In this document: positions 1 through 64,000 of the stretch, in pieces
Layout: the number at the start of each line of letters is the position of its first letter
How positions within the stretch are numbered: the first letter of the stretch is position 1
Assembly: GCF_012290005.1 (NCBI RefSeq)
Contig: NZ_JAAXMS010000004.1
Location: forward strand, 186,001-250,000
Source of the DNA: Crateriforma spongiae
GTDB lineage: Bacteria > Planctomycetota > Planctomycetia > Pirellulales > Pirellulaceae
DNA: 64,000 nt
Direction of reading: 5' to 3'
The notes under the pieces: model-generated
Databases searched by the model: none
Seen by the model: the letters and a program-made list of their open reading frames with translations, nothing else
What the model was told of the DNA's origin: nothing
Made by a program: the position numbers and the translations under genes

Positions 1-1
1 G

Positions 2-400
2 TTCCGGGGTGTTCTGAAGAACGCGACCGAGGGGATCGCAAGTTCGCGTCTGATCGTGCCGTTCAGCATCCTGTTGATCGGTGCTTCGGTGGCACCGACC
101 GTTTTGATGGTCGCCTATGTCTGGGCTTGGGCCTGGGGCGGGGCTTCGGGCAACACGGCCCCAGTTTTGCCTGCGGTCGACATGGCGATCGGTGTCATGA
201 TCGTCGGGCTGTTCGTGATGTCGATTTACCCTCGAGCGATGGCCGCGATCGTGTTTCGTCAATCCTGGACGGGAGCGATCTTGCACCCGATCGCGGTGGC
301 GGTCTTCATCCTGTTGCAATGGATCGCTTGGCTGCAATCGTTGCTGGGGATTCAAGTCGCTTGGCGTGGACGCGTCGAAAAACCGGGGACGTCGACCTAG
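2..400 (+). CDS. Membrane glycosyltransferase-like protein, C-terminal part (5'-truncated)
   Basis: The reading frame is open from the first bases of the window, so the gene begins outside it; 132 residues are visible. It opens with a LKNATEGIA-like stretch followed by three hydrophobic segments (about residues 20-48, 58-78 and 90-115) and a short basic end. A K-N-A-x-E-G stretch followed by two or three membrane helices is typical of the C-terminus of membrane-anchored family 2 glycosyltransferases, but the catalytic domain is not in the window, so this is an inference. Its stop codon overlaps the end of the convergent propeller gene by four bases. Confidence 0.5.
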   Translation, partial: FRGVLKNATEGIASSRLIVPFSILLIGASVAPTVLMVAYVWAWAWGGASGNTAPVLPAVDMAIGVMIVGLFVMSIYPRAMAAIVFRQSWTGAILHPIAVAVFILLQWIAWLQSLLGIQVAWRGRVEKPGTST

Positions 401-1488
401 ACGCGTTCCAGTTTGATCGGCGCGGTGTGGTTGGCGTTCCACTGACAGACATACAGGTTCTTGTCGTCGTCGACGCAGACGTCGTGGCCGTGCATGAACG
501 GACAGTCGTCGGTCTGGTAAGACTTCTGCAGTTTGCCGTCCTGGTATTCTGGTTCGGTGCCGCCGGGATTGGACACGACTTTGTCGCCGTCCAGAATCGT
601 CATGAATCCGGTGTGGCCTTTCCAAGCTGAACCGCCCTCCTTGGGCGTCGACCAGCAGACGCCGGCATAGATATTCGTGTCGTCGACAACCGGGCGGCAG
701 ATTCGCATGTTGGGCAGGGCAACCGTTTTGACGTACTGGCCGTCCAACGTGAAGTACTTGAAACAGCATTCCGAACGTGATGTGCAAACCAACAGCGGTT
801 GATTCGGATCACGGCGGTCGATGGCCACACCGTGCGCGTTTTTTAGGTTCTGATTTGGATCGTCGTTGTCGCGTCCGCCGAAGTGCCGAATGTATTCGCC
901 TTTCCAGTTGTACTGAATGATGAAGTCTTTGCCGTAGCCGTCGGCCACATAGATGTCACCGTTGTCGGCGACGGCGGTTTCGGTCGGATTGAAGAAGTCA
1001 CCGGGTTCATACAGGCCGATCGTCTGTGGGTGGCCGATGTCGAAGATCACGCGACCGTCACGGGTGGTCTTGGTCACACGCCCGGCGTTGCGGATGGATT
1101 TTCCGTTGGCGTCCAGCGTCCAACCCGAATCGGTGACCAACAGGTTTTGTTCGTCGCCTTCGTCCACCAACGTCAATCCGTGGCCGCCGGGGAACATCGT
1201 GCCCCAGGTGCTGAGCAGTTCCCCGGACTTGTCGAAAATCATGATGTTGTTGTGCGGGTGATCGCCCACCATGATCAGTTGACCGTCACGGTCTTGGACC
1301 ATTTCGTGGCAGTTCAGGATCGGGTATCGCAGCGGGCTGACTTTGGCCCAGTCGTTGATCACGCGATACCGATAATCGCCGTGGCCGATGACGGGCCGTT
1401 CCGCCTCGGCGGCGGACGATGATCGGGAAAGAATGGTGACGGATGCGGCGATAGCGGCGGATTGTTTGACGAAGTCGCGTCGTTGCAT
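397..1488 (-). CDS. Tat-exported NHL/six-bladed beta-propeller protein
   Basis: 363 residues from the ATG at 1488. The N-terminus MQRRDFVKQSAAIAAS has the twin-arginine pattern (R-R-D-F-V-K) followed by a hydrophobic stretch and an AAEA region, so export through Tat is likely. The body shows repeated propeller-blade phrases, such as GQLIMVGDHPHNNIMIFDKS, NGDIYVADGYGKDFIIQY and HGVAIDRRDPNQPLLVCTS, which resemble NHL repeats seen in many planctomycete secreted proteins. The frame extends upstream to 1617, but that extension lacks a signal sequence and is probably untranslated. The role is unknown; such propellers often bind ligands or are predicted lyases. It is divergent from the sulfatase at 1744. 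Confidence 0.75.
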   Translation of the reverse strand: MQRRDFVKQSAAIAASVTILSRSSSAAEAERPVIGHGDYRYRVINDWAKVSPLRYPILNCHEMVQDRDGQLIMVGDHPHNNIMIFDKSGELLSTWGTMFPGGHGLTLVDEGDEQNLLVTDSGWTLDANGKSIRNAGRVTKTTRDGRVIFDIGHPQTIGLYEPGDFFNPTETAVADNGDIYVADGYGKDFIIQYNWKGEYIRHFGGRDNDDPNQNLKNAHGVAIDRRDPNQPLLVCTSRSECCFKYFTLDGQYVKTVALPNMRICRPVVDDTNIYAGVCWSTPKEGGSAWKGHTGFMTILDGDKVVSNPGGTEPEYQDGKLQKSYQTDDCPFMHGHDVCVDDDKNLYVCQWNANHTAPIKLERV

Positions 1489-1579
1489 GTCGTGGTCAGT
1501 GCCGGCTGGCAAGAAAGAGGAATGGCTTGGTCGTGATCGAAATCGAGGCGGAAGTATCGTCACCGACGGCCGCACTGTC

Positions 1580-1606
1580 TTGCACATCAGCCGCACGGCT
1601 GTGCAA
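1580..1606. promoter_or_regulatory. Interrupted inverted repeat between divergent genes
   Basis: TTGCAC (1580-1585) is matched by GTGCAA (1601-1606), with an inner AGCCG/CGGCT pair. It lies in the spacer between the divergent propeller and sulfatase genes, where an operator could act on both. There is no T-run on the exit side, so it is not a good terminator. Function is a guess. Confidence 0.25.
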
Positions 1607-1679
1607 AAAAGCGGCAAGGTTTGTCAACGCCGTTCTTGGCCGCCGTTTTGGGCGATGAGCCCAGCGGTGCAGGTGGTTT

Positions 1680-1688
1680 TGATACAAT
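1680..1688 (+). promoter_or_regulatory. Candidate extended -10 promoter for the sulfatase
   Basis: TGATACAAT matches the extended -10 form TGnTAnAAT with one deviation. No convincing -35 is present. A start of transcription near 1695 would place the GTG at 1744, not the upstream TTG at 1621, as the translation start. Confidence 0.35.
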
Positions 1689-1743
1689 CCGCGACCTTTT
1701 CCGTGACGCTTCGACCCGCCAATCTTGCGAGCCTACCGCCGCC

Positions 1744-3168
1744 GTGGACCGACCTAATATCATCTTCATCATCACCGACCAGCAGCGTTACGACACGATT
1801 GCCGAGCTGGGATTCCCCCACATGGACACGCCGAATTTGGATCGGTTGGTTCGCGAAGGCGTCAGTTTTGATCAGTGTCACGTGACGGCGGCGTCCTGTG
1901 CGGCGGCCCGCGCCAGCTTGTTCAAAGGCTACTTTCCGCACACCACGGGGATTCTGAAGAACGCCGACCGCTGGCGACGCAGCTGGATCGAATCGCTGAA
2001 CGATGCCGGTTATCACTGCACGAACATCGGCAAGATGCACACGTGGCCGTATCAGACCGAGCTGGGCTTTCACGAACGCTTCGTCGTTGAAAACAAGGAC
2101 CGTTATCTGGAAGGCCGCTATTACTTTGACGAATGGGACAAGGCCTTGCGTGCCCGCGGGCTGGTCAAACAGCAACGGGAAATCTATCGCAAGCGTGCCG
2201 ATTACAACGAATCACTGGGAGCGTTTGATTGGGAATTGCCCGCCGACACGCACCCGGACAACTTCGTCGGCGACATGGCGTCGTGGTGGATTGAGACGTA
2301 TCCCCAGACCGAGCCGCTGTTTCTGCAGATCGGATTCCCCGGTCCTCACCCGCCCTATGATCCGGTTCCCGAGGCATCGGCGGCCTACATGCAGAAGGAA
2401 TTGCCGCTGTTGCCCGTCAGCGACCAGGAACTGGAAAACCAGCCTCCGGCGCTGAAGGAATTGCGAGTCCACAACCGCGACATCGACCACGATAGTGTTG
2501 TCATGCCGTTGCACCCGAGCCAACAGCAACGGCATCGCCAGCGTGCGTATTATTTGGCCAATGTCACCATGATCGACCAAAAGGTCGGCCAAATCATGCA
2601 GTCTCTTAAAAAGGCGGGATACCTGGAAAACAGCATTCTGATTTTCACCAGTGATCACGGCGATTGCTTGACCGACCACGGCCAGAGTCAAAAGTGGACG
2701 ATGTATGACCAGATCACTCGTGTTCCGATGATCGTCTGGTCGCCAGACCGGATTCAAGGCGGCCGGCGAATCGAATCGCTGGTCCAGCAGATGGACCTGG
2801 GGCCGACGATTCTGCAGTGGGCGGGTGTCGAGGTGCCGGAATCGTTGGAAGCGGAATCATTGATGCCCGCGATCGGCGGCGATGATTTTTCCGGTCGACC
2901 GTACGTGTACTGTGAACAGGCACGCGATGCGGTGCTGACCGGATGCCAGTTCATGACGATGGTCCGGGACCGACAATACAAACTGGTGCACTTTCTGGAC
3001 GAACCGGACGGGCAACTGTTTGACTTACAAGCGGATCCCGGCGAACTGGACAATCGCTGGAACGACGGGAATCTGGCCGAGGTGAAGCAACGCTTGTTGG
3101 CGGAGCTACGTGAGTGGCGGATTCGCAGCGGTTTGACGACCAAAGACTGGTGCCAGGATTGGCGTTAG
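1744..3168 (+). CDS. Type I sulfatase (alkaline-phosphatase fold), no signal peptide
   Basis: 474 residues from GTG 1744. The N-terminus is the first strand plus the metal-binding TDQQRYDT stretch, as in COG3119 sulfatases. The formylglycine site is CAAAR (Cys at residue 52) in SCAAARASLFKGYFP; the usual form is C-x-P-S-R, and Ala at the third position is an accepted but less common variant. A second metal motif, TSDHGD, and the downstream K-W-T-M-Y-D block are present. The frame continues upstream to a TTG at 1621, but those residues do not look like a signal peptide and a promoter-like sequence lies inside them. With no leader the enzyme would act in the cytoplasm, on sulfate esters of imported saccharides or choline-like compounds. 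The substrate cannot be read from sequence. It ends seven bases before the convergent rhamnulokinase. Confidence 0.85.
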   Translation: MDRPNIIFIITDQQRYDTIAELGFPHMDTPNLDRLVREGVSFDQCHVTAASCAAARASLFKGYFPHTTGILKNADRWRRSWIESLNDAGYHCTNIGKMHTWPYQTELGFHERFVVENKDRYLEGRYYFDEWDKALRARGLVKQQREIYRKRADYNESLGAFDWELPADTHPDNFVGDMASWWIETYPQTEPLFLQIGFPGPHPPYDPVPEASAAYMQKELPLLPVSDQELENQPPALKELRVHNRDIDHDSVVMPLHPSQQQRHRQRAYYLANVTMIDQKVGQIMQSLKKAGYLENSILIFTSDHGDCLTDHGQSQKWTMYDQITRVPMIVWSPDRIQGGRRIESLVQQMDLGPTILQWAGVEVPESLEAESLMPAIGGDDFSGRPYVYCEQARDAVLTGCQFMTMVRDRQYKLVHFLDEPDGQLFDLQADPGELDNRWNDGNLAEVKQRLLAELREWRIRSGLTTKDWCQDWR

Positions 3169-3175
3169 GCACGAC

Positions 3176-4702
3176 CTATGATTCGGTGGCCAGCTGATTG
3201 AAACGTTCGGCCGGTGCATCCCAGACCGATGCATCGGAGGGTTCAAAACGTTTGGCGGCGAAGCTGTCGCGGATCAACACACGAGCTTCTTCGATCGAAT
3301 TCAATTGCCCGGTACCCAGCATTTGCATCACCACGTTGCCGATCGCGGTGGCTTCGGCCGGGCCGGCGACGACCGGACGGTTACAGGCGTCGGCGGTCAT
3401 CTGGCACAGCAATTCGTTCTGTGAACCGCCGCCGACAATGTGAATGGTTTTGATTTCGCTGTCGGTCAATTGTTCCAGCATGGCCAAGCACGCGCGATAC
3501 CGCAGGGCCAAACCTTCCAGCGCGGCCCGGTACAACGTCGCGGGTGATTCCGGTTTCTTTTGACCCGTCTTGGCGGCGAATGCTTCGATGGCGTCGATCA
3601 TGTCCGGCGGTGCCAAGAAGTCGCCGTGGTCGGGATCGATCAACAGTTCGAACGGTTTGGCGTCGGCGGCCTGAGCGGCCATTTCGGCCCACTGGGCATC
3701 GTGGCCCCGTCGCGCCATCGCTTGGCGAATCTGTTGGAACACCCACAGGCCGCCGATGTTTTTCAGCAACCGTGTGCTGTTGCGAACACCGCCTTCGTTG
3801 GTGAAGTTCAGTTCGCCACACAGCGGCGTGACCTTGGGGGCGGGCAGTTCACAACCCATCAGCGACCAGGTACCCGAGCTGATGTAGCACCAATCGGGCC
3901 GCGCCGGTGCGAATCCGTCGGCCGGGACGGCAACGACCGCGGATGCCGTGTCGTGCGTCGCCGGGACCACAACGGGGACGTCCACCAGCCCGGTGATCTT
4001 CGACACCGAAGGCAGGATCTTGCCGAGCGTCGTGCCCGGTTCGGTCGGTTCACACAGGAAGGAATGCGGGATGCCAAAGCCGTCCAGCAGGTCCAGGCAC
4101 CACTTCTTGGTCCGCGGATCCAGCATCTGGGTGGTCGAAGCATTGGTCACTTCGATCGACTTTTCGCCGGTCAGCAACCAGTGGAACAGGTCGCCCATCA
4201 TCAGGAACGATCGGGCGGCATCCAGCGAAGTCTCACCCGCCTCGGTCGCAGCGAACAGTTGGAACAGGGTGTTGATCTGCATGAACTGCAGCCCCGTTTC
4301 CTGGAAAATCTGTTCCCGGGGAACGCGATCAAAGGCCTTGTCCAAGATGCCGTTGGTTCGAGGATCGCGGTAACACCGCACCGGTCCGGTCATCTGGTCG
4401 TTGCGATCGATCAGGGCAAAATCCACGCCCCAGGTGTCAACGCCGACGCTGCGAACCTGATCAAATTCATTGGCGGCTCCGGTCAGCCCGTCTTGGATGT
4501 TTTGCCACAGCGAAAGGACGTTCCAGTACAGCGAATCGTGGACGCGGACCGGGTGGTTGGCGAACCGGTGCATTTCGCGAATCACCAGTTGTTGGCCGCC
4601 TGATGGGCCGTCCGCCATGCCGCCCGCGATGACACGGCCACTGGAGGCTCCCAGGTCGACAGCCAGGTGGACGGGGCTTTGCGGATCGAGTTCGGCGGTC
4701 AT
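3176..4702 (-). CDS. rhaB: Rhamnulokinase
   Basis: 508 residues from ATG 4702; another in-frame ATG lies at 4741. It is a FGGY-family carbohydrate kinase with the phosphate-binding AVDLGASSGRV at the N-terminus, the rhamnulokinase-typical TGLQFMQINTLFQL, GVDTWGVDFAL, and the C-terminal adenosine motif GGGSQNELLCQMTADA. It phosphorylates L-rhamnulose to rhamnulose 1-phosphate in the cytoplasm. No rhamnose isomerase or aldolase is adjacent, so the pathway genes must lie elsewhere. No clear Shine-Dalgarno is seen before either start. A perfect -35-like TTGACA sits on this strand at 4850-4845, but no good -10 follows. Confidence 0.88.
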   Translation of the reverse strand: MTAELDPQSPVHLAVDLGASSGRVIAGGMADGPSGGQQLVIREMHRFANHPVRVHDSLYWNVLSLWQNIQDGLTGAANEFDQVRSVGVDTWGVDFALIDRNDQMTGPVRCYRDPRTNGILDKAFDRVPREQIFQETGLQFMQINTLFQLFAATEAGETSLDAARSFLMMGDLFHWLLTGEKSIEVTNASTTQMLDPRTKKWCLDLLDGFGIPHSFLCEPTEPGTTLGKILPSVSKITGLVDVPVVVPATHDTASAVVAVPADGFAPARPDWCYISSGTWSLMGCELPAPKVTPLCGELNFTNEGGVRNSTRLLKNIGGLWVFQQIRQAMARRGHDAQWAEMAAQAADAKPFELLIDPDHGDFLAPPDMIDAIEAFAAKTGQKKPESPATLYRAALEGLALRYRACLAMLEQLTDSEIKTIHIVGGGSQNELLCQMTADACNRPVVAGPAEATAIGNVVMQMLGTGQLNSIEEARVLIRDSFAAKRFEPSDASVWDAPAERFNQLATES

Positions 4703-5705
4703 CGCGTGGGTCCGTGGCGAAAGAAGCTTGGCGAGGGACATCGCATCGTTGGCGGGTCCAGAGGGGCATTTTCCGCTCCCACGTGGAAACGGCAACCGGG
4801 GGAGACGATTCGTCGTCGATCGTGGATCGTCTGTCCTAAAGCGTTGTCAAAGTGACGTCACCGGGTGCCGTTTCGATGCCAGCATTTGGTTGGGTAGATG
4901 GGGTGTTTGGGTGGTTTGTGTTAAGTCCGTCCAGCCGTCCCGAAAATGGTGGAAATTTCGTAAATGGTTTGGCGGGGGATGTTTAGGATCGGAGCCACAG
5001 ACCGTGGAAGGCGATTTGAAAGAACTGCGGTTGACCCGCGATTCGCAGGGCGTACCTTAGTGTTTGTCGGCCAACGGTTCCCCGAAACGGGGCCGATTTT
5101 GGCCTGCTGTTGTCCACGTAAGTTTATGTCGGACAAAGATTTATAGACCATTCGATGAATCGGGACTCGGCCTGTGCGGGTCTCGAAGACACCGACTCCG
5201 CGAGTTCGCTTCGCGTGGGGTGTGGCGCGGTCAGCTTGCGGCCACGGGCTGACATCGTTGGCGGTCGTCGGCCGGGGTGATCCGGTCATGGCGGCAGCTC
5301 TCGACAACCTCACGGGCCGGCGCACAAGACGTGCCCGGCCGCGAACGCTCGCCGGAAAATTCTCACGCCTTTCCCAGGCTCTCTTTGACCCGCCGTTGGT
5401 GGGCCGTTTTTGGCAAACTTTCGGTGAATTGGAAGTTTTGGCTCAAGTTCCCTTCGGAATCTGCTCTGGCGGCCAGGCGACTCGATCTTTTAACAGCGGA
5501 TTGTTCGGTGATTCCGTTCGGGCGCTGCCGGGATGCGGCGGGTCGGATCGGCGGACCGGATTCACTTTGCTTCGGTGTCATGATTCGTATCGCGATTGAT
5601 TTCGTGCCCGGCCGGTGAAGACGGTTTCGACAGGATCCCGAATCTCCTCTTTTCTCTCTCCTTGTCTTTTCTTCGTTCCCTGACGTCCATGGATGGTGGT
5701 CAAGC
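4703..5705. other. Gene-poor kilobase between rhaB and the DUF4332-like gene
   Basis: Open frames on both strands here have no recognisable domain, poor composition and no Shine-Dalgarno. The stretch contains a pyrimidine-rich tract (about 5641-5685) just before the next gene, and a TTGACC/TACCTT pair with 16-base spacing near 5030-5058 that is promoter-like but weak. It could hold regulatory RNA or decayed sequence; nothing firm is seen. Confidence 0.4.
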
Positions 5706-6386
5706 ATGCTGCGAACATTTCTGAAGTTTTGGGGTCAATGGAATTCCGCCTCGGATCATTGCGGTGACGAATCTGCGGTGAAGCGTGATGCGGAAGTCGT
5801 TTTGTTTGCGGATTTGCGTCAGTCAGGACGGCGTCGTTCGTCAAAGAAGCTGACGAAGATCGCCGCCGACTCGAATCCTGCCTTGGCGGCTGATCCGATG
5901 GGGCCGCCGGTGCAGGCTGGTCCGTTGCAGTCCGATGCGGCACGTCCCACGCCCAGCCATCGTGCGCGAGTGCTGGGGATGGATCTGAAGCACACCAAAC
6001 TGTGCACTGATCGTCGTTGCGATCGCTTGGCTGCGGTCGGCGTGATCACCGCGGGTGACTTGATGACGGCAGAGCCGTTAGCGATCGCCAAGAAGATGGG
6101 TGCCCCCGCCAAGGCCGTGGCCACGCTGCGTCGATACCAGCAAGCGATCCGATTGTCGGCAGCGGTGCCAGGACTGATGCCGCGTGATGCATCGTTGTTG
6201 GTGTCGATCCACCGAAAATCGATTCGCGCGTTGGCCATCGATTCGCCGGCGATGCTGCACCGTGATTTGGAACGTTTCGCGCTCAGCAGTCGCGGTCAGC
6301 GCGAAATGAAGGGCCGGCGTTTGCCCAGCCTGCGTCGCGTCCGGCGTTGGATCGAAGCGTCCAGCTCGCTGCAGGTCGCCGTCTGA
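5706..6386 (+). CDS. DUF4332-like helix-hairpin-helix protein
   Basis: 226 residues. The first ~80 residues are basic and low in complexity (GRRRSSKKL) and may be disordered. From about residue 95 there is a helical domain with TDRRCDRLAAVGVITAGDLM and, later, VPGLMPRDASLLVSI, which resemble the paired helix-hairpin-helix units of DUF4332, a family common in planctomycetes and related to DNA-binding HhH domains. The C-terminus is strongly basic (RRLPSLRRVRRWI). Nucleic-acid binding is plausible but not shown. The gene stands alone and converges on the sulfatase at 6422. Family assignment is from memory of the pattern and not from a search. Confidence 0.6.
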   Translation: MLRTFLKFWGQWNSASDHCGDESAVKRDAEVVLFADLRQSGRRRSSKKLTKIAADSNPALAADPMGPPVQAGPLQSDAARPTPSHRARVLGMDLKHTKLCTDRRCDRLAAVGVITAGDLMTAEPLAIAKKMGAPAKAVATLRRYQQAIRLSAAVPGLMPRDASLLVSIHRKSIRALAIDSPAMLHRDLERFALSSRGQREMKGRRLPSLRRVRRWIEASSSLQVAV

Positions 6387-6421
6387 GTGATCTTCGCAAT
6401 GCACAGCGGGTGCGTTGTCCG

Positions 6422-7972
6422 CTATTGGGCCGACAACGCATCGTACTGGTCTGCACTTATCCAAGTCAGGTCGTCCCAGTGACCGGTGTCATTGGCAGCC
6501 GCCGGGCCGTCTCCGGTGCGACCGCTGGTAACAATCGTCGTAATGGCTTCGGTCAAGCGTCTGACGACCTCGGGGTTTTGGTCGGCCACCGACGTTGATT
6601 CGCTCGGGTCACTGGGCACGTGATACAGTTCCAGCCCAGAATTTCGGTGTGGCATGACCAGTTTCCAGCCGTCGTCATTGATTGCGAAGCGGCCGGCCGA
6701 TGAATGGTGAATCATGGGCGGACGCTGGATGGCGGCGTCGGGATTCTTCAAGACCGCCGCGAAGCTGTGGCTGTCTTCGGCGGCATTGTCGGGCAAATCG
6801 GCGTCAACGATTTCGGCGATGGTGGCGACCAAGTCGATCTGTCCCACCAGCGAATCGTCACGTCGGCCGGGTGAATCGATTCCCGCCGGCCAGCGGACCA
6901 GGAACGGGACGCGGTGTCCGCCTTCGTAGATGTCGCGTTTTCCGCCGCGCCAGGGACCGTTGCTGCGATGGTCAAAATCCTTGATGCGTTGTTGCCACGA
7001 TTTTTCCGGCCCGTTGTCGCTGGTGAACACCACGATCGTGTTTTCGGCCAATTGGTGCTGGTCCAGGTGATCCAGCAGGCGACCGACATGATGGTCGGTT
7101 TCGATCATGAATTCCCCATAACCGCCACATTCGCCTTGGCCCCAAAATTCAGGCAGCGGGCAGACCGGATAGTGCGGCGACGTCAGCGGTAGGTACAGAA
7201 AGAACGGCTTGCCAGATTCGTCGCTTTGTTGATGCCGATCGATCCACGCCATCGCTTCGTCGGTAAAGCGAGTCAGGCATTGGTTGTCGACGAAATCGGC
7301 GGCGACTTCCATGCCGCGTTTGCCGATCGCTTTCCGGGTGGCTTCGGGGCTGTCTTGATAGGGCGGTTTGATGCGGTAATCGACGTGACGTCGGTTCGGC
7401 TTCTTTGCGGTATAGACCGTCGGTGGCACCGCCGCGTGTCGACCACGGAACCAAGCCAACACGCCGTAGTTCAGCGACGCAGGGATGCCGAAAAAGTCAT
7501 CGAATCCTTTGTCCAACGGCATGTCTTGCACCGGTTGTGACCAGTCCCGATCGCCCGCGGTGCCGGGGAAATCCATGCCCAGGTGCCACTTGCCGACCAT
7601 CGACGTGCGATAGCCCGCATCACGAAGCATCGATGCCAAAGTCAATCGGTCATCGGAAATCAGGCACTTGCCCTCGGCACCCATCACGCCGCGTTTCAAT
7701 TGCGTCCGCCAGCTGTAACGTCCCGTCAGCAAGCCATACCGCGACGGGGTGCACACGGTGTCACTGCAGTGCCCGTTGGTGAATGAGATGCCTTCGGCGG
7801 CGATTCGGTCGATGTTGGGGGTTTGGAATTTGGCCTGTTCGTTCAGGTGGCTGGCGTCGCCAAAGCCTTGGTCATCGGTGTAGATGATCACGACGTTGGG
7901 TTTTTCGGCCGACCAAGTCAGTGATGCGGTTATCGCTAGGTAAACCGCGGCGACGGAAATCATGGTTTTCAT
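6422..7972 (-). CDS. Secreted type I sulfatase (arylsulfatase-like)
   Basis: 516 residues from ATG 7972. MKTMISVAAVYLAITASLT is a Sec signal peptide. The core follows directly: metal-binding YTDDQGFGD, formylglycine site CTPSRYGLLTGRY, GKWHLG, and FTSDNGPE late in the catalytic domain. This order is that of arylsulfatase/N-acetylgalactosamine-6-sulfatase-type enzymes. It should remove sulfate esters in the periplasm or outside the cell. Its ATG overlaps the nagA stop codon by four bases (ATGA), so it is translationally coupled to the amino-sugar genes. That makes a sulfated GlcNAc/GalNAc substrate attractive, as an inference from context. Confidence 0.9.
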   Translation of the reverse strand: MKTMISVAAVYLAITASLTWSAEKPNVVIIYTDDQGFGDASHLNEQAKFQTPNIDRIAAEGISFTNGHCSDTVCTPSRYGLLTGRYSWRTQLKRGVMGAEGKCLISDDRLTLASMLRDAGYRTSMVGKWHLGMDFPGTAGDRDWSQPVQDMPLDKGFDDFFGIPASLNYGVLAWFRGRHAAVPPTVYTAKKPNRRHVDYRIKPPYQDSPEATRKAIGKRGMEVAADFVDNQCLTRFTDEAMAWIDRHQQSDESGKPFFLYLPLTSPHYPVCPLPEFWGQGECGGYGEFMIETDHHVGRLLDHLDQHQLAENTIVVFTSDNGPEKSWQQRIKDFDHRSNGPWRGGKRDIYEGGHRVPFLVRWPAGIDSPGRRDDSLVGQIDLVATIAEIVDADLPDNAAEDSHSFAAVLKNPDAAIQRPPMIHHSSAGRFAINDDGWKLVMPHRNSGLELYHVPSDPSESTSVADQNPEVVRRLTEAITTIVTSGRTGDGPAAANDTGHWDDLTWISADQYDALSAQ

Positions 7973-8937
7973 GTCATTCCCAACAAGCGAAGTGGATTGG
8001 TTCGTGTCCACGCACTGAGTTGCACATCGGTGCACCGGAGATTGTGTTGCATCAAAGACACCATGGTCGCCAGGGATGTTGCGGATCCGGCGAAGTGTTT
8101 ACGGTCGGCCGACCAAGCGGCGCCATCGTCATCGACGTGCACCCATTGATCACCCAGGCGGTGCCGGCCCGGCCCCAAGGACGCGGCACTGATCGCATCG
8201 CTGACGATGATGATTTGATCGTCGTTGCAAACGCGAAAGTAATTTTGCAGCGCAAAAAACGGCACGTGGTGTCCGTCGGCGATCCAGGAAACGGCCAAGC
8301 GATCGGAGACCGAAAGGACACGACTGATGATGTTGTCATGTCGCGGCAGGGATGCGGGACAACCGTTGCCCAAGTGGGTGAACAGCGACAGGCCATGGTC
8401 CAGTGCACGGTGCAGATCATCGAGGGACGCATCGCTGTGTCCGGCGGCGACGATGATATTTTGGTCCGCCAGGAATCGCGTCGCCGATCCGTCCGCGTCC
8501 TGTTCCGGGGCCAAAGTGAACAGTCGGACGTGCCCGGCACCTGCGTCGATCAATCGCTTGGCGTCGTCGATGTTGGCCGCGCGGACTTGATCGGCCGGAT
8601 GAGCCCCGACAAAACCATCGGCCGGGTTGATGAAGGGACCTTCGACATGAATGCCCGCGATCAAATCGGCGGTGGCGGCGTCTTCGTCGATGGCACGCAC
8701 CAGCGTTTGGATCCGCGATGTCATTCGGTCCAAATCGTCGGTGATCACCGTGGGGCAAAACTTTTCCGCACCGTCATCGCGGATGCAGCGACACGCACGA
8801 TGGATGTCGTCGGTGGTGGTTTCGTGGCCGTTAAAATCCACGCCCGCAAATCCGTTGACTTGCAGGTCGACATAACCCGGCGATGAATCATCCGGTGCCA
8901 AGTCATCGCCCTCGTTTTGCGTTTGCCTTTTCTGCAT
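7969..8937 (-). CDS. nagA: N-acetylglucosamine-6-phosphate deacetylase, barrel-only form
   Basis: 322 residues from ATG 8937 (an alternative GTG lies at 8940). It removes acetate from GlcNAc-6-phosphate to feed NagB. Family landmarks are present: VDLQVNGFAGVDF, HVEGPFINP (metal-binding Glu), AGHSDAS and THLGNG (metal His residues), IADGHH and VSDAIS (catalytic Asp). Known NagA enzymes are about 380 residues. Here the protein starts almost at the first barrel strand and ends at NPLRLLGMT, so both halves of the small beta-sandwich domain formed by the two termini appear to be missing. The start abuts the nagB stop (TGATG), and the stop overlaps the next start. Confidence 0.85.
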   Translation of the reverse strand: MQKRQTQNEGDDLAPDDSSPGYVDLQVNGFAGVDFNGHETTTDDIHRACRCIRDDGAEKFCPTVITDDLDRMTSRIQTLVRAIDEDAATADLIAGIHVEGPFINPADGFVGAHPADQVRAANIDDAKRLIDAGAGHVRLFTLAPEQDADGSATRFLADQNIIVAAGHSDASLDDLHRALDHGLSLFTHLGNGCPASLPRHDNIISRVLSVSDRLAVSWIADGHHVPFFALQNYFRVCNDDQIIIVSDAISAASLGPGRHRLGDQWVHVDDDGAAWSADRKHFAGSATSLATMVSLMQHNLRCTDVQLSAWTRTNPLRLLGMT

Positions 8938-9698
8938 CACGCGGTGGATTCCAAGTCCTGAAGAACTTCGGGCGGCAATTTGGCGGCCGACGCCCGATCA
9001 ATGATCAACGTCGCGTCGTCGTGGCGGCGCAGAATGCTGGCCGGAATTTCAGGGCTGATTTCATCCAGCAAGGTGCTACGGACCGCGTCGGCTTTTTGTG
9101 CGTCCGGCACGCTGCAAAGGATCGTGGACGTCTTCATGATCTGGCGAATCGACATGCTGATCGCGTGGGTGGGAACGTCATCAAGTCCTGCGAACCAGCC
9201 TTCGCCCACTTGTTGCCGGCGACAGGCTTCGTCCAATGCAACGCGAATGTAAGGGGCGTCGGTGTCAAAATCGGCCGGCGGGTCATTGAAAGCCAGGTGG
9301 CCATTTTCGCCGATTCCGACCAACGCTAGATCAACGGGCGCGGACTGTAGTTGCCGCCCCACGTTGGACATGACTTCGGCGGGGTCTTGATCACCCGGCA
9401 AGTAGGCGAACGATCGCAGCGGGACGTGATCGACGAACCGCTGTTTCAAGTACCCGCAAAACGAAGCCGGATGGTCGGCGTCGATCCCGATGTATTCATC
9501 CAGATGAAACGCGTCGACGACGGACCAATCCAAATCACGAGTCACCAGTTGTTGCAAGACTTCGAATTGTGACGCACCCGTGGCGACGATCAAACGAGCG
9601 TTTCCGCGATCAGCGATGGCTTTGCGTAGGACGTCGGCCGCAGCGTCGGCAACAAATTGCCCCATGGACTGGCGATCTTGGACAAGCACGGTTTTCAA
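8937..9698 (-). CDS. nagB: Glucosamine-6-phosphate deaminase
   Basis: 253 residues if translation starts at TTG 9698 (LKTVLVQDRQSM), which gives the family's usual N-terminus; the next ATG is at 9665, and upstream in-frame sequence to 9896 overlaps the divergent gene. It converts glucosamine 6-phosphate to fructose 6-phosphate and ammonia. Motifs include FHLDEYIGIDADHPASFCGY (substrate loop and catalytic Asp) and VGIGENGHLAFNDPP, both diagnostic. It is first in the operon nagB-nagA-sulfatase, all leftward, with overlapping junctions. Start choice is the main uncertainty. Confidence 0.88.
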   Translation of the reverse strand: MKTVLVQDRQSMGQFVADAAADVLRKAIADRGNARLIVATGASQFEVLQQLVTRDLDWSVVDAFHLDEYIGIDADHPASFCGYLKQRFVDHVPLRSFAYLPGDQDPAEVMSNVGRQLQSAPVDLALVGIGENGHLAFNDPPADFDTDAPYIRVALDEACRRQQVGEGWFAGLDDVPTHAISMSIRQIMKTSTILCSVPDAQKADAVRSTLLDEISPEIPASILRRHDDATLIIDRASAAKLPPEVLQDLESTA

Positions 9699-9847
9699 CG
9701 GTGGGCCTCGGCAGATATCGGCGGGGGGGAATTGCAGAAAGTTGGTGGGGCGTCGGCCCCAAGTGTAACCGCGCCGCAGATGGCCCACAGCCGTGATGGG
9801 TTGGTGTCTACTGTTGGACAGGGGCCCAAGATTTTTCAAGGGAATCG

Positions 9848-11878
9848 ATGATGTCGCACCGATTGGTATCCGGCGACGGCTGGCTGGCTGTCGCACTGAT
9901 CATCTGTTTGTCGTTTGCATCCGGCTTGGCAACGTCAGCCGACGAAGCGTCCACCGCGGATGTCGAATTGAAGACGTTGGACGGTCACTTTCCGTTTGAT
10001 GTTCCCGACACGGTACAGCAATGGAACCAACGGGCGTCGACGCTGCGGCATCGGATCCGTGTCGCGACCGGCTTGTGGCCGTATCCCCCCAAGACACCTT
10101 TGAAAGCGACGATCCACGGCCCCGTGCAACATGACGGGTTCATGACGGAAAAGGTGTACTTCGAAAGCTTTCCCGGTCACTTCGTCACCGGCCAGTTGTT
10201 CCGGCCGGCCGATGGAAACGATTTGGCGGTCGTCGACGGAAAGCGACCGGGCGTCCTGAGTCCTCATGGTCACGGCGGTCGGACGATGCAGTTAAGTGAC
10301 GATGACTTGCAGAAGAATTTGAAAACTGGCGGAGAGAAATTCGAGGGATCGGGACGCAATCCAAAGTACGCCCGTTGTGCGCACCTGGCACGGATGGGAT
10401 GCGTCGTGTTCATGTTTGACATGCTGGGATATGCCGATTCCCAGCAGATCGGATTCGAAGTCGCGCATCGTCACGCCAAAGCCCGACCCGAGGAATCCAA
10501 TCGCACCTCGCCATGCTTGTACAGCATCGATGCCGAATTGAATCTGCAATCGATCATGGGGTGGCAAACTTGGAATGCGATCCGTGCGTTGGACTTCTTG
10601 GAATCGTTGGACGACGTGGACCCCGATCGCTTGGCGGTAACCGGCGGCAGCGGTGGTGGAACCCAAACGATTCTGTTGGGCGCGCTGGACGATCGTGTTT
10701 CGGTTAGCTTTCCCAATGGGATGGTTTCGACGTCGATGCAGGGAGGATGTTATTGCGAAAACGCGAACTACCTGCGTATCGGGACGGGCAACGTCGAATT
10801 GGCGGCGTTGTTTGCGCCCAAGCCTCAAGGTATGACCGCGGCGGACGACTGGACTCGCGACATGATGAATGACGGTTTTCCAGAACTGGTCAAGCTGTAC
10901 ACGATGCTGGGGCAACCGGATCACGTGATGTGTCGGCCGTTGTTGCACTTTCCCCACAACTACAACTATGTGACTCGGGAAACCATGTACCGGTGGATGG
11001 CCACGCATCTGTCGTTGCCGCCGGAATCACCTCTGGTGGAAACCGACATGGTTCCGCCGACCGAAGCCGAAACGTCGGTGTGGAACCAACAACATCCGGC
11101 GCCCATGGATTCGGGTGTGCCGCACGAACGGCGGGTGCTGGCGTGGTGGAAGCAGCAGGCGGACGAGTCATTGAAAGCGTCGCTACCGCCGTACCAAGGT
11201 GATGCACCGGAGCGACCGCTGGCGAAGTTTCGGCACGATTTCGGGATTCCCTGGTCGATCATGCTGACGGTGCCAGACGAATCGACGAAGCAAGCCGGGC
11301 GTGATGCCGATGAGACCACGGGTGCGGAATTGATCTCCGATGCGACCGCTTCGGCCGGGACGCTGATCTATTGCGGTCAGGGTGATTTGCCCGACGAGTT
11401 GGACGGATGGTTGGACCAGGGGTATCGGTTGGTCCGTCCGGAATTGGATTGGTCACAGGATGAACAGCCGATCGTTGCCAACAACAAGCGGTACGCCGGG
11501 TTCACCTTTGGTTACAACCCGCCGCTGGTCGCGCGTCGGTGGGGACACCTCGCACGCTTGGCCACTGACATTGATGGACCGGTGGTCCTGGCGGGATCCG
11601 GCCGGCACGTCGCTTGGGTCGCGGGTGCCGCGATGCTGGCGGGCTCGAAGGTGACCGAGTGTTGGCTGCGTCCCGATGGGTTTCGGTTTGCAGCGGTGGA
11701 CGATTACACCGACGCGACCTTCGTCCCCGGGGCGACCAAGTACGGTGATCTGCCCGTGTTGGTTTCGCTGCGGGCGCCCCACCGTTTGACGATCGTGGGC
11801 GCCGATGATGCAGTACGAAAGCAAGTCACCGCGACCTATCGCCAAGCGGATGCGATGGACCGGTTGACGGTGAAGTGA
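9848..11878 (+). CDS. Secreted acetyl-xylan-esterase-like alpha/beta hydrolase
   Basis: 676 residues, with tandem ATGs at 9848 and 9851. A hydrophobic segment (about residues 12-28, LAVALIICLSFASGLA) acts as signal peptide. HGHGGR (near 140) is the oxyanion-type loop, VTGGSGGGTQT is a nucleophile elbow of the G-x-S-x-G kind with Ser in the middle, and PLLHFPHNYNY carries a likely catalytic His. The fold matches large planctomycete hydrolases annotated as acetylxylan esterases or dienelactone-hydrolase-like. The C-terminal ~200 residues form a second domain without a clear family. It probably deacetylates or cleaves polysaccharide esters outside the cytoplasm. It is divergent from nagB with a 149-base spacer. 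Confidence 0.75.
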   Translation: MMSHRLVSGDGWLAVALIICLSFASGLATSADEASTADVELKTLDGHFPFDVPDTVQQWNQRASTLRHRIRVATGLWPYPPKTPLKATIHGPVQHDGFMTEKVYFESFPGHFVTGQLFRPADGNDLAVVDGKRPGVLSPHGHGGRTMQLSDDDLQKNLKTGGEKFEGSGRNPKYARCAHLARMGCVVFMFDMLGYADSQQIGFEVAHRHAKARPEESNRTSPCLYSIDAELNLQSIMGWQTWNAIRALDFLESLDDVDPDRLAVTGGSGGGTQTILLGALDDRVSVSFPNGMVSTSMQGGCYCENANYLRIGTGNVELAALFAPKPQGMTAADDWTRDMMNDGFPELVKLYTMLGQPDHVMCRPLLHFPHNYNYVTRETMYRWMATHLSLPPESPLVETDMVPPTEAETSVWNQQHPAPMDSGVPHERRVLAWWKQQADESLKASLPPYQGDAPERPLAKFRHDFGIPWSIMLTVPDESTKQAGRDADETTGAELISDATASAGTLIYCGQGDLPDELDGWLDQGYRLVRPELDWSQDEQPIVANNKRYAGFTFGYNPPLVARRWGHLARLATDIDGPVVLAGSGRHVAWVAGAAMLAGSKVTECWLRPDGFRFAAVDDYTDATFVPGATKYGDLPVLVSLRAPHRLTIVGADDAVRKQVTATYRQADAMDRLTVK

Positions 11879-11887
11879 CCATCGCAA

Positions 11888-11911
11888 GCATCGCTCGGGC
11901 CAGAGCGATGC
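11888..11911. terminator. Perfect hairpin between convergent genes
   Basis: GCATCGCTC and GAGCGATGC form a nine-base-pair stem with a six-base loop, nine bases after the esterase stop. There is no clear T-run on either side, so it may be a weak bidirectional terminator or an RNA 3'-end stabiliser. Confidence 0.4.
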
Positions 11912-11976
11912 GTCGACCGTGGTGACACCTTCACCGGAACGACGCAGTCACACCGATCCATCCGTTTCAGCCGGTT

Positions 11977-14865
11977 TCAACGCCGATTTGTCGGTGCGTC
12001 CAGGCTGGCGACGACGTCTTCATCGTCGGACGAAGCTGACGCATCGGCGGGGCCCATTGCCAGCCCGATCCAGCCGTCACGCAGAATCAACTGGGACACT
12101 TCCAAGTCTTGCACCGCCGGGTGCTCGGCCATTTGCGGCATCGTCAACGGCAGCGGACGATCGTCATCCAGGACTTTGTTGAAGATCGCTCGTGCGGGCA
12201 ACCGCTGTCGCATGCTCATTCGCGGTCCTTGGATCGACAGGCCGCTGTCGCGAACCAAGTAAGCGCGATTGCCATCGAATTCGGCGCGGTACTTTGCACG
12301 CACGATGAAGGTCCTCAGTTCGAAACCGTCTTCGCCCTTCAGTTGGACGATTCGCAGCGTCAACCACAATCGATCGTCTTCGATTTCCACCGTGATCGGT
12401 CGCGTCGGTGCGAACTGGATCGTCACATCGTCGGGCAGGTCCGCGATGATGGGCCGTGTGTCGACACCGAACTGGGACATCGCCGAATCGACCATGTCGC
12501 GGATGGACGCCGGTTCGTCACGAGGAACCATTTGTTCCAACGTGTTGTTGATCGCCGATTGATGCAACTGCAGACTCATCAGACTGTTGTGGGGCGCCCT
12601 CGGTCGCGGGGTGAACGCGGCCATCTGCCAGTCGCCCGCCAAACGATACCGAGCCAGCAAACGCGATGGCGTCGTTTCCATGTCGACGACCATCGGTTCC
12701 AAATCCATGCGTCCGAGCGGTCCGACCACGACGTCGCTGAATTGGCCCGTCGCTTTGCGGACTTTTTCTTGGACTTGTTGATCGATTTCGCCCGAGATGC
12801 TTTGCCGGATTCGGCTTTCGGTGATTCGGTTGGCGATCGGTGCAGAATCGGCGTACCGTCCCGCTGCGATGCTGCGGACCAGGGAACCGATCAGCGGCAA
12901 TCCGTCATAGTCGCTGCGGATTCCCCGCAAACGCGTTTGATTGTTCACCGAGACCGACGACGATCCGATTTTCACCGCGTCGGTGGTCAACTGGATCGGC
13001 GTGGAGGCAAGGAAATTGCTGTTTCCGACCGTTCGCAGTGCCACCGGACCGTTCAGGCCGACGGCGCGAGTGGACACGTCGCCCTGGGTCAACAATTCAA
13101 GTGACCAGCGATCACGTGACGGCACCAGCCGAAGGTCCAGATCGCTGTTGATCTGGCTGGTTCCCCGCACGCGACTTCCCAGCAAAGTCGTGCGCACCGG
13201 TTGCACTTGTGATTGCACCGGAGGAAGCAGGCGACGCATCAGTTGATCGGTCACCGCAAACCGCATGTTGGCATTGCGATAGTGCGTGGTGATCGACTTG
13301 GCGACGGCGACGGAAGCTTCCCGACCACTGAAACGCAATGACTGCACGGCGTCGGCAACGTCGATCGCACTCAGGTCGATCGCATTGTTTTCTTGACGCT
13401 CCAGATCGCGGACCAGCTTGGCATAGTCGATCGGAGTGGCCGACCAAGTACGAAGCGAATCGGCAAGCTCGTTGACTGCCGGTCGGTCCAGCCATTGACG
13501 CTGGGATGGCTGCAATCCGTACCACTGCAAACGTGACAAGAACCGCTGGGCGACTTCCGCACGTGCGGCAGGCGATCCGTTGTCCACGGCCGCACGGATG
13601 TCATCCAAAAGCAGGAATTCATGCCAGCCGCCTGGGTCGTTCGACCGGGCCAGTTCGGATTCCACCTGATCAGCCAGCCCGGCAATCTTGGTGGCCAGTT
13701 TTCGTGCGGCGTCCGAATCGGCCAACACAGAAAACACCGGTCGCGATCCATCGATGCTTTGCCGAGCACCCGAATCAACGACTTTCCAAACCGCCCCCCA
13801 AACCGCCAAGCGTCGGTTCAGCCCGTGAGCGGTGCGCAGCCATTGAATCTGCAGTTGGCGATCGTCGACTTGTTCCGCCAGCTGCAAGCCGGCTTCGGCA
13901 AACGTTGCCAGTTGCTGCAGGGTGGATCCCGCGTCTGGGTCGCCCAGCCAGTCGAAAGACTGCAATCGTCGCAAACGACTGTCGACTTGCCCGGCCCAGC
14001 GGGCGGCCGGATCGTCGGCAAATGCACCGTCCTGGGCCGAGGGAAAATCGCCGGCGGTTGCGATCCCCGCCAAGTCATTCAGCATTTCGTGCAAGGCCGC
14101 CGCCTCGGGCCAGCCCGCCGGATGCGTATCGCCCTTGTGTTGGTTGGCGGCGGCAACGTCACGAGCTGCCGATTCCGGTTGGGCGTCGGGCGTCTGCTTG
14201 GCCGCCGGTGCTTGGCCCAGCGAAATCGGTTCCGGCTTGGTCGGCGGCGCCGGTGGGCCGTCGGGCTTGTCGGTATCCGTTTCCGTGCCATCGATGCCCA
14301 GCGACTGATGATCCGGACGATAACGCCCCAACACGCGAATGGATTCCGGCAACACGCTTTTGTGTTCCCGCCGCGTCGATGCGGTGACGGTGCGCGGTCC
14401 CAACGGCACGACATCCCATTGGATCGAATCCGACGTGCCGTACGTTTCGCTACGAAGCATCGAAAGCCCGGCCAGTTCACGATTGGTGTTCAGCCGCGGG
14501 GCACGCGCGATCACATTGGTCGGCCCACCGACAACGAATTCGTGAAGGTCCGACGCATCCGGTGTGTTCGGTTGCGTTGCGGGCGGTTCGGACGGTTTCC
14601 ATCGTCCGGCGATCGGATTCTTCAGCACCGGCCAGCTTTGCCGCAATGCCACCAGGGAACCGTCGACGGTACGTCGTGCCGGAGCGATCTGGGGTTGGAC
14701 CAGCTTTGCCATGGAGTTGGCTCGGGTGACCAATTCGACCGCCGCGCTGCCGGCGCGGCTCCGCATTGCCGCCAGATCAAGCGTCGAGAACCAAGTCATC
14801 GACGAGATCGTGGAGGAGGCGACCAGCGGCCAGACCAGTAGTGCTCGTTTAATTTCCTTACGCAT
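11977..14865 (-). CDS. Large exported protein of unknown function
   Basis: 962 residues from ATG 14865. The frame runs on to 15324, but that part overlaps fcl and has unnatural composition. The N-terminus [20 protein letters not shown] looks like an uncleaved signal or membrane anchor. Residues ~190-270 are Pro/Ala/Thr-rich and probably disordered. The middle is helical with many Trp/Gln residues ([20 protein letters not shown]). The last ~400 residues are beta-rich and repeat a theme of [20 protein letters not shown] and [20 protein letters not shown], ending in an acidic tail ([12 protein letters not shown]). I do not recognise a family. It is divergent from fcl (248-base spacer) and converges on the esterase gene. 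It is likely periplasmic and perhaps envelope-associated, but that is a guess. Confidence 0.7.
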
Positions 14866-15113
14866 CGTGCGTATCTGCCCATGTGATGAGAGGGATTCTG
14901 CGATCAGCCCTGACCGCTGCAAAGGTTCATCGACCGTCAGGGGTCCCCTGTCCACGCCTGCTTCGCCGCGGTGCCCAACCGCCAAGTCCGGCGTCATCCC
15001 AATGGCCGATACGACCCCACCAGGTTGCGTTTCTGGATTCCGATTGCGGGTCCCCGAAACTTTCACACGGTCTTGGCGTGACGAAACGCTGCCGTTTGAG
15101 TAGCTTTTGCGGT

Positions 15114-16079
15114 ATGAGCGAATCCACACTGCCCCCCGAATTGAAACGCATCTACGTGGCCGGCCATCGCGGCATGGTCGGCGGCGCCGTTTGTCGGCGT
15201 CTGCAAGGTGAAGATGTGCAGGTCGTGACGGCCAGTCGGAATGATCTGGATTTGACGGACGCGGCCGCAGTGGAAAGCTTTTTTTCCCAGCAACAGGTCG
15301 ATGCGGTGATTTTCGCCGCCGCAAAGGTCGGCGGCATCGTTGCCAATAACACGTATCCGGTGGAGTTTCTGTCGGACAATGTGCTGATGGCGACGAATGC
15401 GATCCAGGCGGCCTATCGCAGCAAAGTGAAACGCTTTCTGTTTTTGGGCAGCACGTGTATCTATCCCCGCGATTGTCCCCAGCCGATCGTCGAAGATTCG
15501 CTGTTGACCGGGCCCTTGGAACCGACCAACGAAGCCTATGCTTTGGCCAAGATCGCCGGACTGAAATTGTGCCAGTACTATCGTCGCCAATACGGCGCGA
15601 TGTTCCACAGCGCGATGCCGACCAATCTTTATGGCCCGGGCGACAATTACCATCCCGAACACAGCCACGTATTGCCCGCGCTGATCCGCCGATTCCACGA
15701 AGCCAAATTGGACGGTATCGAAACGGTCACGATCTGGGGTACCGGATCACCACGTCGCGAATTTTTGTTTGTCGATGACTTGGCCGATGCTTTGGTGCAC
15801 TTGCTGGGCGTCAACGACCCGCCGGACTGGGTCAATGTCGGCACCGGTGTTGATCAAACGATTTTAGATTTGGCCAAGTTGGTGGCCGAAACCGTCGGCT
15901 TTGAAGGTAAGATCGAAACCGACCCGTCACGCCCCGACGGCACGCCGGTCAAATGCACCAACGTGGATCGCCTGCACGCATCCGGCTGGCGGCATCGCGT
16001 CGACTTGGCCGAAGGGCTGCGTCGCACCTACGAAGCATTCCTGGCGGAACAATCGGCCGGCCAATTGCGGGCGGTTTGA
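15114..16079 (+). CDS. fcl: GDP-L-fucose synthase
   Basis: 321 residues from ATG 15114. It is a short-chain dehydrogenase/epimerase with the NADP-binding [13 protein letters not shown]-like GSTCIYP, the catalytic Y-x-x-x-K in YALAKIAG, and the family-typical [33 protein letters not shown]. It converts GDP-4-keto-6-deoxymannose to GDP-L-fucose. It is followed at 62 bases by gmd, which makes its substrate, so the pair is probably one transcription unit. The product would supply fucose for surface polysaccharide. Confidence 0.93.
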
Positions 16080-16141
16080 TCGATCCCCGATCCGTTCCAA
16101 CCCATCCTTCTTTTCTTTTTTAGGTTAGAGCCTTTACCGTC

Positions 16142-17158
16142 ATGACCAAGTCAGCATTGATCACCGGGATCACCGGCCAAGACGGCAGTTACCTTGCGGA
16201 ACTGTTGTTGGAAAAAGGGTACACGGTGCACGGGTTGGTGCGTCGAAGCAGTACGTTTTCGACCGAACGGATCGATCACATCTATCAAGACGTGCACGAC
16301 AACCCGAACCTGTTGCTGCACTACGGTGACCTGACCGACGGGCAAGCGTTGACCAACCTGGTGTTGGATATCCAGCCCGACGAGATTTACAACCTGGGTG
16401 CCCAAAGCCACGTTCGTGTTTCGTTCGATCAACCGGTTTACACACTGCAGGCCGTCGGCGTCGGTGCGTTGAATGTTTTGGAAGCCGCGCGGTTGCTGGA
16501 CAAGCAAAAATCGGTGCGTGTTTATCAGGCCAGCAGCAGCGAAATGTACGGCGACGTGATGGAAACGCCGCAGAAGGAAACGACGCCGTTCAACCCGCAA
16601 TCGCCCTACGCTTGTGCGAAGGTTTACGCGTTCCATCAAACCGTCAACTATCGCCGCAGTTACGACTTGTATGCCAGCAACGGCATCCTGTTCAATCACG
16701 AATCGGAACGTCGCGGTGAGACGTTTGTGACGCGAAAGATCACGCGTGCGGCCGGCCGAATCAAAGTCGGTCTGCAAGACAAACTGTACTTGGGCAACAT
16801 GGACGCCAAGCGTGACTGGGGTTATGCCAAAGATTATGTCGAAGGCATGTGGCGCATCCTTCAGCACAGCGAACCGGATGACTTTGTCTTGGCCACCGGC
16901 CGCACCGAAACGGTTCGCGATTTCTGTCGTCTGGTTTTCGAACAACTGGACATGAATTACGAAGACCACGTGGAGATCGATCCGCGTTACTTCCGGCCCG
17001 CCGAAGTCGAATTGTTGCTGGGCGATTGCACCAAGGCGAAAGAAAAGTTGGGCTGGACGGCCACGACGGATCTGGAGGAATTGGCCCGCATCATGACCCA
17101 GCACGATTACGAGCTGGCCCAGCGCGAAGCTCATTCGAAGACCTTCGTGCCGAACTAG
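16142..17158 (+). CDS. gmd: GDP-mannose 4,6-dehydratase
   Basis: 338 residues from ATG 16142. The N-terminus is the nucleotide-binding [19 protein letters not shown]. Further family signatures are [41 protein letters not shown], catalytic YACAK, and [20 protein letters not shown]. It dehydrates GDP-D-mannose to GDP-4-keto-6-deoxy-D-mannose, the first step to GDP-fucose, and feeds the preceding gene. Length is normal for the family. A short hairpin lies after the stop. Confidence 0.95.
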
Positions 17159-17209
17159 GCTTCGGTTCCCCGTTCTCGGGATGCCTGAAAGCCGGTTGGA
17201 AATTCTGAA

Positions 17210-17232
17210 ATTGCCGCGTGCATCGCGGCAAT
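17210..17232 (+). terminator. Hairpin downstream of gmd
   Basis: ATTGCCGCG pairs with CGCGGCAAT around a five-base loop. No T-run follows, so rho-independent termination is doubtful; it may protect the 3' end of the fcl-gmd transcript. Confidence 0.35.
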
Positions 17233-17300
17233 CGGTTGCCGCATCGCAACCGGGCATGTCCGGCCTGGGCACCGCTTAGGGCGGACGCTACGATTGCGCC

Positions 17301-17630
17301 ATGGCAAAGAAGAAGAATTCCAACACCGGATTTGAGTACGTCGAACCCATCGGGGATCGTGTGTTGGTTCGCAAAGACGAACCGAAACGCGAAACCCGTG
17401 GCGGCATCGCGCTTCCCGATGCGGCGGAGATCCCGACGATCACCGGTCGCATCGTGACGATCAGCGCGGTGGTCGAAAATGACGACGAATTGCCGCTTCG
17501 CCAGTACGACAAAATCTTGTTCCACCCGAAGAATGCGATCCCGGTGGATTTGGAACACGACAACCAGTTGTTCGTGATCCCGGTTGACGACGTGGTGGCA
17601 GTGTTCCGCCGCGACCCGCCTGCTGAGTAG
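17301..17630 (+). CDS. groES: GroES-like 10-kDa co-chaperonin
   Basis: 109 residues. The sequence EPIGDRVLVRKDEPKRETRGGIALPDAA is the start of the Cpn10 beta-barrel including the mobile loop that docks on GroEL, and YDKILFHPKNAIPVDL with DDVVAVF is the normal C-terminal half. The N-terminus MAKKKNSNTGFEYV is slightly extended. No groEL follows; the next gene is ileS about 360 bases on. Planctomycetes often carry several groES/groEL copies, so this may be a secondary, unlinked co-chaperonin. Confidence 0.85.
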   Translation: MAKKKNSNTGFEYVEPIGDRVLVRKDEPKRETRGGIALPDAAEIPTITGRIVTISAVVENDDELPLRQYDKILFHPKNAIPVDLEHDNQLFVIPVDDVVAVFRRDPPAE

Positions 17631-17676
17631 CCCAACAGCCGAATAGCCCGGCTGCTGAATAGCCCGGCTGCTGAAT
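17629..17676. repeat. Three 16-base tandem repeats after groES
   Basis: AGCCCGGCTGCTGAAT occurs twice without change (17645-17660, 17661-17676), preceded by a degenerate copy (17629-17644) that overlaps the groES stop codon. The unit resembles the final codons of groES (Pro-Ala-Glu-stop), so it probably arose by slippage at the gene end. Confidence 0.7.
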
Positions 17677-17993
17677 CTTCGCGACCTGGATCAAAGTTGC
17701 CGTTGGTGGTTTCGGCCGGCAATTCGGACCGGCCCCGAGTGAACCACCCGATCACGCGTCGTCTCCTTTCTTTTGACGTACGCCGGCCGACCTATCCGTC
17801 TTTCTCGCCGCCCGGTTCCCGCCGGGGCTGACCCGCCGTCATCAACTCGCGATCCGCCGCCCGCGGCGATACTTCTTGGTCGCCGACGACACGATTCCGC
17901 CCGGTGTCGCTGAAGTCCGGGGCTGACGAAACAGCCGCCAGGCATCTAAAACATGGGGCTTTACCGCTTCGCAGCCTGGATGCCTGAACCCCG
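17677..17993. other. Spacer between the groES repeats and ileS
   Basis: About 320 bases with no credible gene. It includes a pyrimidine-rich stretch (about 17755-17815). No T-box-like aminoacyl-tRNA leader or strong promoter is evident upstream of ileS. Confidence 0.4.
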
Positions 17994-20900
17994 ATGTCCG
18001 ATTCCGCCAGTCCGTTTCGCGCCCCCAACGGCAGCCCGAACTTTCCGTCGCTTGAGCAAGAAGTGCTGGAATTCTGGGACCAGAACGACATCTACGCCCA
18101 GTCGCTTTCGCGTCGCAAAGACGCCGATTCATTCGTTTTCTTCGAAGGCCCGCCGACCGCCAACGGGCTGCCCCACCCGGGACACTGTTTGACGCGTTCG
18201 ATCAAGGACGTGTTTCCCCGATATCAGACGATGAAGGGGCTGCGTTGCCAACGCAAAGCCGGTTGGGACACCCACGGTTTGCCGGTGGAAGTCGAAGTCG
18301 GCAAGGACCTGGGCATCCACAGCAAAGAAGAAATCGAAGCCTACGGCGTCGAACCGTTCATCCAAAAATGCGAACAAAGCGTCTTTCGCTACATCCAACA
18401 GTGGCAACAACTGACCCGACGTTTGGGGTTCTGGGTCGACCTGGATGACGCGTATGTGACGTACCACCAAAGCTATGTCGAAAGCGTTTGGTGGAGTCTG
18501 AAGAACCTGTTCGATCGCGGACTGCTGTACCAAGGTCACAAGATCGTGTGGTGGTGGGCCCAAGGCGGAACGGCGCTGTCGGCCGGCGAAGTCGGGCAAG
18601 GGTACCGTGAGGTCGCCGACCCCAGCGTTTACGTTCTGTTCCCGCTGGTCGATCATCCCGGGCGAAATTTGGTCGTTTGGACCACAACGCCCTGGACGTT
18701 GCCCAGCAACATGTACGCCGCGGTGCATCCCGAATTGACGTACAGCATTTGTCGGGACGACGAAACCGACAGTGAATTGGTCATCGCCAGCGACTTGGTC
18801 GAAACGATCGCCGGCAAGTTGAAACGCGAACTGCCGGTCATCGGTACCGTCGGCGGCAAAGAACTGATCGGTTTGCGTTACGAACCTCCGTTCGATTTCT
18901 ACAAGAACAAGCTGGGCGACCCGCAAGGCAAGCTGATCGACGGCGGCAGCGAATCGCTGTACTGGCGTGTGGTCGAAGCCGACTTTGTCACCACCGACAG
19001 CGGTACCGGTTTGGTCCACCAGGCGCCCGCTTTTGGTGAAGTCGACCATGAGGTCCTGGTCCAACAACGGTTGCGGTTCACCGACGACAGCCGTCCGGAA
19101 CTGTTGTGCGCCGTCGGGCCGGACGGCAAATTCACCTCCGAAGTCGCCGGCGACGCCGCGCTGGATTCGGTGGTGGGTGTTTGGGTCAAAGACGCCGACA
19201 AACCGCTTTCACGCATGCTGAAAGAACGCGGCCGGCTGTTGCTGTTGGATCAATACCTGCACGAGTATCCGTTCTGTTGGCGTGCCAGCAGCGATCCGTT
19301 GATCCAGTATCCGCGTCAAAGTTGGTTCGTCCGCACGACCAAGTTCAAAGACTTGATGCTGAAGAACAACGCCCAGATCGGTTGGCAACCCGAACACATT
19401 CGCGACGGACGTTTCGGTAATTTCTTGGCGTCCAACGTCGACTGGGCACTGTCGCGCGAACGTTACTGGGGCACGCCCCTGCCGATCTGGGTTTGCGAAT
19501 CGACCGGGCGTGCTGAAGCGATCGGCAGCTACGACGAACTGCTGGCCAAACCGGGCGTCGACGGAACGCAGTCGTGGGAAAAGGCCAAAGCGGCCGATCC
19601 GGATCTGTCCGAGCACTTGAAAGTTCACAAGCCGTACATCGACGACGTCACCTACGATTCGCCGTTCGCCGACGGTGCACGGATGCGACGTGTGCCGGAG
19701 GTCATCGATTGCTGGTACGACAGCGGCGCGATGCCGTTCGCCCAGTACGGATGGCCACATCAAAACGACGATCTGTTTGCCGATCAATTCCCGGCCGATT
19801 TCATCAGCGAAGCGTTGGACCAGACCCGTGGTTGGTTCTACAGCCAACTGGCGATCAGCACGATGTTGTTCGGCGAAGGCGGTTCGCTGGTTGCCGAAGG
19901 CCATCAACCGACCGGACAATCGTTGCAGCCCGATTTGCCGTATCCGCATCCGTATCGCAACTGCATCGTGCTGGGGCTGATGCTGGGCGAAGACGGCAAG
20001 AAAATGTCGAAGTCGGAAAAGAACTATCGCGAACCCGATGAGATCTTTGATCGCTACGGTGCCGATGCCCTGCGATGGTTCTTCTTCAGCGGCCAGACAC
20101 CTTGGACGGCGATCCAGTATCGCGAGCAGGCCATCAAGGATTCGATCCCCGAATTCTTGTTGCGGCTGTGGAACGTGTTCAGTTTCTTCATGATCTATGC
20201 CGAAATCGACGGCTTCGATCCAACGGCGGCGACGGCGGCCGATGCCAATCTGAGCCCCGAAAGTTTGGCTTCGGCACCGACGTATCGCCCGGCCGATCAA
20301 CGCAGCGAAATCGATCGCTGGATCCTGTCCGAGCTGAACCAGACGATTCAAACCGTGACCGAGCGGATGGATGCGCTGGACAACTACAACGCTTGCGAGG
20401 CCATCACGCACTTGGTCGATGGGCTAAGCAATTGGTACGTCCGTCGCAGCCGCGATCGTTTCTGGGCGTCCGACAAAGATTCGGCGGACAAGCATGACGC
20501 GTATTGGACGTTGTACGAATCGCTGTTGCAGGTCAGCCGGCTGATTGCGCCATTCGTGCCGTTCATCGCCGAAACGTTGTGGCGTCGCTTGGCCGAACCG
20601 TTCGGCAACACCGCGGCGGCCAGCGTGCATTTGTGCGACTATCCCACAGTGGACTCATCGCGGATCGATGCGGATCTGACCGATTCGATGTCACTGTTGC
20701 GTGAGATCGCGTCGATGGGACGCAGTGCCCGCGCCGATGCGAAGTTGAAGGTGCGTTTGCCGCTGTCGAAAGTCGAAGTCGTTTTGGCCAGCGACGACCG
20801 GGTGCAGTGGCTACAAAGTCACGACGCATTGGTGAAGGAAGAATTGAACGTCAAGCAAGTCGAATACACGACCGAAGGCGATCAGTATGTCCAGTACACG

Positions 20901-21416
20901 GTTGTGCCGAACTTCAAACGTTTGGGGCCCAAGGTCGGAAAACAAGTTCCCGCGGTGAAAAAAGCTCTGGCTCAAGCCGACGGAAATGAATTGCTGGCCC
21001 TTCTGCAGCGTGACGGAAAAGTCACGTTGTCGCTGGGCGATGGGTCAGTGGATTTGGACAACGACGATATCGAAGTCCGATTGCAGGCCCGCGACGGCTG
21101 GGCGGCCGCGCAGGGACGCGAGTGCGTCGTGGTGCTGAACACCGAGGTCACCGATGAACTGCGTCGCGAAGGTGCCGCGAAGGACTTGATCCGCGTGGTT
21201 CAGAACGAACGCAAACGCATCGATTGCAACTATACCGACCGCATCGAAATCGGCATCGTCAGCGACGACGATGATGTCAACGCGGCGATCGATGCACACG
21301 CCGAATTGATCAAGGGGGAAACCCTGGCCGACGCATTGATCACATCCGCGTTGGATGGCGTCGATGCCGCGAAGTCGGACTTGGGATCGGTGTACGTGCG
21401 AAAGGTTGACGGCTGA
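17994..21416 (+). CDS. ileS: Isoleucyl-tRNA synthetase
   Basis: 1140 residues. It is a class I synthetase: the HIGH motif appears as HPGH in [20 protein letters not shown], and KMSKS as [29 protein letters not shown] and [19 protein letters not shown] belong to the catalytic and editing regions, [11 protein letters not shown] is also typical. Length and C-terminal extension ([14 protein letters not shown] near the end) fit the longer type found in eukaryotes and some bacteria, in contrast to the ~930-residue E. coli type with its zinc finger. The type assignment is from length and motif form. The stop overlaps the purN start (TGATG). Confidence 0.95.
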
Positions 21417-22090
21417 TGAATGCAGGACAATCGCCACCGGATTCCGATCGTCCCGGCGTCGACGAACCTTTGCGTGTGGCGGTGTTCCTTAGCGGCAGCG
21501 GGCGGACGCTGGCCAACCTGATCCGGCACCGCGACGAATCCGGATTGCCGATCGATTTTCGGTTGGTGATCGGCAGCCGAAGCGGGCTGAAGGGACTGCA
21601 GATCGCGGAATCGGCGGGCATCACCACCCGCGTGGTTCGCAAATCGGACCATCCCGATCCCCAGGAATACTGTCGCGCGATGTTTGATCCGTGCCGAGAC
21701 ACCGGCGCGGAACTGGTCGTCATGGCGGGGTTCTTGAAACACGTTTTGATCCCCACGGATTTTGAAAATCGTGTGATCAACATCCATCCGTCGCTGTTGC
21801 CCGCTTTCGGCGGCCAGGGAATGTATGGTCACCGAGTGCATCAGGCGGCCATCGACCGTGGGGTGCGGATCAGCGGATGCACCGTCCATTTTGTCGACAA
21901 CCAGTACGACAATGGGCCGATTCTGTGGCAGCGAAGCTGTCCGGTACGGCCGGGGGATGACGCCGACGCGTTGGCCGACCGAGTCTTTCAGCAGGAATGC
22001 CAAGCTTTGCCCGAGGCGATCCGAATGGTACACCAGGATTGGCGTCATTCCGGCGAACCCACTGGCGGTCGCGATACAATGCGACAGTAG
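21416..22090 (+). CDS. purN: Phosphoribosylglycinamide formyltransferase
   Basis: 224 residues, starting within the ileS stop codon. It transfers a formyl group from 10-formyltetrahydrofolate to GAR in purine synthesis. Motifs include VAVFLSGSGRTLANLI (phosphate loop), MAGFLKHVL, and INIHPSLLPAFGGQGMYG, which contains the catalytic Asn-x-His; the catalytic Asp region is VHFVDNQYDNGPIL. The residues before LRVAVFLSG form a short extra N-terminus. Translational coupling with ileS suggests a shared transcript. Confidence 0.92.
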   Translation: MNAGQSPPDSDRPGVDEPLRVAVFLSGSGRTLANLIRHRDESGLPIDFRLVIGSRSGLKGLQIAESAGITTRVVRKSDHPDPQEYCRAMFDPCRDTGAELVVMAGFLKHVLIPTDFENRVINIHPSLLPAFGGQGMYGHRVHQAAIDRGVRISGCTVHFVDNQYDNGPILWQRSCPVRPGDDADALADRVFQQECQALPEAIRMVHQDWRHSGEPTGGRDTMRQ

Positions 22091-22200
22091 GGAAAATGCA
22101 CCCCACAGACTGTGTTTGACGTGTCGCGCACGTTGCACCGGTCGATGCCGGTCGGTCCGTCATTTGGTGCACGTCATGGATTTACAAAACAAAGTCGGTC

Positions 22201-24393
22201 ATGGGCGTTGTCCGTCGAACGATCGTGATTGCGGTTTGGATCATCGGGGCCATCGGGCTTTCGCCGGCTGTTTCTGCGCAAAATCGCGACGGCATCGACC
22301 CCTCGGCGGGGCAGGGCGTGTGGATCGACATCGCACCCCCGTTGTCGCGTGAACTGGTCGATGACGTCTTGGCCGGTTTGGATCAACTGGCACAGTCCAC
22401 GCCCGGTGATTCGCGTCGCACCGTCGTTCTTGCCTTTCGCGAATCCGCGTCGGACGTCCAAACGGAATTCGAAGAAGCATTGCGTCTGGCCCGACGAATC
22501 AATTCGCCGGATTACCGCCGGTTGCGAATCGTCGCGTTTGTCGATGGGCGAATCACCCGGCACACGGTCCTGCCGCTTGCGGCTGTGGAACGGTTGATGT
22601 TGTCCAACAACGCGGTGTTGGTCGGATTTGATTCGAAACAAGAATCGATCGACGAAACGGTCCAGGCCGCCTATCAAGCTATTGCCAAGCGTCGCGGTTT
22701 GTTTCCCGAATCATTGGTTTCGGCTCTGGTGGATCCGGATGCCGAATTGGTGCGTTTGACCACGTCCGATGGCGGGCGACCACTGGTGACCGCAGACGAA
22801 TTGCAATCGATGCGGCAAAGTGGCGATGTCATCGAAGAAGACATCTGGAAAGCGTCCGGCGAAGCATTGTCGGTGTCTGCCGTCCAGCTTCGTGATCTGC
22901 GTGTGGCCACCGACGTCATCGCGACCGGCCGGCGTGACGACGAAACGACCGCGCAGAAGATTCGCGAAAGCCTGGCCGCTCGATTGGATTTAAGCCAGTT
23001 GCGTCCTTTGGCCACCGACGTCGGGACGTCGGATCGACGGGGCGTCCTGTTGGAAATGATCGGATCGGTGACGACGGCCAAGTCACAGCGTTGGCAAAGC
23101 AATCTGAACGCGACCTTGTCCGGCGATGTGAACACTTGGCTGGTGTCGGTGGATTCCGACGGTGGCAGCTTCGGCGAAAGCATGGGGTTGGCGGGATGGT
23201 TTGCCAGCCCGACGCCTCCGCTGCAACGAGTTGTCGGTTTTGTTCCCGGACGTGCCATCGGGGACGCGTCCATCATCGCCACCGCTTGCAAACCGTTGTA
23301 TCTGTCGCCCGATGCAAAGCTGGGTGGTCCCGGTGCCGATTCGATCCAGCCGGAACAGGTGGTGGACCAACGCGAATTGATTGAATTGATTGCCCGACGA
23401 ACGAACCGATCGGCCGGGTTGTTGATGGGGCTGTTGGATCGTCAACGACAGGTGTTCCGGTACATCAACAAATCGACCGGACGCGTGCGGTATGCGACGC
23501 CACAGCAATTGGTCGAAGACGCCGACGATCCGGATTTGGAACGTGACCGTTGGCGGCAAGGTGAAGCGATCGATTTGTCCGCAGGTCTGACGGCGGAGCA
23601 GGCCGTGCAGTTGGGCTTGGCCGACGGGATCGCATCATCTTTGGATCAGGTGGCAGCCCAGGCCGGATTGCCCGCGGTGCCCGCACCGGCGGCCGACCGC
23701 GGCATCGTGCGGGCTGTCGAAAGCATCGGTCGCCGCCAGGGACTGGCGTTTCTGGCGTTGATGATCGGCTTCATGATGCTGTCGACCGAAATGAGTGCAC
23801 CGGGGCTGGGGATTCCCGGCTTCGTTTCGATGATCTGTTTCGGTTTCTTTTTCTGGGTCCAGTATCTGAACGGGACCGCGGAATGGTTGGAATTGTTGGC
23901 TCTGGTGTTGGGCTTGGTTTGTATTGCCATTGAATTTTTCGTGGTTCCCGGGCTGGGGATTTTTGGCATCGGCGGTTTGCTGCTGACGATGTTGGCGGTG
24001 GTCTTGATGAGCCAGACGTTTGTGGTGCCGCGAAACGTGTATCAGGTCGAAGTGTTGACTCGAAGCGTTTGGATGGCACTGGGCGGATTGGCCAGCACGA
24101 TGGCCGGGTTCGCGCTGATACGCTACTTCATGCCGCATTTGCCGGTGCTGAACACCCTGGTGATGGAACAACCCGATGCGCAGTTGATCGACCAGCAGGA
24201 ACGCTTGGCCCATTTCGAAGACTTGCTGGGACAGACCGGGACGACCATGACGCCGTTGCGTCCGTCGGGTAAAGCAAGGATCGGTGAACGCGTCGTGGCA
24301 GTGGTCAGCGACGGCCAGGCGGTCGAACGCGGCGCGACCGTTCGCGTGATCAAAGTCTTGGGCAATCGGATCGTGGTCGAAGAAGCGACGTGA
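22201..24393 (+). CDS. NfeD-family membrane protein with ClpP-class protease-like domain
   Basis: 730 residues. A signal peptide (RRTIVIAVWIIGAIGL...VSA) is followed by two ClpP/SppA-like segments; the second holds SVDSDGGSFGESM and AIGDASIIATACKPLYLSPDAKLGG, aligning with the serine-protease-like core of long NfeD proteins, though the catalytic dyad is uncertain. Residues ~510-650 contain several membrane helices (FLALMIGFMMLSTEM, LALVLGLVCIAIEFFVVPGL). The C-terminal ~60 residues are the OB-fold NfeD domain (GKARIGERVVAVVSDGQAV). Such proteins partner with SPFH/flotillin proteins; none is adjacent here. A TACAAT box at 22075-22080 might be its -10. The stop overlaps the next gene. Confidence 0.8.
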   Translation: MGVVRRTIVIAVWIIGAIGLSPAVSAQNRDGIDPSAGQGVWIDIAPPLSRELVDDVLAGLDQLAQSTPGDSRRTVVLAFRESASDVQTEFEEALRLARRINSPDYRRLRIVAFVDGRITRHTVLPLAAVERLMLSNNAVLVGFDSKQESIDETVQAAYQAIAKRRGLFPESLVSALVDPDAELVRLTTSDGGRPLVTADELQSMRQSGDVIEEDIWKASGEALSVSAVQLRDLRVATDVIATGRRDDETTAQKIRESLAARLDLSQLRPLATDVGTSDRRGVLLEMIGSVTTAKSQRWQSNLNATLSGDVNTWLVSVDSDGGSFGESMGLAGWFASPTPPLQRVVGFVPGRAIGDASIIATACKPLYLSPDAKLGGPGADSIQPEQVVDQRELIELIARRTNRSAGLLMGLLDRQRQVFRYINKSTGRVRYATPQQLVEDADDPDLERDRWRQGEAIDLSAGLTAEQAVQLGLADGIASSLDQVAAQAGLPAVPAPAADRGIVRAVESIGRRQGLAFLALMIGFMMLSTEMSAPGLGIPGFVSMICFGFFFWVQYLNGTAEWLELLALVLGLVCIAIEFFVVPGLGIFGIGGLLLTMLAVVLMSQTFVVPRNVYQVEVLTRSVWMALGGLASTMAGFALIRYFMPHLPVLNTLVMEQPDAQLIDQQERLAHFEDLLGQTGTTMTPLRPSGKARIGERVVAVVSDGQAVERGATVRVIKVLGNRIVVEEAT

Positions 24394-25022
24394 TGGCATC
24401 CACTTACTCCTTCGGCCTGTTGATCCTGTTCTACGTGCTTTTGGTGCTGGAGTTTCTCGTACCAAGCGGTGGCCTTTTAGGCGTTGCCGCGGTTGCGTCG
24501 GCGGTTGCCTGTCTGGTCACGGCATTTTCGCACAGCGTGTTTTTGGGGACGGTTTATTCGTTGGTCATCATGGCGACGACGCCCGTGGTGCTGATGCTGG
24601 TCATCAAGTTTTGGCCACACACGCCGATCGGACGCCGCATTTTGAATCGACGCCCCGGTCAAGCCGATCCGCAACCGCCACAAAAGGTGACCCCGTCGGG
24701 TGTTTCCTATCCGGATTTGATCGGACAGACCGGGCAAGCGACGACCGACCTGTTGCCCAGCGGACGAGCACGAATCGGTGGCGACGCGTTGGACGTCACA
24801 TGTCTGGATGGACCCGTGGATGCCGGCAAGGCGGTACACGTGGTCGACATCAGCGGCGGTCGAATCCGCGTCCGTCGTGGGGTTGGCCCGCAGCAAATGA
24901 CCGCAGGGTCACAACCCGCCGGACAACAAGATTCCGCTCAAACCGATGCGGCAAGCACGCCGGCGGATCGTCAGCCAGAGAGGGTCAAAGATCTGTCGTT
25001 CGACTTGGACGATATCGAATAG
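24393..25022 (+). CDS. Short NfeD-like membrane protein
   Basis: 209 residues from ATG 24393, overlapping the previous stop (TGATG); a GTG lies one codon upstream. Two or three membrane helices (LLILFYVLLVLEFLVP, AAVASAVACLVTAF, LVIMATTPVVLMLVI) precede a soluble domain with LIGQTGQATTDLLPSGRARIG and DVTCLDGPVDAGKAVHVVDI, the OB-like NfeD fold. A Gln/Ala-rich linker and acidic end follow. It is a paralogue-like partner of the long NfeD protein, likely in the same complex. Confidence 0.75.
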   Translation: MASTYSFGLLILFYVLLVLEFLVPSGGLLGVAAVASAVACLVTAFSHSVFLGTVYSLVIMATTPVVLMLVIKFWPHTPIGRRILNRRPGQADPQPPQKVTPSGVSYPDLIGQTGQATTDLLPSGRARIGGDALDVTCLDGPVDAGKAVHVVDISGGRIRVRRGVGPQQMTAGSQPAGQQDSAQTDAASTPADRQPERVKDLSFDLDDIE

Positions 25023-25040
25023 CCGCGGTTGATGATGCGG

Positions 25041-25880
25041 CTAGCGAAGAGCTTTCTTTGACGCTTCCAAGACGTCGATCGCGCTGACACCCTGGCCGAT
25101 TCGATACGGCGATGCGATGCCGGCGGTGACGAAACGTCGGGCGCGTTCGATGGCCGAAACCAAGTCCTTTTGGGACGCCAGGCCGGCGGTGATCGCGGCC
25201 GACAGCACGCAACCGGTGCCGTGCAGATTGCCGCCGTCGATCCACTGGGTGGTCCAGGTTTGTGTTTCCGGTCGACCGCTTTGGCCTGAACGCAGCGACA
25301 GGAAATCGACCGCGTGATTATCAAATTGGGCTTTGATCAAGACGGCCGGAACGCCCTGGTCGTGCAATCGCGACGCGGCAACGGGCAGGTCGTCTTCGCT
25401 TTCGATGCTGGTTTCCGCCAGTCGTTCGGCTTCGAATCGGTTGGGGGTGACCAGGGACGCGACGGGCAACAACTGGGTTCGCAATGCGTCGACCGCGCCG
25501 TCATCAATGATCGCGTGACCGTGTTTGCTGATCATCACCGGGTCGACCACGATCGGACATTTCAGTGGTGACAAAGCCGCCGCGACCGTGGCGATCATTT
25601 CGGCGGTTCCCAAAGCACCGGTCTTCACCGCGTCCGGCGGGATGTCACTGGTCACGCAATCGAATTGGCTTTGGAAAAAGTCCATCTGCAGCATTTCGAC
25701 CGCTTCGACGCCTTGCGTGTTTTGCACGGTCAGCAGCGTCATCACCGCCGAACCGTAGACGCCGAAGGCCTGCAGCGTTTTCAAATCGGCTTGCATCCCG
25801 GCACCGCCCGACGGATCGCTGCCGGCGATGGTCAGTGCGACAGGATGGCGTGGGCCGAGAGGTGTTTCAGATTGGTTCAT
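25041..25880 (-). CDS. thiD: Hydroxymethylpyrimidine/phosphomethylpyrimidine kinase
   Basis: 279 residues. The N-terminus PVALTIAGSDPSGGAGMQADLKT is the ThiD signature, followed by FGVYGSAVMTLLTVQNTQGV, VVDPVMISKHGHAI and VTPNRFEAERLA; GNLHGTGCVLSAAITAGLA near the C-terminus is the anion hole with catalytic residue of the ribokinase fold. It phosphorylates HMP and HMP-P for thiamine synthesis. It converges on the NfeD pair and stands apart from other thi genes. Confidence 0.93.
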   Translation of the reverse strand: MNQSETPLGPRHPVALTIAGSDPSGGAGMQADLKTLQAFGVYGSAVMTLLTVQNTQGVEAVEMLQMDFFQSQFDCVTSDIPPDAVKTGALGTAEMIATVAAALSPLKCPIVVDPVMISKHGHAIIDDGAVDALRTQLLPVASLVTPNRFEAERLAETSIESEDDLPVAASRLHDQGVPAVLIKAQFDNHAVDFLSLRSGQSGRPETQTWTTQWIDGGNLHGTGCVLSAAITAGLASQKDLVSAIERARRFVTAGIASPYRIGQGVSAIDVLEASKKALR

Positions 25881-26136
25881 CGATCCAACTTTGGCGAGGG
25901 AAGCCCCGTAGTCTGTGACGGTTCGCGTGACGATGGAATGGGGGGATCACAGGCACTGTGACGCAGATGCGGGGCTGATGCGGCACCGATCCGATGTCTG
26001 GATCGTTTCGCGTGACTATCGATATCGTCCAGCGACTAAACTGCGTCGGTGGTTCCCACCCATTCTTTCATCGTTTCAAGTCACATCCACTGTGTCGGCC
26101 GCTGATCGGGCCGCCCGCCCCGTTTGCCGTCCGCGA

Positions 26137-27522
26137 ATGTTTTCCGTCGAAACGTCTTATCTGTTTTTCGTCATCTTAAGTCTGGTCGTGGCCGCGATCG
26201 CCGCTTGGAAGACGGGCCGCCAATGGGCGTTGGGCGTTGGGGTGGCGGTGTCCATGTCGGCGGCCAGTTGGTTTGAGATCGAAATCGCTGGTTTCCCGGT
26301 CGATGTGCTGTCGACGGTTTCCATTGTGTTGTTGGTCGTCGCATCGGCAATGTATTGGCGGCGACTGTTGTGGCCCATCACCGTCATGGATGTTCTGATC
26401 ACGGCTTTGGCGGTGTGGCATGGGGTCGTGGATCTGCAATACGGTGACCCTGTCGCCATGACGGCCGCGCGAGCCTATGCCGAATGGTGGTTGGCCTATG
26501 CCGCTGGCCGTTACGCATTCATGCACCGGAGTTCCTTGTCGGTCTTGGCCCCCTGGTTTGCAGGCGTTGCGGTCGTCTTGTCGATCGCGGCGATGATCGA
26601 ATGCTGGACCGGCATCAATTTGTGGGAAGCAATCTTTCATGTGGCTGATGATCGAGTGAATCGTCCCGAAGGGTTGCGATTCGATTTGTTTCATCGTGCC
26701 ATCGCGACGACACGACACCCGATCTTTTTGGGCGTGATCTTGATGCTGTTGTCACCCTGGGCTTGGGTGACGTGGGATTCGGCATTGACGCGGCGACGTG
26801 CTTGGTGGGGCGTCATCGCGTTTGTGCTGATTTTGATGGGCATCGCCGCCACGGTATCGCGTGGGCCGGTGCTGGGGATGGCGGTTGCCGCGGTCTTCTT
26901 TGCGTGTGTGCAGTGGCGAATCGCTCGGATCGTCCTGGTGCCGGTCATCGTGATCGCGATCGCGCTGCTGGTTTGGCGGTTCGATGACGTGGTGACCAAA
27001 TTGGACGAATCCGTGGGCGTGCAATCCGCGACGATTGTCGAAGTCGACGAAGACGCGGAAATCTACACCGGCACGCGGAACCGCATCTTCGTGATGAAGA
27101 TTTACGGGCCGATCGTCTTGAAGGGCGGCTTGCTAGGGTTTGGGACCGATAACACCGACCAGTTCCCGCCGAACGTGCCCGGGCTGCCCGCGGACAAACG
27201 CAGCCGGCTGCGACTGAGGATCGTGGACAACTCTTTTGTCTTGGTGGGGCTGCGTTTCGGGATCGTGGGACTGACGATTTTCACGTCACTGTTCGTCGCC
27301 GCGGTCGTCGGATGCCTGCGTCTGCGGCGTGCCGCGTCGACGTATCTGATCCCCTGTGGTCCGGTCAGTGTGACCGTTCTGGCGTCGATGTTCGTCGGGG
27401 TCGCGCTGGAGTTATTGACCGTGTACTGCGACTATGACTTTGTGCCGGTCTTGCTGATGCATTTCGGCGTCGTCAGCGGGGTTCAGTTGTCGATCCGCGA
27501 AGCGATTCGAAACCCCGCGTGA
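26137..27522 (+). CDS. O-antigen-ligase-like polytopic membrane protein
   Basis: 461 residues from ATG 26137; the frame extends to 25915 but the membrane protein begins at MFSVETSYLFF. About ten to twelve hydrophobic helices cover most of the length. A soluble loop at about residues 290-365 contains DEDAEIYTGTRNRIFVMKIYGPIVLKGGLLGFGTDN, and VDNSFVLVGLRFGIVGL follows; the R-x-x-I/F-x-x-x-x-x-x-G-x-G-x pattern resembles the periplasmic loop of WaaL/Wzy (O-antigen ligase) proteins. It probably polymerises or ligates surface glycan and fits the nucleotide-sugar genes nearby. Family placement is moderate. Confidence 0.65.
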   Translation: MFSVETSYLFFVILSLVVAAIAAWKTGRQWALGVGVAVSMSAASWFEIEIAGFPVDVLSTVSIVLLVVASAMYWRRLLWPITVMDVLITALAVWHGVVDLQYGDPVAMTAARAYAEWWLAYAAGRYAFMHRSSLSVLAPWFAGVAVVLSIAAMIECWTGINLWEAIFHVADDRVNRPEGLRFDLFHRAIATTRHPIFLGVILMLLSPWAWVTWDSALTRRRAWWGVIAFVLILMGIAATVSRGPVLGMAVAAVFFACVQWRIARIVLVPVIVIAIALLVWRFDDVVTKLDESVGVQSATIVEVDEDAEIYTGTRNRIFVMKIYGPIVLKGGLLGFGTDNTDQFPPNVPGLPADKRSRLRLRIVDNSFVLVGLRFGIVGLTIFTSLFVAAVVGCLRLRRAASTYLIPCGPVSVTVLASMFVGVALELLTVYCDYDFVPVLLMHFGVVSGVQLSIREAIRNPA

Positions 27523-27546
27523 CGATCTGGGCATTACAAAGATACT

Positions 27547-28653
27547 TTAGGACGACGTCGCGCGGTGAGTCGGAACGGGCCGGCCGGGCCGGAACGATTG
27601 GATCGATTCAACGATCAACTGGGCGCCGGTCTGATCGGCGACCTGTTTCAGCGACCGCTGGACGATGGATTCCAACGTTTCCGGTGCGATGGCGACTCGA
27701 GCGTTGACGACCATTCGAAACGATGTGGCCGCCAAGCCGCCGGTGGGCATCGACAAGGCGACATCGCTGTCGTTGCTGACCAAGTTCGCGACGGCGGAAT
27801 CCGATTCGGTCTGCACGATGGCTTTGACGTGGGCGACCTCGGCGTCGGCGGCGGCAAACTGATCCTTCAAGTCGTTCAAGACCGCCGTCAGCGTCTGGTC
27901 CAGATCGATTGGTTCGGAATGCTGCCACGATGTCGTCGCGTTCAGCCAACCCAGTTCCGCTTCGCCGTCGGCATACACGTCATAGTCGACTTCCATGAAC
28001 AGGTTATGCTTCGGCGCCGGTTGTTCGATGTGCCGGATCAAATCATCCAGGCCGTCGCCGGTCTTGGCGGACATGGCGACGATCGGACGCTCGGGAAAGT
28101 TCTTTTCGACGTTGGTTTCAAGCAACTGACGCTGGGATGGATCCAATTCGTCAATGCGATTGATGACCACGACGTCCGCTTCTTCCAACTGTTTGCGGAA
28201 AATGTATTCCGCGTTGGGCGAAAAACCGCGTTGGCCGACACCGGAGAGAATCTTTTGCCCATGGCTGGGTTTCAACAAAACCGCGTATGGCGCGACTTCG
28301 AAACTTTCGCCCAGCAACTGCATCATCGGAACGGCGATGGTCGCGATCAGGTCGGTGCACGATCCCACCGGTTCGGCCAAGATGACGTCGGGGCGATGAG
28401 CCTGGGACAACGATTCCATCTGGCCGACCAAGCCGTCGAAGTTGCAGCAGAAGCAGGAACCAGCGACTTCGCCGACGTCGAACCCTTGGTTTCGCAACAA
28501 GTGTGTGTCGACCAAGTGGTCCGCCTGGTCATTGGTGACAATGACGACGTTTTTGCCTTGTGACTGGTAGTGGCGGGCCAGTCGTGCCAGCGTGGTCGTT
28601 TTCCCGGCGCCCAGAAATCCGCCCAGCATCACAAATCGAATCGGTTGGCTCAT
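27547..28653 (-). CDS. CobW/COG0523-family GTPase
   Basis: 368 residues from ATG 28653; a TTG eight codons earlier is possible. It has a Walker A GGFLGAGKTTTL, the COG0523 metal motif GSCFCC (C-x-C-C), a switch-like EPVGSCTDLIAT, and the guanine-specificity NRIDELD. The last ~130 residues are a divergent C-terminal domain. Members act as metal chaperones or insertases for Zn, Co or Ni; which metal cannot be told. The usual C-x-C-C is intact, so metal binding is likely. It lies between the ligase-like protein and the UXS gene without overlap. Confidence 0.82.
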   Translation of the reverse strand: MSQPIRFVMLGGFLGAGKTTTLARLARHYQSQGKNVVIVTNDQADHLVDTHLLRNQGFDVGEVAGSCFCCNFDGLVGQMESLSQAHRPDVILAEPVGSCTDLIATIAVPMMQLLGESFEVAPYAVLLKPSHGQKILSGVGQRGFSPNAEYIFRKQLEEADVVVINRIDELDPSQRQLLETNVEKNFPERPIVAMSAKTGDGLDDLIRHIEQPAPKHNLFMEVDYDVYADGEAELGWLNATTSWQHSEPIDLDQTLTAVLNDLKDQFAAADAEVAHVKAIVQTESDSAVANLVSNDSDVALSMPTGGLAATSFRMVVNARVAIAPETLESIVQRSLKQVADQTGAQLIVESIQSFRPGRPVPTHRATSS

Positions 28654-28781
28654 GTCGTGACTGTTCGCTTGCAATGTTCAGGTGGGGTGGGGAGATCGGT
28701 GGGCGGCGCGCGTGGATCGTGCCGATGCACCAGTTTAATGACCGGCCCGACGCGTCGCCCGCTTCGGCTGACCGGGAAACC

Positions 28782-29750
28782 TTATTTGTAGTTCGGCGTC
28801 GGCGGCCGATAGTCGTCCAGGTTGATCGTGCGGAACCACTCGATCGTCTTCGTCAAGCCTGTGGCCAGGTCGGTCGTCGGCGACCAATTCAGATGCTTTT
28901 TCGCCAGCGTGATGTCGGGCTGGCGGCGTGTCGGATCGTCCGCCGGCAGCGGTTCAGTGGTCAGGGTGGATTTTGATCCGCTGATTTCGATCACCTTTTC
29001 GGCAAGTTCACGGATTGTGTATTCGTCTTGGTTGCCGATGTTGGCCGGGCCGATGAATCCGTCTTCGCAATTCATCAGTCGGATGATGCCTTCGATCAAG
29101 TCGTCGCGGTAACAGAACGACCGGGTCTGGGTGCCTTCGCCAAAGATCGTGATCGGTTCACCGGCCAAAGCTTGGCGGATGAAGTTGGACACCACGCGCC
29201 CGTCGAACGGGTGCATCCGCGGGCCATAGGTGTTGAAGATCCGAACGATGCGGACATCGACGTTGTTGTAGCGGTGGTAATCCATGAACAACGTTTCGGC
29301 GACACGCTTGCCTTCGTCGTAACAGGCCCGAATGCCGATCGGGCTGACGCTGCCGCGATAGCTTTCGGGTTGCGGATGGACCTCCGGATCGCCGTACACT
29401 TCACTGGTGCTGGCTTGCAGGATTCGGCCGCCACATCGCTTGGCCAGCCCCAGCATGTTGATGCTTCCCAGCACGCTGGTCTTGATCGTCTTGATCGGAT
29501 TGAATTGATAATGGCCCGGAGCGGCGGGGCAAGCCAAGTTGTAGATCTGGTCGACTTCCAAAAAGACCGGCACCGTGATGTCGTGTCGGATCAATTCGAA
29601 GTTGGGATAGTCCAGCAGGTGAGTGACGTTGGTCTTTTGGCTGGTAAAGAAGTTATCCAGACAGATCACGTCGTGGCCGTCTTTGACCAAGCGTTCGCAC
29701 AGGTGTGAGCCCAGGAATCCGGCGCCGCCGGTGACAAGAATTCGAAGCAT
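28782..29750 (-). CDS. UDP-glucuronate decarboxylase (UDP-xylose synthase)
   Basis: 322 residues from ATG 29750. It is an extended short-chain dehydrogenase with [78 protein letters not shown] (the catalytic Tyr/Lys pair) and [21 protein letters not shown]. This set is diagnostic of UXS, which decarboxylates UDP-glucuronate to UDP-xylose. Length is typical for the bacterial enzyme. It supplies pentose for surface glycans and fits the fucose genes upstream. It is divergent from the TerB-like gene. Confidence 0.92.
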
Positions 29751-30077
29751 CGGATTGGCCAGTGTCCCCAAGGAAACAAATCAATTCGTCGTGCCGCGAG
29801 CCACGCGCATCTGTGGCGGCGACCGACGGCAAGGTCTTTCGACGGGGATATTAACGGGAACCCGCCCCAGACGGCACCCGAGAATGCCGGAAAGCTCGGC
29901 CCGGGAAATCCGGCGACCGGTGTTGGATTCGTCAGACAATCTCACGGTGTGGCGACGCACCGTCGATACGCACGCTCATCCCCCCCTCGGTATACCGATG
30001 CCCGCGCGTATAGACTGTGCGTCGCGATGGCGTCGGCGCCATCGCACGTGACCGTGCACAAAAAGCTGTGGAATCTC
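29751..30077. other. Spacer between divergent UXS and TerB-like genes
   Basis: About 330 bases, with no convincing gene. It must hold the promoters for both directions, but no box pair is clear. An in-frame ATG at 30027 could add 17 residues to the TerB-like protein. Confidence 0.4.
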
Positions 30078-30494
30078 ATGGCCGACGAAAGTTTCATTCG
30101 GCGAAAACGCCACCTTCAAAATCTGGTCGTCATGGCCCTGGCCGATGGGCAATTGGGCGAACGCGAAGTCAACGTGGTGGCCGACCGTTGCATCGAGCTG
30201 GGGTTAAGCGAAGTCGAATTGCACGAGGCGATTCGGTACAGCCTGAGCGATGATGCGGCGTTGGAATTGCCCGAAGATCCGGACGAGCGCGAAGCCTTGA
30301 TGAAGGATTTGATCCGCGTGATGGCGGCCGACGGTGACCTGCAAGAAAGCGAAAAAAGGCTGTTTGCCCTGGCCGCGGCACGGATGAATCTGACGCCCGA
30401 TGATTTGGATCGGCTGTTGGCATCAATGCCGCCGATCAGTGACGCGGGGGCTCCGGTGCAAGACATAGAAACGGACGAAGGTTCAGAATCCTGA
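30078..30494 (+). CDS. TerB-like helical protein
   Basis: 138 residues from ATG 30078. It is all-helical and acidic: RKRHLQNLVVMALADGQLGEREVNVV, then DLIRVMAADGDLQESEKRLFALAAARM. The two A-D-G-x-L/x-x-x-E units are the metal-binding-like signature of TerB/DjlA-N domains. The role of stand-alone TerB proteins is unknown; tellurite resistance is only the name of the family. It precedes coaB by 37 bases in the same direction, so they may share a transcript. Confidence 0.7.
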   Translation: MADESFIRRKRHLQNLVVMALADGQLGEREVNVVADRCIELGLSEVELHEAIRYSLSDDAALELPEDPDEREALMKDLIRVMAADGDLQESEKRLFALAAARMNLTPDDLDRLLASMPPISDAGAPVQDIETDEGSES

Positions 30495-30531
30495 ACCCAC
30501 CGTGTATTTGAATGAAGGGAGGATCGCCGAG

Positions 30532-31176
30532 ATGGCTCGCATCCTGATCACGTCCGGTCCGACTCGACAATACATCGATCCGGTGCGTTATTTGACCAAC
30601 GCGTCCAGCGGTCGGATGGGCGCCGCCCTGGCCAACGCCGCGATCGGCTTGGGCCACGACGTCGTCATCATCAGCGGGCCGGTTCAGGTCGAATATCCGT
30701 CGGCGGCTCAAGTCATCCCGGTCAGGACGACCGATGAAATGCTGGATGCCGCGCAAAGCGAATTCGCCCGTTGTGACGGCGCGATCGGCGCGGCGGCCCC
30801 CTGTGATTACATGCCGCGTGTGGTCAGCGAACAAAAGCTGTCCAAAACCGGCCACCCGATTCAATTGGAACTGGTCGAAACCCCCGACGTCGTTGCGACG
30901 TTGGGCCAGCAGAAGCGCGACGACCAATGGGTCGTCGGATTTGCGTTGGAAACGGAAGACCATCGGTTTCGTGCGACCGTGAAGCTGCAGAAAAAACACT
31001 GCGACTTGATCGTCAGCAACGGCCCCCAAGCGATCGACAGCCAGGAAAACGAAGTCGAATTGCTGGACGTCCATGGCGACGTGATCGCCGATATCCGCGG
31101 CAGCAAAGAAGTCGTCGCCGATGAATTGCTGCGTCACATCGATCAGCGTCTGGTCGTCGCGCGGTCGGGTGCTTGA
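30532..31176 (+). CDS. coaB: Phosphopantothenate-cysteine ligase domain protein (stand-alone CoaB)
   Basis: 214 residues. A strong Shine-Dalgarno (AGGGAGGA, about 30516-30523) picks ATG 30532 over an upstream ATG at 30502. The motifs ILITSGPTRQYIDPVRYLTNASSGRMGAALA, AAAPCDYMP and VGFALETED match the CoaB half of CoaBC, which joins cysteine to 4'-phosphopantothenate. Most bacteria fuse this to the flavin decarboxylase CoaC (~180 residues, N-terminal). No CoaC domain is present here or next door, so the partner must be encoded elsewhere. C-terminal K-x-K-K motif KLQKKHCDLIVSN is intact. Confidence 0.85.
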   Translation: MARILITSGPTRQYIDPVRYLTNASSGRMGAALANAAIGLGHDVVIISGPVQVEYPSAAQVIPVRTTDEMLDAAQSEFARCDGAIGAAAPCDYMPRVVSEQKLSKTGHPIQLELVETPDVVATLGQQKRDDQWVVGFALETEDHRFRATVKLQKKHCDLIVSNGPQAIDSQENEVELLDVHGDVIADIRGSKEVVADELLRHIDQRLVVARSGA

Positions 31177-31309
31177 CGCAACGCGATCGACCGATTGCCT
31201 TTGACGACTCACGCATCGGCGCCGCCCTACCGAAGCTCCCGGCCATGGCGGTAGACTTCCGTCCCACGCCCCGCCGGCGCGATGCCACTTTCTTGATGAC
31301 GCCCGTTTC

Positions 31310-32248
31310 ATGACGACACGTTCGATGACGAATTCCATGACGCCCGATCTGTCAGTTCAACTGGGGCGACTCAAGCTAAGCAATCCGATCATGGTTGCTT
31401 CCGGCACGTTCGGGTATGCCCGCGAGATGGAAAAAGTCGTCGACCTGTCACTGTTGGGTGGCTTGTTGCCCAAGACGATCACCGCCGAACCACGGATGGG
31501 CAATCCGCCCTGGCGAACGGTTGAAACGTCGGCCGGTCTGTTGAACGCGATCGGGTTGGACAATGACGGCGTGGACGCGTTCATCCAGCATCACCTGCCC
31601 TACCTGCGTCAGTTGCCCACCCCCGTGGTGGTCAGCATCGCCGGCCGAACCCGCGACGATTTCGTTTCGCTGGCCGAACAGATCGCCGCGCAGGGCGGTG
31701 CCGCGGCGATCGAGCTGAATTTGTCGTGTCCCAATGTTTCCGGCGGTATTGATTTCGGCACCGATGCCGACAGTTGCCGGAAAGTCGTTGACCAGGTTCG
31801 ACAGAGTTGCGATCTGCCGATTTTGGCCAAGTTGACGCCGAACGTGACGCGGATCGCTGACATCGCGGCGGCGGCGGCCGATGGTGGAGCCGACGCGGTT
31901 TGTCTGATCAACACCGTGTTGGCGATGGCCGTCAATTGGCGTTCGCGTCGTCCCATCTTGGGCAACGGGATGGGCGGGCTAAGCGGTCCGGCCATCAAGC
32001 CGATTGCGCTGCGATGTGTCCATCAAGTTCGACAAGCGGTGGACATTCCGATCATCGGGATCGGTGGCATCGCCAATATCGACGACGTGATGCAATTCCT
32101 GGTGACCGGTGCGTCGGCCGTTCAGATCGGTACAGCGAATTACTACGACCCTCACGTCTCCACACGTCTGGTCGGCGAATTGCCCGAAGTGCTGCGTGAC
32201 GAAGGCGTGGATCGAATCAGCGATTTGATCGGCACACTGAAAGTTTAA
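31310..32248 (+). CDS. pyrD: Dihydroorotate dehydrogenase, class 1 (NAD-type, catalytic subunit)
   Basis: 312 residues from ATG 31310; in-frame ATGs at 31325 and 31337 are possible. It is a flavin barrel enzyme of pyrimidine synthesis: [12 protein letters not shown] at the start, [30 protein letters not shown] with the class 1 catalytic Cys, [14 protein letters not shown], and the phosphate loop [27 protein letters not shown]. The form is class 1B, which usually works with PyrK; no pyrK is adjacent. A second, class 2-like enzyme is encoded at 58274-59407. Confidence 0.92.
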
Positions 32249-32280
32249 GCCCGAGGTTCGAAAACCGGGCTGCTTCCTTC
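32248..32280 (+). terminator. Putative terminator of pyrD
   Basis: AGCCC and GGGCT close an interrupted stem with GGTT/AACC inside, directly at the stop codon, followed by a pyrimidine-rich GCTTCCTTCT. The U-tract is poor, so the call is tentative. Confidence 0.4.
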
Positions 32281-32649
32281 TGACGCGTCTTCTTTCCGCG
32301 GCAGCTTGCCGCATGCCGGTGAGGTATCCAGGGCGGTGTTTGCGCCGAAGACATGCTCCGGTGCAAAGTGCTGTCTTTTGGTGTGACGTGTGAATCTCCG
32401 GTGCGACGTCCTGTCACGTGCGACGATGTGGACAGTCATTTTGAGCGGTCGAGTGGCGTGGAATCCAACGCTGCAGATTTAGAATGGCGTTTCGGTTTTC
32501 GCGAAAGACCGCTTCAACGTTTCGCCAAGGACGCGTGAAACGAAGTCGGCCGGACAGCAAGGTTGCGGTTGGAGGCACTGGCGGCGCGGACCAGCGAAGC
32601 CGATTTGGTTCATTCCGTGTTCTGTTACTTTGAAATGGGAGATGTGACC
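32281..32649. other. Leader region before DUF1559 copy 1
   Basis: No gene. It contains a direct repeat GTGCGAC (32401-32407 and 32418-32424) and a GGGAG Shine-Dalgarno at its end. No clear promoter boxes. Confidence 0.4.
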
Positions 32650-33828
32650 ATGCGAAACCCACGCAAGGCCTTCACACTCGTCGAATTGTTGGTCGTGATT
32701 GCGATCATCGGTGTTCTGGTCGGTTTGTTGCTTCCGGCGGTCCAGTCCGCTCGCGAAGCCGCACGTCGAATGTCGTGCAGCAACAACGCCAAACAGCTGG
32801 GCTTGGCGCTGCACAACTATCATAGCGCGTTCAAGCAATTTCCCGCCCACCGCGCCGGCACGACCGGCCGCAAGGGGTATGGAATCAGCTGGAACAATAT
32901 GAACGTGTACAGCAATGACACGCACAATTTCCGGCGTCTCAGCATGCTGGTTGCCTTGACGCCGTTTTTGGAACAACAACCGCTGTGGGACACCATCAGC
33001 AATCCCGTGTCGGTGCAGTACAACGGCAACGCTGCACCCAATGGGGCGTATCCATCGATGGGACCGGTTCCCTGGAAAGGGCAATACACCCCTTGGCGGA
33101 CGCTGGTTTCGGCGTTGCAGTGCCCCAGCGACGCGGGGCCGCCGGTGACCACAGGGACGACCAACTATGGCGCCTGCATCGGCGACTGTGTGCGTGCATT
33201 GGGTTGGGGAAACCCGCCCAAGGAAATCAAACGTGGGTTGTTCCTGAGCGCGACGGTCACGCGGTTCCGTGACATCGTCGATGGCACCGCCAACACGATG
33301 GCCTTGGCGGAAATCACCAACAGCCTGGGCGACCGAGGCATCAGTGGCGGTGGCGCCTACGACATCGGCGGCGACATCAACTTGAGTCCCCAAGAGTGCT
33401 TGGACACGGCCGATCCGCTGCGTCCGAAGTTCTACGCACCTGGCGTGTTGCTGTTGGGCTACAGCGGCAACCTTGGCAAATGGGGCGACGCCGGTCGCGG
33501 CAATCGTTGGTGTGACGGCGGAGGCAACTTTGCCACGTTCAACGCCATCTTGCCGCCCAACAGCCCTAGTTGTTCCCGCGACGGCGGCGATGCCGGTGAT
33601 GGAATCTGGAGTGCCGGCAGCTATCACCCCGGTGGTTGTCACATCGTGATGGGCGACGGTTCGGTGCACTTCGTCAGCGAAGCGATCGATGCCGGTGATC
33701 CCTCGATTCCCGCCGTCGGCCCGGGCAGCTGGAACGGCTCACTCGCCGGCAGCCCCAGTCCCTACGGCATTTGGGGAGCCCTGGGCACGATCAACGGCCG
33801 CGAACAGATCGATATGGATGAACTGTAG
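32650..33828 (+). CDS. DUF1559 pseudopilin-like protein, array copy 1
   Basis: 392 residues; GGGAG (32637-32641) fixes ATG 32650. Domain order, shared by all copies, is a basic prepilin leader cut before FTLVE (Glu at +5), a ~20-residue membrane helix, then the DUF1559 domain ending in the H-X9-DG motif, here HPGGCHIVMGDG. This implies processing by a PilD-type peptidase and assembly in, or display from, the inner membrane like pseudopilins; the exact role of the family is unknown. The residue before the cleavage site is Ala (RKA-F), as in copies 4, 6 and 13. Copy 1 is the most divergent: LVALTPFLEQQ replaces LVGLLPF, and the end is REQIDMDEL in place of REQVSIDDx. Variable segment GISWNNMNVYSNDTHNFRR places it with copies 7, 9 and 14. 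Confidence 0.9.
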   Translation: MRNPRKAFTLVELLVVIAIIGVLVGLLLPAVQSAREAARRMSCSNNAKQLGLALHNYHSAFKQFPAHRAGTTGRKGYGISWNNMNVYSNDTHNFRRLSMLVALTPFLEQQPLWDTISNPVSVQYNGNAAPNGAYPSMGPVPWKGQYTPWRTLVSALQCPSDAGPPVTTGTTNYGACIGDCVRALGWGNPPKEIKRGLFLSATVTRFRDIVDGTANTMALAEITNSLGDRGISGGGAYDIGGDINLSPQECLDTADPLRPKFYAPGVLLLGYSGNLGKWGDAGRGNRWCDGGGNFATFNAILPPNSPSCSRDGGDAGDGIWSAGSYHPGGCHIVMGDGSVHFVSEAIDAGDPSIPAVGPGSWNGSLAGSPSPYGIWGALGTINGREQIDMDEL

Positions 33829-33858
33829 AGCCCTCCCAAGTCCTATTGAACGAATCGC

Positions 33859-33896
33859 AACCGTGGCCCGGATGGAAAACCGGGCCGCGGTTTTTT
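33859..33896 (+). terminator. Terminator of DUF1559 copy 1
   Basis: CCGTGGCCCGG pairs with CCGGGCCGCGG (one G-U), followed by TTTTTT. Confidence 0.8.
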
Positions 33897-34425
33897 CGTT
33901 TTGTAAACACACCGGCATGGTCGTCGTCGCCGGAACGTCGATTTCGATCCAATTTAGGGACGCATCGGGACCTTTTCGGTGGGGATACCGAGTCGGCAAC
34001 ACCCGAAAAACCGGAAAGGTTCGACGTTGCAGCCGAAAATCAGCGAAAAAAATCGAAAAACTTTTATCTTGCCCTCCACCCGTTGGGGCTGGTTTTTTTG
34101 AGCGTGGCGTGGTCGCGCCATCCCCATGGCCACTCGGAGCAGTCTTCATAATGCGAATTCGGGCACCGTTAAGGGTGGTGGTTCGAACAACCCAGTCATC
34201 GAAAGTGGGTTTCGGGAAAAATCCTTGTCAACCCGTCGAATGTCGGAAAATCCTTGGTTTTCCCGCGTTTTACCGATAGCATGCGACATTAGACCGCCAC
34301 TGCGGGGCCGAATTTTACCTTCATTGTCAGGTTTCGCCCGACGGTCAGCTTGTCAAAGCGGATCTCGCCTTGTCTTTCGAGATCCACGTTAAGGGTTTTC
34401 TTTATTGCGTTATCGGAGCGTACAC
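33897..34425. other. Leader region before DUF1559 copy 2
   Basis: No gene. An A-rich patch (about 34010-34060), one TGAGCGT motif (34099-34105) and a weak promoter-like pair TTGGTT (34254-34259)/TAGCAT (34277-34282) with 17-base spacing are seen. Confidence 0.4.
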
Positions 34426-35622
34426 ATGCGTCAAAAACGTGCGGGCTTCACGCTCGTGGAGCTGTTGGTCGTCATCGCGATCATCGGCGTCCTTGTCGGA
34501 CTTCTTCTTCCCGCGGTGCAATCGGCTCGCGAAGCCGCCCGCCGCATGTCGTGCAGCAACAACGCCAAGCAAATCGGTTTGGCGCTGCACAACTATCACA
34601 GTGCTTTCAAACAGTTCCCTGTTCACCGTGCTGGTACGACGGGCCGCAAGGGCTACAACGCGAACTGGAACCAGATGACCAGTGCCGACGATGCCGCCGG
34701 TGGTGGTCGAAACTTCCACAACTTCCGCCGTTTGAGCATCCTGGTCGGCTTGCTGCCGTTCATGGAACAACAGCCGTTGTGGGACACGATCAGCAACCCG
34801 GTCAGCGTCCAGTTCAACGGCAACGCGGCCCCCGGCGGTGCGTACCCCGCGATGGGCCCGACGCCTTGGAAAGGCCAGTACACCCCGTGGCGTACCATGG
34901 TTTCGTCGTTCAATTGCCCCAGCGACAGCGGCCCGGCGACCACCTACGGCACGACCAACTACGGTGCTTGTATGGGTGACGGCATCCGCGGTCTGGGATG
35001 GGCCAATGTGCCGAAGGAAGTCAAGCGTGGGATGTTCATGGGTGCGACCGTGACCCGTTTCCGCGACGTTGTTGACGGAACGGCCAACACCATGGCCCTG
35101 GCGGAAGTCACCAACAGCCTGGGTGACCGTGGCGTCAGCGGTGGTGGTGCCTACGACATCGGTGGCGACATCAACCTGAGCCCGCAAGAGTGCTTGGACA
35201 CGATCGATCCGCTGCGTCCGAAGTTCTTCGCTCCCGGCGTGTTGCTGTTCGGCTACAGCGGCAGCCTCGGAAAGTGGGGCGGATCGGGACGTGGATCACG
35301 TTGGACCGATGGTGGTGGTAACTTCGCCAGCTTCAACGCGATTCTGCCGCCCAACAGCCCGTCTTGCTCACGCGGTGGCGGTGACGCCGGTGACGGAATC
35401 TGGTCGGCCGGCAGTTATCACCCCGGCGGCTGTCACGTCGTGATGGGTGACGGTTCGGTCCACTTCGTCAGCGAAGCGATCGACGCGGGTGACCCGACGA
35501 TTGCCGCGGTCGGCCGTCCCCAGTGGAACGGTTCACCCGCCGGTAGCCCCAGCCCCTACGGCATCTGGGGCGGCTTGGGAACGACCAACGGTCGTGAACA
35601 AGTCAGCGTCGACGATCTGTAA
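34426..35622 (+). CDS. DUF1559 pseudopilin-like protein, array copy 2
   Basis: 398 residues, GGAG seven bases before the ATG. Leader [12 protein letters not shown] has the canonical Gly before the cut. The variable segment after Gly77 ([20 protein letters not shown]) is of the long 'ADD' type shared with copies 3, 10, 11 and 12. From about 35064 to the stop the DNA is almost identical to copy 3 (36899-37459), far closer than the 5' parts, which looks like recent gene conversion or a recent duplication with later drift at the 5' end. Six Cys are spread through the body ([36 protein letters not shown]), suggesting disulfides if exported. Confidence 0.92.
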
Positions 35623-35677
35623 TCGGCACGGTGCAGCCTAGGTGGCTGCCGACTGTTGATTCAGATGCAACGCATGG

Positions 35678-35715
35678 ACGGTTGCCCCGGAACGTCACCG
35701 GGGCAACCGTTTTTT
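35678..35715 (+). terminator. Terminator of DUF1559 copy 2
   Basis: A perfect 13-base stem, ACGGTTGCCCCGG with CCGGGGCAACCGT, followed by TTTTT. Confidence 0.9.
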
Positions 35716-36262
35716 CGCCTCCTGATCACTGGTCAATCGGAGTGCCGGGTCATTGGGGTTCCAGGCGATCGGATTGGCCGGTTCCTGGCGGATTTGACGT
35801 CTCGGTCATTCCGTATGGTCAGAAAATGCCGCCGTGAAATACCTCAGCAGGGTGGCTGCTGTGCTCAACAACCGCGCCTCGACGCAAATGGTTCGAAAAA
35901 TTTCCAGATTTTTTCCAAGAAATGTCAGTGTGTTCAAGTCTTCACTTGTCCCTGCTGGCAGGATGCTCAGCGAAACAACGTCTCTTTCACTTTGAAGAAA
36001 CTCAAAGGCTCGCTGAGGCGACTGCTGAGCGTCAAATTGTCATGCGACACCCCGCCGCACGGGTGCGGCGATGCAAGGGGATGATATGCCAGCGGAATCT
36101 GAAGCTTTCATTAACGCGTCTAGTTGCTAGAAAGCATCGTTAGCAGGTCTTTCGGGAAGACTTTCCTCCATTGCGGTTGCCCGAAGACTGTTTTCGTCTT
36201 TTTCCGTTTGGATCGCTGTTATCGGTGATCCGGTCATTTCTCTTGGTTTGGGAGCGCACTTT
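35716..36262. other. Leader region before DUF1559 copy 3
   Basis: No gene. It carries TGCTCA twice (35862-35867, 35964-35969), TGAGCGT (36026-36032), a 13-base stretch TGGCAGGATGCTC (35956-35968) repeated in the next leader, and a hairpin CGCCGCA/TGCGGCG (36053-36070). Confidence 0.45.
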
Positions 36263-37459
36263 ATGCGTCAAAAACGTGCGGGCTTCACGCTCGTGGAATT
36301 GTTGGTCGTGATCGCGATCATCGGTGTCCTTGTCGGACTTCTTCTCCCCGCGGTTCAGTCGGCTCGCGAAGCCGCCCGCCGCATGTCGTGCAGCAACAAT
36401 GCCAAGCAAATTGGCTTGGCCCTGCACAACTATCACAGTGCTTTCAAGCAGTTCCCCGCCCACCGTGCCGGTACCACCGGTCGCAAGGGTTACAACGTCG
36501 GTTGGAACGACATGGTCGCCGCGGATGATGCCGCCGGCGGTGGTCGAAACTTCCACAACTTCAACCGCTTGAGCATCCTGGTCGGCCTGCTGCCGTTCCT
36601 GGAGCAGCAGCCGCTGTGGGATACGATCAGCAACCCGGTCGCCACCCAATTCAATGGCAACGCCGCGCCCGGTGGCGGATACCCGGCCATGGGGCCGACG
36701 CCTTGGAAGGGCCAGTACACCCCGTGGCGTACCATGGTTTCTGCGTTCAACTGCCCCAGCGACAGCGGCCCGGCGACCACCTACGGCACGACCAACTACG
36801 GTGCCTGCATGGGTGATGCCGTGCGTGCGTTGGGTTGGTCCAACCCGCCCAAAGAAATCAAACGCGGGATGTTCCTGGCCGGCAACGCCACTCGTTTCCG
36901 CGACGTTGTCGACGGAACGGCCAACACCATGGCCCTGGCGGAAGTCACCAACAGCCTGGGTGACCGTGGCGTCAGCGGTGGTGGTGCCTACGACATCGGT
37001 GGCGACATCAACCTGAGCCCGCAAGAGTGCTTGGACACGATCGATCCGCTGCGTCCGAAGTTCTTCGCTCCCGGCGTGTTGCTGTTCGGTTACAGCGGCA
37101 GCCTCGGAAAGTGGGGCGGATCGGGACGTGGAGCACGTTGGACCGATGGTGGCGGTAACTTCGCCAGCTTCACCGCCGTTCTGCCGCCCAACAGCCCGTC
37201 TTGCTCACGCGGTGGCGGTGACGCCGGTGACGGAATCTGGTCGGCCGGCAGTTATCACCCCGGCGGCTGTCACGTCGTGATGGGTGACGGTTCGGTCCAC
37301 TTCGTCAGCGAAGCGATCGACGCGGGTGACCCGACGATTGCCGCGGTCGGTCGGTCCCAGTGGAACGGTTCACCCGCCGGTAGCCCCAGCCCCTACGGCA
37401 TCTGGGGCGGCTTGGGAACGACCAACGGTCGTGAACAAGTCAGCGTCGACGACCTGTAA
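36263..37459 (+). CDS. DUF1559 pseudopilin-like protein, array copy 3
   Basis: 398 residues, GGGAG (36250-36254) in the context GGAGCGCA, also found before copies 8 and 9. Same long 'ADD' variable type as copy 2 ([20 protein letters not shown]), whose 3' half it nearly duplicates. The second variable stretch differs: ALGWSNPPKEIKRGMFLAGNATRF versus [24 protein letters not shown] in copy 2, so the near-identity begins only after this point. Confidence 0.92.
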   Translation: MRQKRAGFTLVELLVVIAIIGVLVGLLLPAVQSAREAARRMSCSNNAKQIGLALHNYHSAFKQFPAHRAGTTGRKGYNVGWNDMVAADDAAGGGRNFHNFNRLSILVGLLPFLEQQPLWDTISNPVATQFNGNAAPGGGYPAMGPTPWKGQYTPWRTMVSAFNCPSDSGPATTYGTTNYGACMGDAVRALGWSNPPKEIKRGMFLAGNATRFRDVVDGTANTMALAEVTNSLGDRGVSGGGAYDIGGDINLSPQECLDTIDPLRPKFFAPGVLLFGYSGSLGKWGGSGRGARWTDGGGNFASFTAVLPPNSPSCSRGGGDAGDGIWSAGSYHPGGCHVVMGDGSVHFVSEAIDAGDPTIAAVGRSQWNGSPAGSPSPYGIWGGLGTTNGREQVSVDDL

Positions 37460-37504
37460 TCGACACGCGGCCGGTGTCCGCTGGCCGCCATCATTGAAAC
37501 TTCG

Positions 37505-37549
37505 AAACGCCGGCGATTGCGAAAGCGATCGCCGGCGTTTTTTTTTTTG
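37505..37549 (+). terminator. Terminator of DUF1559 copy 3
   Basis: AAACGCCGGCGAT pairs with ATCGCCGGCGTTT, followed by an unusually long T-run. First of the GCCGGC-type stems (copies 3-7). Confidence 0.92.
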
Positions 37550-38227
37550 TTGCCCGCGGATCTGACTCATGTAAGAGCGGCTTGGCGACCAGCCTGTCGT
37601 GTTTCCACCTTCTGTCTCCAATCCGTCCGCTGATGCGATTGCGGTCGGGCTTACGCCGGAGTCTTCCTGGGACGCCTGGCCCCAAAAATCGGCTTTGCTG
37701 CGTGTTCAGTGATGCCTCCTTAGGTGTCTGCAGAGGGCAAATTCTGCGCTTTGCGATGGCAAAATGGTCCGTGTTTTTGGCACGAATGTCTTGGTGCGCG
37801 TCGTGATGGCGCAGGTGTCAAAGAAAAATCGCAGAAATTCTCGTGCATCTCTTGTCCCTTCCGGCGGCCCTTACGCTTGTCCCTCTGTAGCGGATCCTAT
37901 CGCATTGGTGCTGCAAAACGTGGTGTTTTTGGGGAGCGTCACGTTCGTTGTTCAGGTCGGATCACCACAGGCCTGTAGGACGCCAATCGCCAGCGGTGCG
38001 AAAAATGAGCATTGTTGGCTGCATTCTTTCGTTGGCAGGATGCTCTTGGTTCGCAGGTGCTCGGTTTGAGTGTCTGCGTGCGGGTTTTGTAAGCCCCTCG
38101 GGTTAGCGATTTCTGACGCTGCTGTTGGCGACGATGCAGAAGTTTCTGCGACGACAGACGGACGTGAATTTGCAAATCCGAGGCGAGATTTTCGTCTTCT
38201 CTGTCTTCGTTTCGGGAGTGTTGATCC
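37550..38227. other. Leader region before DUF1559 copy 4
   Basis: No gene; with the preceding terminator this is the longest gap in the array (768 bases). TGGCAGGATGCTC recurs at 38033-38045. The last ~65 bases, including TTTCGGGAGTGTTGATCC before the ATG, closely match the leader of copy 6. Confidence 0.45.
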
Positions 38228-39391
38228 ATGAAAAGACAACGCGCAGCATTTACGCTTGTCGAGCTGTTGGTCGTGATCGCGATCATCGGCGTCCTTGTCG
38301 GCCTACTTCTTCCCGCGGTTCAGTCGGCTCGTGAAGCCGCCCGCCGGATGTCGTGCAGCAACAACGCCAAGCAAATTGGCTTGGCTCTGCACAACTATCA
38401 CAGTGCATTCAAGCAGTTCCCCATCAACATGGGCGGTTCGTCCGGGTCGAAGGGGTATGCCAATCTGGTCGGGAACTCGGACCAAAGCAATCGTCGGCGG
38501 TTAAGCATGCTGGTCGGACTGCTGCCGTTCCTGGAGCAACAGCCGCTGTGGGACACGATCAGCAACCCGGTGACGGTTCAGTTCAACGGAAACGCAGCAC
38601 CCAATGGCGCCTATCCGGCGATGGGGCCGTGCCCGTGGCGTGGCGGTTACACGTCGTGGCGGACCATGGTTTCGGCGTTCAATTGCCCCAGCGACAGCGG
38701 CCCGGCGGTGACCACCGGCACGACGAACTACGCCGCGGTGGTCGGGGATTGCGTACGCGCGTTGGCCTCCAGCAATCCACCCAAGGAGGTCCGTCGGGGG
38801 ATGTTTGCGTCGACGACCGCAACGCGATTTCGTGATGTCGTTGATGGGACGGCGAACACGATGGCGCTGGCGGAAATCACCAACAGCCTGGGCGATCGCG
38901 GGGTCAGCGGTGGCGGAGCGTATGATATCGGAGGCGATGTCAACCTGAGCCCACAAGAGTGCTTGGACACGATCGACCCATTGCGTCCGAAATTCTACGC
39001 CCCTGGCGTGATGTTGTTTGGTTACAGCGGCAACCTGGGCAAGTCACCCAACGCGGGGCGTGGCAATCGCTGGGCCGATGGCGGCGGCAACTTCGGCATG
39101 GTCAACGCCGTATTGCCCCCCAACAGCCCCTCGTGTGCTCGCGCTGCTTGGGACGCCGGCGACGGGATTTGGTCGGCCGGCAGTTACCACCCCGGTGGCT
39201 GTCACGTCGTCATGGGTGACGGTTCGGTTCACTTTGTCAGCGAAGCGATCGATGCGGGGAATCCCGCGACCCCCGCCGTCGGAGCTCCTGGATGGAACGG
39301 TTCTCCCGCCGGAAGCCCCAGCCCCTACGGCGTTTGGGGCGGACTGGGAACGATCAACGGTCGTGAACAAGTCAGCATTGACGACATCTAA
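38228..39391 (+). CDS. DUF1559 pseudopilin-like protein, array copy 4
   Basis: 387 residues, the shortest copy. Leader MKRQRAA-FTLVE with Ala at -1. The variable segment is short (ANLVGNSDQSNRRR, 'QSNRRR' type, as in copy 6). The Cys of the YGAC motif is moved: YAAVVGDCVRAL. Variable C-terminal linker is PATPAVGAPGW. Its 3' untranslated region is nearly the same as that of copy 5, although the proteins belong to different types. Confidence 0.92.
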   Translation: MKRQRAAFTLVELLVVIAIIGVLVGLLLPAVQSAREAARRMSCSNNAKQIGLALHNYHSAFKQFPINMGGSSGSKGYANLVGNSDQSNRRRLSMLVGLLPFLEQQPLWDTISNPVTVQFNGNAAPNGAYPAMGPCPWRGGYTSWRTMVSAFNCPSDSGPAVTTGTTNYAAVVGDCVRALASSNPPKEVRRGMFASTTATRFRDVVDGTANTMALAEITNSLGDRGVSGGGAYDIGGDVNLSPQECLDTIDPLRPKFYAPGVMLFGYSGNLGKSPNAGRGNRWADGGGNFGMVNAVLPPNSPSCARAAWDAGDGIWSAGSYHPGGCHVVMGDGSVHFVSEAIDAGNPATPAVGAPGWNGSPAGSPSPYGVWGGLGTINGREQVSIDDI

Positions 39392-39437
39392 TTGACGCTC
39401 GATTCACATCGAGCCCCCGTCACGATTCTTCAGCTGC

Positions 39438-39473
39438 AACGCCGGCCTCGCTCACGCGATCGCCGGCGTTTTT
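39438..39473 (+). terminator. Terminator of DUF1559 copy 4
   Basis: AACGCCGGC pairs with GCCGGCGTT around CTCGCTCACGCGATC-like loop sequence, then TTTTT. Confidence 0.85.
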
Positions 39474-40103
39474 CATGCTTCGGACCAGTGAAAAGAGGCA
39501 ATATCAGGGGGCGGAGCCAGGGCCCATGGTGCATACCGGAAACGGAGCTCCTCTTTGCAAAGCATCTCTCCGCAACGCGTTTTCATTGCCAATGAGATCG
39601 CCAACCGATCACGGTTCTCGGTGCAACGTGTTGCAGTTTTCGCGGTGCATCTCGAGTAATGCGATGCTTCTTAGCTTCGTCCGCGGAGTCGCGAATGCGA
39701 CTTTTACCGACGGAGCTGATACTTTGGAAAAGCAAATCGCAATGTTAATAATAAATATGCGGGCCTAGGGTGTGGCCTTTTGTGCGCTATCGTGCGTCTA
39801 AAAAGCGGTGTGTGTTTGCATTCGTGGTGCGGAATGAGCGGTGCAGGCGTCAAGTGTTGGTTGAGGTGAGCGTGTCGGATTAATAAGGCGTCGTTTTGGG
39901 CTACGCATTCCCATACCACCGATCGTTTACGTCTTTCGAAAGACCATTAGGCTGCGTGCCAGCCCCCGCGTTGAGGCTGCTGTCAAAGCGAATGACGTTG
40001 TCGGCGATTCATCCATTGTCATTGACCGGCAGTGCCGCTGTTTTGACGCAATCGCGTGTGGGCTGTCTTTGCTCTTTCTCTTTTCGTTCGGAGTAATTCT
40101 CGT
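39474..40103. other. Leader region before DUF1559 copy 5
   Basis: No gene. A good promoter candidate lies at 39724-39752 and a TGAGCGT at 39867-39873. If that promoter is used the 5' untranslated RNA would be about 345 bases. Confidence 0.45.
39724..39752 (+). promoter_or_regulatory. Candidate sigma-70 promoter for DUF1559 copy 5
   Basis: TTGGAA, 17 bases, AATAAT (four and five matches of six to consensus), in an A/T-rich patch that stands out from the surrounding GC-rich DNA. Confidence 0.5.
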
Positions 40104-41273
40104 ATGCGCACAAAACGTGCTGGCTTCACATTGGTGGAGCTGTTGGTCGTGATCGCGATCATCGGTGTCCTGGTCGGACTTCTTCTTCCCGCGGTTCAGT
40201 CGGCTCGCGAAGCCGCCCGCCGCATGTCGTGCAGCAACAACGCCAAGCAAATTGGCCTAGCGTTGCACAATTATCACAGCGCTTTCAAACAGTTTCCCGC
40301 GGAGAGAGCCGGAACGACGGGGTTCCGAGGCTACGCCGGTCAGGGCATTGTCGGCGGCAACAATCAAAGCAATCGGTGTCGGTTGAGCATGCTGGTGGGC
40401 CTATTGCCATTCCTGGAACAACAGCCGTTGTGGGACACGATCAGCAACCCGGTCGCGACGCAGTTCAACGGGAATGCGGCCCCCAATGGTGCCTACCCCG
40501 CGATGGGGCCGGTGCCGTGGACCGGCCAGTACACGCCCTGGCGAACCATGGTCTCACCATTTAACTGCCCCAGTGATTCAGGGCCTGCGGTCACGACCGG
40601 AACAACCAATTACGCCGCCTGCGTGGGCGATGTGGTCGACCACTTGGGGTCTCGCAATCCGGCCAAGGAAGTCATGCGAGGTTTGTTCATGGTGGCAACG
40701 CACCGAAAGTTCCGCGATATCGTCGACGGAACTGCCAACACAATCGCAATGGCGGAAATCACCAACAGCTTGGGCGACCGCGGGGTGAGTGGCGGCGGGA
40801 TGTACGATCCGACGTTCAATGCCCGTACCGAACCACACTTATGTGCCCAAACGATCGACCCCCTACGTCCCAAATTCTACGCACCGGGAATCCTGTTGCT
40901 TGGTTATAGCGGCAGCTTGGGTAAGTGGGGGAATGCCGGTCGCGGAAATCGCTGGTCTGATGGTGGTGGCAACTTCACAATGGTCAACACCATCTTGCCA
41001 CCCAACAGCCCTAGCTGCTCCGCCGGCGGCGGCGATGCGGCAGCCGGAATCTGGTCGGCCGGCAGCTACCACCCCGGCGGCTGTCATGTGGTGATGGGCG
41101 ACGGCTCGGTTCACTTTGTCAGCGAAGCGATCGATGCTGGCGACCCGACGGTTCCGACTGTCACCCGTCCAAACCAGAACGGATCGCCCGCCGGTATCGC
41201 CAGCCCCTACGGGGTTTGGGGCGGTTTGGGAACCGTCAACGGTCGTGAACAAGTCAGCATCGACGACATCTAA
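40104..41273 (+). CDS. DUF1559 pseudopilin-like protein, array copy 5
   Basis: 389 residues from ATG 40104 (GGAG ten bases upstream; the frame is open further 5' without a start context). Leader [12 protein letters not shown]. Variable segment [16 protein letters not shown] has an extra Cys, shared with copies 8 and 13 (type 'NKCR'). This type also has [27 protein letters not shown], lacks the QECLDT motif (here [11 protein letters not shown]) and ends [28 protein letters not shown] replaces the usual [12 protein letters not shown]. Confidence 0.92.
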
Positions 41274-41321
41274 TTGACGCTCGATTCACATCGAGACCCA
41301 TCGTCACGACTCTGCAGCTGC

Positions 41322-41356
41322 AACGCCGGCCTCGCTCACGCGATCGCCGGCGTTTT
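41322..41356 (+). terminator. Terminator of DUF1559 copy 5
   Basis: AACGCCGGC with GCCGGCGTT, then a short TTTT; sequence nearly identical to the terminator of copy 4, including ~40 bases upstream. Confidence 0.8.
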
Positions 41357-41862
41357 GCATGCGCTTGATGAGGTTTCTGGGGCGTCGATCCCCGCTTTGT
41401 CGTGGCACGATCCTCCAATAATCTGGCACGTTTATGCTTGTCGACCTGTCGTGTTCGATTGGTTTCGAAAATTCCAGCGGAAATAACGGAAAAATTTCGG
41501 TCGATTCGGGCAACGCGTTGTCGCCCGGAAGAATCACGTGTTCTCGCCACTCGTGTTGAACAATCCCCCGCTATTTGCCGGTTAAATCGTGGTCGGACGC
41601 CATTGCACCGGACGCGGTTTTGAAGTCCCAGGCGACCAGGGGTTGCGAGATCTGAGCGTGGGTGTGCTCAGGAATTTAGTGGCAATATAAGGCTTGTTCG
41701 CTATCCCTGTTACAGGCACGCGAGTGCAAGTTTTATCAGCCTTTGGGTTTTGTGAATCTTCGGCGGCGTCCTTCAACGCTTTGACGACGGGCGGCCGGGG
41801 ATCGGCGATTCAGGGCGAAATTCCCTTCTTCTTCTCAGTCTTTGTTTCGGGAGTGTTGATCC
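41357..41862. other. Leader region before DUF1559 copy 6
   Basis: No gene. TGAGC (41653-41657) and GCTCA (41666-41670) form an inverted pair; an isolated TATAAG follows at about 41685. The last ~65 bases match the leader of copy 4. Confidence 0.45.
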
Positions 41863-43029
41863 ATGAAAAGACAACGCGCAGCTTTCACGCTGGTCGAGCT
41901 GTTGGTCGTGATCGCGATCATCGGCGTCCTTGTCGGCCTTCTTCTTCCCGCGGTTCAGTCGGCTCGTGAAGCCGCCCGCCGGATGTCGTGCAGTAACAAC
42001 GCCAAGCAAATCGGTTTGGCCCTGCACAACTATCACAGTGCTTTCAAGCAATTCCCCATCAACCTGGGCGGTACCACCGGCAAAAAGGGTTACCGGGGTG
42101 CCTTGGTCGGAAACGCCCAGCAGAGCAATCGTCGTCGATTGAGCATGCGGGTCGGCCTGTTGCCGTTCATGGAGCAACAACCGCTGTGGGACACCATCAG
42201 CAATCCGGTCACGTTGCAATTCAACGGTAACGCGGCACCCAACGGCGCGTACCCGTCGATGGGACCGACACCGTGGCAGGGCCAGTACACGTCGTGGCGG
42301 ACCATGGTTTCGGCGTTCAACTGTCCCAGCGACAGTGGCCCGCCGGTCACCACAGGAACCGCCAACTATGCGGCTTGCGTCGGTGATGTTGTCCGTGCGT
42401 TGGCATCGGGTAACCCGCCGAAGGAAATCAAGCGGGGCATGTTCCTGGTCGGAACCGCGACCAAGTTCCGTGACGTCGTCGACGGAACGGCCAACACGAT
42501 CGCGTTGGCCGAAATCACCAACAGCTTGGGTGACCGTGGCGTCAGCGGTGGTGGTGCCTACGATATCGGTGGCGACATCAACCTGAGCCCTCGCGAGTGC
42601 TTGGACACGATCGATCCGCTGCGTCCGAAGTTCTACGCCCCCGGCGTGCTGCTGTTCGGTTACAGCGGAAGCCTGGGCAAGTGGGGGAACTCGGGACGCG
42701 GCAATCGCTGGGCCGATGGTGGTGGTAACCACGGAATGGTCAACACCGTGTTGCCGCCCAACAGCCCCACGTGTGCGCGTCGTGGTTGGGATGCCGGTGA
42801 CGGGATCTGGTCGGCAGGCAGCTATCACCCCGGCGGCTGTCACGTCGTGATGGGTGACGGTTCGGTCCACTTCGTCAGCGAAGCGATCGACGCTGGCAGC
42901 CCCGACACCCCAGCAGTCGGACGCCCGAACTGGAACGGTTCGCCCGCCGGCAGCCCCAGCCCGTACGGCGTTTGGGGTGGCTTGGGAACAACCAACGGTC
43001 GCGAACAGGTCAGCATCGACGACGCTTGA
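41863..43029 (+). CDS. DUF1559 pseudopilin-like protein, array copy 6
   Basis: 388 residues; leader MKRQRAA-FTLVE and Shine-Dalgarno region as in copy 4, from which it is separated by copy 5. Short variable segment RGALVGNAQQSNRRR. LSMRVGLLPF has Arg where others have Leu, Phe or Ile. PRECLDT replaces PQECLDT, and the protein ends REQVSIDDA. Copies 4 and 6 are the only members of this type. Confidence 0.92.
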   Translation: MKRQRAAFTLVELLVVIAIIGVLVGLLLPAVQSAREAARRMSCSNNAKQIGLALHNYHSAFKQFPINLGGTTGKKGYRGALVGNAQQSNRRRLSMRVGLLPFMEQQPLWDTISNPVTLQFNGNAAPNGAYPSMGPTPWQGQYTSWRTMVSAFNCPSDSGPPVTTGTANYAACVGDVVRALASGNPPKEIKRGMFLVGTATKFRDVVDGTANTIALAEITNSLGDRGVSGGGAYDIGGDINLSPRECLDTIDPLRPKFYAPGVLLFGYSGSLGKWGNSGRGNRWADGGGNHGMVNTVLPPNSPTCARRGWDAGDGIWSAGSYHPGGCHVVMGDGSVHFVSEAIDAGSPDTPAVGRPNWNGSPAGSPSPYGVWGGLGTTNGREQVSIDDA

Positions 43030-43079
43030 TCGTCAGTCAGGCCTGCATCCGCAGGCGGGACACCATTTAAGAAAACGCC

Positions 43080-43117
43080 ACGCCGGCGGTCGCACATTTG
43101 CGGTCGCCGGCGTTTTT
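43080..43117 (+). terminator. Terminator of DUF1559 copy 6
   Basis: ACGCCGGCG pairs with CGCCGGCGT, followed by TTTT. Confidence 0.85.
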
Positions 43118-43667
43118 GTTGCCCGGCACCACCCATTCGTTGGGTGATGTTCCCGTGCCGAGGCGCCTGCGTCGGGATGTTCACCGAAAGCAATTGCTTT
43201 AACGCTTGTGGGTTCACAGGGTTTCCACCTGCGAGGGGTGTCTGTTGCTCAGAGTGAGCGTTCTTGTTTCCAGGTCGAACAAAAAAAATCGGAAAATTTC
43301 GAAGAATCTTGCAATCCGTTTGGTGGGTGACATGCGTGATCTTTTGCGTTGCTGTTTGTGATTAAAATGAGCGTTTATGCAATGTCTGCCTTCCACTGAG
43401 AATTCGGGGGGGGATGCAAAGTTAGCGTCCGTTCGTCACGCGACAGTGTGTCACAGGGGCGTCGTGAACGCCCGTCTCGGGATCGTTCTGGTGGCCTAAG
43501 GCTTCCTTTCACGCATTGGGTAGATAGAAAGTCAACAGTGTGAAGCCGACGCCGGGCATTTGTCAGCTTTGGCGACCACCTGTCGAGGCCGGTTTTCACT
43601 GTCTTTCTCAGGGTCCGTTTCATTTTTCCCGTCGGACCGTTTGTTTCCCACTCCGGAGTGAACTTCT
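43118..43667. other. Leader region before DUF1559 copy 7
   Basis: No gene. It holds the palindrome GCTCA-GAG-TGAGC (43247-43259) followed by GTTCT, and a second TGAGCGT at 43368-43374 just after a TAAAAT box. Confidence 0.5.
43247..43259. promoter_or_regulatory. Palindromic operator-like site upstream of copy 7
   Basis: GCTCAGAGTGAGC is a perfect five-base inverted repeat with a three-base spacer. The same arms recur before copy 10 (48502-48514), in both cases followed by GTTCT. Confidence 0.4.
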
Positions 43668-44846
43668 ATGCGTCAAAAACGTGCGGGCTTTACGCTCGTG
43701 GAGCTGCTGGTCGTGATCGCGATCATCGGCGTCCTTGTCGGCCTACTTCTTCCCGCGGTTCAGTCGGCTCGCGAAGCCGCCCGCCGCATGTCGTGCAGCA
43801 ACAACGCCAAGCAAATTGGCTTGGCGTTGCACAACTACCACAGTGCGTTCAAGCAGTTCCCGGTTCACCGCGCCGGCACCACCGGCAAGAAGGGCTATAA
43901 CGCCAACTGGGCCGAGCTGAGTGCTTATTCGACCGATCAGCACAACTATCGCCGGCTGAGCATGCTGGTGGGGCTGCTGCCTTTCATCGAACAACAGCCG
44001 TTGTGGGACACGATCAGCAACCCCGTTAGCGTGCAGTTCAACGGAAACGCCGCCCCCAACGGGGCGTATCCCGCGATGGGGCCGACCCCTTGGCGTGGCC
44101 AGTACACACCGTGGCGTACGTTGATTTCGTCGTTCAATTGCCCCAGCGATTCGGGCCCCGCAGTGACCTACGGCACGACCAACTATGGTGCGTGTTTGGG
44201 TGACGTCGCCGGCGGCTTGGGCTGGGCGAACCCGCCCAAGGAAGTCAAGCGAGGCATGTTCCTTAGTGCAACCGTCACCCGATTCCGTGACGTGGTTGAC
44301 GGAACGGCCAACACGATTGCCGTTGCCGAGATCACCAACAGCCTGGGCGACCGCGGCGTCAGCGGCGGCGGTGCCTATGACATCGGTGGCGACGTGCGTC
44401 TGAATCCGCAAGAGTGTGCGGACCAAATCGATCCGCTGCGTCCCAAGTTCTTCGCACCCGGCGTCATGCTGTTCGGCTACAGCGGAAGCCTTGGCAAGTG
44501 GGGCGATGCCGGCCGCGGTAACAAATGGATGGACGGCGGCGGTAACACCTGTAGCGTCAACACCATCCTGCCGCCCAACAGCCCGTCCTGTTCACGTGAC
44601 GGAAACGATGCCGGTGACGGGATCTGGACCGCCGGCAGTTATCACCCCGGTGGATGCCATGTCGTGATGGGAGACGGTTCGGTCCACTTCGTCAGCGAAG
44701 CGATCGACGCCGGTGACTCGACCGTCGCCACGGTTGGCCCGCCCGGATGGAACGGTTCGCCGGCCGGTAGCCCCAGCCCCTACGGCGTCTGGGGTGGTCT
44801 TGGCACGCGAAACGGTCGCGAGCAAGTCAGCATCGACGACCTGTAA
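43668..44846 (+). CDS. DUF1559 pseudopilin-like protein, array copy 7
   Basis: 392 residues; GGAG precedes the ATG. Leader [12 protein letters not shown]. Variable segment NANWAELSAYSTDQHNYRR is of the 'YSTDxHNYRR' type (copies 1, 9, 14). The later region [27 protein letters not shown] and VRLNPQECADQIDP combine features of other types. The gene end reads GLGTRNGREQ, with Arg where the others have Thr, Ile or Val. GIWTAGSY replaces GIWSAGSY. Confidence 0.92.
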   Translation: MRQKRAGFTLVELLVVIAIIGVLVGLLLPAVQSAREAARRMSCSNNAKQIGLALHNYHSAFKQFPVHRAGTTGKKGYNANWAELSAYSTDQHNYRRLSMLVGLLPFIEQQPLWDTISNPVSVQFNGNAAPNGAYPAMGPTPWRGQYTPWRTLISSFNCPSDSGPAVTYGTTNYGACLGDVAGGLGWANPPKEVKRGMFLSATVTRFRDVVDGTANTIAVAEITNSLGDRGVSGGGAYDIGGDVRLNPQECADQIDPLRPKFFAPGVMLFGYSGSLGKWGDAGRGNKWMDGGGNTCSVNTILPPNSPSCSRDGNDAGDGIWTAGSYHPGGCHVVMGDGSVHFVSEAIDAGDSTVATVGPPGWNGSPAGSPSPYGVWGGLGTRNGREQVSIDDL

Positions 44847-44892
44847 TCGACACCGGGTCGGCCTGGGCTGACCCTGACGACGGAAAAGACGA

Positions 44893-44932
44893 AAACGCCG
44901 GTGGTCGCATTCACGCGATCGCCGGCATTTTT
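44893..44932 (+). terminator. Terminator of DUF1559 copy 7
   Basis: AAACGCCGGTGGTCGC against GCGATCGCCGGCATTT, with two G-U pairs and one mismatch, then TT. Last of the GCCGGC-type stems. Confidence 0.7.
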
Positions 44933-45357
44933 CATGCGCGGTTAGTCTGTCCCAGGCTCGGAGGCCGCGTCGGTTGTCCGAATCGAAACAAAAATTCAAA
45001 AAAAGCGAAGAAAAGCTTGGTCGTGTTCAAGCGAGCAGTGTCGACATGGAAATTTGAATGATTTTCAGGCATTTTTGCCGCACCAACCATGGTTCTGGCG
45101 TGATCTGGTTGCGTGTTGACAATTAATCCGCTCCTTTCGGGTGTGGCCGGTCATCTGAACGGGTGGTGTCCTGTCTTCATTCTGGCACCTTGCGCTTGGA
45201 AACGAGCAAGTGTTTGCTAGAAAAGTGCACTGAGGGCGTGTTTGGGGCAGATTCTGATCCTTTGAGGCTCTCAGGTCTGTACGCATGCTCTCGCGGACAC
45301 GCTCGTCGTTCTTGTCGACGAAGCACTCTTCATTTGCTTTTTTCTGGAGCGCAGTTT
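44933..45357. other. Leader region before DUF1559 copy 8
   Basis: No gene. An AGGGCGTGTT stretch (within about 45230-45245) is repeated in the next leader. GGAGCGCA lies just before the start. Confidence 0.4.
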
Positions 45358-46524
45358 ATGCGTAGTCAACGTTCGGGCTTCACGCTCGTGGAGCTGTTGG
45401 TCGTCATCGCGATCATCGGCGTCTTGGTGGGATTGCTTTTGCCGGCAGTGCAGTCGGCACGTGAAGCGGCCCGCCGCATGTCGTGCAGCAACAACGCCAA
45501 ACAAATGGGTTTGGCACTGCACAATTACCACAGTGCATTCAAACAATTCCCCGCCCAACGCGCCGGCACGACCGGGTCGAAGGGCTACACCGGCGCGATC
45601 AATGCGGACAACAACGCCAGCAACAAATGCCGGCTGAGCATGTTCGTCGGGCTGTTGCCGTTCATTGAACAGCAGCCGCTTTGGGATCAAATCAGCAATC
45701 CTGTGGCCGTTCAGTACAACGGCAACGCGGCCCCCAACGGTGCATACCCGGCGATGGGGCCGGTGCCGTGGACCGGCCAGTACACGCCGTGGCGGACGGT
45801 CGTTTCGTCGCTGCAGTGCCCCAGCGATAGTGGTCCGCCGGTGACGACGGGCACGATCAACTATGCGGCTTGCGTCGGTGACGTGGTCGACCAGTTGGGA
45901 TCGCGAAACCCGGCCAAAGAAACGATCCGTGGTTTGTTCATGGTCGCGAAGCATCGTCGATTCCGTGACGTCGTCGACGGTACCGCCAACACGATTGCGC
46001 TGGGTGAAATCACCAACAGCCTGGGCGATCGCGGTGTCAGCGGCGGTGGTGCCTATGACGTCGGATTCAACGTGCGGCTCGAGCCGAACAATTGTGCCGG
46101 TCTGATCGATCCGTTGCGTCCGAAGTTCTATCATCCCGATGCACAGCTGCTGGGCTACAACGCGCCGTTGGGCAAGTGGGCTGGTGCCGGCCGTGGAAAT
46201 CGCTGGGCCGACGGCGGCGGGAACCTGTCGAGTTTCAATACGATCTTGCCGCCCAACAGCCCCAGTTGCTCCGCCGATGGTGGCGACGCGGGGGCCGGGA
46301 TTTGGTCCGCCGGCAGCTATCACCCAGGCGGCTGCCACGTGGTGATGGGCGATGGTTCCGTGCACTTCGTCAGCGAAGCGATCGACGGCGGCGACGACAC
46401 GGTCCCAACCGTCACCCGTCCGAACCAAAACGGTTCACCGGCCGGTATCGCCAGCCCCTATGGCGTTTGGGGTGGCTTGGGAACGACCAACGGTCGCGAA
46501 CAAGTCAGCATCGACGACATTTAA
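45358..46524 (+). CDS. DUF1559 pseudopilin-like protein, array copy 8
   Basis: 388 residues from ATG 45358. Leader [12 protein letters not shown]. Variable segment [15 protein letters not shown] ('NKCR' type with copies 5 and 13). It shares [27 protein letters not shown], and has [21 protein letters not shown] and a rewritten [17 protein letters not shown] in place of the usual [24 protein letters not shown] replaces WDTISNP, as in copy 10. First copy with a CCGCGG-type terminator and with TTGGTGGGATTG codons in the helix in place of the CTTGTCGGACTT run seen in copies 2-7. Confidence 0.92.
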
Positions 46525-46553
46525 GCCGCGACGACTGTCGATTTAAATTCTGT

Positions 46554-46591
46554 AACGCCGCGGATCGAGTGATCGGTCCGCGGCGTTTTTT
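46554..46591 (+). terminator. Terminator of DUF1559 copy 8
   Basis: AACGCCGCGGATCGA pairs with TCGGTCCGCGGCGTT, followed by TTTT. First of the CCGCG-core stems (copies 8-14). Confidence 0.9.
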
Positions 46592-47180
46592 ATGCGCAAG
46601 GTCGCTTTGCGAAAGCAGCACCAACAAACCAGGCCATTCTGTCAAGCCAGGCCATTCTTTGGCGACGATCGGGGCGGGCGATCGTTCCGACCTGATCTCC
46701 AAGCACGTCGGATGCTTGGCCGGGGAGTTCCGCCGCTACGTGGCCGCAAGGTCGTCTCACCGGCCCTCGTCCGATGTCCGATTCGGCAAAGAATTTTGAA
46801 ATTTTGTCAAAATTTTTCTTTCGAGCTTCGGACAAGCCATTGAATCCCCCCCCTCACGGCCGCGTGATAGCAAAAAACACGGCAAATCCTGCTATCGAAT
46901 GACTGTTGACAGTAAACGGGGCCTGTTGGGCTTGACCCGCTGGCCGGTTCAGTCAACGAATTTTGAGCCCCCTGCGACAGAAGAGACTGTACGGAAGATT
47001 GTCCGCTTTGGCTATGATTGAAACGCTGAGTGCTCAATAGGGCGTGTTCGCAGTCCTTGGTTGCGGAAAATGAGCTTTCGGCAGTGTCGAAGGGTGTACG
47101 CGGGGATAGTTTTCTCGGCCGGCACCTTCGCGACGAACAAGCCAACTGTCTCTTTGTTATTTTTCATGGAGCGCAAATCA
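46592..47180. other. Leader region before DUF1559 copy 9
   Basis: No gene. A perfect TTGACA (46906-46911) lacks a -10 at the right distance; a TATGAT (47012-47017) lacks a -35. A direct repeat CAAGCCAGGCCATTCT-like pair occurs near 46620-46655. Confidence 0.4.
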
Positions 47181-48359
47181 ATGCGTCAACAACGTGCGGG
47201 CTTCACGCTCGTCGAACTCTTGGTCGTGATCGCCATCATCGGTGTCCTGGTCGGTCTGCTTCTTCCCGCGGTTCAGTCGGCGCGTGAAGCCGCTCGCCGT
47301 ATGTCGTGCAGCAACAATGCCAAGCAAATCGGCCTGGCCCTGCACAACTATCACAGTGCTTTCAAGCAATTCCCCGCTCACCGCGCGGGAACCACGGGTA
47401 AGAAAGGCTACCTGGCCAATTGGACGGAAATGAGTGCGTACAGCACTGACACGCACAACTATCGCCGGCTGAGCATGCTGGTCGGATTGTTGCCGTTCAT
47501 CGAACAGCAGCCTTTGTGGGACACCATCAGCAATCCCGTCACCGTCCAATTCAACGGCAATGTAGCGCCCAACGGTGCCTATCCCGCGATGGGACCGACC
47601 CCGTATCGGTCCCAATACACGCCGTGGCGGACGCTGATTTCGGCGTTCAATTGCCCCAGCGACTCGGGACCTCCGGTCACCTACGGCACGACCAACTACG
47701 GTGCCTGCATCGGTGACACCGTTCTGGCACAGGCATGGGCCAACCCGCCCAAGGAAGTCAAGCGTGGCGTGTTCACCGGCGCGACGGTGACCCGTTTCCG
47801 CGACGTCGTCGACGGAACGGCCAACACGATCGCGATCGCCGAATTGACCAACAGCCTGGGCGACCGCGGCGTTGGCGGCGGTGGTGCCTACGACATCGGT
47901 GGCGACATCAACCTGAACCCGCAAGAGTGCTTGGACACTCGCGACCCGCAACGGCCGAAGTTCTACGCACCCGGCGTGCTGCTATTCGGCTACAGCGGCA
48001 ACTTGGGCAAATGGGGCGATGCCGGACGAGGCAACAAGTGGGCCGATGGCGGTGGCAACACCTGTTCGGTGACTACGATTCTGCCTCCCAACAGCCCCTC
48101 GTGTGCGCACCGCAGCAATGACGCCGATGACGGCATCTGGAGCGCCGGCAGTTACCACCCCGGCGGCTGCCACGTAGTGATGGCGGACGGTTCGGTCCAC
48201 TTTGTCAGCGAAGCGATTGACGCGGGTGATCCGTCGATCCCGGCCGTCGGACAACCCAGCTGGGGCGGTTCGGTCGCCGGCAGCCCGAGCCCCTACGGCA
48301 TCTGGGGCGGACTGGGCACGATCAATGGTCGAGAGCAAGTCAGCATTGACGACATTTAA
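47181..48359 (+). CDS. DUF1559 pseudopilin-like protein, array copy 9
   Basis: 392 residues from ATG 47181, with TGGAGCGCA upstream. Leader [12 protein letters not shown]. Variable segment LANWTEMSAYSTDTHNYRR, almost the same as copy 14 (LASWGEMSAYSTDTHNYRR), with which it also shares TPYRxQYTPWRTLISAF, [22 protein letters not shown] and NDADDGIWSAG; these two are clear sisters although four copies lie between them. The motif end is MADGSVHF (Ala in place of Gly before DG), as in copy 13. Confidence 0.92.
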   Translation: MRQQRAGFTLVELLVVIAIIGVLVGLLLPAVQSAREAARRMSCSNNAKQIGLALHNYHSAFKQFPAHRAGTTGKKGYLANWTEMSAYSTDTHNYRRLSMLVGLLPFIEQQPLWDTISNPVTVQFNGNVAPNGAYPAMGPTPYRSQYTPWRTLISAFNCPSDSGPPVTYGTTNYGACIGDTVLAQAWANPPKEVKRGVFTGATVTRFRDVVDGTANTIAIAELTNSLGDRGVGGGGAYDIGGDINLNPQECLDTRDPQRPKFYAPGVLLFGYSGNLGKWGDAGRGNKWADGGGNTCSVTTILPPNSPSCAHRSNDADDGIWSAGSYHPGGCHVVMADGSVHFVSEAIDAGDPSIPAVGQPSWGGSVAGSPSPYGIWGGLGTINGREQVSIDDI

Positions 48360-48436
48360 CCTTCGAAAGTTCGCCAAGCGAGCCCGATTTGCGGCGGCGG
48401 CGACAACAATCTGACAAGAAAATCAAAAAAAATTGG

Positions 48437-48480
48437 AGGCCGCGGGTTGAGACATCGACCCGCGGCCTTCTTCTGTTTTT
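48437..48480 (+). terminator. Terminator of DUF1559 copy 9
   Basis: AGGCCGCGGGT pairs with ACCCGCGGCCT, followed by TCTTCTGTTTTT. Confidence 0.8.
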
Positions 48481-48501
48481 GCCGCATTTTTCGCAACGAA
48501 T

Positions 48502-48514
48502 GCTCAGTGTGAGC
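48502..48514. promoter_or_regulatory. Palindromic operator-like site upstream of copy 10
   Basis: GCTCAGTGTGAGC, same arms and spacing as the site at 43247-43259, and the same GTTCT follows. Confidence 0.4.
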
Positions 48515-48627
48515 GTTCTCATTGGCGGCTACAGGCACCTTCTTGTGGGTGGGGCCAGTCTACTTCGGCAGTGGATCTCTTGTTCACCTTCAAGGCGTTT
48601 TTTGGGTTCAGATGGCTCCTTTATGCG

Positions 48628-48633
48628 TATAAT
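48628..48633 (+). promoter_or_regulatory. Candidate -10 box for DUF1559 copy 10
   Basis: A perfect TATAAT about 180 bases before the ATG; the -35 region (GGTTCA at 17 bases) is poor. Confidence 0.35.
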
Positions 48634-48811
48634 GCGGTGTAGTGTCGCATTGCAAGGCGACAGGGGTGGCTCCTTCTGAGCGTGAGTGCCTTGTTTTTGT
48701 GCGTCCCTTTGCTTCACGGATTTCGGTGACCCACCGGATTCGTGGATTTCTTGCCGGCTTTTTCTTTGTCGCCGGCTCGAGTTCTTGTTGATGTCATTTC
48801 GGAGAGTTTCT

Positions 48812-49999
48812 ATGCGTCAAAAACGTGCGGGCTTTACGCTCGTGGAGCTGCTGGTCGTGATCGCGATCATCGGCGTCCTTGTCGGACTTCTTCTTCCCGC
48901 GGTTCAGTCGGCTCGTGAAGCCGCCCGCCGCATGTCGTGCAGCAACAACGCCAAGCAAATTGGTTTGGCCCTGCACAACTACCACAGTGCTTTCAAGCAG
49001 TTCCCCACACACCGTGCCGGCACGACCGGTCGCAAAGGCTACAACGTTAGCTGGAACGACATGGTGGCCGCCGACGACGGCAACCGGAACATGCACAACT
49101 TCAACCGTCTGAGTTTCCTGGTCGGCCTGTTGCCATTTGTCGAACAACAGCCGTTGTGGGACCAGATCAGCAACCCGGTCAGCGTCCAGTTCAACGGCAA
49201 TGCGGCGCCTAACGGTGCGTATCCCGCGATGGGCCCGACGCCTTGGAAAAACCAGTACACGCCGTGGCGTACGATGATCGCGGCGTTCAATTGTCCCAGC
49301 GATTCGGGACCGCCGGTGACCTACGGCACGACCAACTATGGTGCATGCTTGGGTGACGTCGCGCGTGGCTTGGGCTGGGCCAATCCGCCCAAGGAAATCA
49401 AGCGTGGTGCTTTCTTGTCGGCGACCGTTCGTCGTTTCCGCGACTTCGTCGACGGGACCGCCAACACGATCGCGGTCGGCGAAATCACCAACAGCCTGGG
49501 TGACCGAGGCGTCAGCGGTGGCGGTGCTTATGACATCGGCGGCGACGTCAGCTTGAGCCCGCAAGAATGCTTGGACACGATCGATCCGCTGCGTCCGAAG
49601 TTCTTCGCACCCGGCGTCATGCTGTTTGGTTACAGCGGCAACCTCGGCAAGTGGGGCGATGCGGGCCGCGGAAACAAGTGGATGGACGGCGGCGGGAACA
49701 CCTGTAGCATGGCCACCATCTTGGCCCCCAACAGCCCGTCCTGTTCACGTGACGGTAACGACGCCGGCGACGGAATCTGGTCCGCCGGCAGCTATCACCC
49801 GGGCGGCGTTCACGTCGTGATGGGTGACGGTTCGGTCCACTTTGTCAGTGAAGCGATCGACGCGGGTGACCCGACCATTCCCACGGTCACCTCGCCGAAC
49901 CACGGCGGTTCGCCAGCCGGTATCGCCAGCCCGTACGGTGTCTGGGGTGCATTGGGAACCGTCAACGGTCGCGAACAAGCCAGCATCGACGACATCTAA
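48812..49999 (+). CDS. DUF1559 pseudopilin-like protein, array copy 10
   Basis: 395 residues from ATG 48812, GGAG upstream. Leader [12 protein letters not shown]. Variable segment NVSWNDMVAADDGNRNMHNFNR is of the 'ADD' type and closest to copy 3, but the C-terminal linker [18 protein letters not shown] resembles that of the 'NKCR' copies, so the gene is a mosaic. HPGGVHVVMGDG lacks the Cys found in twelve copies, leaving an odd number of body Cys. FRDFVDG replaces FRDVVDG. The end reads REQASIDDI. Confidence 0.92.
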   Translation: MRQKRAGFTLVELLVVIAIIGVLVGLLLPAVQSAREAARRMSCSNNAKQIGLALHNYHSAFKQFPTHRAGTTGRKGYNVSWNDMVAADDGNRNMHNFNRLSFLVGLLPFVEQQPLWDQISNPVSVQFNGNAAPNGAYPAMGPTPWKNQYTPWRTMIAAFNCPSDSGPPVTYGTTNYGACLGDVARGLGWANPPKEIKRGAFLSATVRRFRDFVDGTANTIAVGEITNSLGDRGVSGGGAYDIGGDVSLSPQECLDTIDPLRPKFFAPGVMLFGYSGNLGKWGDAGRGNKWMDGGGNTCSMATILAPNSPSCSRDGNDAGDGIWSAGSYHPGGVHVVMGDGSVHFVSEAIDAGDPTIPTVTSPNHGGSPAGIASPYGVWGALGTVNGREQASIDDI

Positions 50000-50029
50000 T
50001 CGTCAAACGTTGGCACGGATAGACATGCG

Positions 50030-50067
50030 AAACCGCGGGCCGAGTGATCGGTCCGCGGTTTCTTTTT
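50030..50067 (+). terminator. Terminator of DUF1559 copy 10
   Basis: AAACCGCGGGCCGA against TCGGTCCGCGGTTT, followed by CTTTTT. Confidence 0.88.
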
Positions 50068-50529
50068 GGGCCGACGACAGTGCCGAAATCCAAACGGTGT
50101 CGAACAAAATGTCGGCCAAACAAAGCTCGGAAGCAGCTCCGTCAGTGGCGGCGTGATGGGTTAGGAACTGCTGCCAATGTGAAAAATTTGTGCACAAGTG
50201 GCGAAAAATGGAAGCATCATGCGCCCAAGTCCGCTAACATGCGTCGGTCTGCCACCCTCTGGTGGGTAGGGCGATGCCGCAAGTTGACGGTTAACTGAGA
50301 GTGTTTTGAGACACCGAATCGGCCTGGCCACCGCCTCGATTCGATCAAACGCATCATCGACCGCATGACGTCCGCGACATCACCACGACGAGCAGCGGCC
50401 GGTCATCCAGCCGGCTTCGCTTGGTCGCAGCGGGTGAGCAGACAGGAGTGTCGCGGTAGGGCGTCGGTCCGATCGGGCCGAAGACGCGGGGCTCCCAGAC
50501 TCGTTCCTTATTCTTCTGGAGTTCTTCGG
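50068..50529. other. Leader region before DUF1559 copy 11
   Basis: No gene. Nothing firm beyond the GGAG near the start; an ACTGAGAGTG stretch near 50295 is a weak relative of the TGAGCG motif. Confidence 0.35.
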
Positions 50530-51738
50530 ATGCAACAAAAACGCCATGGATTCACCCTGGTGGAGCTGTTGGTCGTGATCGCGATCATTGGCGTGTTGGT
50601 CGGTCTGCTTTTGCCCGCCGTTCAATCGGCGCGCGAAGCGGCGCGACGGATGGCATGCAGCAACAATGCCAAGCAAGTCGGCTTGGCACTGCACAACTAT
50701 CACAGCGCGTTCAAACAGTTCCCCGCTCACCGAGCCGGCACGACCGGCGTCAAAGGATACGACGCCACGTGGAATCAAATGACGTCGGCCGATGACGGGG
50801 CCGGCGGCGGACGCAACTTCCACAACTTTCGTCGGCTCAGCATGCTGATCGGATTGTTGCCGTTTATCGAACAGCAGCCTTTGTGGGACACGATCAGCAA
50901 CCCGTTGTCCACCCAGTACAACGGCAATGCCGCGCCCGGCGGTGCTTATCCCGCGATGGGGCCGACGCCTTGGAAGAACCAGTACACGCCATGGCGGACC
51001 CTGGTGGGAACGTTCCAGTGTCCCAGTGATTCGGGGCCGCCGGTGACTTACGGCACGACGAACTATGCCGCCTGTGTCGGCGATGTCGTTCGAGGTCTTG
51101 GTTCGCGAATCCCGCCGTCGTCGATCCAGCGTGGGATTTTCATGTCCGCTTCGGCGCGTCGTTTCCGTGACATCGTTGACGGCACGGCGAACACGATCGC
51201 GGTCGGCGAAATCACCAACAGCCTGGGCGACCGTGGCATCAGCGGCGGTGGCGCCTATGAGGACAGTGGACCGGCGTTTGGTGACATCAACATCACGCCC
51301 CAGAATTGTGCCGACCAAGTTGATCCGCTGCGTCCGAAGTTTTTCAAGCCCGGCGTATTGCTGTTCGGCTACACGGGCAATCTTGGGAAATGGGGTGCCG
51401 AAGGCCGCGGGGGCAAGTACATGGATGGTGCGACCAACCAAACGTCGATGAACACCATCCTGCCGCCCAACAGTCCGTCGTGTTCCTACAACAACCAGGA
51501 CAATGCCGACGGGATCTGGAGCGCCGGCAGTTATCACCCCGGCGGATGTCACGTGGTGATGGGGGACGGTTCGGTCCACTTCATTAGCGAAGCGGTGGAT
51601 GCCGGGGACGCGACGTTCAGCGCGGTCGGCCAACCGGGATGGAACGGTTCACCGGCCGGGGCCGCCAGTCCCTACGGCGTCTGGGGCGGTTTGGGGACCA
51701 CCAACGGTCGCGAACAAGTCAGCATTGACGACCTGTAA
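50530..51738 (+). CDS. DUF1559 pseudopilin-like protein, array copy 11
   Basis: 402 residues from ATG 50530. Leader MQQKRHG-FTLVE. MACSNNAKQVG replaces [11 protein letters not shown]. Variable segment [20 protein letters not shown] matches copy 2's. The central part is unusual: RGLGSRIPPSSIQRGIFMSASARRF lacks the common PKE motif, and an insertion gives AYEDSGPAFGDINITPQNCADQVDP. Later come [14 protein letters not shown] and SYNNQDNADGIWSAG. The most divergent body among copies 2-14. Confidence 0.9.
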   Translation: MQQKRHGFTLVELLVVIAIIGVLVGLLLPAVQSAREAARRMACSNNAKQVGLALHNYHSAFKQFPAHRAGTTGVKGYDATWNQMTSADDGAGGGRNFHNFRRLSMLIGLLPFIEQQPLWDTISNPLSTQYNGNAAPGGAYPAMGPTPWKNQYTPWRTLVGTFQCPSDSGPPVTYGTTNYAACVGDVVRGLGSRIPPSSIQRGIFMSASARRFRDIVDGTANTIAVGEITNSLGDRGISGGGAYEDSGPAFGDINITPQNCADQVDPLRPKFFKPGVLLFGYTGNLGKWGAEGRGGKYMDGATNQTSMNTILPPNSPSCSYNNQDNADGIWSAGSYHPGGCHVVMGDGSVHFISEAVDAGDATFSAVGQPGWNGSPAGAASPYGVWGGLGTTNGREQVSIDDL

Positions 51739-51792
51739 CGCGTCAACTTCACACGGCTGTCCGTCTTGAGTGCGGGCTGGTATCCACCGCCA

Positions 51793-51830
51793 AACGCCGC
51801 GGACCGAATGATCGGTTTGCGGCGTTTTTT
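51793..51830 (+). terminator. Terminator of DUF1559 copy 11
   Basis: AACGCCGCGGACCGA pairs with TCGGTTTGCGGCGTT (G-U pair included), followed by TTTT. Confidence 0.88.
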
Positions 51831-52274
51831 CGTCGTCGGATACTGGAATATCACTGCCTATCGCGGTCATCGTGGCTGTCTTGACCGACGCGCCCCCCCT
51901 CGTCGATTCGGCTCATCTGCGGTGTGTTTTTGCGCTTTCTTGGCAAAAAATGGTGCGTTTAAGTCTCTTTGAGTGCGACTTGTGAGCGTCCCGTGTGTTA
52001 GGTTGAGTCAAAGTGCCGCCCCCTGGTGGGGTCTTTTCGACTAGTTCGCTGATGTCGTTTCAAACGCCGGGTCGGGAGCACCGTGCGGGCCAAAACGTGG
52101 ACCGGATCCCTGGCCGACGGAATCCCCGATTCATGGCGTCGTGATCGATGAGCTTTGCGATCAAGTCGGGCACGGTTTGCATCATTCGGAGCCGAGGCAG
52201 CGTTGGCGGGCGGGTAGCCGCCGGTGGCGTGTTCGGCTTCCAGCGACTTTTCCTTATCACGCGGAGACATCCTT
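51831..52274. other. Leader region before DUF1559 copy 12
   Basis: No gene. One TGAGCGT (51983-51989), preceded by a TTTGAGTGCGACT stretch; no clear promoter pair. Confidence 0.35.
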
Positions 52275-53471
52275 ATGCAACGAAGGCACCACGGATTTAC
52301 CTTGGTGGAGCTGTTGGTCGTGATCGCGATCATCGGCGTCTTGGTGGGTCTGCTTTTGCCCGCCGTTCAATCGGCACGCGAAGCCGCCCGCCGCATGTCG
52401 TGCAGCAACAACGCCAAACAAATCGGCTTGGCACTGCACAATTACCACAGTGCGTTCAAGCAATTCCCCGTCCACCGTGCCGGCACGACGGGAAAGAAGG
52501 GCTATAACGCCAATTGGAACGATATGGTCAATGCCGACGACGGCAGCCGTAACACTCACAATTTCCGCCGGCTCAGCATGCTGGTCGGCCTGTTGCCGTT
52601 CATCGAACAGCAGCCTCTTTGGGACACGATCAGCAATCCGGTTGCGGTCCAGTTCAACGGAAATCCGGCGCCCAACGGCGCCTACCCGGCAATGGGGCCG
52701 GTGCCGTGGAAAGGGCAATACACGCCGCACCGGACGATTGTTCCCGCTTTTCAGTGCCCCAGCGACGCGGGTCCCCCGGTGACGTTCGGCACGACCAACT
52801 ATGCCGCATGTATCGGCGACGTCGCGTTCGGCATCGGTTGGGCGAACCCGCCCAAGGAAGTCAAACGCGGCATGTTCTTGTCCAGTCAGATTCGACGTTT
52901 CCGTGACGTCGTCGACGGGACGGCCAACACGATCGCGATCGGTGAAATCACCAACAGCCTTGGCGACCGTGGCATCACCAGCGGTGGCGCATACGACATT
53001 GGCGGCAGTGTGTATTTGAATCCGCAAGAGTGCTTGGATACCAAGGATCCGCTGCGGCCCAAGTTCTTTGCGCCCGGCGTGTTGTTGCTGGGCTACAGCG
53101 GCAACCTTGGCAAAGGCGGCAACGCGGGACGCGGGAACCGTTGGATGGACGGCGGCAGCAACTTCACAACGATGGCCACGATCCTGGCGCCCAACAGTCC
53201 GTCGTGTGCCCAGGTCGCCGGTGACGCGGGCGACGGGGTATGGAGCGCCGGCAGTTATCACCCCGGCGGCATTCACGTCGTGATGGGTGACGGTTCGGTT
53301 CACTTCGTCAGCGAAGCGATCGATGCGGGTGACCCGACGGTGCCGACCGTGTTCAACGGCAATAACAACAACCCGGCGGGTTCGCCGGCCGGTATCGCCA
53401 GCCCCTACGGCGTGTGGGGGGGCTTGGGAACGACCAACGGTCGCGAACAAGTTAGCGTCGACGACATTTAA
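52275..53471 (+). CDS. DUF1559 pseudopilin-like protein, array copy 12
   Basis: 398 residues from ATG 52275, GGAG nine bases upstream. Leader [12 protein letters not shown] is His-rich. Variable segment [22 protein letters not shown] ('ADD' type). [12 protein letters not shown] lacks the usual Cys, as in copy 10, and the C-terminal linker [20 protein letters not shown] is the longest. [11 protein letters not shown] and [18 protein letters not shown] differ from the consensus; GKGGNAGRG lacks the usual Trp. GNPAPNGAY replaces GNAAPNGAY. Confidence 0.92.
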
Positions 53472-53502
53472 GGTCGCGGGCTTTCAGTCAATCGAATTCG
53501 GT

Positions 53503-53538
53503 AACGCCGCGGATCGGGTGATCGGTCCGCGGCGTTTT
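53503..53538 (+). terminator. Terminator of DUF1559 copy 12
   Basis: AACGCCGCGGATCG against CGGTCCGCGGCGTT, followed by TT and G; nearly the same as the copy 8 terminator. Confidence 0.8.
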
Positions 53539-53758
53539 GCGTATGCAAGGCGTCAGGTTGGGGGTTTGTTCACTGGTTGATCGGTGGGGGACTGTTTTAG
53601 GGATAAAAACGAAAATACATATGCGAAAATTGAAACCAATGCGATTGGTTGGGGTTTGAGAATGCAGTGGCCCAATCGGCCGGCTGCGTGAGCGTCGCAA
53701 TGAGTCGCCGAATTGGCCCGCTTTTCGTTTTCGTCCCGTTCCCTGAAAGACCCAGACC

Positions 53759-54973
53759 GTGAAAACTTTCGATTCCTCTTCGGATGGTTGTCCATCCCCG
53801 CGGCGTACACCACAAGTCCGTTCGGCATTCACGCTTGTCGAGTTGTTGGTGGTCATTGCGATCATCGGCGTTCTTGTCGGACTTCTGCTTCCCGCGGTCC
53901 AGTCGGCTCGCGAAGCCGCCCGCCGCATGTCGTGCAGCAACAACGCCAAGCAAATCGGCTTGGCGCTGCACAATTACCACAGTGCGTTCAAGCAATTCCC
54001 CGCCCAACGTGCCGGCACGACCGGGTCGAAGGGCTACAACGGCGTGATCGATGCGGATAACAACGCCAGCAACAAGTGCCGGCTGAGCATGTTCGTGGGG
54101 TTGATGCCGTTTCTGGAGCAACAGCCGCTGTGGGACACGATCAGCAATCCTGTGGCCGTTCAGTACAACGGCAACGCGGCCCCCAACGGTGCTTATCCCG
54201 CGATGGGACCGGTGCCGTGGACCGGCCAATACACGCCGTGGCGGACGGTTGTTTCGTCGCTGCAGTGCCCCAGCGACAGCGGTCCGCCGGTGACAACGGG
54301 GACCATCAATTACGCCGGATGTGTCGGCGACGTGGTGGACCAGATTGGATCCCGTGCCCCGGCCAAAGAAGTCATCCGTGGGTTGTTCATGGTCGCAATG
54401 CACCGTCGTTTTCGTGATGTCGTCGACGGCACGGCTAACACGATTGCGATCGGCGAAATCACCAACAGCCTGGGCGACCGTGGCGTCAGCGGTGGCGGTT
54501 CCTACGACGACGGATTCAACGTCCGGTTGGAACCCGACATGTGTGCGGCCAACATTGATCCGCTGCGTCCGAAGTTCTATCGCGACGGTGCGATGTTGCT
54601 GGGGTACGCCGCGCCGCTGGGCAAATGGGAAGGCGCCGGACGGGGCAATCGATGGGCCGATGGCGGCGGCAACTTGTCCTGCTTCAACACGATTTTGCCG
54701 CCCAACAGCCCCAGTTGCTCGGCCGACGGTGGCGACAGCGGGCCCGGAATCTGGAGCGCCGGCAGCTATCACCCCGGCGGTTGTCATGTCGTGATGGCCG
54801 ACGGATCGGTGCACTTCATCAGCGAAGCGGTGGATGCCGGTGACAATACCGTTCCCACCGTCACGCGGCCCAGCCAAGGCGGATCGGCCGCCGGCATTCC
54901 CAGCCCGTACGGTGTCTGGGGTGGTTTGGGCACGACCAACGGTCGAGAACAAGTCAGCATCGACGACATTTAA
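53759..54973 (+). CDS. DUF1559 pseudopilin-like protein, array copy 13 (extended leader)
   Basis: 404 residues from GTG 53759, the only copy without an ATG next to the prepilin leader. The predicted N-terminus [20 protein letters not shown] is about twice as long and less basic than the others before SA-FTLVE, and no GGAG is seen, so expression may be low or the real start unusual. The spacer to copy 12 is the shortest (287 bases). Body of the 'NKCR' type ([15 protein letters not shown]), close to copy 8, with [20 protein letters not shown] and MADGSVHF. It may be a fusion of a displaced promoter region to the conserved helix. Confidence 0.85.
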
Positions 54974-55012
54974 TCGGCTCGGATCAATCGTCCGACAGCC
55001 AGATTCGCAACG

Positions 55013-55047
55013 ACGCCGCGGTCCGATCCCATCGGACTGCGGCGTTT
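55013..55047 (+). terminator. Terminator of DUF1559 copy 13
   Basis: ACGCCGCGGTCCGAT pairs with ATCGGACTGCGGCGT (one mismatch), followed by only TT. Confidence 0.65.
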
Positions 55048-55334
55048 CGTCGTCATGGCCGCAATGCTGCGTTGATTCGCCACTGCAATCCGCTGCCATG
55101 CGATCTGGCCAGGTGTGCAGTAAACGTGGGTTTTCATGCGGTCAACGAAGTGCAATGTGTTCCTGTGTGCAGTGGTGGTCGATTTAAGGGGTGATGGATT
55201 CGCGTATTTCATTCGCAGTGGTAGACGAATACACTTTGCCGGACATGCGAAGTGCCAACAGTTTATCTGGCTATTGTAGGACAAGATGGCGGGCTCTTTG
55301 CGACTCGTTCTTTTCTCTCGGAGTGTGAACCATC

Positions 55335-56513
55335 ATGCGAAGCAAAAAATCAGGCTTCACGTTGGTCGAACTGTTGGTCGTGATCGCGATCATTGGTGTC
55401 CTTGTCGGCCTTCTTCTTCCCGCGGTTCAGTCGGCTCGTGAAGCCGCCCGCCGTATGTCGTGCAGCAACAACGCCAAGCAAATCGGGCTGGCGCTGCACA
55501 ACTATCACAGCGCGTTCAAGCAATTCCCCGCTCACCGCGCCGGCACCACCGGCAAGAAGGGCTACCTGGCCAGCTGGGGTGAAATGAGTGCTTACAGCAC
55601 CGACACGCACAACTATCGCCGGCTGAGCATGTTGGTCGGTTTGTTGCCGTTCATCGAGCAGCAACCTTTGTGGGACACGATCAGCAATCCGGTGTCAACG
55701 CAATTCAACGGCAATGCGGCACCCAACGGTGCTTATCCCGCGATGGGCCCGACCCCGTATCGCAACCAATACACGCCGTGGCGAACGCTGATTTCGGCGT
55801 TCAATTGCCCCAGCGATGCCGGTCCGCCGGTGACCTTCGGCACGACCAATTACGGTGCCTGTATCGGTGACACCGTGCGTGCACAGGGCTGGGCCAACAT
55901 GCCCAAGGAAGTCAAGCGTGGGATGTTCACGCCCGCCAACAAGACGCGATTCCGTGACGTCGTCGACGGGACGGCCAACACGATCGCGATTGCCGAACTG
56001 ACCAACAGCCTGGGCGACCGCGGCGTCGGTGGCGGTGGTGCCTATGACATCGGTGGTGACATCAACCTGAACCCGCAAGAGTGCTTGGACACCCGCGACC
56101 CGCTGCGTCCGAAGTTCTACGCTCCCGGCGTGATGCTGTTCGGCTACAGCGGAAACTTGGGCAAGTGGGGCCAAGCCGGCCGTGGTAACAAGTGGGCCGA
56201 CGGTGGCGGAAACATGAGTGCCGTCACCACGATCTTGCCGCCCAACAGTCCTTCCTGTGCACGCGGCGGCAACGACGCCGATGACGGGATCTGGAGTGCC
56301 GGCAGTTACCACCCCGGCGGCTGTCACGTCGTGATGGGGGACGGTTCGGTCCACTTCGTCAGCGAAGCGATCGATTCCGGCGACTCGACCGTTGCCGCGG
56401 TTGGCCGCCCGCAATGGAACGGTTCGCCCGCCGGCAGCCCCAGCCCGTATGGCATCTGGGGTGGCTTGGGAACGATCAATGGTCGCGAACAAGTCAGCGT
56501 GGACGATCTGTAA
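55335..56513 (+). CDS. DUF1559 pseudopilin-like protein, array copy 14
   Basis: 392 residues; CTCGGAGTG lies upstream of the ATG. Leader MRSKKSG-FTLVE. Sister of copy 9 through the variable segment and the [19 protein letters not shown] stretch. [20 protein letters not shown] is unique. It keeps MGDGSVHF and ends [10 protein letters not shown], like copies 2 and 3. Last of the array; a small lipoprotein gene follows after 316 bases. Confidence 0.92.
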   Translation: MRSKKSGFTLVELLVVIAIIGVLVGLLLPAVQSAREAARRMSCSNNAKQIGLALHNYHSAFKQFPAHRAGTTGKKGYLASWGEMSAYSTDTHNYRRLSMLVGLLPFIEQQPLWDTISNPVSTQFNGNAAPNGAYPAMGPTPYRNQYTPWRTLISAFNCPSDAGPPVTFGTTNYGACIGDTVRAQGWANMPKEVKRGMFTPANKTRFRDVVDGTANTIAIAELTNSLGDRGVGGGGAYDIGGDINLNPQECLDTRDPLRPKFYAPGVMLFGYSGNLGKWGQAGRGNKWADGGGNMSAVTTILPPNSPSCARGGNDADDGIWSAGSYHPGGCHVVMGDGSVHFVSEAIDSGDSTVAAVGRPQWNGSPAGSPSPYGIWGGLGTINGREQVSVDDL

Positions 56514-56560
56514 TCGTCTCGCCGCCTGGATCCGGGCGGCCGACGACCAGCCATTCGCAG

Positions 56561-56596
56561 ACGCCGCGAGTCGATGCCCGACTCGCGGCGTTTTTT
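56561..56596 (+). terminator. Terminator of DUF1559 copy 14
   Basis: A perfect 11-base stem ACGCCGCGAGT with ACTCGCGGCGT, followed by TTTTT. Confidence 0.9.
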
Positions 56597-56829
56597 GTCA
56601 GCTTTGCCCAGTCTTCCCGAGCGTCAGACGCGACCTTCCCAAGCGTCAGACGCGACAATTCAACCACCCCGTGTATGCAAATCTTTCACCGGGGCTGTGC
56701 AACAAACGGGTGGTCCTTGCTACAATTCGCAGTGGAATTCGGGCGGAACGTTCCGTCATCAAGATGGCTGCCTTCGCAGTCCCCGTCTTGTCTCCACCCC
56801 TAATTAGTTTGAATTGCAAGGAACTTACG

Positions 56830-56991
56830 ATGAAGTGGTTGAACCTCATGATGGCGGCTTTGTTCTGCTTCGCGATCGCTGGCTGTGATTCGCAAGAAGG
56901 CGTTGTCGAGCAAACCGACGAAGCTGCTGAAGCTGCGATGGAAGCTGAGTACGAAGCCGAGTACGAACAGTACGCTGAAGAAGAAAACTGA
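56830..56991 (+). CDS. Small acidic lipoprotein
   Basis: 53 residues, from ATG 56830 with AAGGAA eight bases upstream. MKWLNLMMAALFCFAIAGC is a lipoprotein signal with lipobox IAGC; the mature part is only about 35 residues and strongly acidic (EAAMEAEYEAEYEQYAEEEN), with repeated Glu-Ala/Glu-Tyr steps. A TACAAT box at 56721-56726 could be its -10. It follows the array in the same direction but has its own terminator. Function unknown; it may be an envelope-anchored partner of the array proteins, by position only. Confidence 0.75.
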   Translation: MKWLNLMMAALFCFAIAGCDSQEGVVEQTDEAAEAAMEAEYEAEYEQYAEEEN

Positions 56992-57065
56992 GCTTGATCG
57001 CTCCGTTTGTGTGCCAAAGTGTCCGGTCGATCACCCGGCCGGACCTGAAGCACACACAGCCCATG

Positions 57066-57103
57066 ATGCCGGTCGGATCGATGATCCGCCGGCATTTTTT
57101 TTT
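57066..57103 (+). terminator. Terminator of the small lipoprotein gene
   Basis: ATGCCGGTCGGATC against GATCCGCCGGCAT (interrupted stem), followed by a run of nine or more T. Confidence 0.85.
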
Positions 57104-57364
57104 ACACCCACGTGATTCGCGAATACTGTGGGAACTCTCAACGCTTTGCTGCGTCGGTAGAGTTTCGCAGGCTTCCTAGTGGACGTGCGAAGCGGATGCG
57201 TTAGTCGTGAGGTTGCGCTGATGACTGAGGCACCGGTTTTTGGTAACCCGACGCGTCAGCGAGGGACGAGTCAATATCGATTTTCCCTCGCTGACGCGTC
57301 GGGTTACCAGAAAAGAGCGACTAAACGCTTTGTCTATTCTTGATGGCTTCTCGGTGGTGTAGTG
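57104..57364. other. Intergenic stretch containing a long inverted repeat
   Basis: No gene. Apart from the inverted repeat at 57241-57309, nothing was recognised. Confidence 0.4.
57241..57309. repeat. Perfect 26-base inverted repeat
   Basis: The arm TGGTAACCCGACGCGTCAGC plus GAGGGA (57241-57266) is exactly repeated in inverse at 57284-57309, with a 17-base centre rich in A/T. An ACGCGT palindrome lies within each arm. No T-run follows, and the lipoprotein terminator is ~140 bases upstream, so it is not a normal terminator. It looks like a REP/MITE-type dispersed intergenic element. Confidence 0.8.
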
Positions 57365-58291
57365 ATGGTGATGGGTTCCCGGGCTTTGGTTTGCTGCTTG
57401 TTGGCGAGTTGCTTTGCGACGGTTGGCCCAGGATCCGGTTCGGCTCGGGCGGCAATCGTCATTTCGGGGTACACCGACGCGACGAACGATCGCTTCACCA
57501 ATTCAGGCTCGTTTCTGTTGTCCGGTTTTGATTTGTCCGGAATCGGCCAAGATGCCAGCGGCCACTGGGCGACGGCCATCGGTCGCAACGTGGTGATTAG
57601 CGCGGCACACCTGGCACCCACCGGAACGGTGACGTTTTATCCGGCAAATGATCCGGGGGACGTGCCGGTAACGATCGGCATCGCCGATGGGGAAAAAATC
57701 ACGGAGACCGATTTGTGGATCGGGACGTTGGAATCAAACCTGCCCGACGCGATCACCAATTATGCATTCGCGACGGAGATGCTTTCTGGACCGTCCGAGG
57801 CGCTGGTCAGTGCGGGAACTTACCAAGGCGTGACGGCTTTCACCTTTGGCCTATCTCAGGCAGTCAATCCTGCGACCCGCGATCAAGCCGTGGGCCAAAA
57901 CCGGATCACGGGCTATGTGGAGAATGTCGATTTCCTGGGAAACGCAGACAACGACAGCCTGTTGATGCAGCGTGACGATCCCGGCGACACAAACTTCGTG
58001 ACCTATGAATCGTTTTTTCAAGGCGGTGATTCCGGCGGACCGACGTTCGTCGACGATTCGGGCCAATTGGTTTTGGTCGGCACCAACGCGTTCCGGTACA
58101 ACGCGGACGATCCATTCGCCGAAGACCCGATCACCGGCAGCGGGATCAACTACATCGCCAACCAGTCGGCGTTTATCAACCAGTACATCCAAGCGGCCGC
58201 GGTTCCCGAACCATCCAGTTTGGCGTTGCTGACCGGTGTGACCGCGTTGATCGTGCGTCGTCGAAAGCGAAAGTCATCGTCGCAATGTTGA
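57365..58291 (+). CDS. Secreted trypsin-like serine protease with PEP-CTERM tail
   Basis: 308 residues; ATGs at 57365 and 57371 and a GTG at 57362 are all possible. A signal peptide (ALVCCLLASCFATVG) precedes a chymotrypsin-like domain: ISAAHLAP holds the catalytic His, TETDLWIGTL a likely Asp, and FFQGGDSGGPTF the catalytic Ser. The C-terminus is VPEPSSLALLTGVTALIVRRRKRKSSSQC, a PEP-CTERM signal: VPEP motif, hydrophobic helix, basic end. Such tails are processed by exosortase, usually in exopolysaccharide producers, which fits the glycan genes here. The last 18 bases overlap the convergent dihydroorotate dehydrogenase gene. Confidence 0.82.
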   Translation: MVMGSRALVCCLLASCFATVGPGSGSARAAIVISGYTDATNDRFTNSGSFLLSGFDLSGIGQDASGHWATAIGRNVVISAAHLAPTGTVTFYPANDPGDVPVTIGIADGEKITETDLWIGTLESNLPDAITNYAFATEMLSGPSEALVSAGTYQGVTAFTFGLSQAVNPATRDQAVGQNRITGYVENVDFLGNADNDSLLMQRDDPGDTNFVTYESFFQGGDSGGPTFVDDSGQLVLVGTNAFRYNADDPFAEDPITGSGINYIANQSAFINQYIQAAAVPEPSSLALLTGVTALIVRRRKRKSSSQC

Positions 58292-59407
58292 TGCCGCATT
58301 CGCGGTCCCCACCGCTTCGCTGACGTTGGCGAATCCGTCGCGCCGCAACAGTTCATCCAATCGCCGGTTGATGCGGGCTACGACGCCGGGACCCTCGTAA
58401 ATCATGGCGGTATAGATCTGCACCACGCTTGCGCCCATGCGGATGCGTTGATAGGCATCGTCTCCCGTAAAAACGCCTCCGCCTCCGATCAGTTGATAAC
58501 GACCGTCGGGCATCCGTGAATGGACATGTGACAGCCAACGCGACATGGTTTCGGATTGCGCTGGACCGGCGACCGCACCGGGCATCGAAGCCAAACGATC
58601 GGGATCGTTGTCGCGACGAATTTGCAGTGAATCTGGTTTTCCCGACGGAAGGTTGGCCATGAATCCACGCACGAACGGATGTCGGTCGCACTGTTGCAGC
58701 AAGCCATCAATCCTTGCCAATTCGTCGGTCGGACGCATTTTCAAAACGACAGGCCGCTTCATCGGAATCTCGGCCAGACGCTGTAGTAACAAACCAATAT
58801 TCTCGGCTGACGCCCAATGATCTTCGCCGCAACCCACGTTTGGGCAGCTCAGGTTCAACGTGATGTAACTGGCGTGCGGCTGCAAGGTTTGCGTGGACAA
58901 TACAAAGTCTTCGATTGCATCGTCCAAGCTCATTGCCGGGACATCGACGCCGTCGTTGGTGGGCACCACGTTGATTCCCAACGGGCATCCCGGAAGCTGT
59001 TTCGCCAGTCGTTCGGCCACGACCTGGCAACCGTCGTTGGGCAAGCCATAGTTGACGACGATGGATCGATCCTGAGGCAATCGGAAAAGCCGCGGCTTTG
59101 GGTTGCCGAGAGAAACGCGAGCGCTGATGGAACCAATTTCGCCGAAGCCGAACCCCAACGCGTCAAAGCATTCGACGGCTTCACCGCTCTTATCCCAGCC
59201 GGCGGCCAGACCGATCGGGTTGGCCAGTGGTTGGTCGGCAAAGGTTGTCACAAGTCGTGGCGAATCAAACGTCAGACGTTTGCGTAGCCATCGCCGCAGC
59301 CATGGTCGAGCTGAGGCTCGCCGAGCCCAAGTGACCGTTTGATGATGAACCCATTCTGCGTCGGCGGTAAACAAGATCGGCCGAACGACGTTGCCATAGA
59401 AAGTCAT
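58274..59407 (-). CDS. Dihydroorotate dehydrogenase, class 2-like
   Basis: 377 residues from ATG 59407 (GTG 59416 also possible). The N-terminal helix region (FYGNVVRPILFTADAEWVHHQTV) matches the membrane-associating segment of class 2 enzymes, which pass electrons to quinone. NPIGLAAGWDKSGEAVECFDALGFGFGEIGSIS and PRLFRLPQDRSIVVNYGLPNDG follow the class 2 pattern, and QLIGGGGVFTGDDAYQRIRMGASVVQIYT is the phosphate-binding end. The catalytic motif is [13 protein letters not shown], with Cys where class 2 enzymes normally have Ser. GAVAGPAQSETM replaces the usual GGLSG loop. It is therefore an atypical member and may not be a true dihydroorotate oxidase. A class 1 pyrD lies at 31310. Confidence 0.75.
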   Translation of the reverse strand: MTFYGNVVRPILFTADAEWVHHQTVTWARRASARPWLRRWLRKRLTFDSPRLVTTFADQPLANPIGLAAGWDKSGEAVECFDALGFGFGEIGSISARVSLGNPKPRLFRLPQDRSIVVNYGLPNDGCQVVAERLAKQLPGCPLGINVVPTNDGVDVPAMSLDDAIEDFVLSTQTLQPHASYITLNLSCPNVGCGEDHWASAENIGLLLQRLAEIPMKRPVVLKMRPTDELARIDGLLQQCDRHPFVRGFMANLPSGKPDSLQIRRDNDPDRLASMPGAVAGPAQSETMSRWLSHVHSRMPDGRYQLIGGGGVFTGDDAYQRIRMGASVVQIYTAMIYEGPGVVARINRRLDELLRRDGFANVSEAVGTANAASTLRR

Positions 59408-59509
59408 CGCGGGCACCGATGTTCATTCATAATCGGAAGGGAATTCGACGCCGGCTAGCGAGTCGCCTGTGCCGGTTCGGATGCGGATCCAGACCGTTTC
59501 GCTGCACCG

Positions 59510-60592
59510 TCAAGGGATTTCGGTGGCCGATGGCTGGTGCACCTTTTCCACATCACCGCCGATCAAGCGGACGATCTGCTTCATATCATCCGGCAACGGA
59601 GCGTGGAACGTCATCGCTTGTCCCGATTGTGGGTTGGTGAAGGTCAGCCGGTGTGCATGCAGGGCTTGCCGCGAAAGGTAAACCTTGGCGTCGGGGGCGT
59701 CGGCCAACTCGGCGGTCGGCCCGCCGGCCTGGTCCATGCCGCGACGAAGCGACTCGGCTCGGATTTCACTGTGCCCGGCGTAAAGCTTGTCGCACAGGAT
59801 AGGGCTGCCGATGTGGGCCAGGTGGACTCGGATCTGGTGGGTGCGTCCGGTCTTGGGAAACAAGCGGACGACGCAGTACCGACCATGACGCGAGATCACT
59901 TCGTAAAACGTCGACGCGTTCTTGCTGGATTCGTGGCCTTCGCGGATCGCCTGTTTGTCACGCTGATAGGGGTGCCGGCCGATCGCCGCATCGATCCAGT
60001 CGCGGTCACGATCGATCGGCGCGGTGGTGATCGCCACATATTCCTTTTTGACGTCGCGTGATTGCCACTGATCCGCCAAGTGCAGATGAACCGCATTGGT
60101 CTTGGCGACGACGATCACACCGGACGTGTCGCGATCCAGCCGGTGAACAATTCCCGGTCGTGTCGGGCCGCCGACGTCGGATAGCGATTGGAATCGGTAT
60201 GCCAGAGCACTGGTCAGTGTTCCGGTCCAATTGCCGCGTGCCGGATGAACGACCATCCCGGCTGGCTTGTTGACGACGACCAAGCCGTCATCTTCATACA
60301 AGATGTCCAGCGAGATCTTTTCCGGGATCGTTTCGTCGCTGAACTCATCCGGAACTTGAAAGCGGATTCGTTGGCCCGCTTTGACCTTGTAGCTGGGGCG
60401 GATGATCCGACCGTCGACTTCGCAGCCGTGGTCCTGGACTGCCGCGCGGATTTGAGACCGGCTGTATCCGTCGCAGATGCTGGTCAAGAACAAGTCAATC
60501 CGCTGGCCGCCCGCGGATTCCGGGACCACCAGTTCACGGATTCCCGGTCCGGCCGATGTGGCGGGCGGGGAAGGTTCAGCGTCGGACGTCAA
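59510..60592 (-). CDS. RluD/RluC-family 23S rRNA pseudouridine synthase
   Basis: 360 residues from TTG 60592. An N-terminal S4 RNA-binding domain (QRIDLFLTSICDGYSRSQIRAAVQDHG) is followed by the catalytic domain with HRLDRDTSG, the motif carrying the catalytic Asp, plus NKPAGMVVHPARGN and FPKTGRTHQIRVHLAHIGSPILCD. These fit RluD-type enzymes that modify rRNA. The TTG start is chosen since it overlaps the stop of the preceding TPR gene by four bases (TTGA), a coupled junction. Target position cannot be told from sequence. Confidence 0.9.
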   Translation of the reverse strand: MTSDAEPSPPATSAGPGIRELVVPESAGGQRIDLFLTSICDGYSRSQIRAAVQDHGCEVDGRIIRPSYKVKAGQRIRFQVPDEFSDETIPEKISLDILYEDDGLVVVNKPAGMVVHPARGNWTGTLTSALAYRFQSLSDVGGPTRPGIVHRLDRDTSGVIVVAKTNAVHLHLADQWQSRDVKKEYVAITTAPIDRDRDWIDAAIGRHPYQRDKQAIREGHESSKNASTFYEVISRHGRYCVVRLFPKTGRTHQIRVHLAHIGSPILCDKLYAGHSEIRAESLRRGMDQAGGPTAELADAPDAKVYLSRQALHAHRLTFTNPQSGQAMTFHAPLPDDMKQIVRLIGGDVEKVHQPSATEIP

Positions 60593-61593
60593 GGCGTTTC
60601 CGATTCCTGGGCATCGGTTTCGGCATCAACGTCGGCTTCGGGTGCATCTGCCTCGGTGGCTTCTGGATCCGTGGCTTCTGCCTCGGTGGCTTCTGCTTCA
60701 GCGGGCTCGGCGTCAGTGACCTCCGCATCAGTGGCTTCTGCTTCGGCCGCGTCACCTGCTGTGTCTTCTGCGACAGTGTCCGCTTGTTCGGCCGGTTCGG
60801 TGTCGGCCGGTTTAGTGTCGGCCATTTCCTCGGTGGTTTCGTCGGCCGGATCCGTGGTCGGTTCTTCAGTTTCCAGTCCCAAGCCAAGATCGGGCAGTTC
60901 CATGTCGGGCGACTCGGGCAATTCCGAGGCGTCCGGCAATGCGGGCGGCAGCGAAGGCTCGGCCGGGGCGAAGTCTTGTTCGCCGAACCAGGTCAAGAAG
61001 TCTTGGGTCGCCGGGCTTTCAAGGGCTTCAATTCGGTCGGACGCCAATTCGGTCATGGCTTCCGATTCGTCGGCTTCCATCACGGATTTGTATTCCGCGA
61101 TGGCTTCGTCGACGTTCCCCTGTGCTTCGGCGATCCGGGCCAGCCCATAGTGGGCTCGCGAACGTAACGTCCGGGACGTGATCGTGTTTTCCGCGGGGGC
61201 TTTTAAAGCTTGTCCGTAGGATTCGGCGGCGTCGCCCAGCAGGTTCAGGGCTTCTTCGCGGTCTTCGAACAACTGGGCCATGCCGTCGGCCATCAGCTGG
61301 TCGGCGGTGTAAAGTCGCGCCCAGTGTGCCGCGGCGGTGTCGGGGTATTTTTCGGCGACGCGGGCGAAGACTTCGGGGTCCCCGGATCCGCCGGCCTGCA
61401 GCAATTGCAGCGTCGCATCGCTGCGGGTTTCGGTCCGCGTGGTGGAGTAGAAGCTCAGGCCGAAAACCAGGGCGATGACAGCGATCACGCCGGCCAACAG
61501 CCACTTCGAATAGGGCTCGATCTGTTTGCTGAAGCGAGCGAGTGAGTTGGCGAGTTCGTTTTCCTGCAGCTCGTGCCGGCGTTCGCTATTCAT
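60589..61593 (-). CDS. Membrane-anchored TPR-like protein with acidic repeat tail
   Basis: 334 residues from ATG 61593. One membrane helix (WLLAGVIAVIALVFGLSFY, about residues 30-48) has a cytoplasmic N-terminus. A periplasmic helical region follows (YPDTAAAHWARLYTADQLM, ALNLLGDAAESYGQAL, YGLARIAEAQGNVDEAIAEYKSVM), similar to YfgM/TPR_21 proteins that work with the BAM or Sec machinery. The last ~120 residues are Ala/Glu/Thr/Asp repeats (EATEAEATDPEATEA), an acidic disordered tail. The frame extends far upstream (to 62697) but that part lies over the next, divergent gene. It is co-transcribed with the pseudouridine synthase. Confidence 0.75.
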   Translation of the reverse strand: MNSERRHELQENELANSLARFSKQIEPYSKWLLAGVIAVIALVFGLSFYSTTRTETRSDATLQLLQAGGSGDPEVFARVAEKYPDTAAAHWARLYTADQLMADGMAQLFEDREEALNLLGDAAESYGQALKAPAENTITSRTLRSRAHYGLARIAEAQGNVDEAIAEYKSVMEADESEAMTELASDRIEALESPATQDFLTWFGEQDFAPAEPSLPPALPDASELPESPDMELPDLGLGLETEEPTTDPADETTEEMADTKPADTEPAEQADTVAEDTAGDAAEAEATDAEVTDAEPAEAEATEAEATDPEATEADAPEADVDAETDAQESETP

Positions 61594-61698
61594 TGGGGGC
61601 TTTTTGGGGGCTGTCGGCGGCGAAGGGATCGCGCCAGCGGCATCGACGATTTTGGGCCCCGCAAGGCGCTCCTTCGGCGGTACCGGGCGAAGCGGCGA

Positions 61699-61728
61699 AG
61701 TATAGAAATCACTTGGACTTAACGTCAA
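61699..61728 (-). promoter_or_regulatory. Sigma-70 promoter for the TPR-rluD operon
   Basis: On this strand TTGACG (61728-61723), an 18-base spacer and TATACT (61704-61699): five of six matches in each box. Transcription would start near 61692, giving a leader of about 100 bases before ATG 61593. The best promoter seen in the window. Confidence 0.65.
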
Positions 61729-62310
61729 TACATGCGGCCAGTGTGTGCCGGTTACGGTGGTCACGGGCGGATCCAGGACAGAGGCGACCCGCATTGACCG
61801 TCGAGTGAACATTTCGTTTGACCAAGCGTCCGCCTGGACGTCAAACTTTGTGAGCCAGCCGAATCGAATCGGCACTCTTTGCACGACCCGCAAAGTCGGA
61901 TGAGTTCGTGGGCGTTTGATGAGAGTTTTGTGAATTGACGCGACGGGGCTGATTTTTTTCCGGCCGTGGCGGTCAAATTGCGTCGCCAAACGCGGGGAAA
62001 CAGCCTCCGACTTGCGGCTCGGACACGACGAAATCGCGTCAGACCGGGGCTGGGATTTCAGAAATCCGAAATCGGCTGATGGGCATTGCCGGTCGTCCGT
62101 TTCGGAGCGTCCAAGGTGGGACGGGGCGACTGTGAGGGATGCGTGCATTGTGGCGCGCTGCCGGTCGGGAAACCTCGAGGAAGTGGCCACATTTGCTGGT
62201 CTGGTTTGCCACCCCTCTGTAATATGAATCGCCAGTTCAGTGTCCTCTCCCCCCCAAGCGAGCGAACCCCCAGCTGCGGCGGGATCTTGTACTACTTCAA
62301 CGAAATTCGC
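61729..62310. other. Spacer upstream of the Wzz-like gene
   Basis: About 580 bases without a credible gene. It should hold the promoter for the rightward Wzz gene, but no good pair was found. An in-frame ATG at 62224 could add 29 residues to that protein. Confidence 0.4.
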
Positions 62311-64000
62311 ATGAGCACGAACGAACTTTCGAATCGCCCGTATTCCAATTCGCCTGCGATGATGCAGGCGCCGATCGCGATGATGGATCGCGATGGAGCC
62401 GACGGCGGCAAAAATGAAATGCCCAACATCGGTGCGGCCATGTGGCGTTACCGCTGGGCGGTGGCTCTGCCGACCATGCTGGGCATGGTGGCGGGATTCT
62501 TGTTGTTCCTGAGGACCAACGAAACATTCCGGGCAACGACCCAAATCATGATCGAGTCCAATCGCCCCGCGGTGATGGACACGATGACCGGCGAAATGGT
62601 CGGCGGCGTGCCGAGCATCGAAATCGTCCAAGCGCAATTGTTCAGCGATGAGGTGATTCGGGGGGCTTTTGAAAACCCCGAGATGATCCAATACCACGAA
62701 ACGCTGGACGAGGGCGACGGCCCTTGGGCACGCTTCGTCGAAATGGTGAAGAAAGACGAGGTGCTGGAATTAGAGCCCGAGGTTTCCGATGTGAAGACGG
62801 CTCAATCCGTCGTCGCACTTTTGCACTTCGACAGCCCCAATCCTGATTTGTCGACCGCAGCGGTGACGGCATTCAGCCAGTCGCTGCAGCAGTATTACAA
62901 CAAGAAGTACAGTAACAGCCGTGATGAGCTGAAACGTTTCATCACCGAGGCGACGGACAAGGTCCAACCGCAACTGGACAAGTACGAATCCATTTACGCC
63001 CAGTTCCGCAAGGAATCGGATCTCTTCTTCGACGAACAGGGCAACGCGATTAACCCTCACCGTGTCCGCGTCCAGGAATTGATGGCGGATCGTGGCAAGC
63101 TGGTGCAGGAATATGTCGACGCCGAACTGACGTACCGATCGATCAAGCAAACGGTTGACGGTGCCGAAGACCCGTTGTTGGCGTTCACGATCGTGTCGCA
63201 ACTGCTGGATCGTCCGCTTAGTTTGCCTGAGGAAGTGGACGCCGCCCGTCTGGCGATGGGAGCCGACGACGGCGAACTGGCTTCGATGGAAGTCCAGGAA
63301 GAACTGGCACCGCTGAAAGCCGATCGCGATGCACTGGCCGCGGAACTCGGCAAGGGCCACCCGCATGTCAAAGTGCTGGACAACAAAATCGCATCGTTGG
63401 AAAAGGCTTTGGATCGCCTGGGGCAGAGTCGTTCCAGTCGTATCGGCCAGCTGATGGATGATGAAGAACGTAAGACCAAGCAAGCCTTGCAAGCGATCAG
63501 TGCGGTTCAAGCCACCGCGAAGACCAAGGTGGACATGTTGAAGCAACGCTTGGATTTGCTGACCAAAGAGATCGAATCCGAAGCCGCCAAGGGTCGTTTG
63601 CTAGCGGATAAAGAAGTCGACTACATCGCACTTCAAAACAAGATCGAGGGGACTCGTGAATTGGTCACGCAAGTCAGCGAAAGCATGGCTCGCGTCGACA
63701 TGTCGACCAGTACTGAAAGCGAAACGCGTGTCGTTGAATTGATCGCCGCGAAGGGCGCTTACTTGGTCGCACCGATCTTGTGGAAACTGGTCGGCATCGG
63801 CGGCTTCCTGGGATTGGCGTTGGGGGCCGGCATGGCATTCCTGTTGGAAAAGAACGCCAACACCTTCCGCGACCCGGACGAAATCGCCGCCAGCCTTGGC
63901 ACCAGCGTTCTGACGCACGTTCCGTTCTTCAAAAAGCGAGTGACGAAGCGTGGGAGTGGTCAAAACGCAGACAAAGACAGCCCCTACAAAGAATTGGATC
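62311..64000 (+). CDS. Wzz/GumC-type polysaccharide co-polymerase (3'-truncated)
   Basis: 563 residues are visible; the frame runs off the window. ATG 62311 is preferred; ATG 62224 is in frame upstream. A first membrane helix (WAVALPTMLGMVAGFLLFL) is followed by RATTQIMIES and AQLFSDEVI, the Wzz domain start. A long coiled-coil periplasmic region follows (SRDELKRFITEATDKVQPQLDKYE, DEERKTKQALQAISAVQATAKTKVDMLKQRL). The second helix is at about residues 488-512 (LWKLVGIGGFLGLALGAGMAFLL). After it comes the cytoplasmic start FRDPDEIAASLGTSVLTHVPFF, as in proteins that continue into a BY-type tyrosine kinase domain. It likely sets chain length or export of exopolysaccharide, in line with the fucose, xylose and ligase-like genes. 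Confidence 0.88.
   Translation, partial: MSTNELSNRPYSNSPAMMQAPIAMMDRDGADGGKNEMPNIGAAMWRYRWAVALPTMLGMVAGFLLFLRTNETFRATTQIMIESNRPAVMDTMTGEMVGGVPSIEIVQAQLFSDEVIRGAFENPEMIQYHETLDEGDGPWARFVEMVKKDEVLELEPEVSDVKTAQSVVALLHFDSPNPDLSTAAVTAFSQSLQQYYNKKYSNSRDELKRFITEATDKVQPQLDKYESIYAQFRKESDLFFDEQGNAINPHRVRVQELMADRGKLVQEYVDAELTYRSIKQTVDGAEDPLLAFTIVSQLLDRPLSLPEEVDAARLAMGADDGELASMEVQEELAPLKADRDALAAELGKGHPHVKVLDNKIASLEKALDRLGQSRSSRIGQLMDDEERKTKQALQAISAVQATAKTKVDMLKQRLDLLTKEIESEAAKGRLLADKEVDYIALQNKIEGTRELVTQVSESMARVDMSTSTESETRVVELIAAKGAYLVAPILWKLVGIGGFLGLALGAGMAFLLEKNANTFRDPDEIAASLGTSVLTHVPFFKKRVTKRGSGQNADKDSPYKELD

Follow-up and report, generated by a model that had tools for sequence, protein, structure and literature searches.

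In the window, i.e. the whole 64,000 nt stretch of Crateriforma spongiae DNA analysed in the current study, fourteen tandem genes of the DUF1559 family (PF07596) form one clade, and TGAGCGT as a leader signal clustered at this array is new. The chances are roughly balanced that the array represents a tandem expansion into specialised isoforms of a surface-filament pilin, 8 of the 14 being commonly regulated.

Organization of the array

The array comprises 14 co-directional genes on the plus strand, from 32650 to 56513 of the window (start-to-stop coordinates), which are 387–404 codons long, 71–93% identical to one another and separated by gaps of 287–768 nt. PF07596 had 14 matches on this strand of the window (E≤0.001), and a profile search of the genome placed none of its other matches among the 14 genes, in agreement with the sequence-only reading, which had described fourteen tandem DUF1559 genes with no other gene between them.

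All 14 copies are full length, each with a leader and a hairpin, and no truncated cassettes were seen within the array. Gene 1 (32650–33828, 392 aa) is followed by a terminator-type hairpin at 33859–33892. Gene 2 (34426–35622, 398 aa; hairpin at about 35678–35710) has a 3' half converted with gene 3 (36263–37459, 398 aa; hairpin 37504–37541), gene 4 (38228–39391, 387 aa; hairpin within 39432–39479) is without an ortholog in the sister genome described below, and the slot of gene 5 (40104–41273, 389 aa; hairpin within 41317–41362) is taken there by a different unit, B4. Genes 6 (41863–43029, 388 aa), 7 (43668–44846, 392 aa; structure modelled), 8 (45358–46524, 388 aa), 9 (47181–48359, 392 aa), 10 (48812–49999, 395 aa) and 11 (50530–51738, 402 aa) have their hairpins at 43080–43113, 44897–44926, 46554–46587, 48435–48470, 50029–50062 and 51792–51827, respectively. 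The protein of gene 12 (52275–53471, 398 aa; hairpin 53503–53536) is identical in the sister genome, gene 13 (53759–54973, 404 aa; hairpin at about 55013–55045) encodes a longer N-terminus, as it does in the sister genome, and gene 14 (55335–56513, 392 aa) has its hairpin at about 56561–56591.

A GGAG was present 5' of 13 of the 14 starts, the exception being the GTG start of copy 13. Hairpins 3' of the stop were clear by script for 11 copies and were seen on folding the DNA for copies 2, 13 and 14, giving 14 of 14; both features had been recorded in the sequence-only reading. The folding z-score of the 100 nt past the stop averaged -3.5, compared with -0.5 for controls 150–250 nt before the starts; copy 9 alone, whose hairpin begins 76 nt past the stop, was not low (+0.3). 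T-tracts look weak past the hairpins of copies 9, 12 and 13. As far as anatomy goes (a leader and hairpin for each copy, GGAG in 13 of 14), the earlier claim that the array is not an operon is upheld, and a separate transcription unit for each copy is a prediction from these signals.

No excess of sigma-70-like promoters was obtained in a consensus scan (3 and 0 found vs. 3.2 and 3.0 expected). A shared two-block promoter motif from Gibbs sampling was rejected (13.1 bits vs. 12.9–14.1 in four shuffled controls), as were structured 5' leaders, the mean z (-0.85 for the 14 window units, -1.0 for 13 units of the sister genome) being on average nothing special. In both genomes stable hairpins precede units 10–13 at matching positions, and the leader z of units 10, 12 and 13, but not that of unit 11, was clearly low in at least one of the two. 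Rfam at gathering scores gave no match, and no tRNA was found.

Protein family and predicted structure

All 14 proteins exceeded the Pfam cut-off for PF07596 (SBP_bac_10), spanning model positions 1–267 of 268, and all matched N_methyl together with SBP_bac_10. TIGR02532 and TIGR04294 (the H-X9-DG C-terminal domain) also matched all 14 (E≤0.001), so that the prepilin-like leader and H-X9-DG motif reported for every copy were recovered by profiles; the 19-bit cut-off of TIGR04294 was exceeded by copies 1, 7 and 13, the copies with scores. The N-terminus is type IV pilin-like, with a prepilin cleavage motif (G/A at -1, E at +5) followed by a hydrophobic helix. In the model of copy 7 (mean pLDDT 88) a helix covers residues 10–61, and residues 1–61 are nearly invariant (0.16 bits vs. 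0.61 bits for 62–392). The structural alignment was built from 43 of the 72 relative loci and from every window protein except that of gene 3 (13 of 14).

At E≤1, a sequence profile search gave 22 solved chains. Twenty of them align from the N-terminal helix and are pilins or pseudopilins, except one named only 'uncharacterized', the best being 'Geopilin domain 1 protein' (E 3e-7). The remaining two had E values of 0.5 and 0.98. Because the head of the copy 7 model matched no solved fold at E≤0.001 (18 PDB rows), the case for a filament role depends on the N-terminal helix. Helices of this kind also occur in other prepilin-peptidase substrates, among them pseudopilins and minor pilins. The likeliest role would be that of surface-filament (pilin) isoforms that share an assembly helix and differ in their heads, and the earlier suggestion of surface or fibre subunits fits this combination.

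The N-terminal part of GspG (TIGR01710), the major pseudopilin of type II secretion, matched all 14 proteins at E≤0.001. Copies 1, 7 and 13 scored 38.5, 39.6 and 38.2 bits, far below the equivalog cut-off of 88.85, and the array proteins are roughly three times the length of the 134-position GspG model. In the same genome, prepilin peptidase matches over the cut-off were found at two places, as well as 14 T2SSE matches; among the neighbouring genes scanned, none was an assembly gene.

Phylogeny and comparison with a sister genome

The array accounts for 14 of about 49 PF07596 genes of the genome. In a tree with 13 of 43 relative loci and seven dispersed genes, the 14 genes formed one clade with a support of 100/99 (bootstrap unsettled). 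Relatives from other genera mostly stand alone (67 of 72 loci, picked by similarity to gene 7, some being cut by contig ends). With a run defined as genes on the same strand with starts no more than 4 kb apart, the longest run in six hand-picked, one-contig genomes of the family was three (three in G007, G213 and G173; two in G218, G180 and G172), and a run of at least four was seen by eye in G049 among the matches listed.

Within the genus, from which five Crateriforma strains are mentioned in PMC12628686, the comparison was made with one other Crateriforma genome, the sister genome, whose array has 13 units compared with 14 here. Twelve of the 13 are orthologous to window units, with order kept and amino acid identities of 97.2–100%. 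The 12 orthologous pairs had dN/dS values of 0.00–0.08 and dS of 0.13–0.28, and the window paralogs were far more diverged (dS 0.28–1.71). This conservation in order and low dN/dS argue for long-lived, separately conserved isoforms and against an interchangeable repertoire. The single differing slot holds units 4 and 5 in the window and B4 in the sister genome; the ends of B4 resemble unit 5, but its middle does not. Conversion tracts between copies were few and patchy, and for units 2 and 3 conversion was limited to coding DNA. Since synonymous differences at the 5' ends were low in orthologs too (0.09–0.12), short 5' conversion tracts may partly reflect codon constraint.

A heptamer in the array leaders

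In the initial word count the top heptamer occurred in 9 of 15 leaders, compared with a maximum of 8 across 100 shuffles; the best 6-mer (10) and 8-mer (5) of this count were not above their shuffle maxima (12 and 6). TGAGCGT occurred 10 times in 5983 nt of trimmed leaders vs. 0.24 expected, always in the sense orientation (p 1e-13, or 2e-9 when multiplied by 16384 heptamers), and these leaders, belonging to 8 of the 14 units, contain all 10 plus-strand occurrences in the 64 kb. Leaders 1, 4, 8, 9, 11 and 14 are without an exact TGAGCGT, and its distance to the start varies from 70 to 413 nt.

Single plus-strand copies conserved in the sister genome lie in the leaders of units 2 (34099–34105), 3 (36026–36032), 6 (41653–41659) and 13 (53689–53695). 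That of unit 12 (51983–51989) is not conserved, and that of unit 5 (39867–39873), with TGAGCGG 32 bp upstream, has no ortholog for comparison. Two copies each are found in unit 7, at 43255–43261 (not conserved) and 43368–43374 (one mismatch in the sister genome), and in unit 10, at 48510–48516 and 48677–48683 (both conserved); the first copy of either unit forms the right half of GCTCA-N3-TGAGC. Three of the nine sites open to comparison are not conserved between the two genomes.

The sister leaders contained eight TGAGCGT vs. 0.21 expected, and the unrelated B4 leader two vs. 0.03 expected. Upstream regions of 20 of the approximately 35 dispersed DUF1559 genes contained one. The 16-base extension TG-N7-TGAGCGT had 44 matches genome-wide (control 34), seven of them in the array, and elsewhere in the genome at most two matches lay within 10 kb. 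Owing to the concentration of TGAGCGT in array leaders, many units look commonly regulated; its array specificity and uniform orientation suggest a shared control of the 8 units, of 14, that carry it. TGAGCGT was rejected as a sigma factor element, no second box being seen by eye at a fixed distance, and so were in-phase repeats, the 32-bp spacing occurring in units 5 and B4 only, which is too few. Another candidate word, ATGCGA, occurs in 6 of 15 leaders.

Alternative explanations

The copies may functionally be one protein, multiplied to supply a bulk structural subunit and differing neutrally. This is an unlikely explanation; the tandem arrangement, the identity of 71–93% and the conversion tracts would agree with it, but each of the 12 pairs has kept its own sequence across species (the unit 12 protein unchanged), paralogs have diverged far beyond orthologs and homogenisation is patchy. 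An interchangeable, varying repertoire, as proposed in the sequence-only reading, in which copies are swapped or switched to alter the surface, is more improbable still, even though one slot was replaced and gene conversion occurs. The order and strong purifying selection of 12 of the 13 sister units speak against it, as do the 14 full-length copies with their leaders and hairpins. The sequence-only reading had itself regarded strictly conserved copy number and order in related strains as contrary to its proposal; order and sequence come near to this, but the number differs and one slot is replaced. Antigenic variation of the pilE/pilS type involves one expression site and truncated silent copies, and was rejected for the array, where none of the 14 copies is truncated, each is followed by a hairpin and 13 have GGAG.

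Solute-binding or osmolyte-related envelope proteins, after the Pfam name SBP_bac_10, are a similarly improbable reading. A Rhodopirellula transcriptome paper calls PF07596 a solute-binding family, and describes nine of its genes as induced within the first hour of cold and salt shock and 16 as repressed in heat shock (PMC2754498). However, the N-terminus of the array proteins is of the prepilin type, and a two-lobed binding-protein fold was absent from the 18 PDB rows for the copy 7 model and from the sequence profile matches; a head of new fold might still bind a ligand. Least credible is that the heptamer is a Chi-like signal promoting conversion within the array and not regulatory. It is short and oriented, and conversion tracts occur in the locus where it is concentrated; Chi-like signals, however, are found throughout a genome, whereas 400 kb of the sister genome contained TGAGCGT 31 times, both strands counted, and its 16-base form was near the control genome-wide.

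Proposed function and known systems

For the pilin isoforms, the following course is proposed. One DUF1559 pilin-like gene would have expanded in tandem at the genus level to give 14 isoform genes. The product would be inserted in the inner membrane and cleaved by a prepilin peptidase ahead of the invariant F-T-L-V-E helix. This common helix would permit assembly into filaments on the surface or into a pseudopilus-like fibre, with an exposed head whose loops may differ by isoform. Nearly all isoforms appear to be old and to be maintained separately by purifying selection, as demonstrated for 12 pairs, which makes them likely to be specialised, not interchangeable. Since 8 of the 14 leaders carry the same heptamer in one orientation, a common factor probably acts on the DNA or leader RNA and would set the timing or ratio of the heptamer-bearing units. 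Homologous recombination between coding regions may cause occasional conversion and unit turnover. A more elaborate form, put forward tentatively and with considerable doubt, is a dedicated pilin-isoform locus of 14 separately promoted subunits, where an array-specific regulator or regulatory RNA would read TGAGCGT and allow the make-up of one fibre to be adjusted; this might be the type of fibre that emerges from the crateriform pits, which seem to be the source of the genus name.

The compact 14-gene clade, the shared leader signal and the 13-unit sister array make the question of DUF1559 function testable, as one deletion would take out the entire isoform set and the heptamer offers a handle on regulation.

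Large groups of paralogs of the same family are described in other planctomycetes, with 68 DUF1559 proteins in Planctopirus limnophila, its largest paralog group (PMC10632474), and 74 in Rhodopirellula baltica (PMC2754498). Tuwongella immobilis is described as having 91 paralogs with the same two domains, N_methyl and SBP_bac_10, whose proteins were mostly in Triton- and SDS-soluble fractions (PMC8567305); these paralogs are evenly spread, in contrast to the single tandem clade with an array-specific heptamer found here. A functional likeness, by description, is offered by PilA1–PilA6 of Haloferax volcanii, six archaeal proteins with a nearly fully conserved hydrophobic domain, each of which is able to form a pilus, with differing adhesion (PMC4371748).

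The tandem array and its rarity

The genome of Crateriforma spongiae (6.87 Mb) gave 52 match rows for PF07596 (E≤0.001), and as three of these are second pieces of split matches, it contains approximately 49 such genes. Fourteen of them, all + strand genes, occupy window 32650–56513 (each begun at the start codon closest upstream of the prepilin motif), with none of the remaining ones in between. The sequence-only reading had described this stretch as a block of fourteen co-directional DUF1559 genes with hairpins, and the block is real: each of the 14 proteins matched N_methyl, SBP_bac_10, TIGR02532 and TIGR04294, and a hairpin follows the stop codon in all 14 units. The products are 387–404 aa long and 71–93% identical to each other, with spacing of 287–768 nt between genes. 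Copy 13 differs in having a GTG start, no GGAG Shine-Dalgarno and a longer N-terminus; the same arrangement was found in the sister genome G001, where the first 22 codons differ by one synonymous and one non-synonymous change. The array is real: a known family has expanded here in an unusual way, and the array carries a new signal specific to it.

Across 72 named loci of related genes, each viewed with up to 10 kb on either side, the longest run was one gene in 67 cases and two in five. The longest run was three among six one-contig genomes of the family; in a seventh, G049, a run of four was seen among the matches listed. At E≤1e-10, PF07596 matches number at least 151 in the G049 contig C1 (6.4 Mb) and 48 in C. 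spongiae. In Tuwongella such genes are evenly distributed (PMC8567305). No description of such an array was recognised in a full-text search of mainly open-access literature.

Comparison with the sister genome

G001, a single contig of 7,182,433 bases, was the one other Crateriforma genome compared. DNA identity was 93.6% across window positions 25054–37544, which include units 1–3, and 92.5% across 59498–64000. G001 has 13 array units (B1–B13) compared with 14 in the window; twelve pair one to one in conserved order (97.2–100% identity), and a tree, in which all 27 array proteins form one side of a branch with support 100/99, gave identical pairings. The paired units are orthologs under purifying selection (dN/dS 0.00–0.08, at dS 0.13–0.28), while dS between paralogs inside the window is 0.28–1.71. 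A single unit, B4, occupies the slot of window units 4 and 5. Nothing in the window matches the 563 nt upstream of B4. B4 resembles unit 5 at its 3′ end and in a part that begins about 60 nt ahead of its start codon, but not in the middle. Since the 5′ coding part is largely common to all paralogs, the start of B4 alone is weak evidence of descent. The array thus expanded before the species split; since then most units have remained distinct and one slot has turned over. The units are therefore likely to be specialised isoforms.

Gene conversion has also occurred in the array. The 3′ halves of units 2 and 3 are 95–100% identical, compared with 33–58% for their non-coding DNA. Synonymous differences there (0.00–0.10) are below those between orthologs (0.15–0.23), and the G001 counterparts are more diverged than the window pair, indicating that the exchange took place later than the species split. 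Shorter low-difference stretches were also found. Those at 5′ ends, between window units 7 and 10 and, in G001, between B3 and B9 and between B2 and B3, may partly reflect codon constraint; another lies close to the 3′ end in B3/B13.

A heptamer in the array leaders

Orthologous leaders are 79–92% identical (gaps counted). Conservation is highest at the terminator and over the final 100 nt; the stretch between them is about as diverged as synonymous sites, which is expected for a succession of terminator, spacer, promoter and leader.

In word counts over 15 leaders (the 14 of the window and that of B4), TGAGCGT was present in nine, compared with a maximum of eight in 100 shuffles; the top-ranking 6-mer and 8-mer stayed within their shuffle maxima, and ATGCGA was present in six. 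All ten + strand copies in the 64 kb lie within array leaders, those of units 2, 3, 5, 6, 7 (two copies), 10 (two copies), 12 and 13, i.e. eight of 14. No reverse-strand copy occurs in these leaders, and the only one in the window is at 29972. Against a background from 400 kb of G001 (31 matches on both strands, two of them in about 23 kb of presumed intergenic DNA), 0.24 copies were expected in the window leaders (p 1e-13, or 2e-9 allowing for 16384 words). The G001 leaders have eight, partly by descent (0.21 expected), and the unrelated leader of B4 has two (0.03 expected). Of nine comparable sites, six are kept in G001 (p 0.015 at an assumed 83% identity; 0.03 at 85%, the average over the 12 leader pairs) and three are not. 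Upstream of 20 dispersed DUF1559 genes, one copy was found in 18.6 kb.

A G stands 8 bases before the heptamer in 11 of 12 sites. The 16-base extension TG-N7-TGAGCGT gave 44 matches genome-wide compared with 34 for a reversed control; seven of the 44, all in + orientation, are in the array, and inspection by eye showed at most two within 10 kb anywhere else. The heptamer is enriched in the array leaders, and the units that carry it may be regulated in common, at the DNA or the RNA level, but six of 14 leaders lack it, its distance to the start varies (70–413 nt) and three of the nine comparable sites are lost in G001, all of which count against a common signal.

Predicted structure and function

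The model of the gene 7 product (pLDDT 88, pTM 0.85) consists of a single long N-terminal helix (10–61) and a head with short strands; sequence variation across the 14 proteins falls mostly outside the helix. Foldseek found no PDB match to this model at E≤0.001, the top row being the Thermus pilin PilA4 (E 0.5). A profile search of PDB sequences returned pilins and pseudopilins, matched from the N-terminal helix on, and two other, unconvincing rows outside that region (E 0.5 and 0.98). Matches to prepilin peptidase and to secretion ATPases are present in the genome, making processing and assembly possible; the array products would be processed as prepilins and might be assembled into filaments. 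As to the biological role of the array, which we infer, the best functional parallel found was the PilA1-6 set of Haloferax, pilins sharing one conserved hydrophobic domain (PMC4371748). Dextran-binding pili-like fibres occur at crateriform structures in Planctopirus and Gemmata (PMC5394234); a link between such fibres and the array is a guess.

Other features of the window

An open frame of 1115 aa (11980–15324, − strand) has no Pfam match at E≤1e-5. At window 24881–25053, where the second NfeD gene (24390–25022) ends, the sequence is replaced in G001 by some 8.4 kb of different DNA. After the array comes a gene (57362–58291, + strand) whose PEP-CTERM product has a weak trypsin-like match, below threshold. 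Dihydroorotate dehydrogenase genes of different classes flank the array on both sides, PyrD subfamily 1 upstream (31310–32248, + strand) and quinone-dependent downstream (58274–59416, − strand); the latter is absent at this place in G001, which has 80 bp instead of 1.2 kb.
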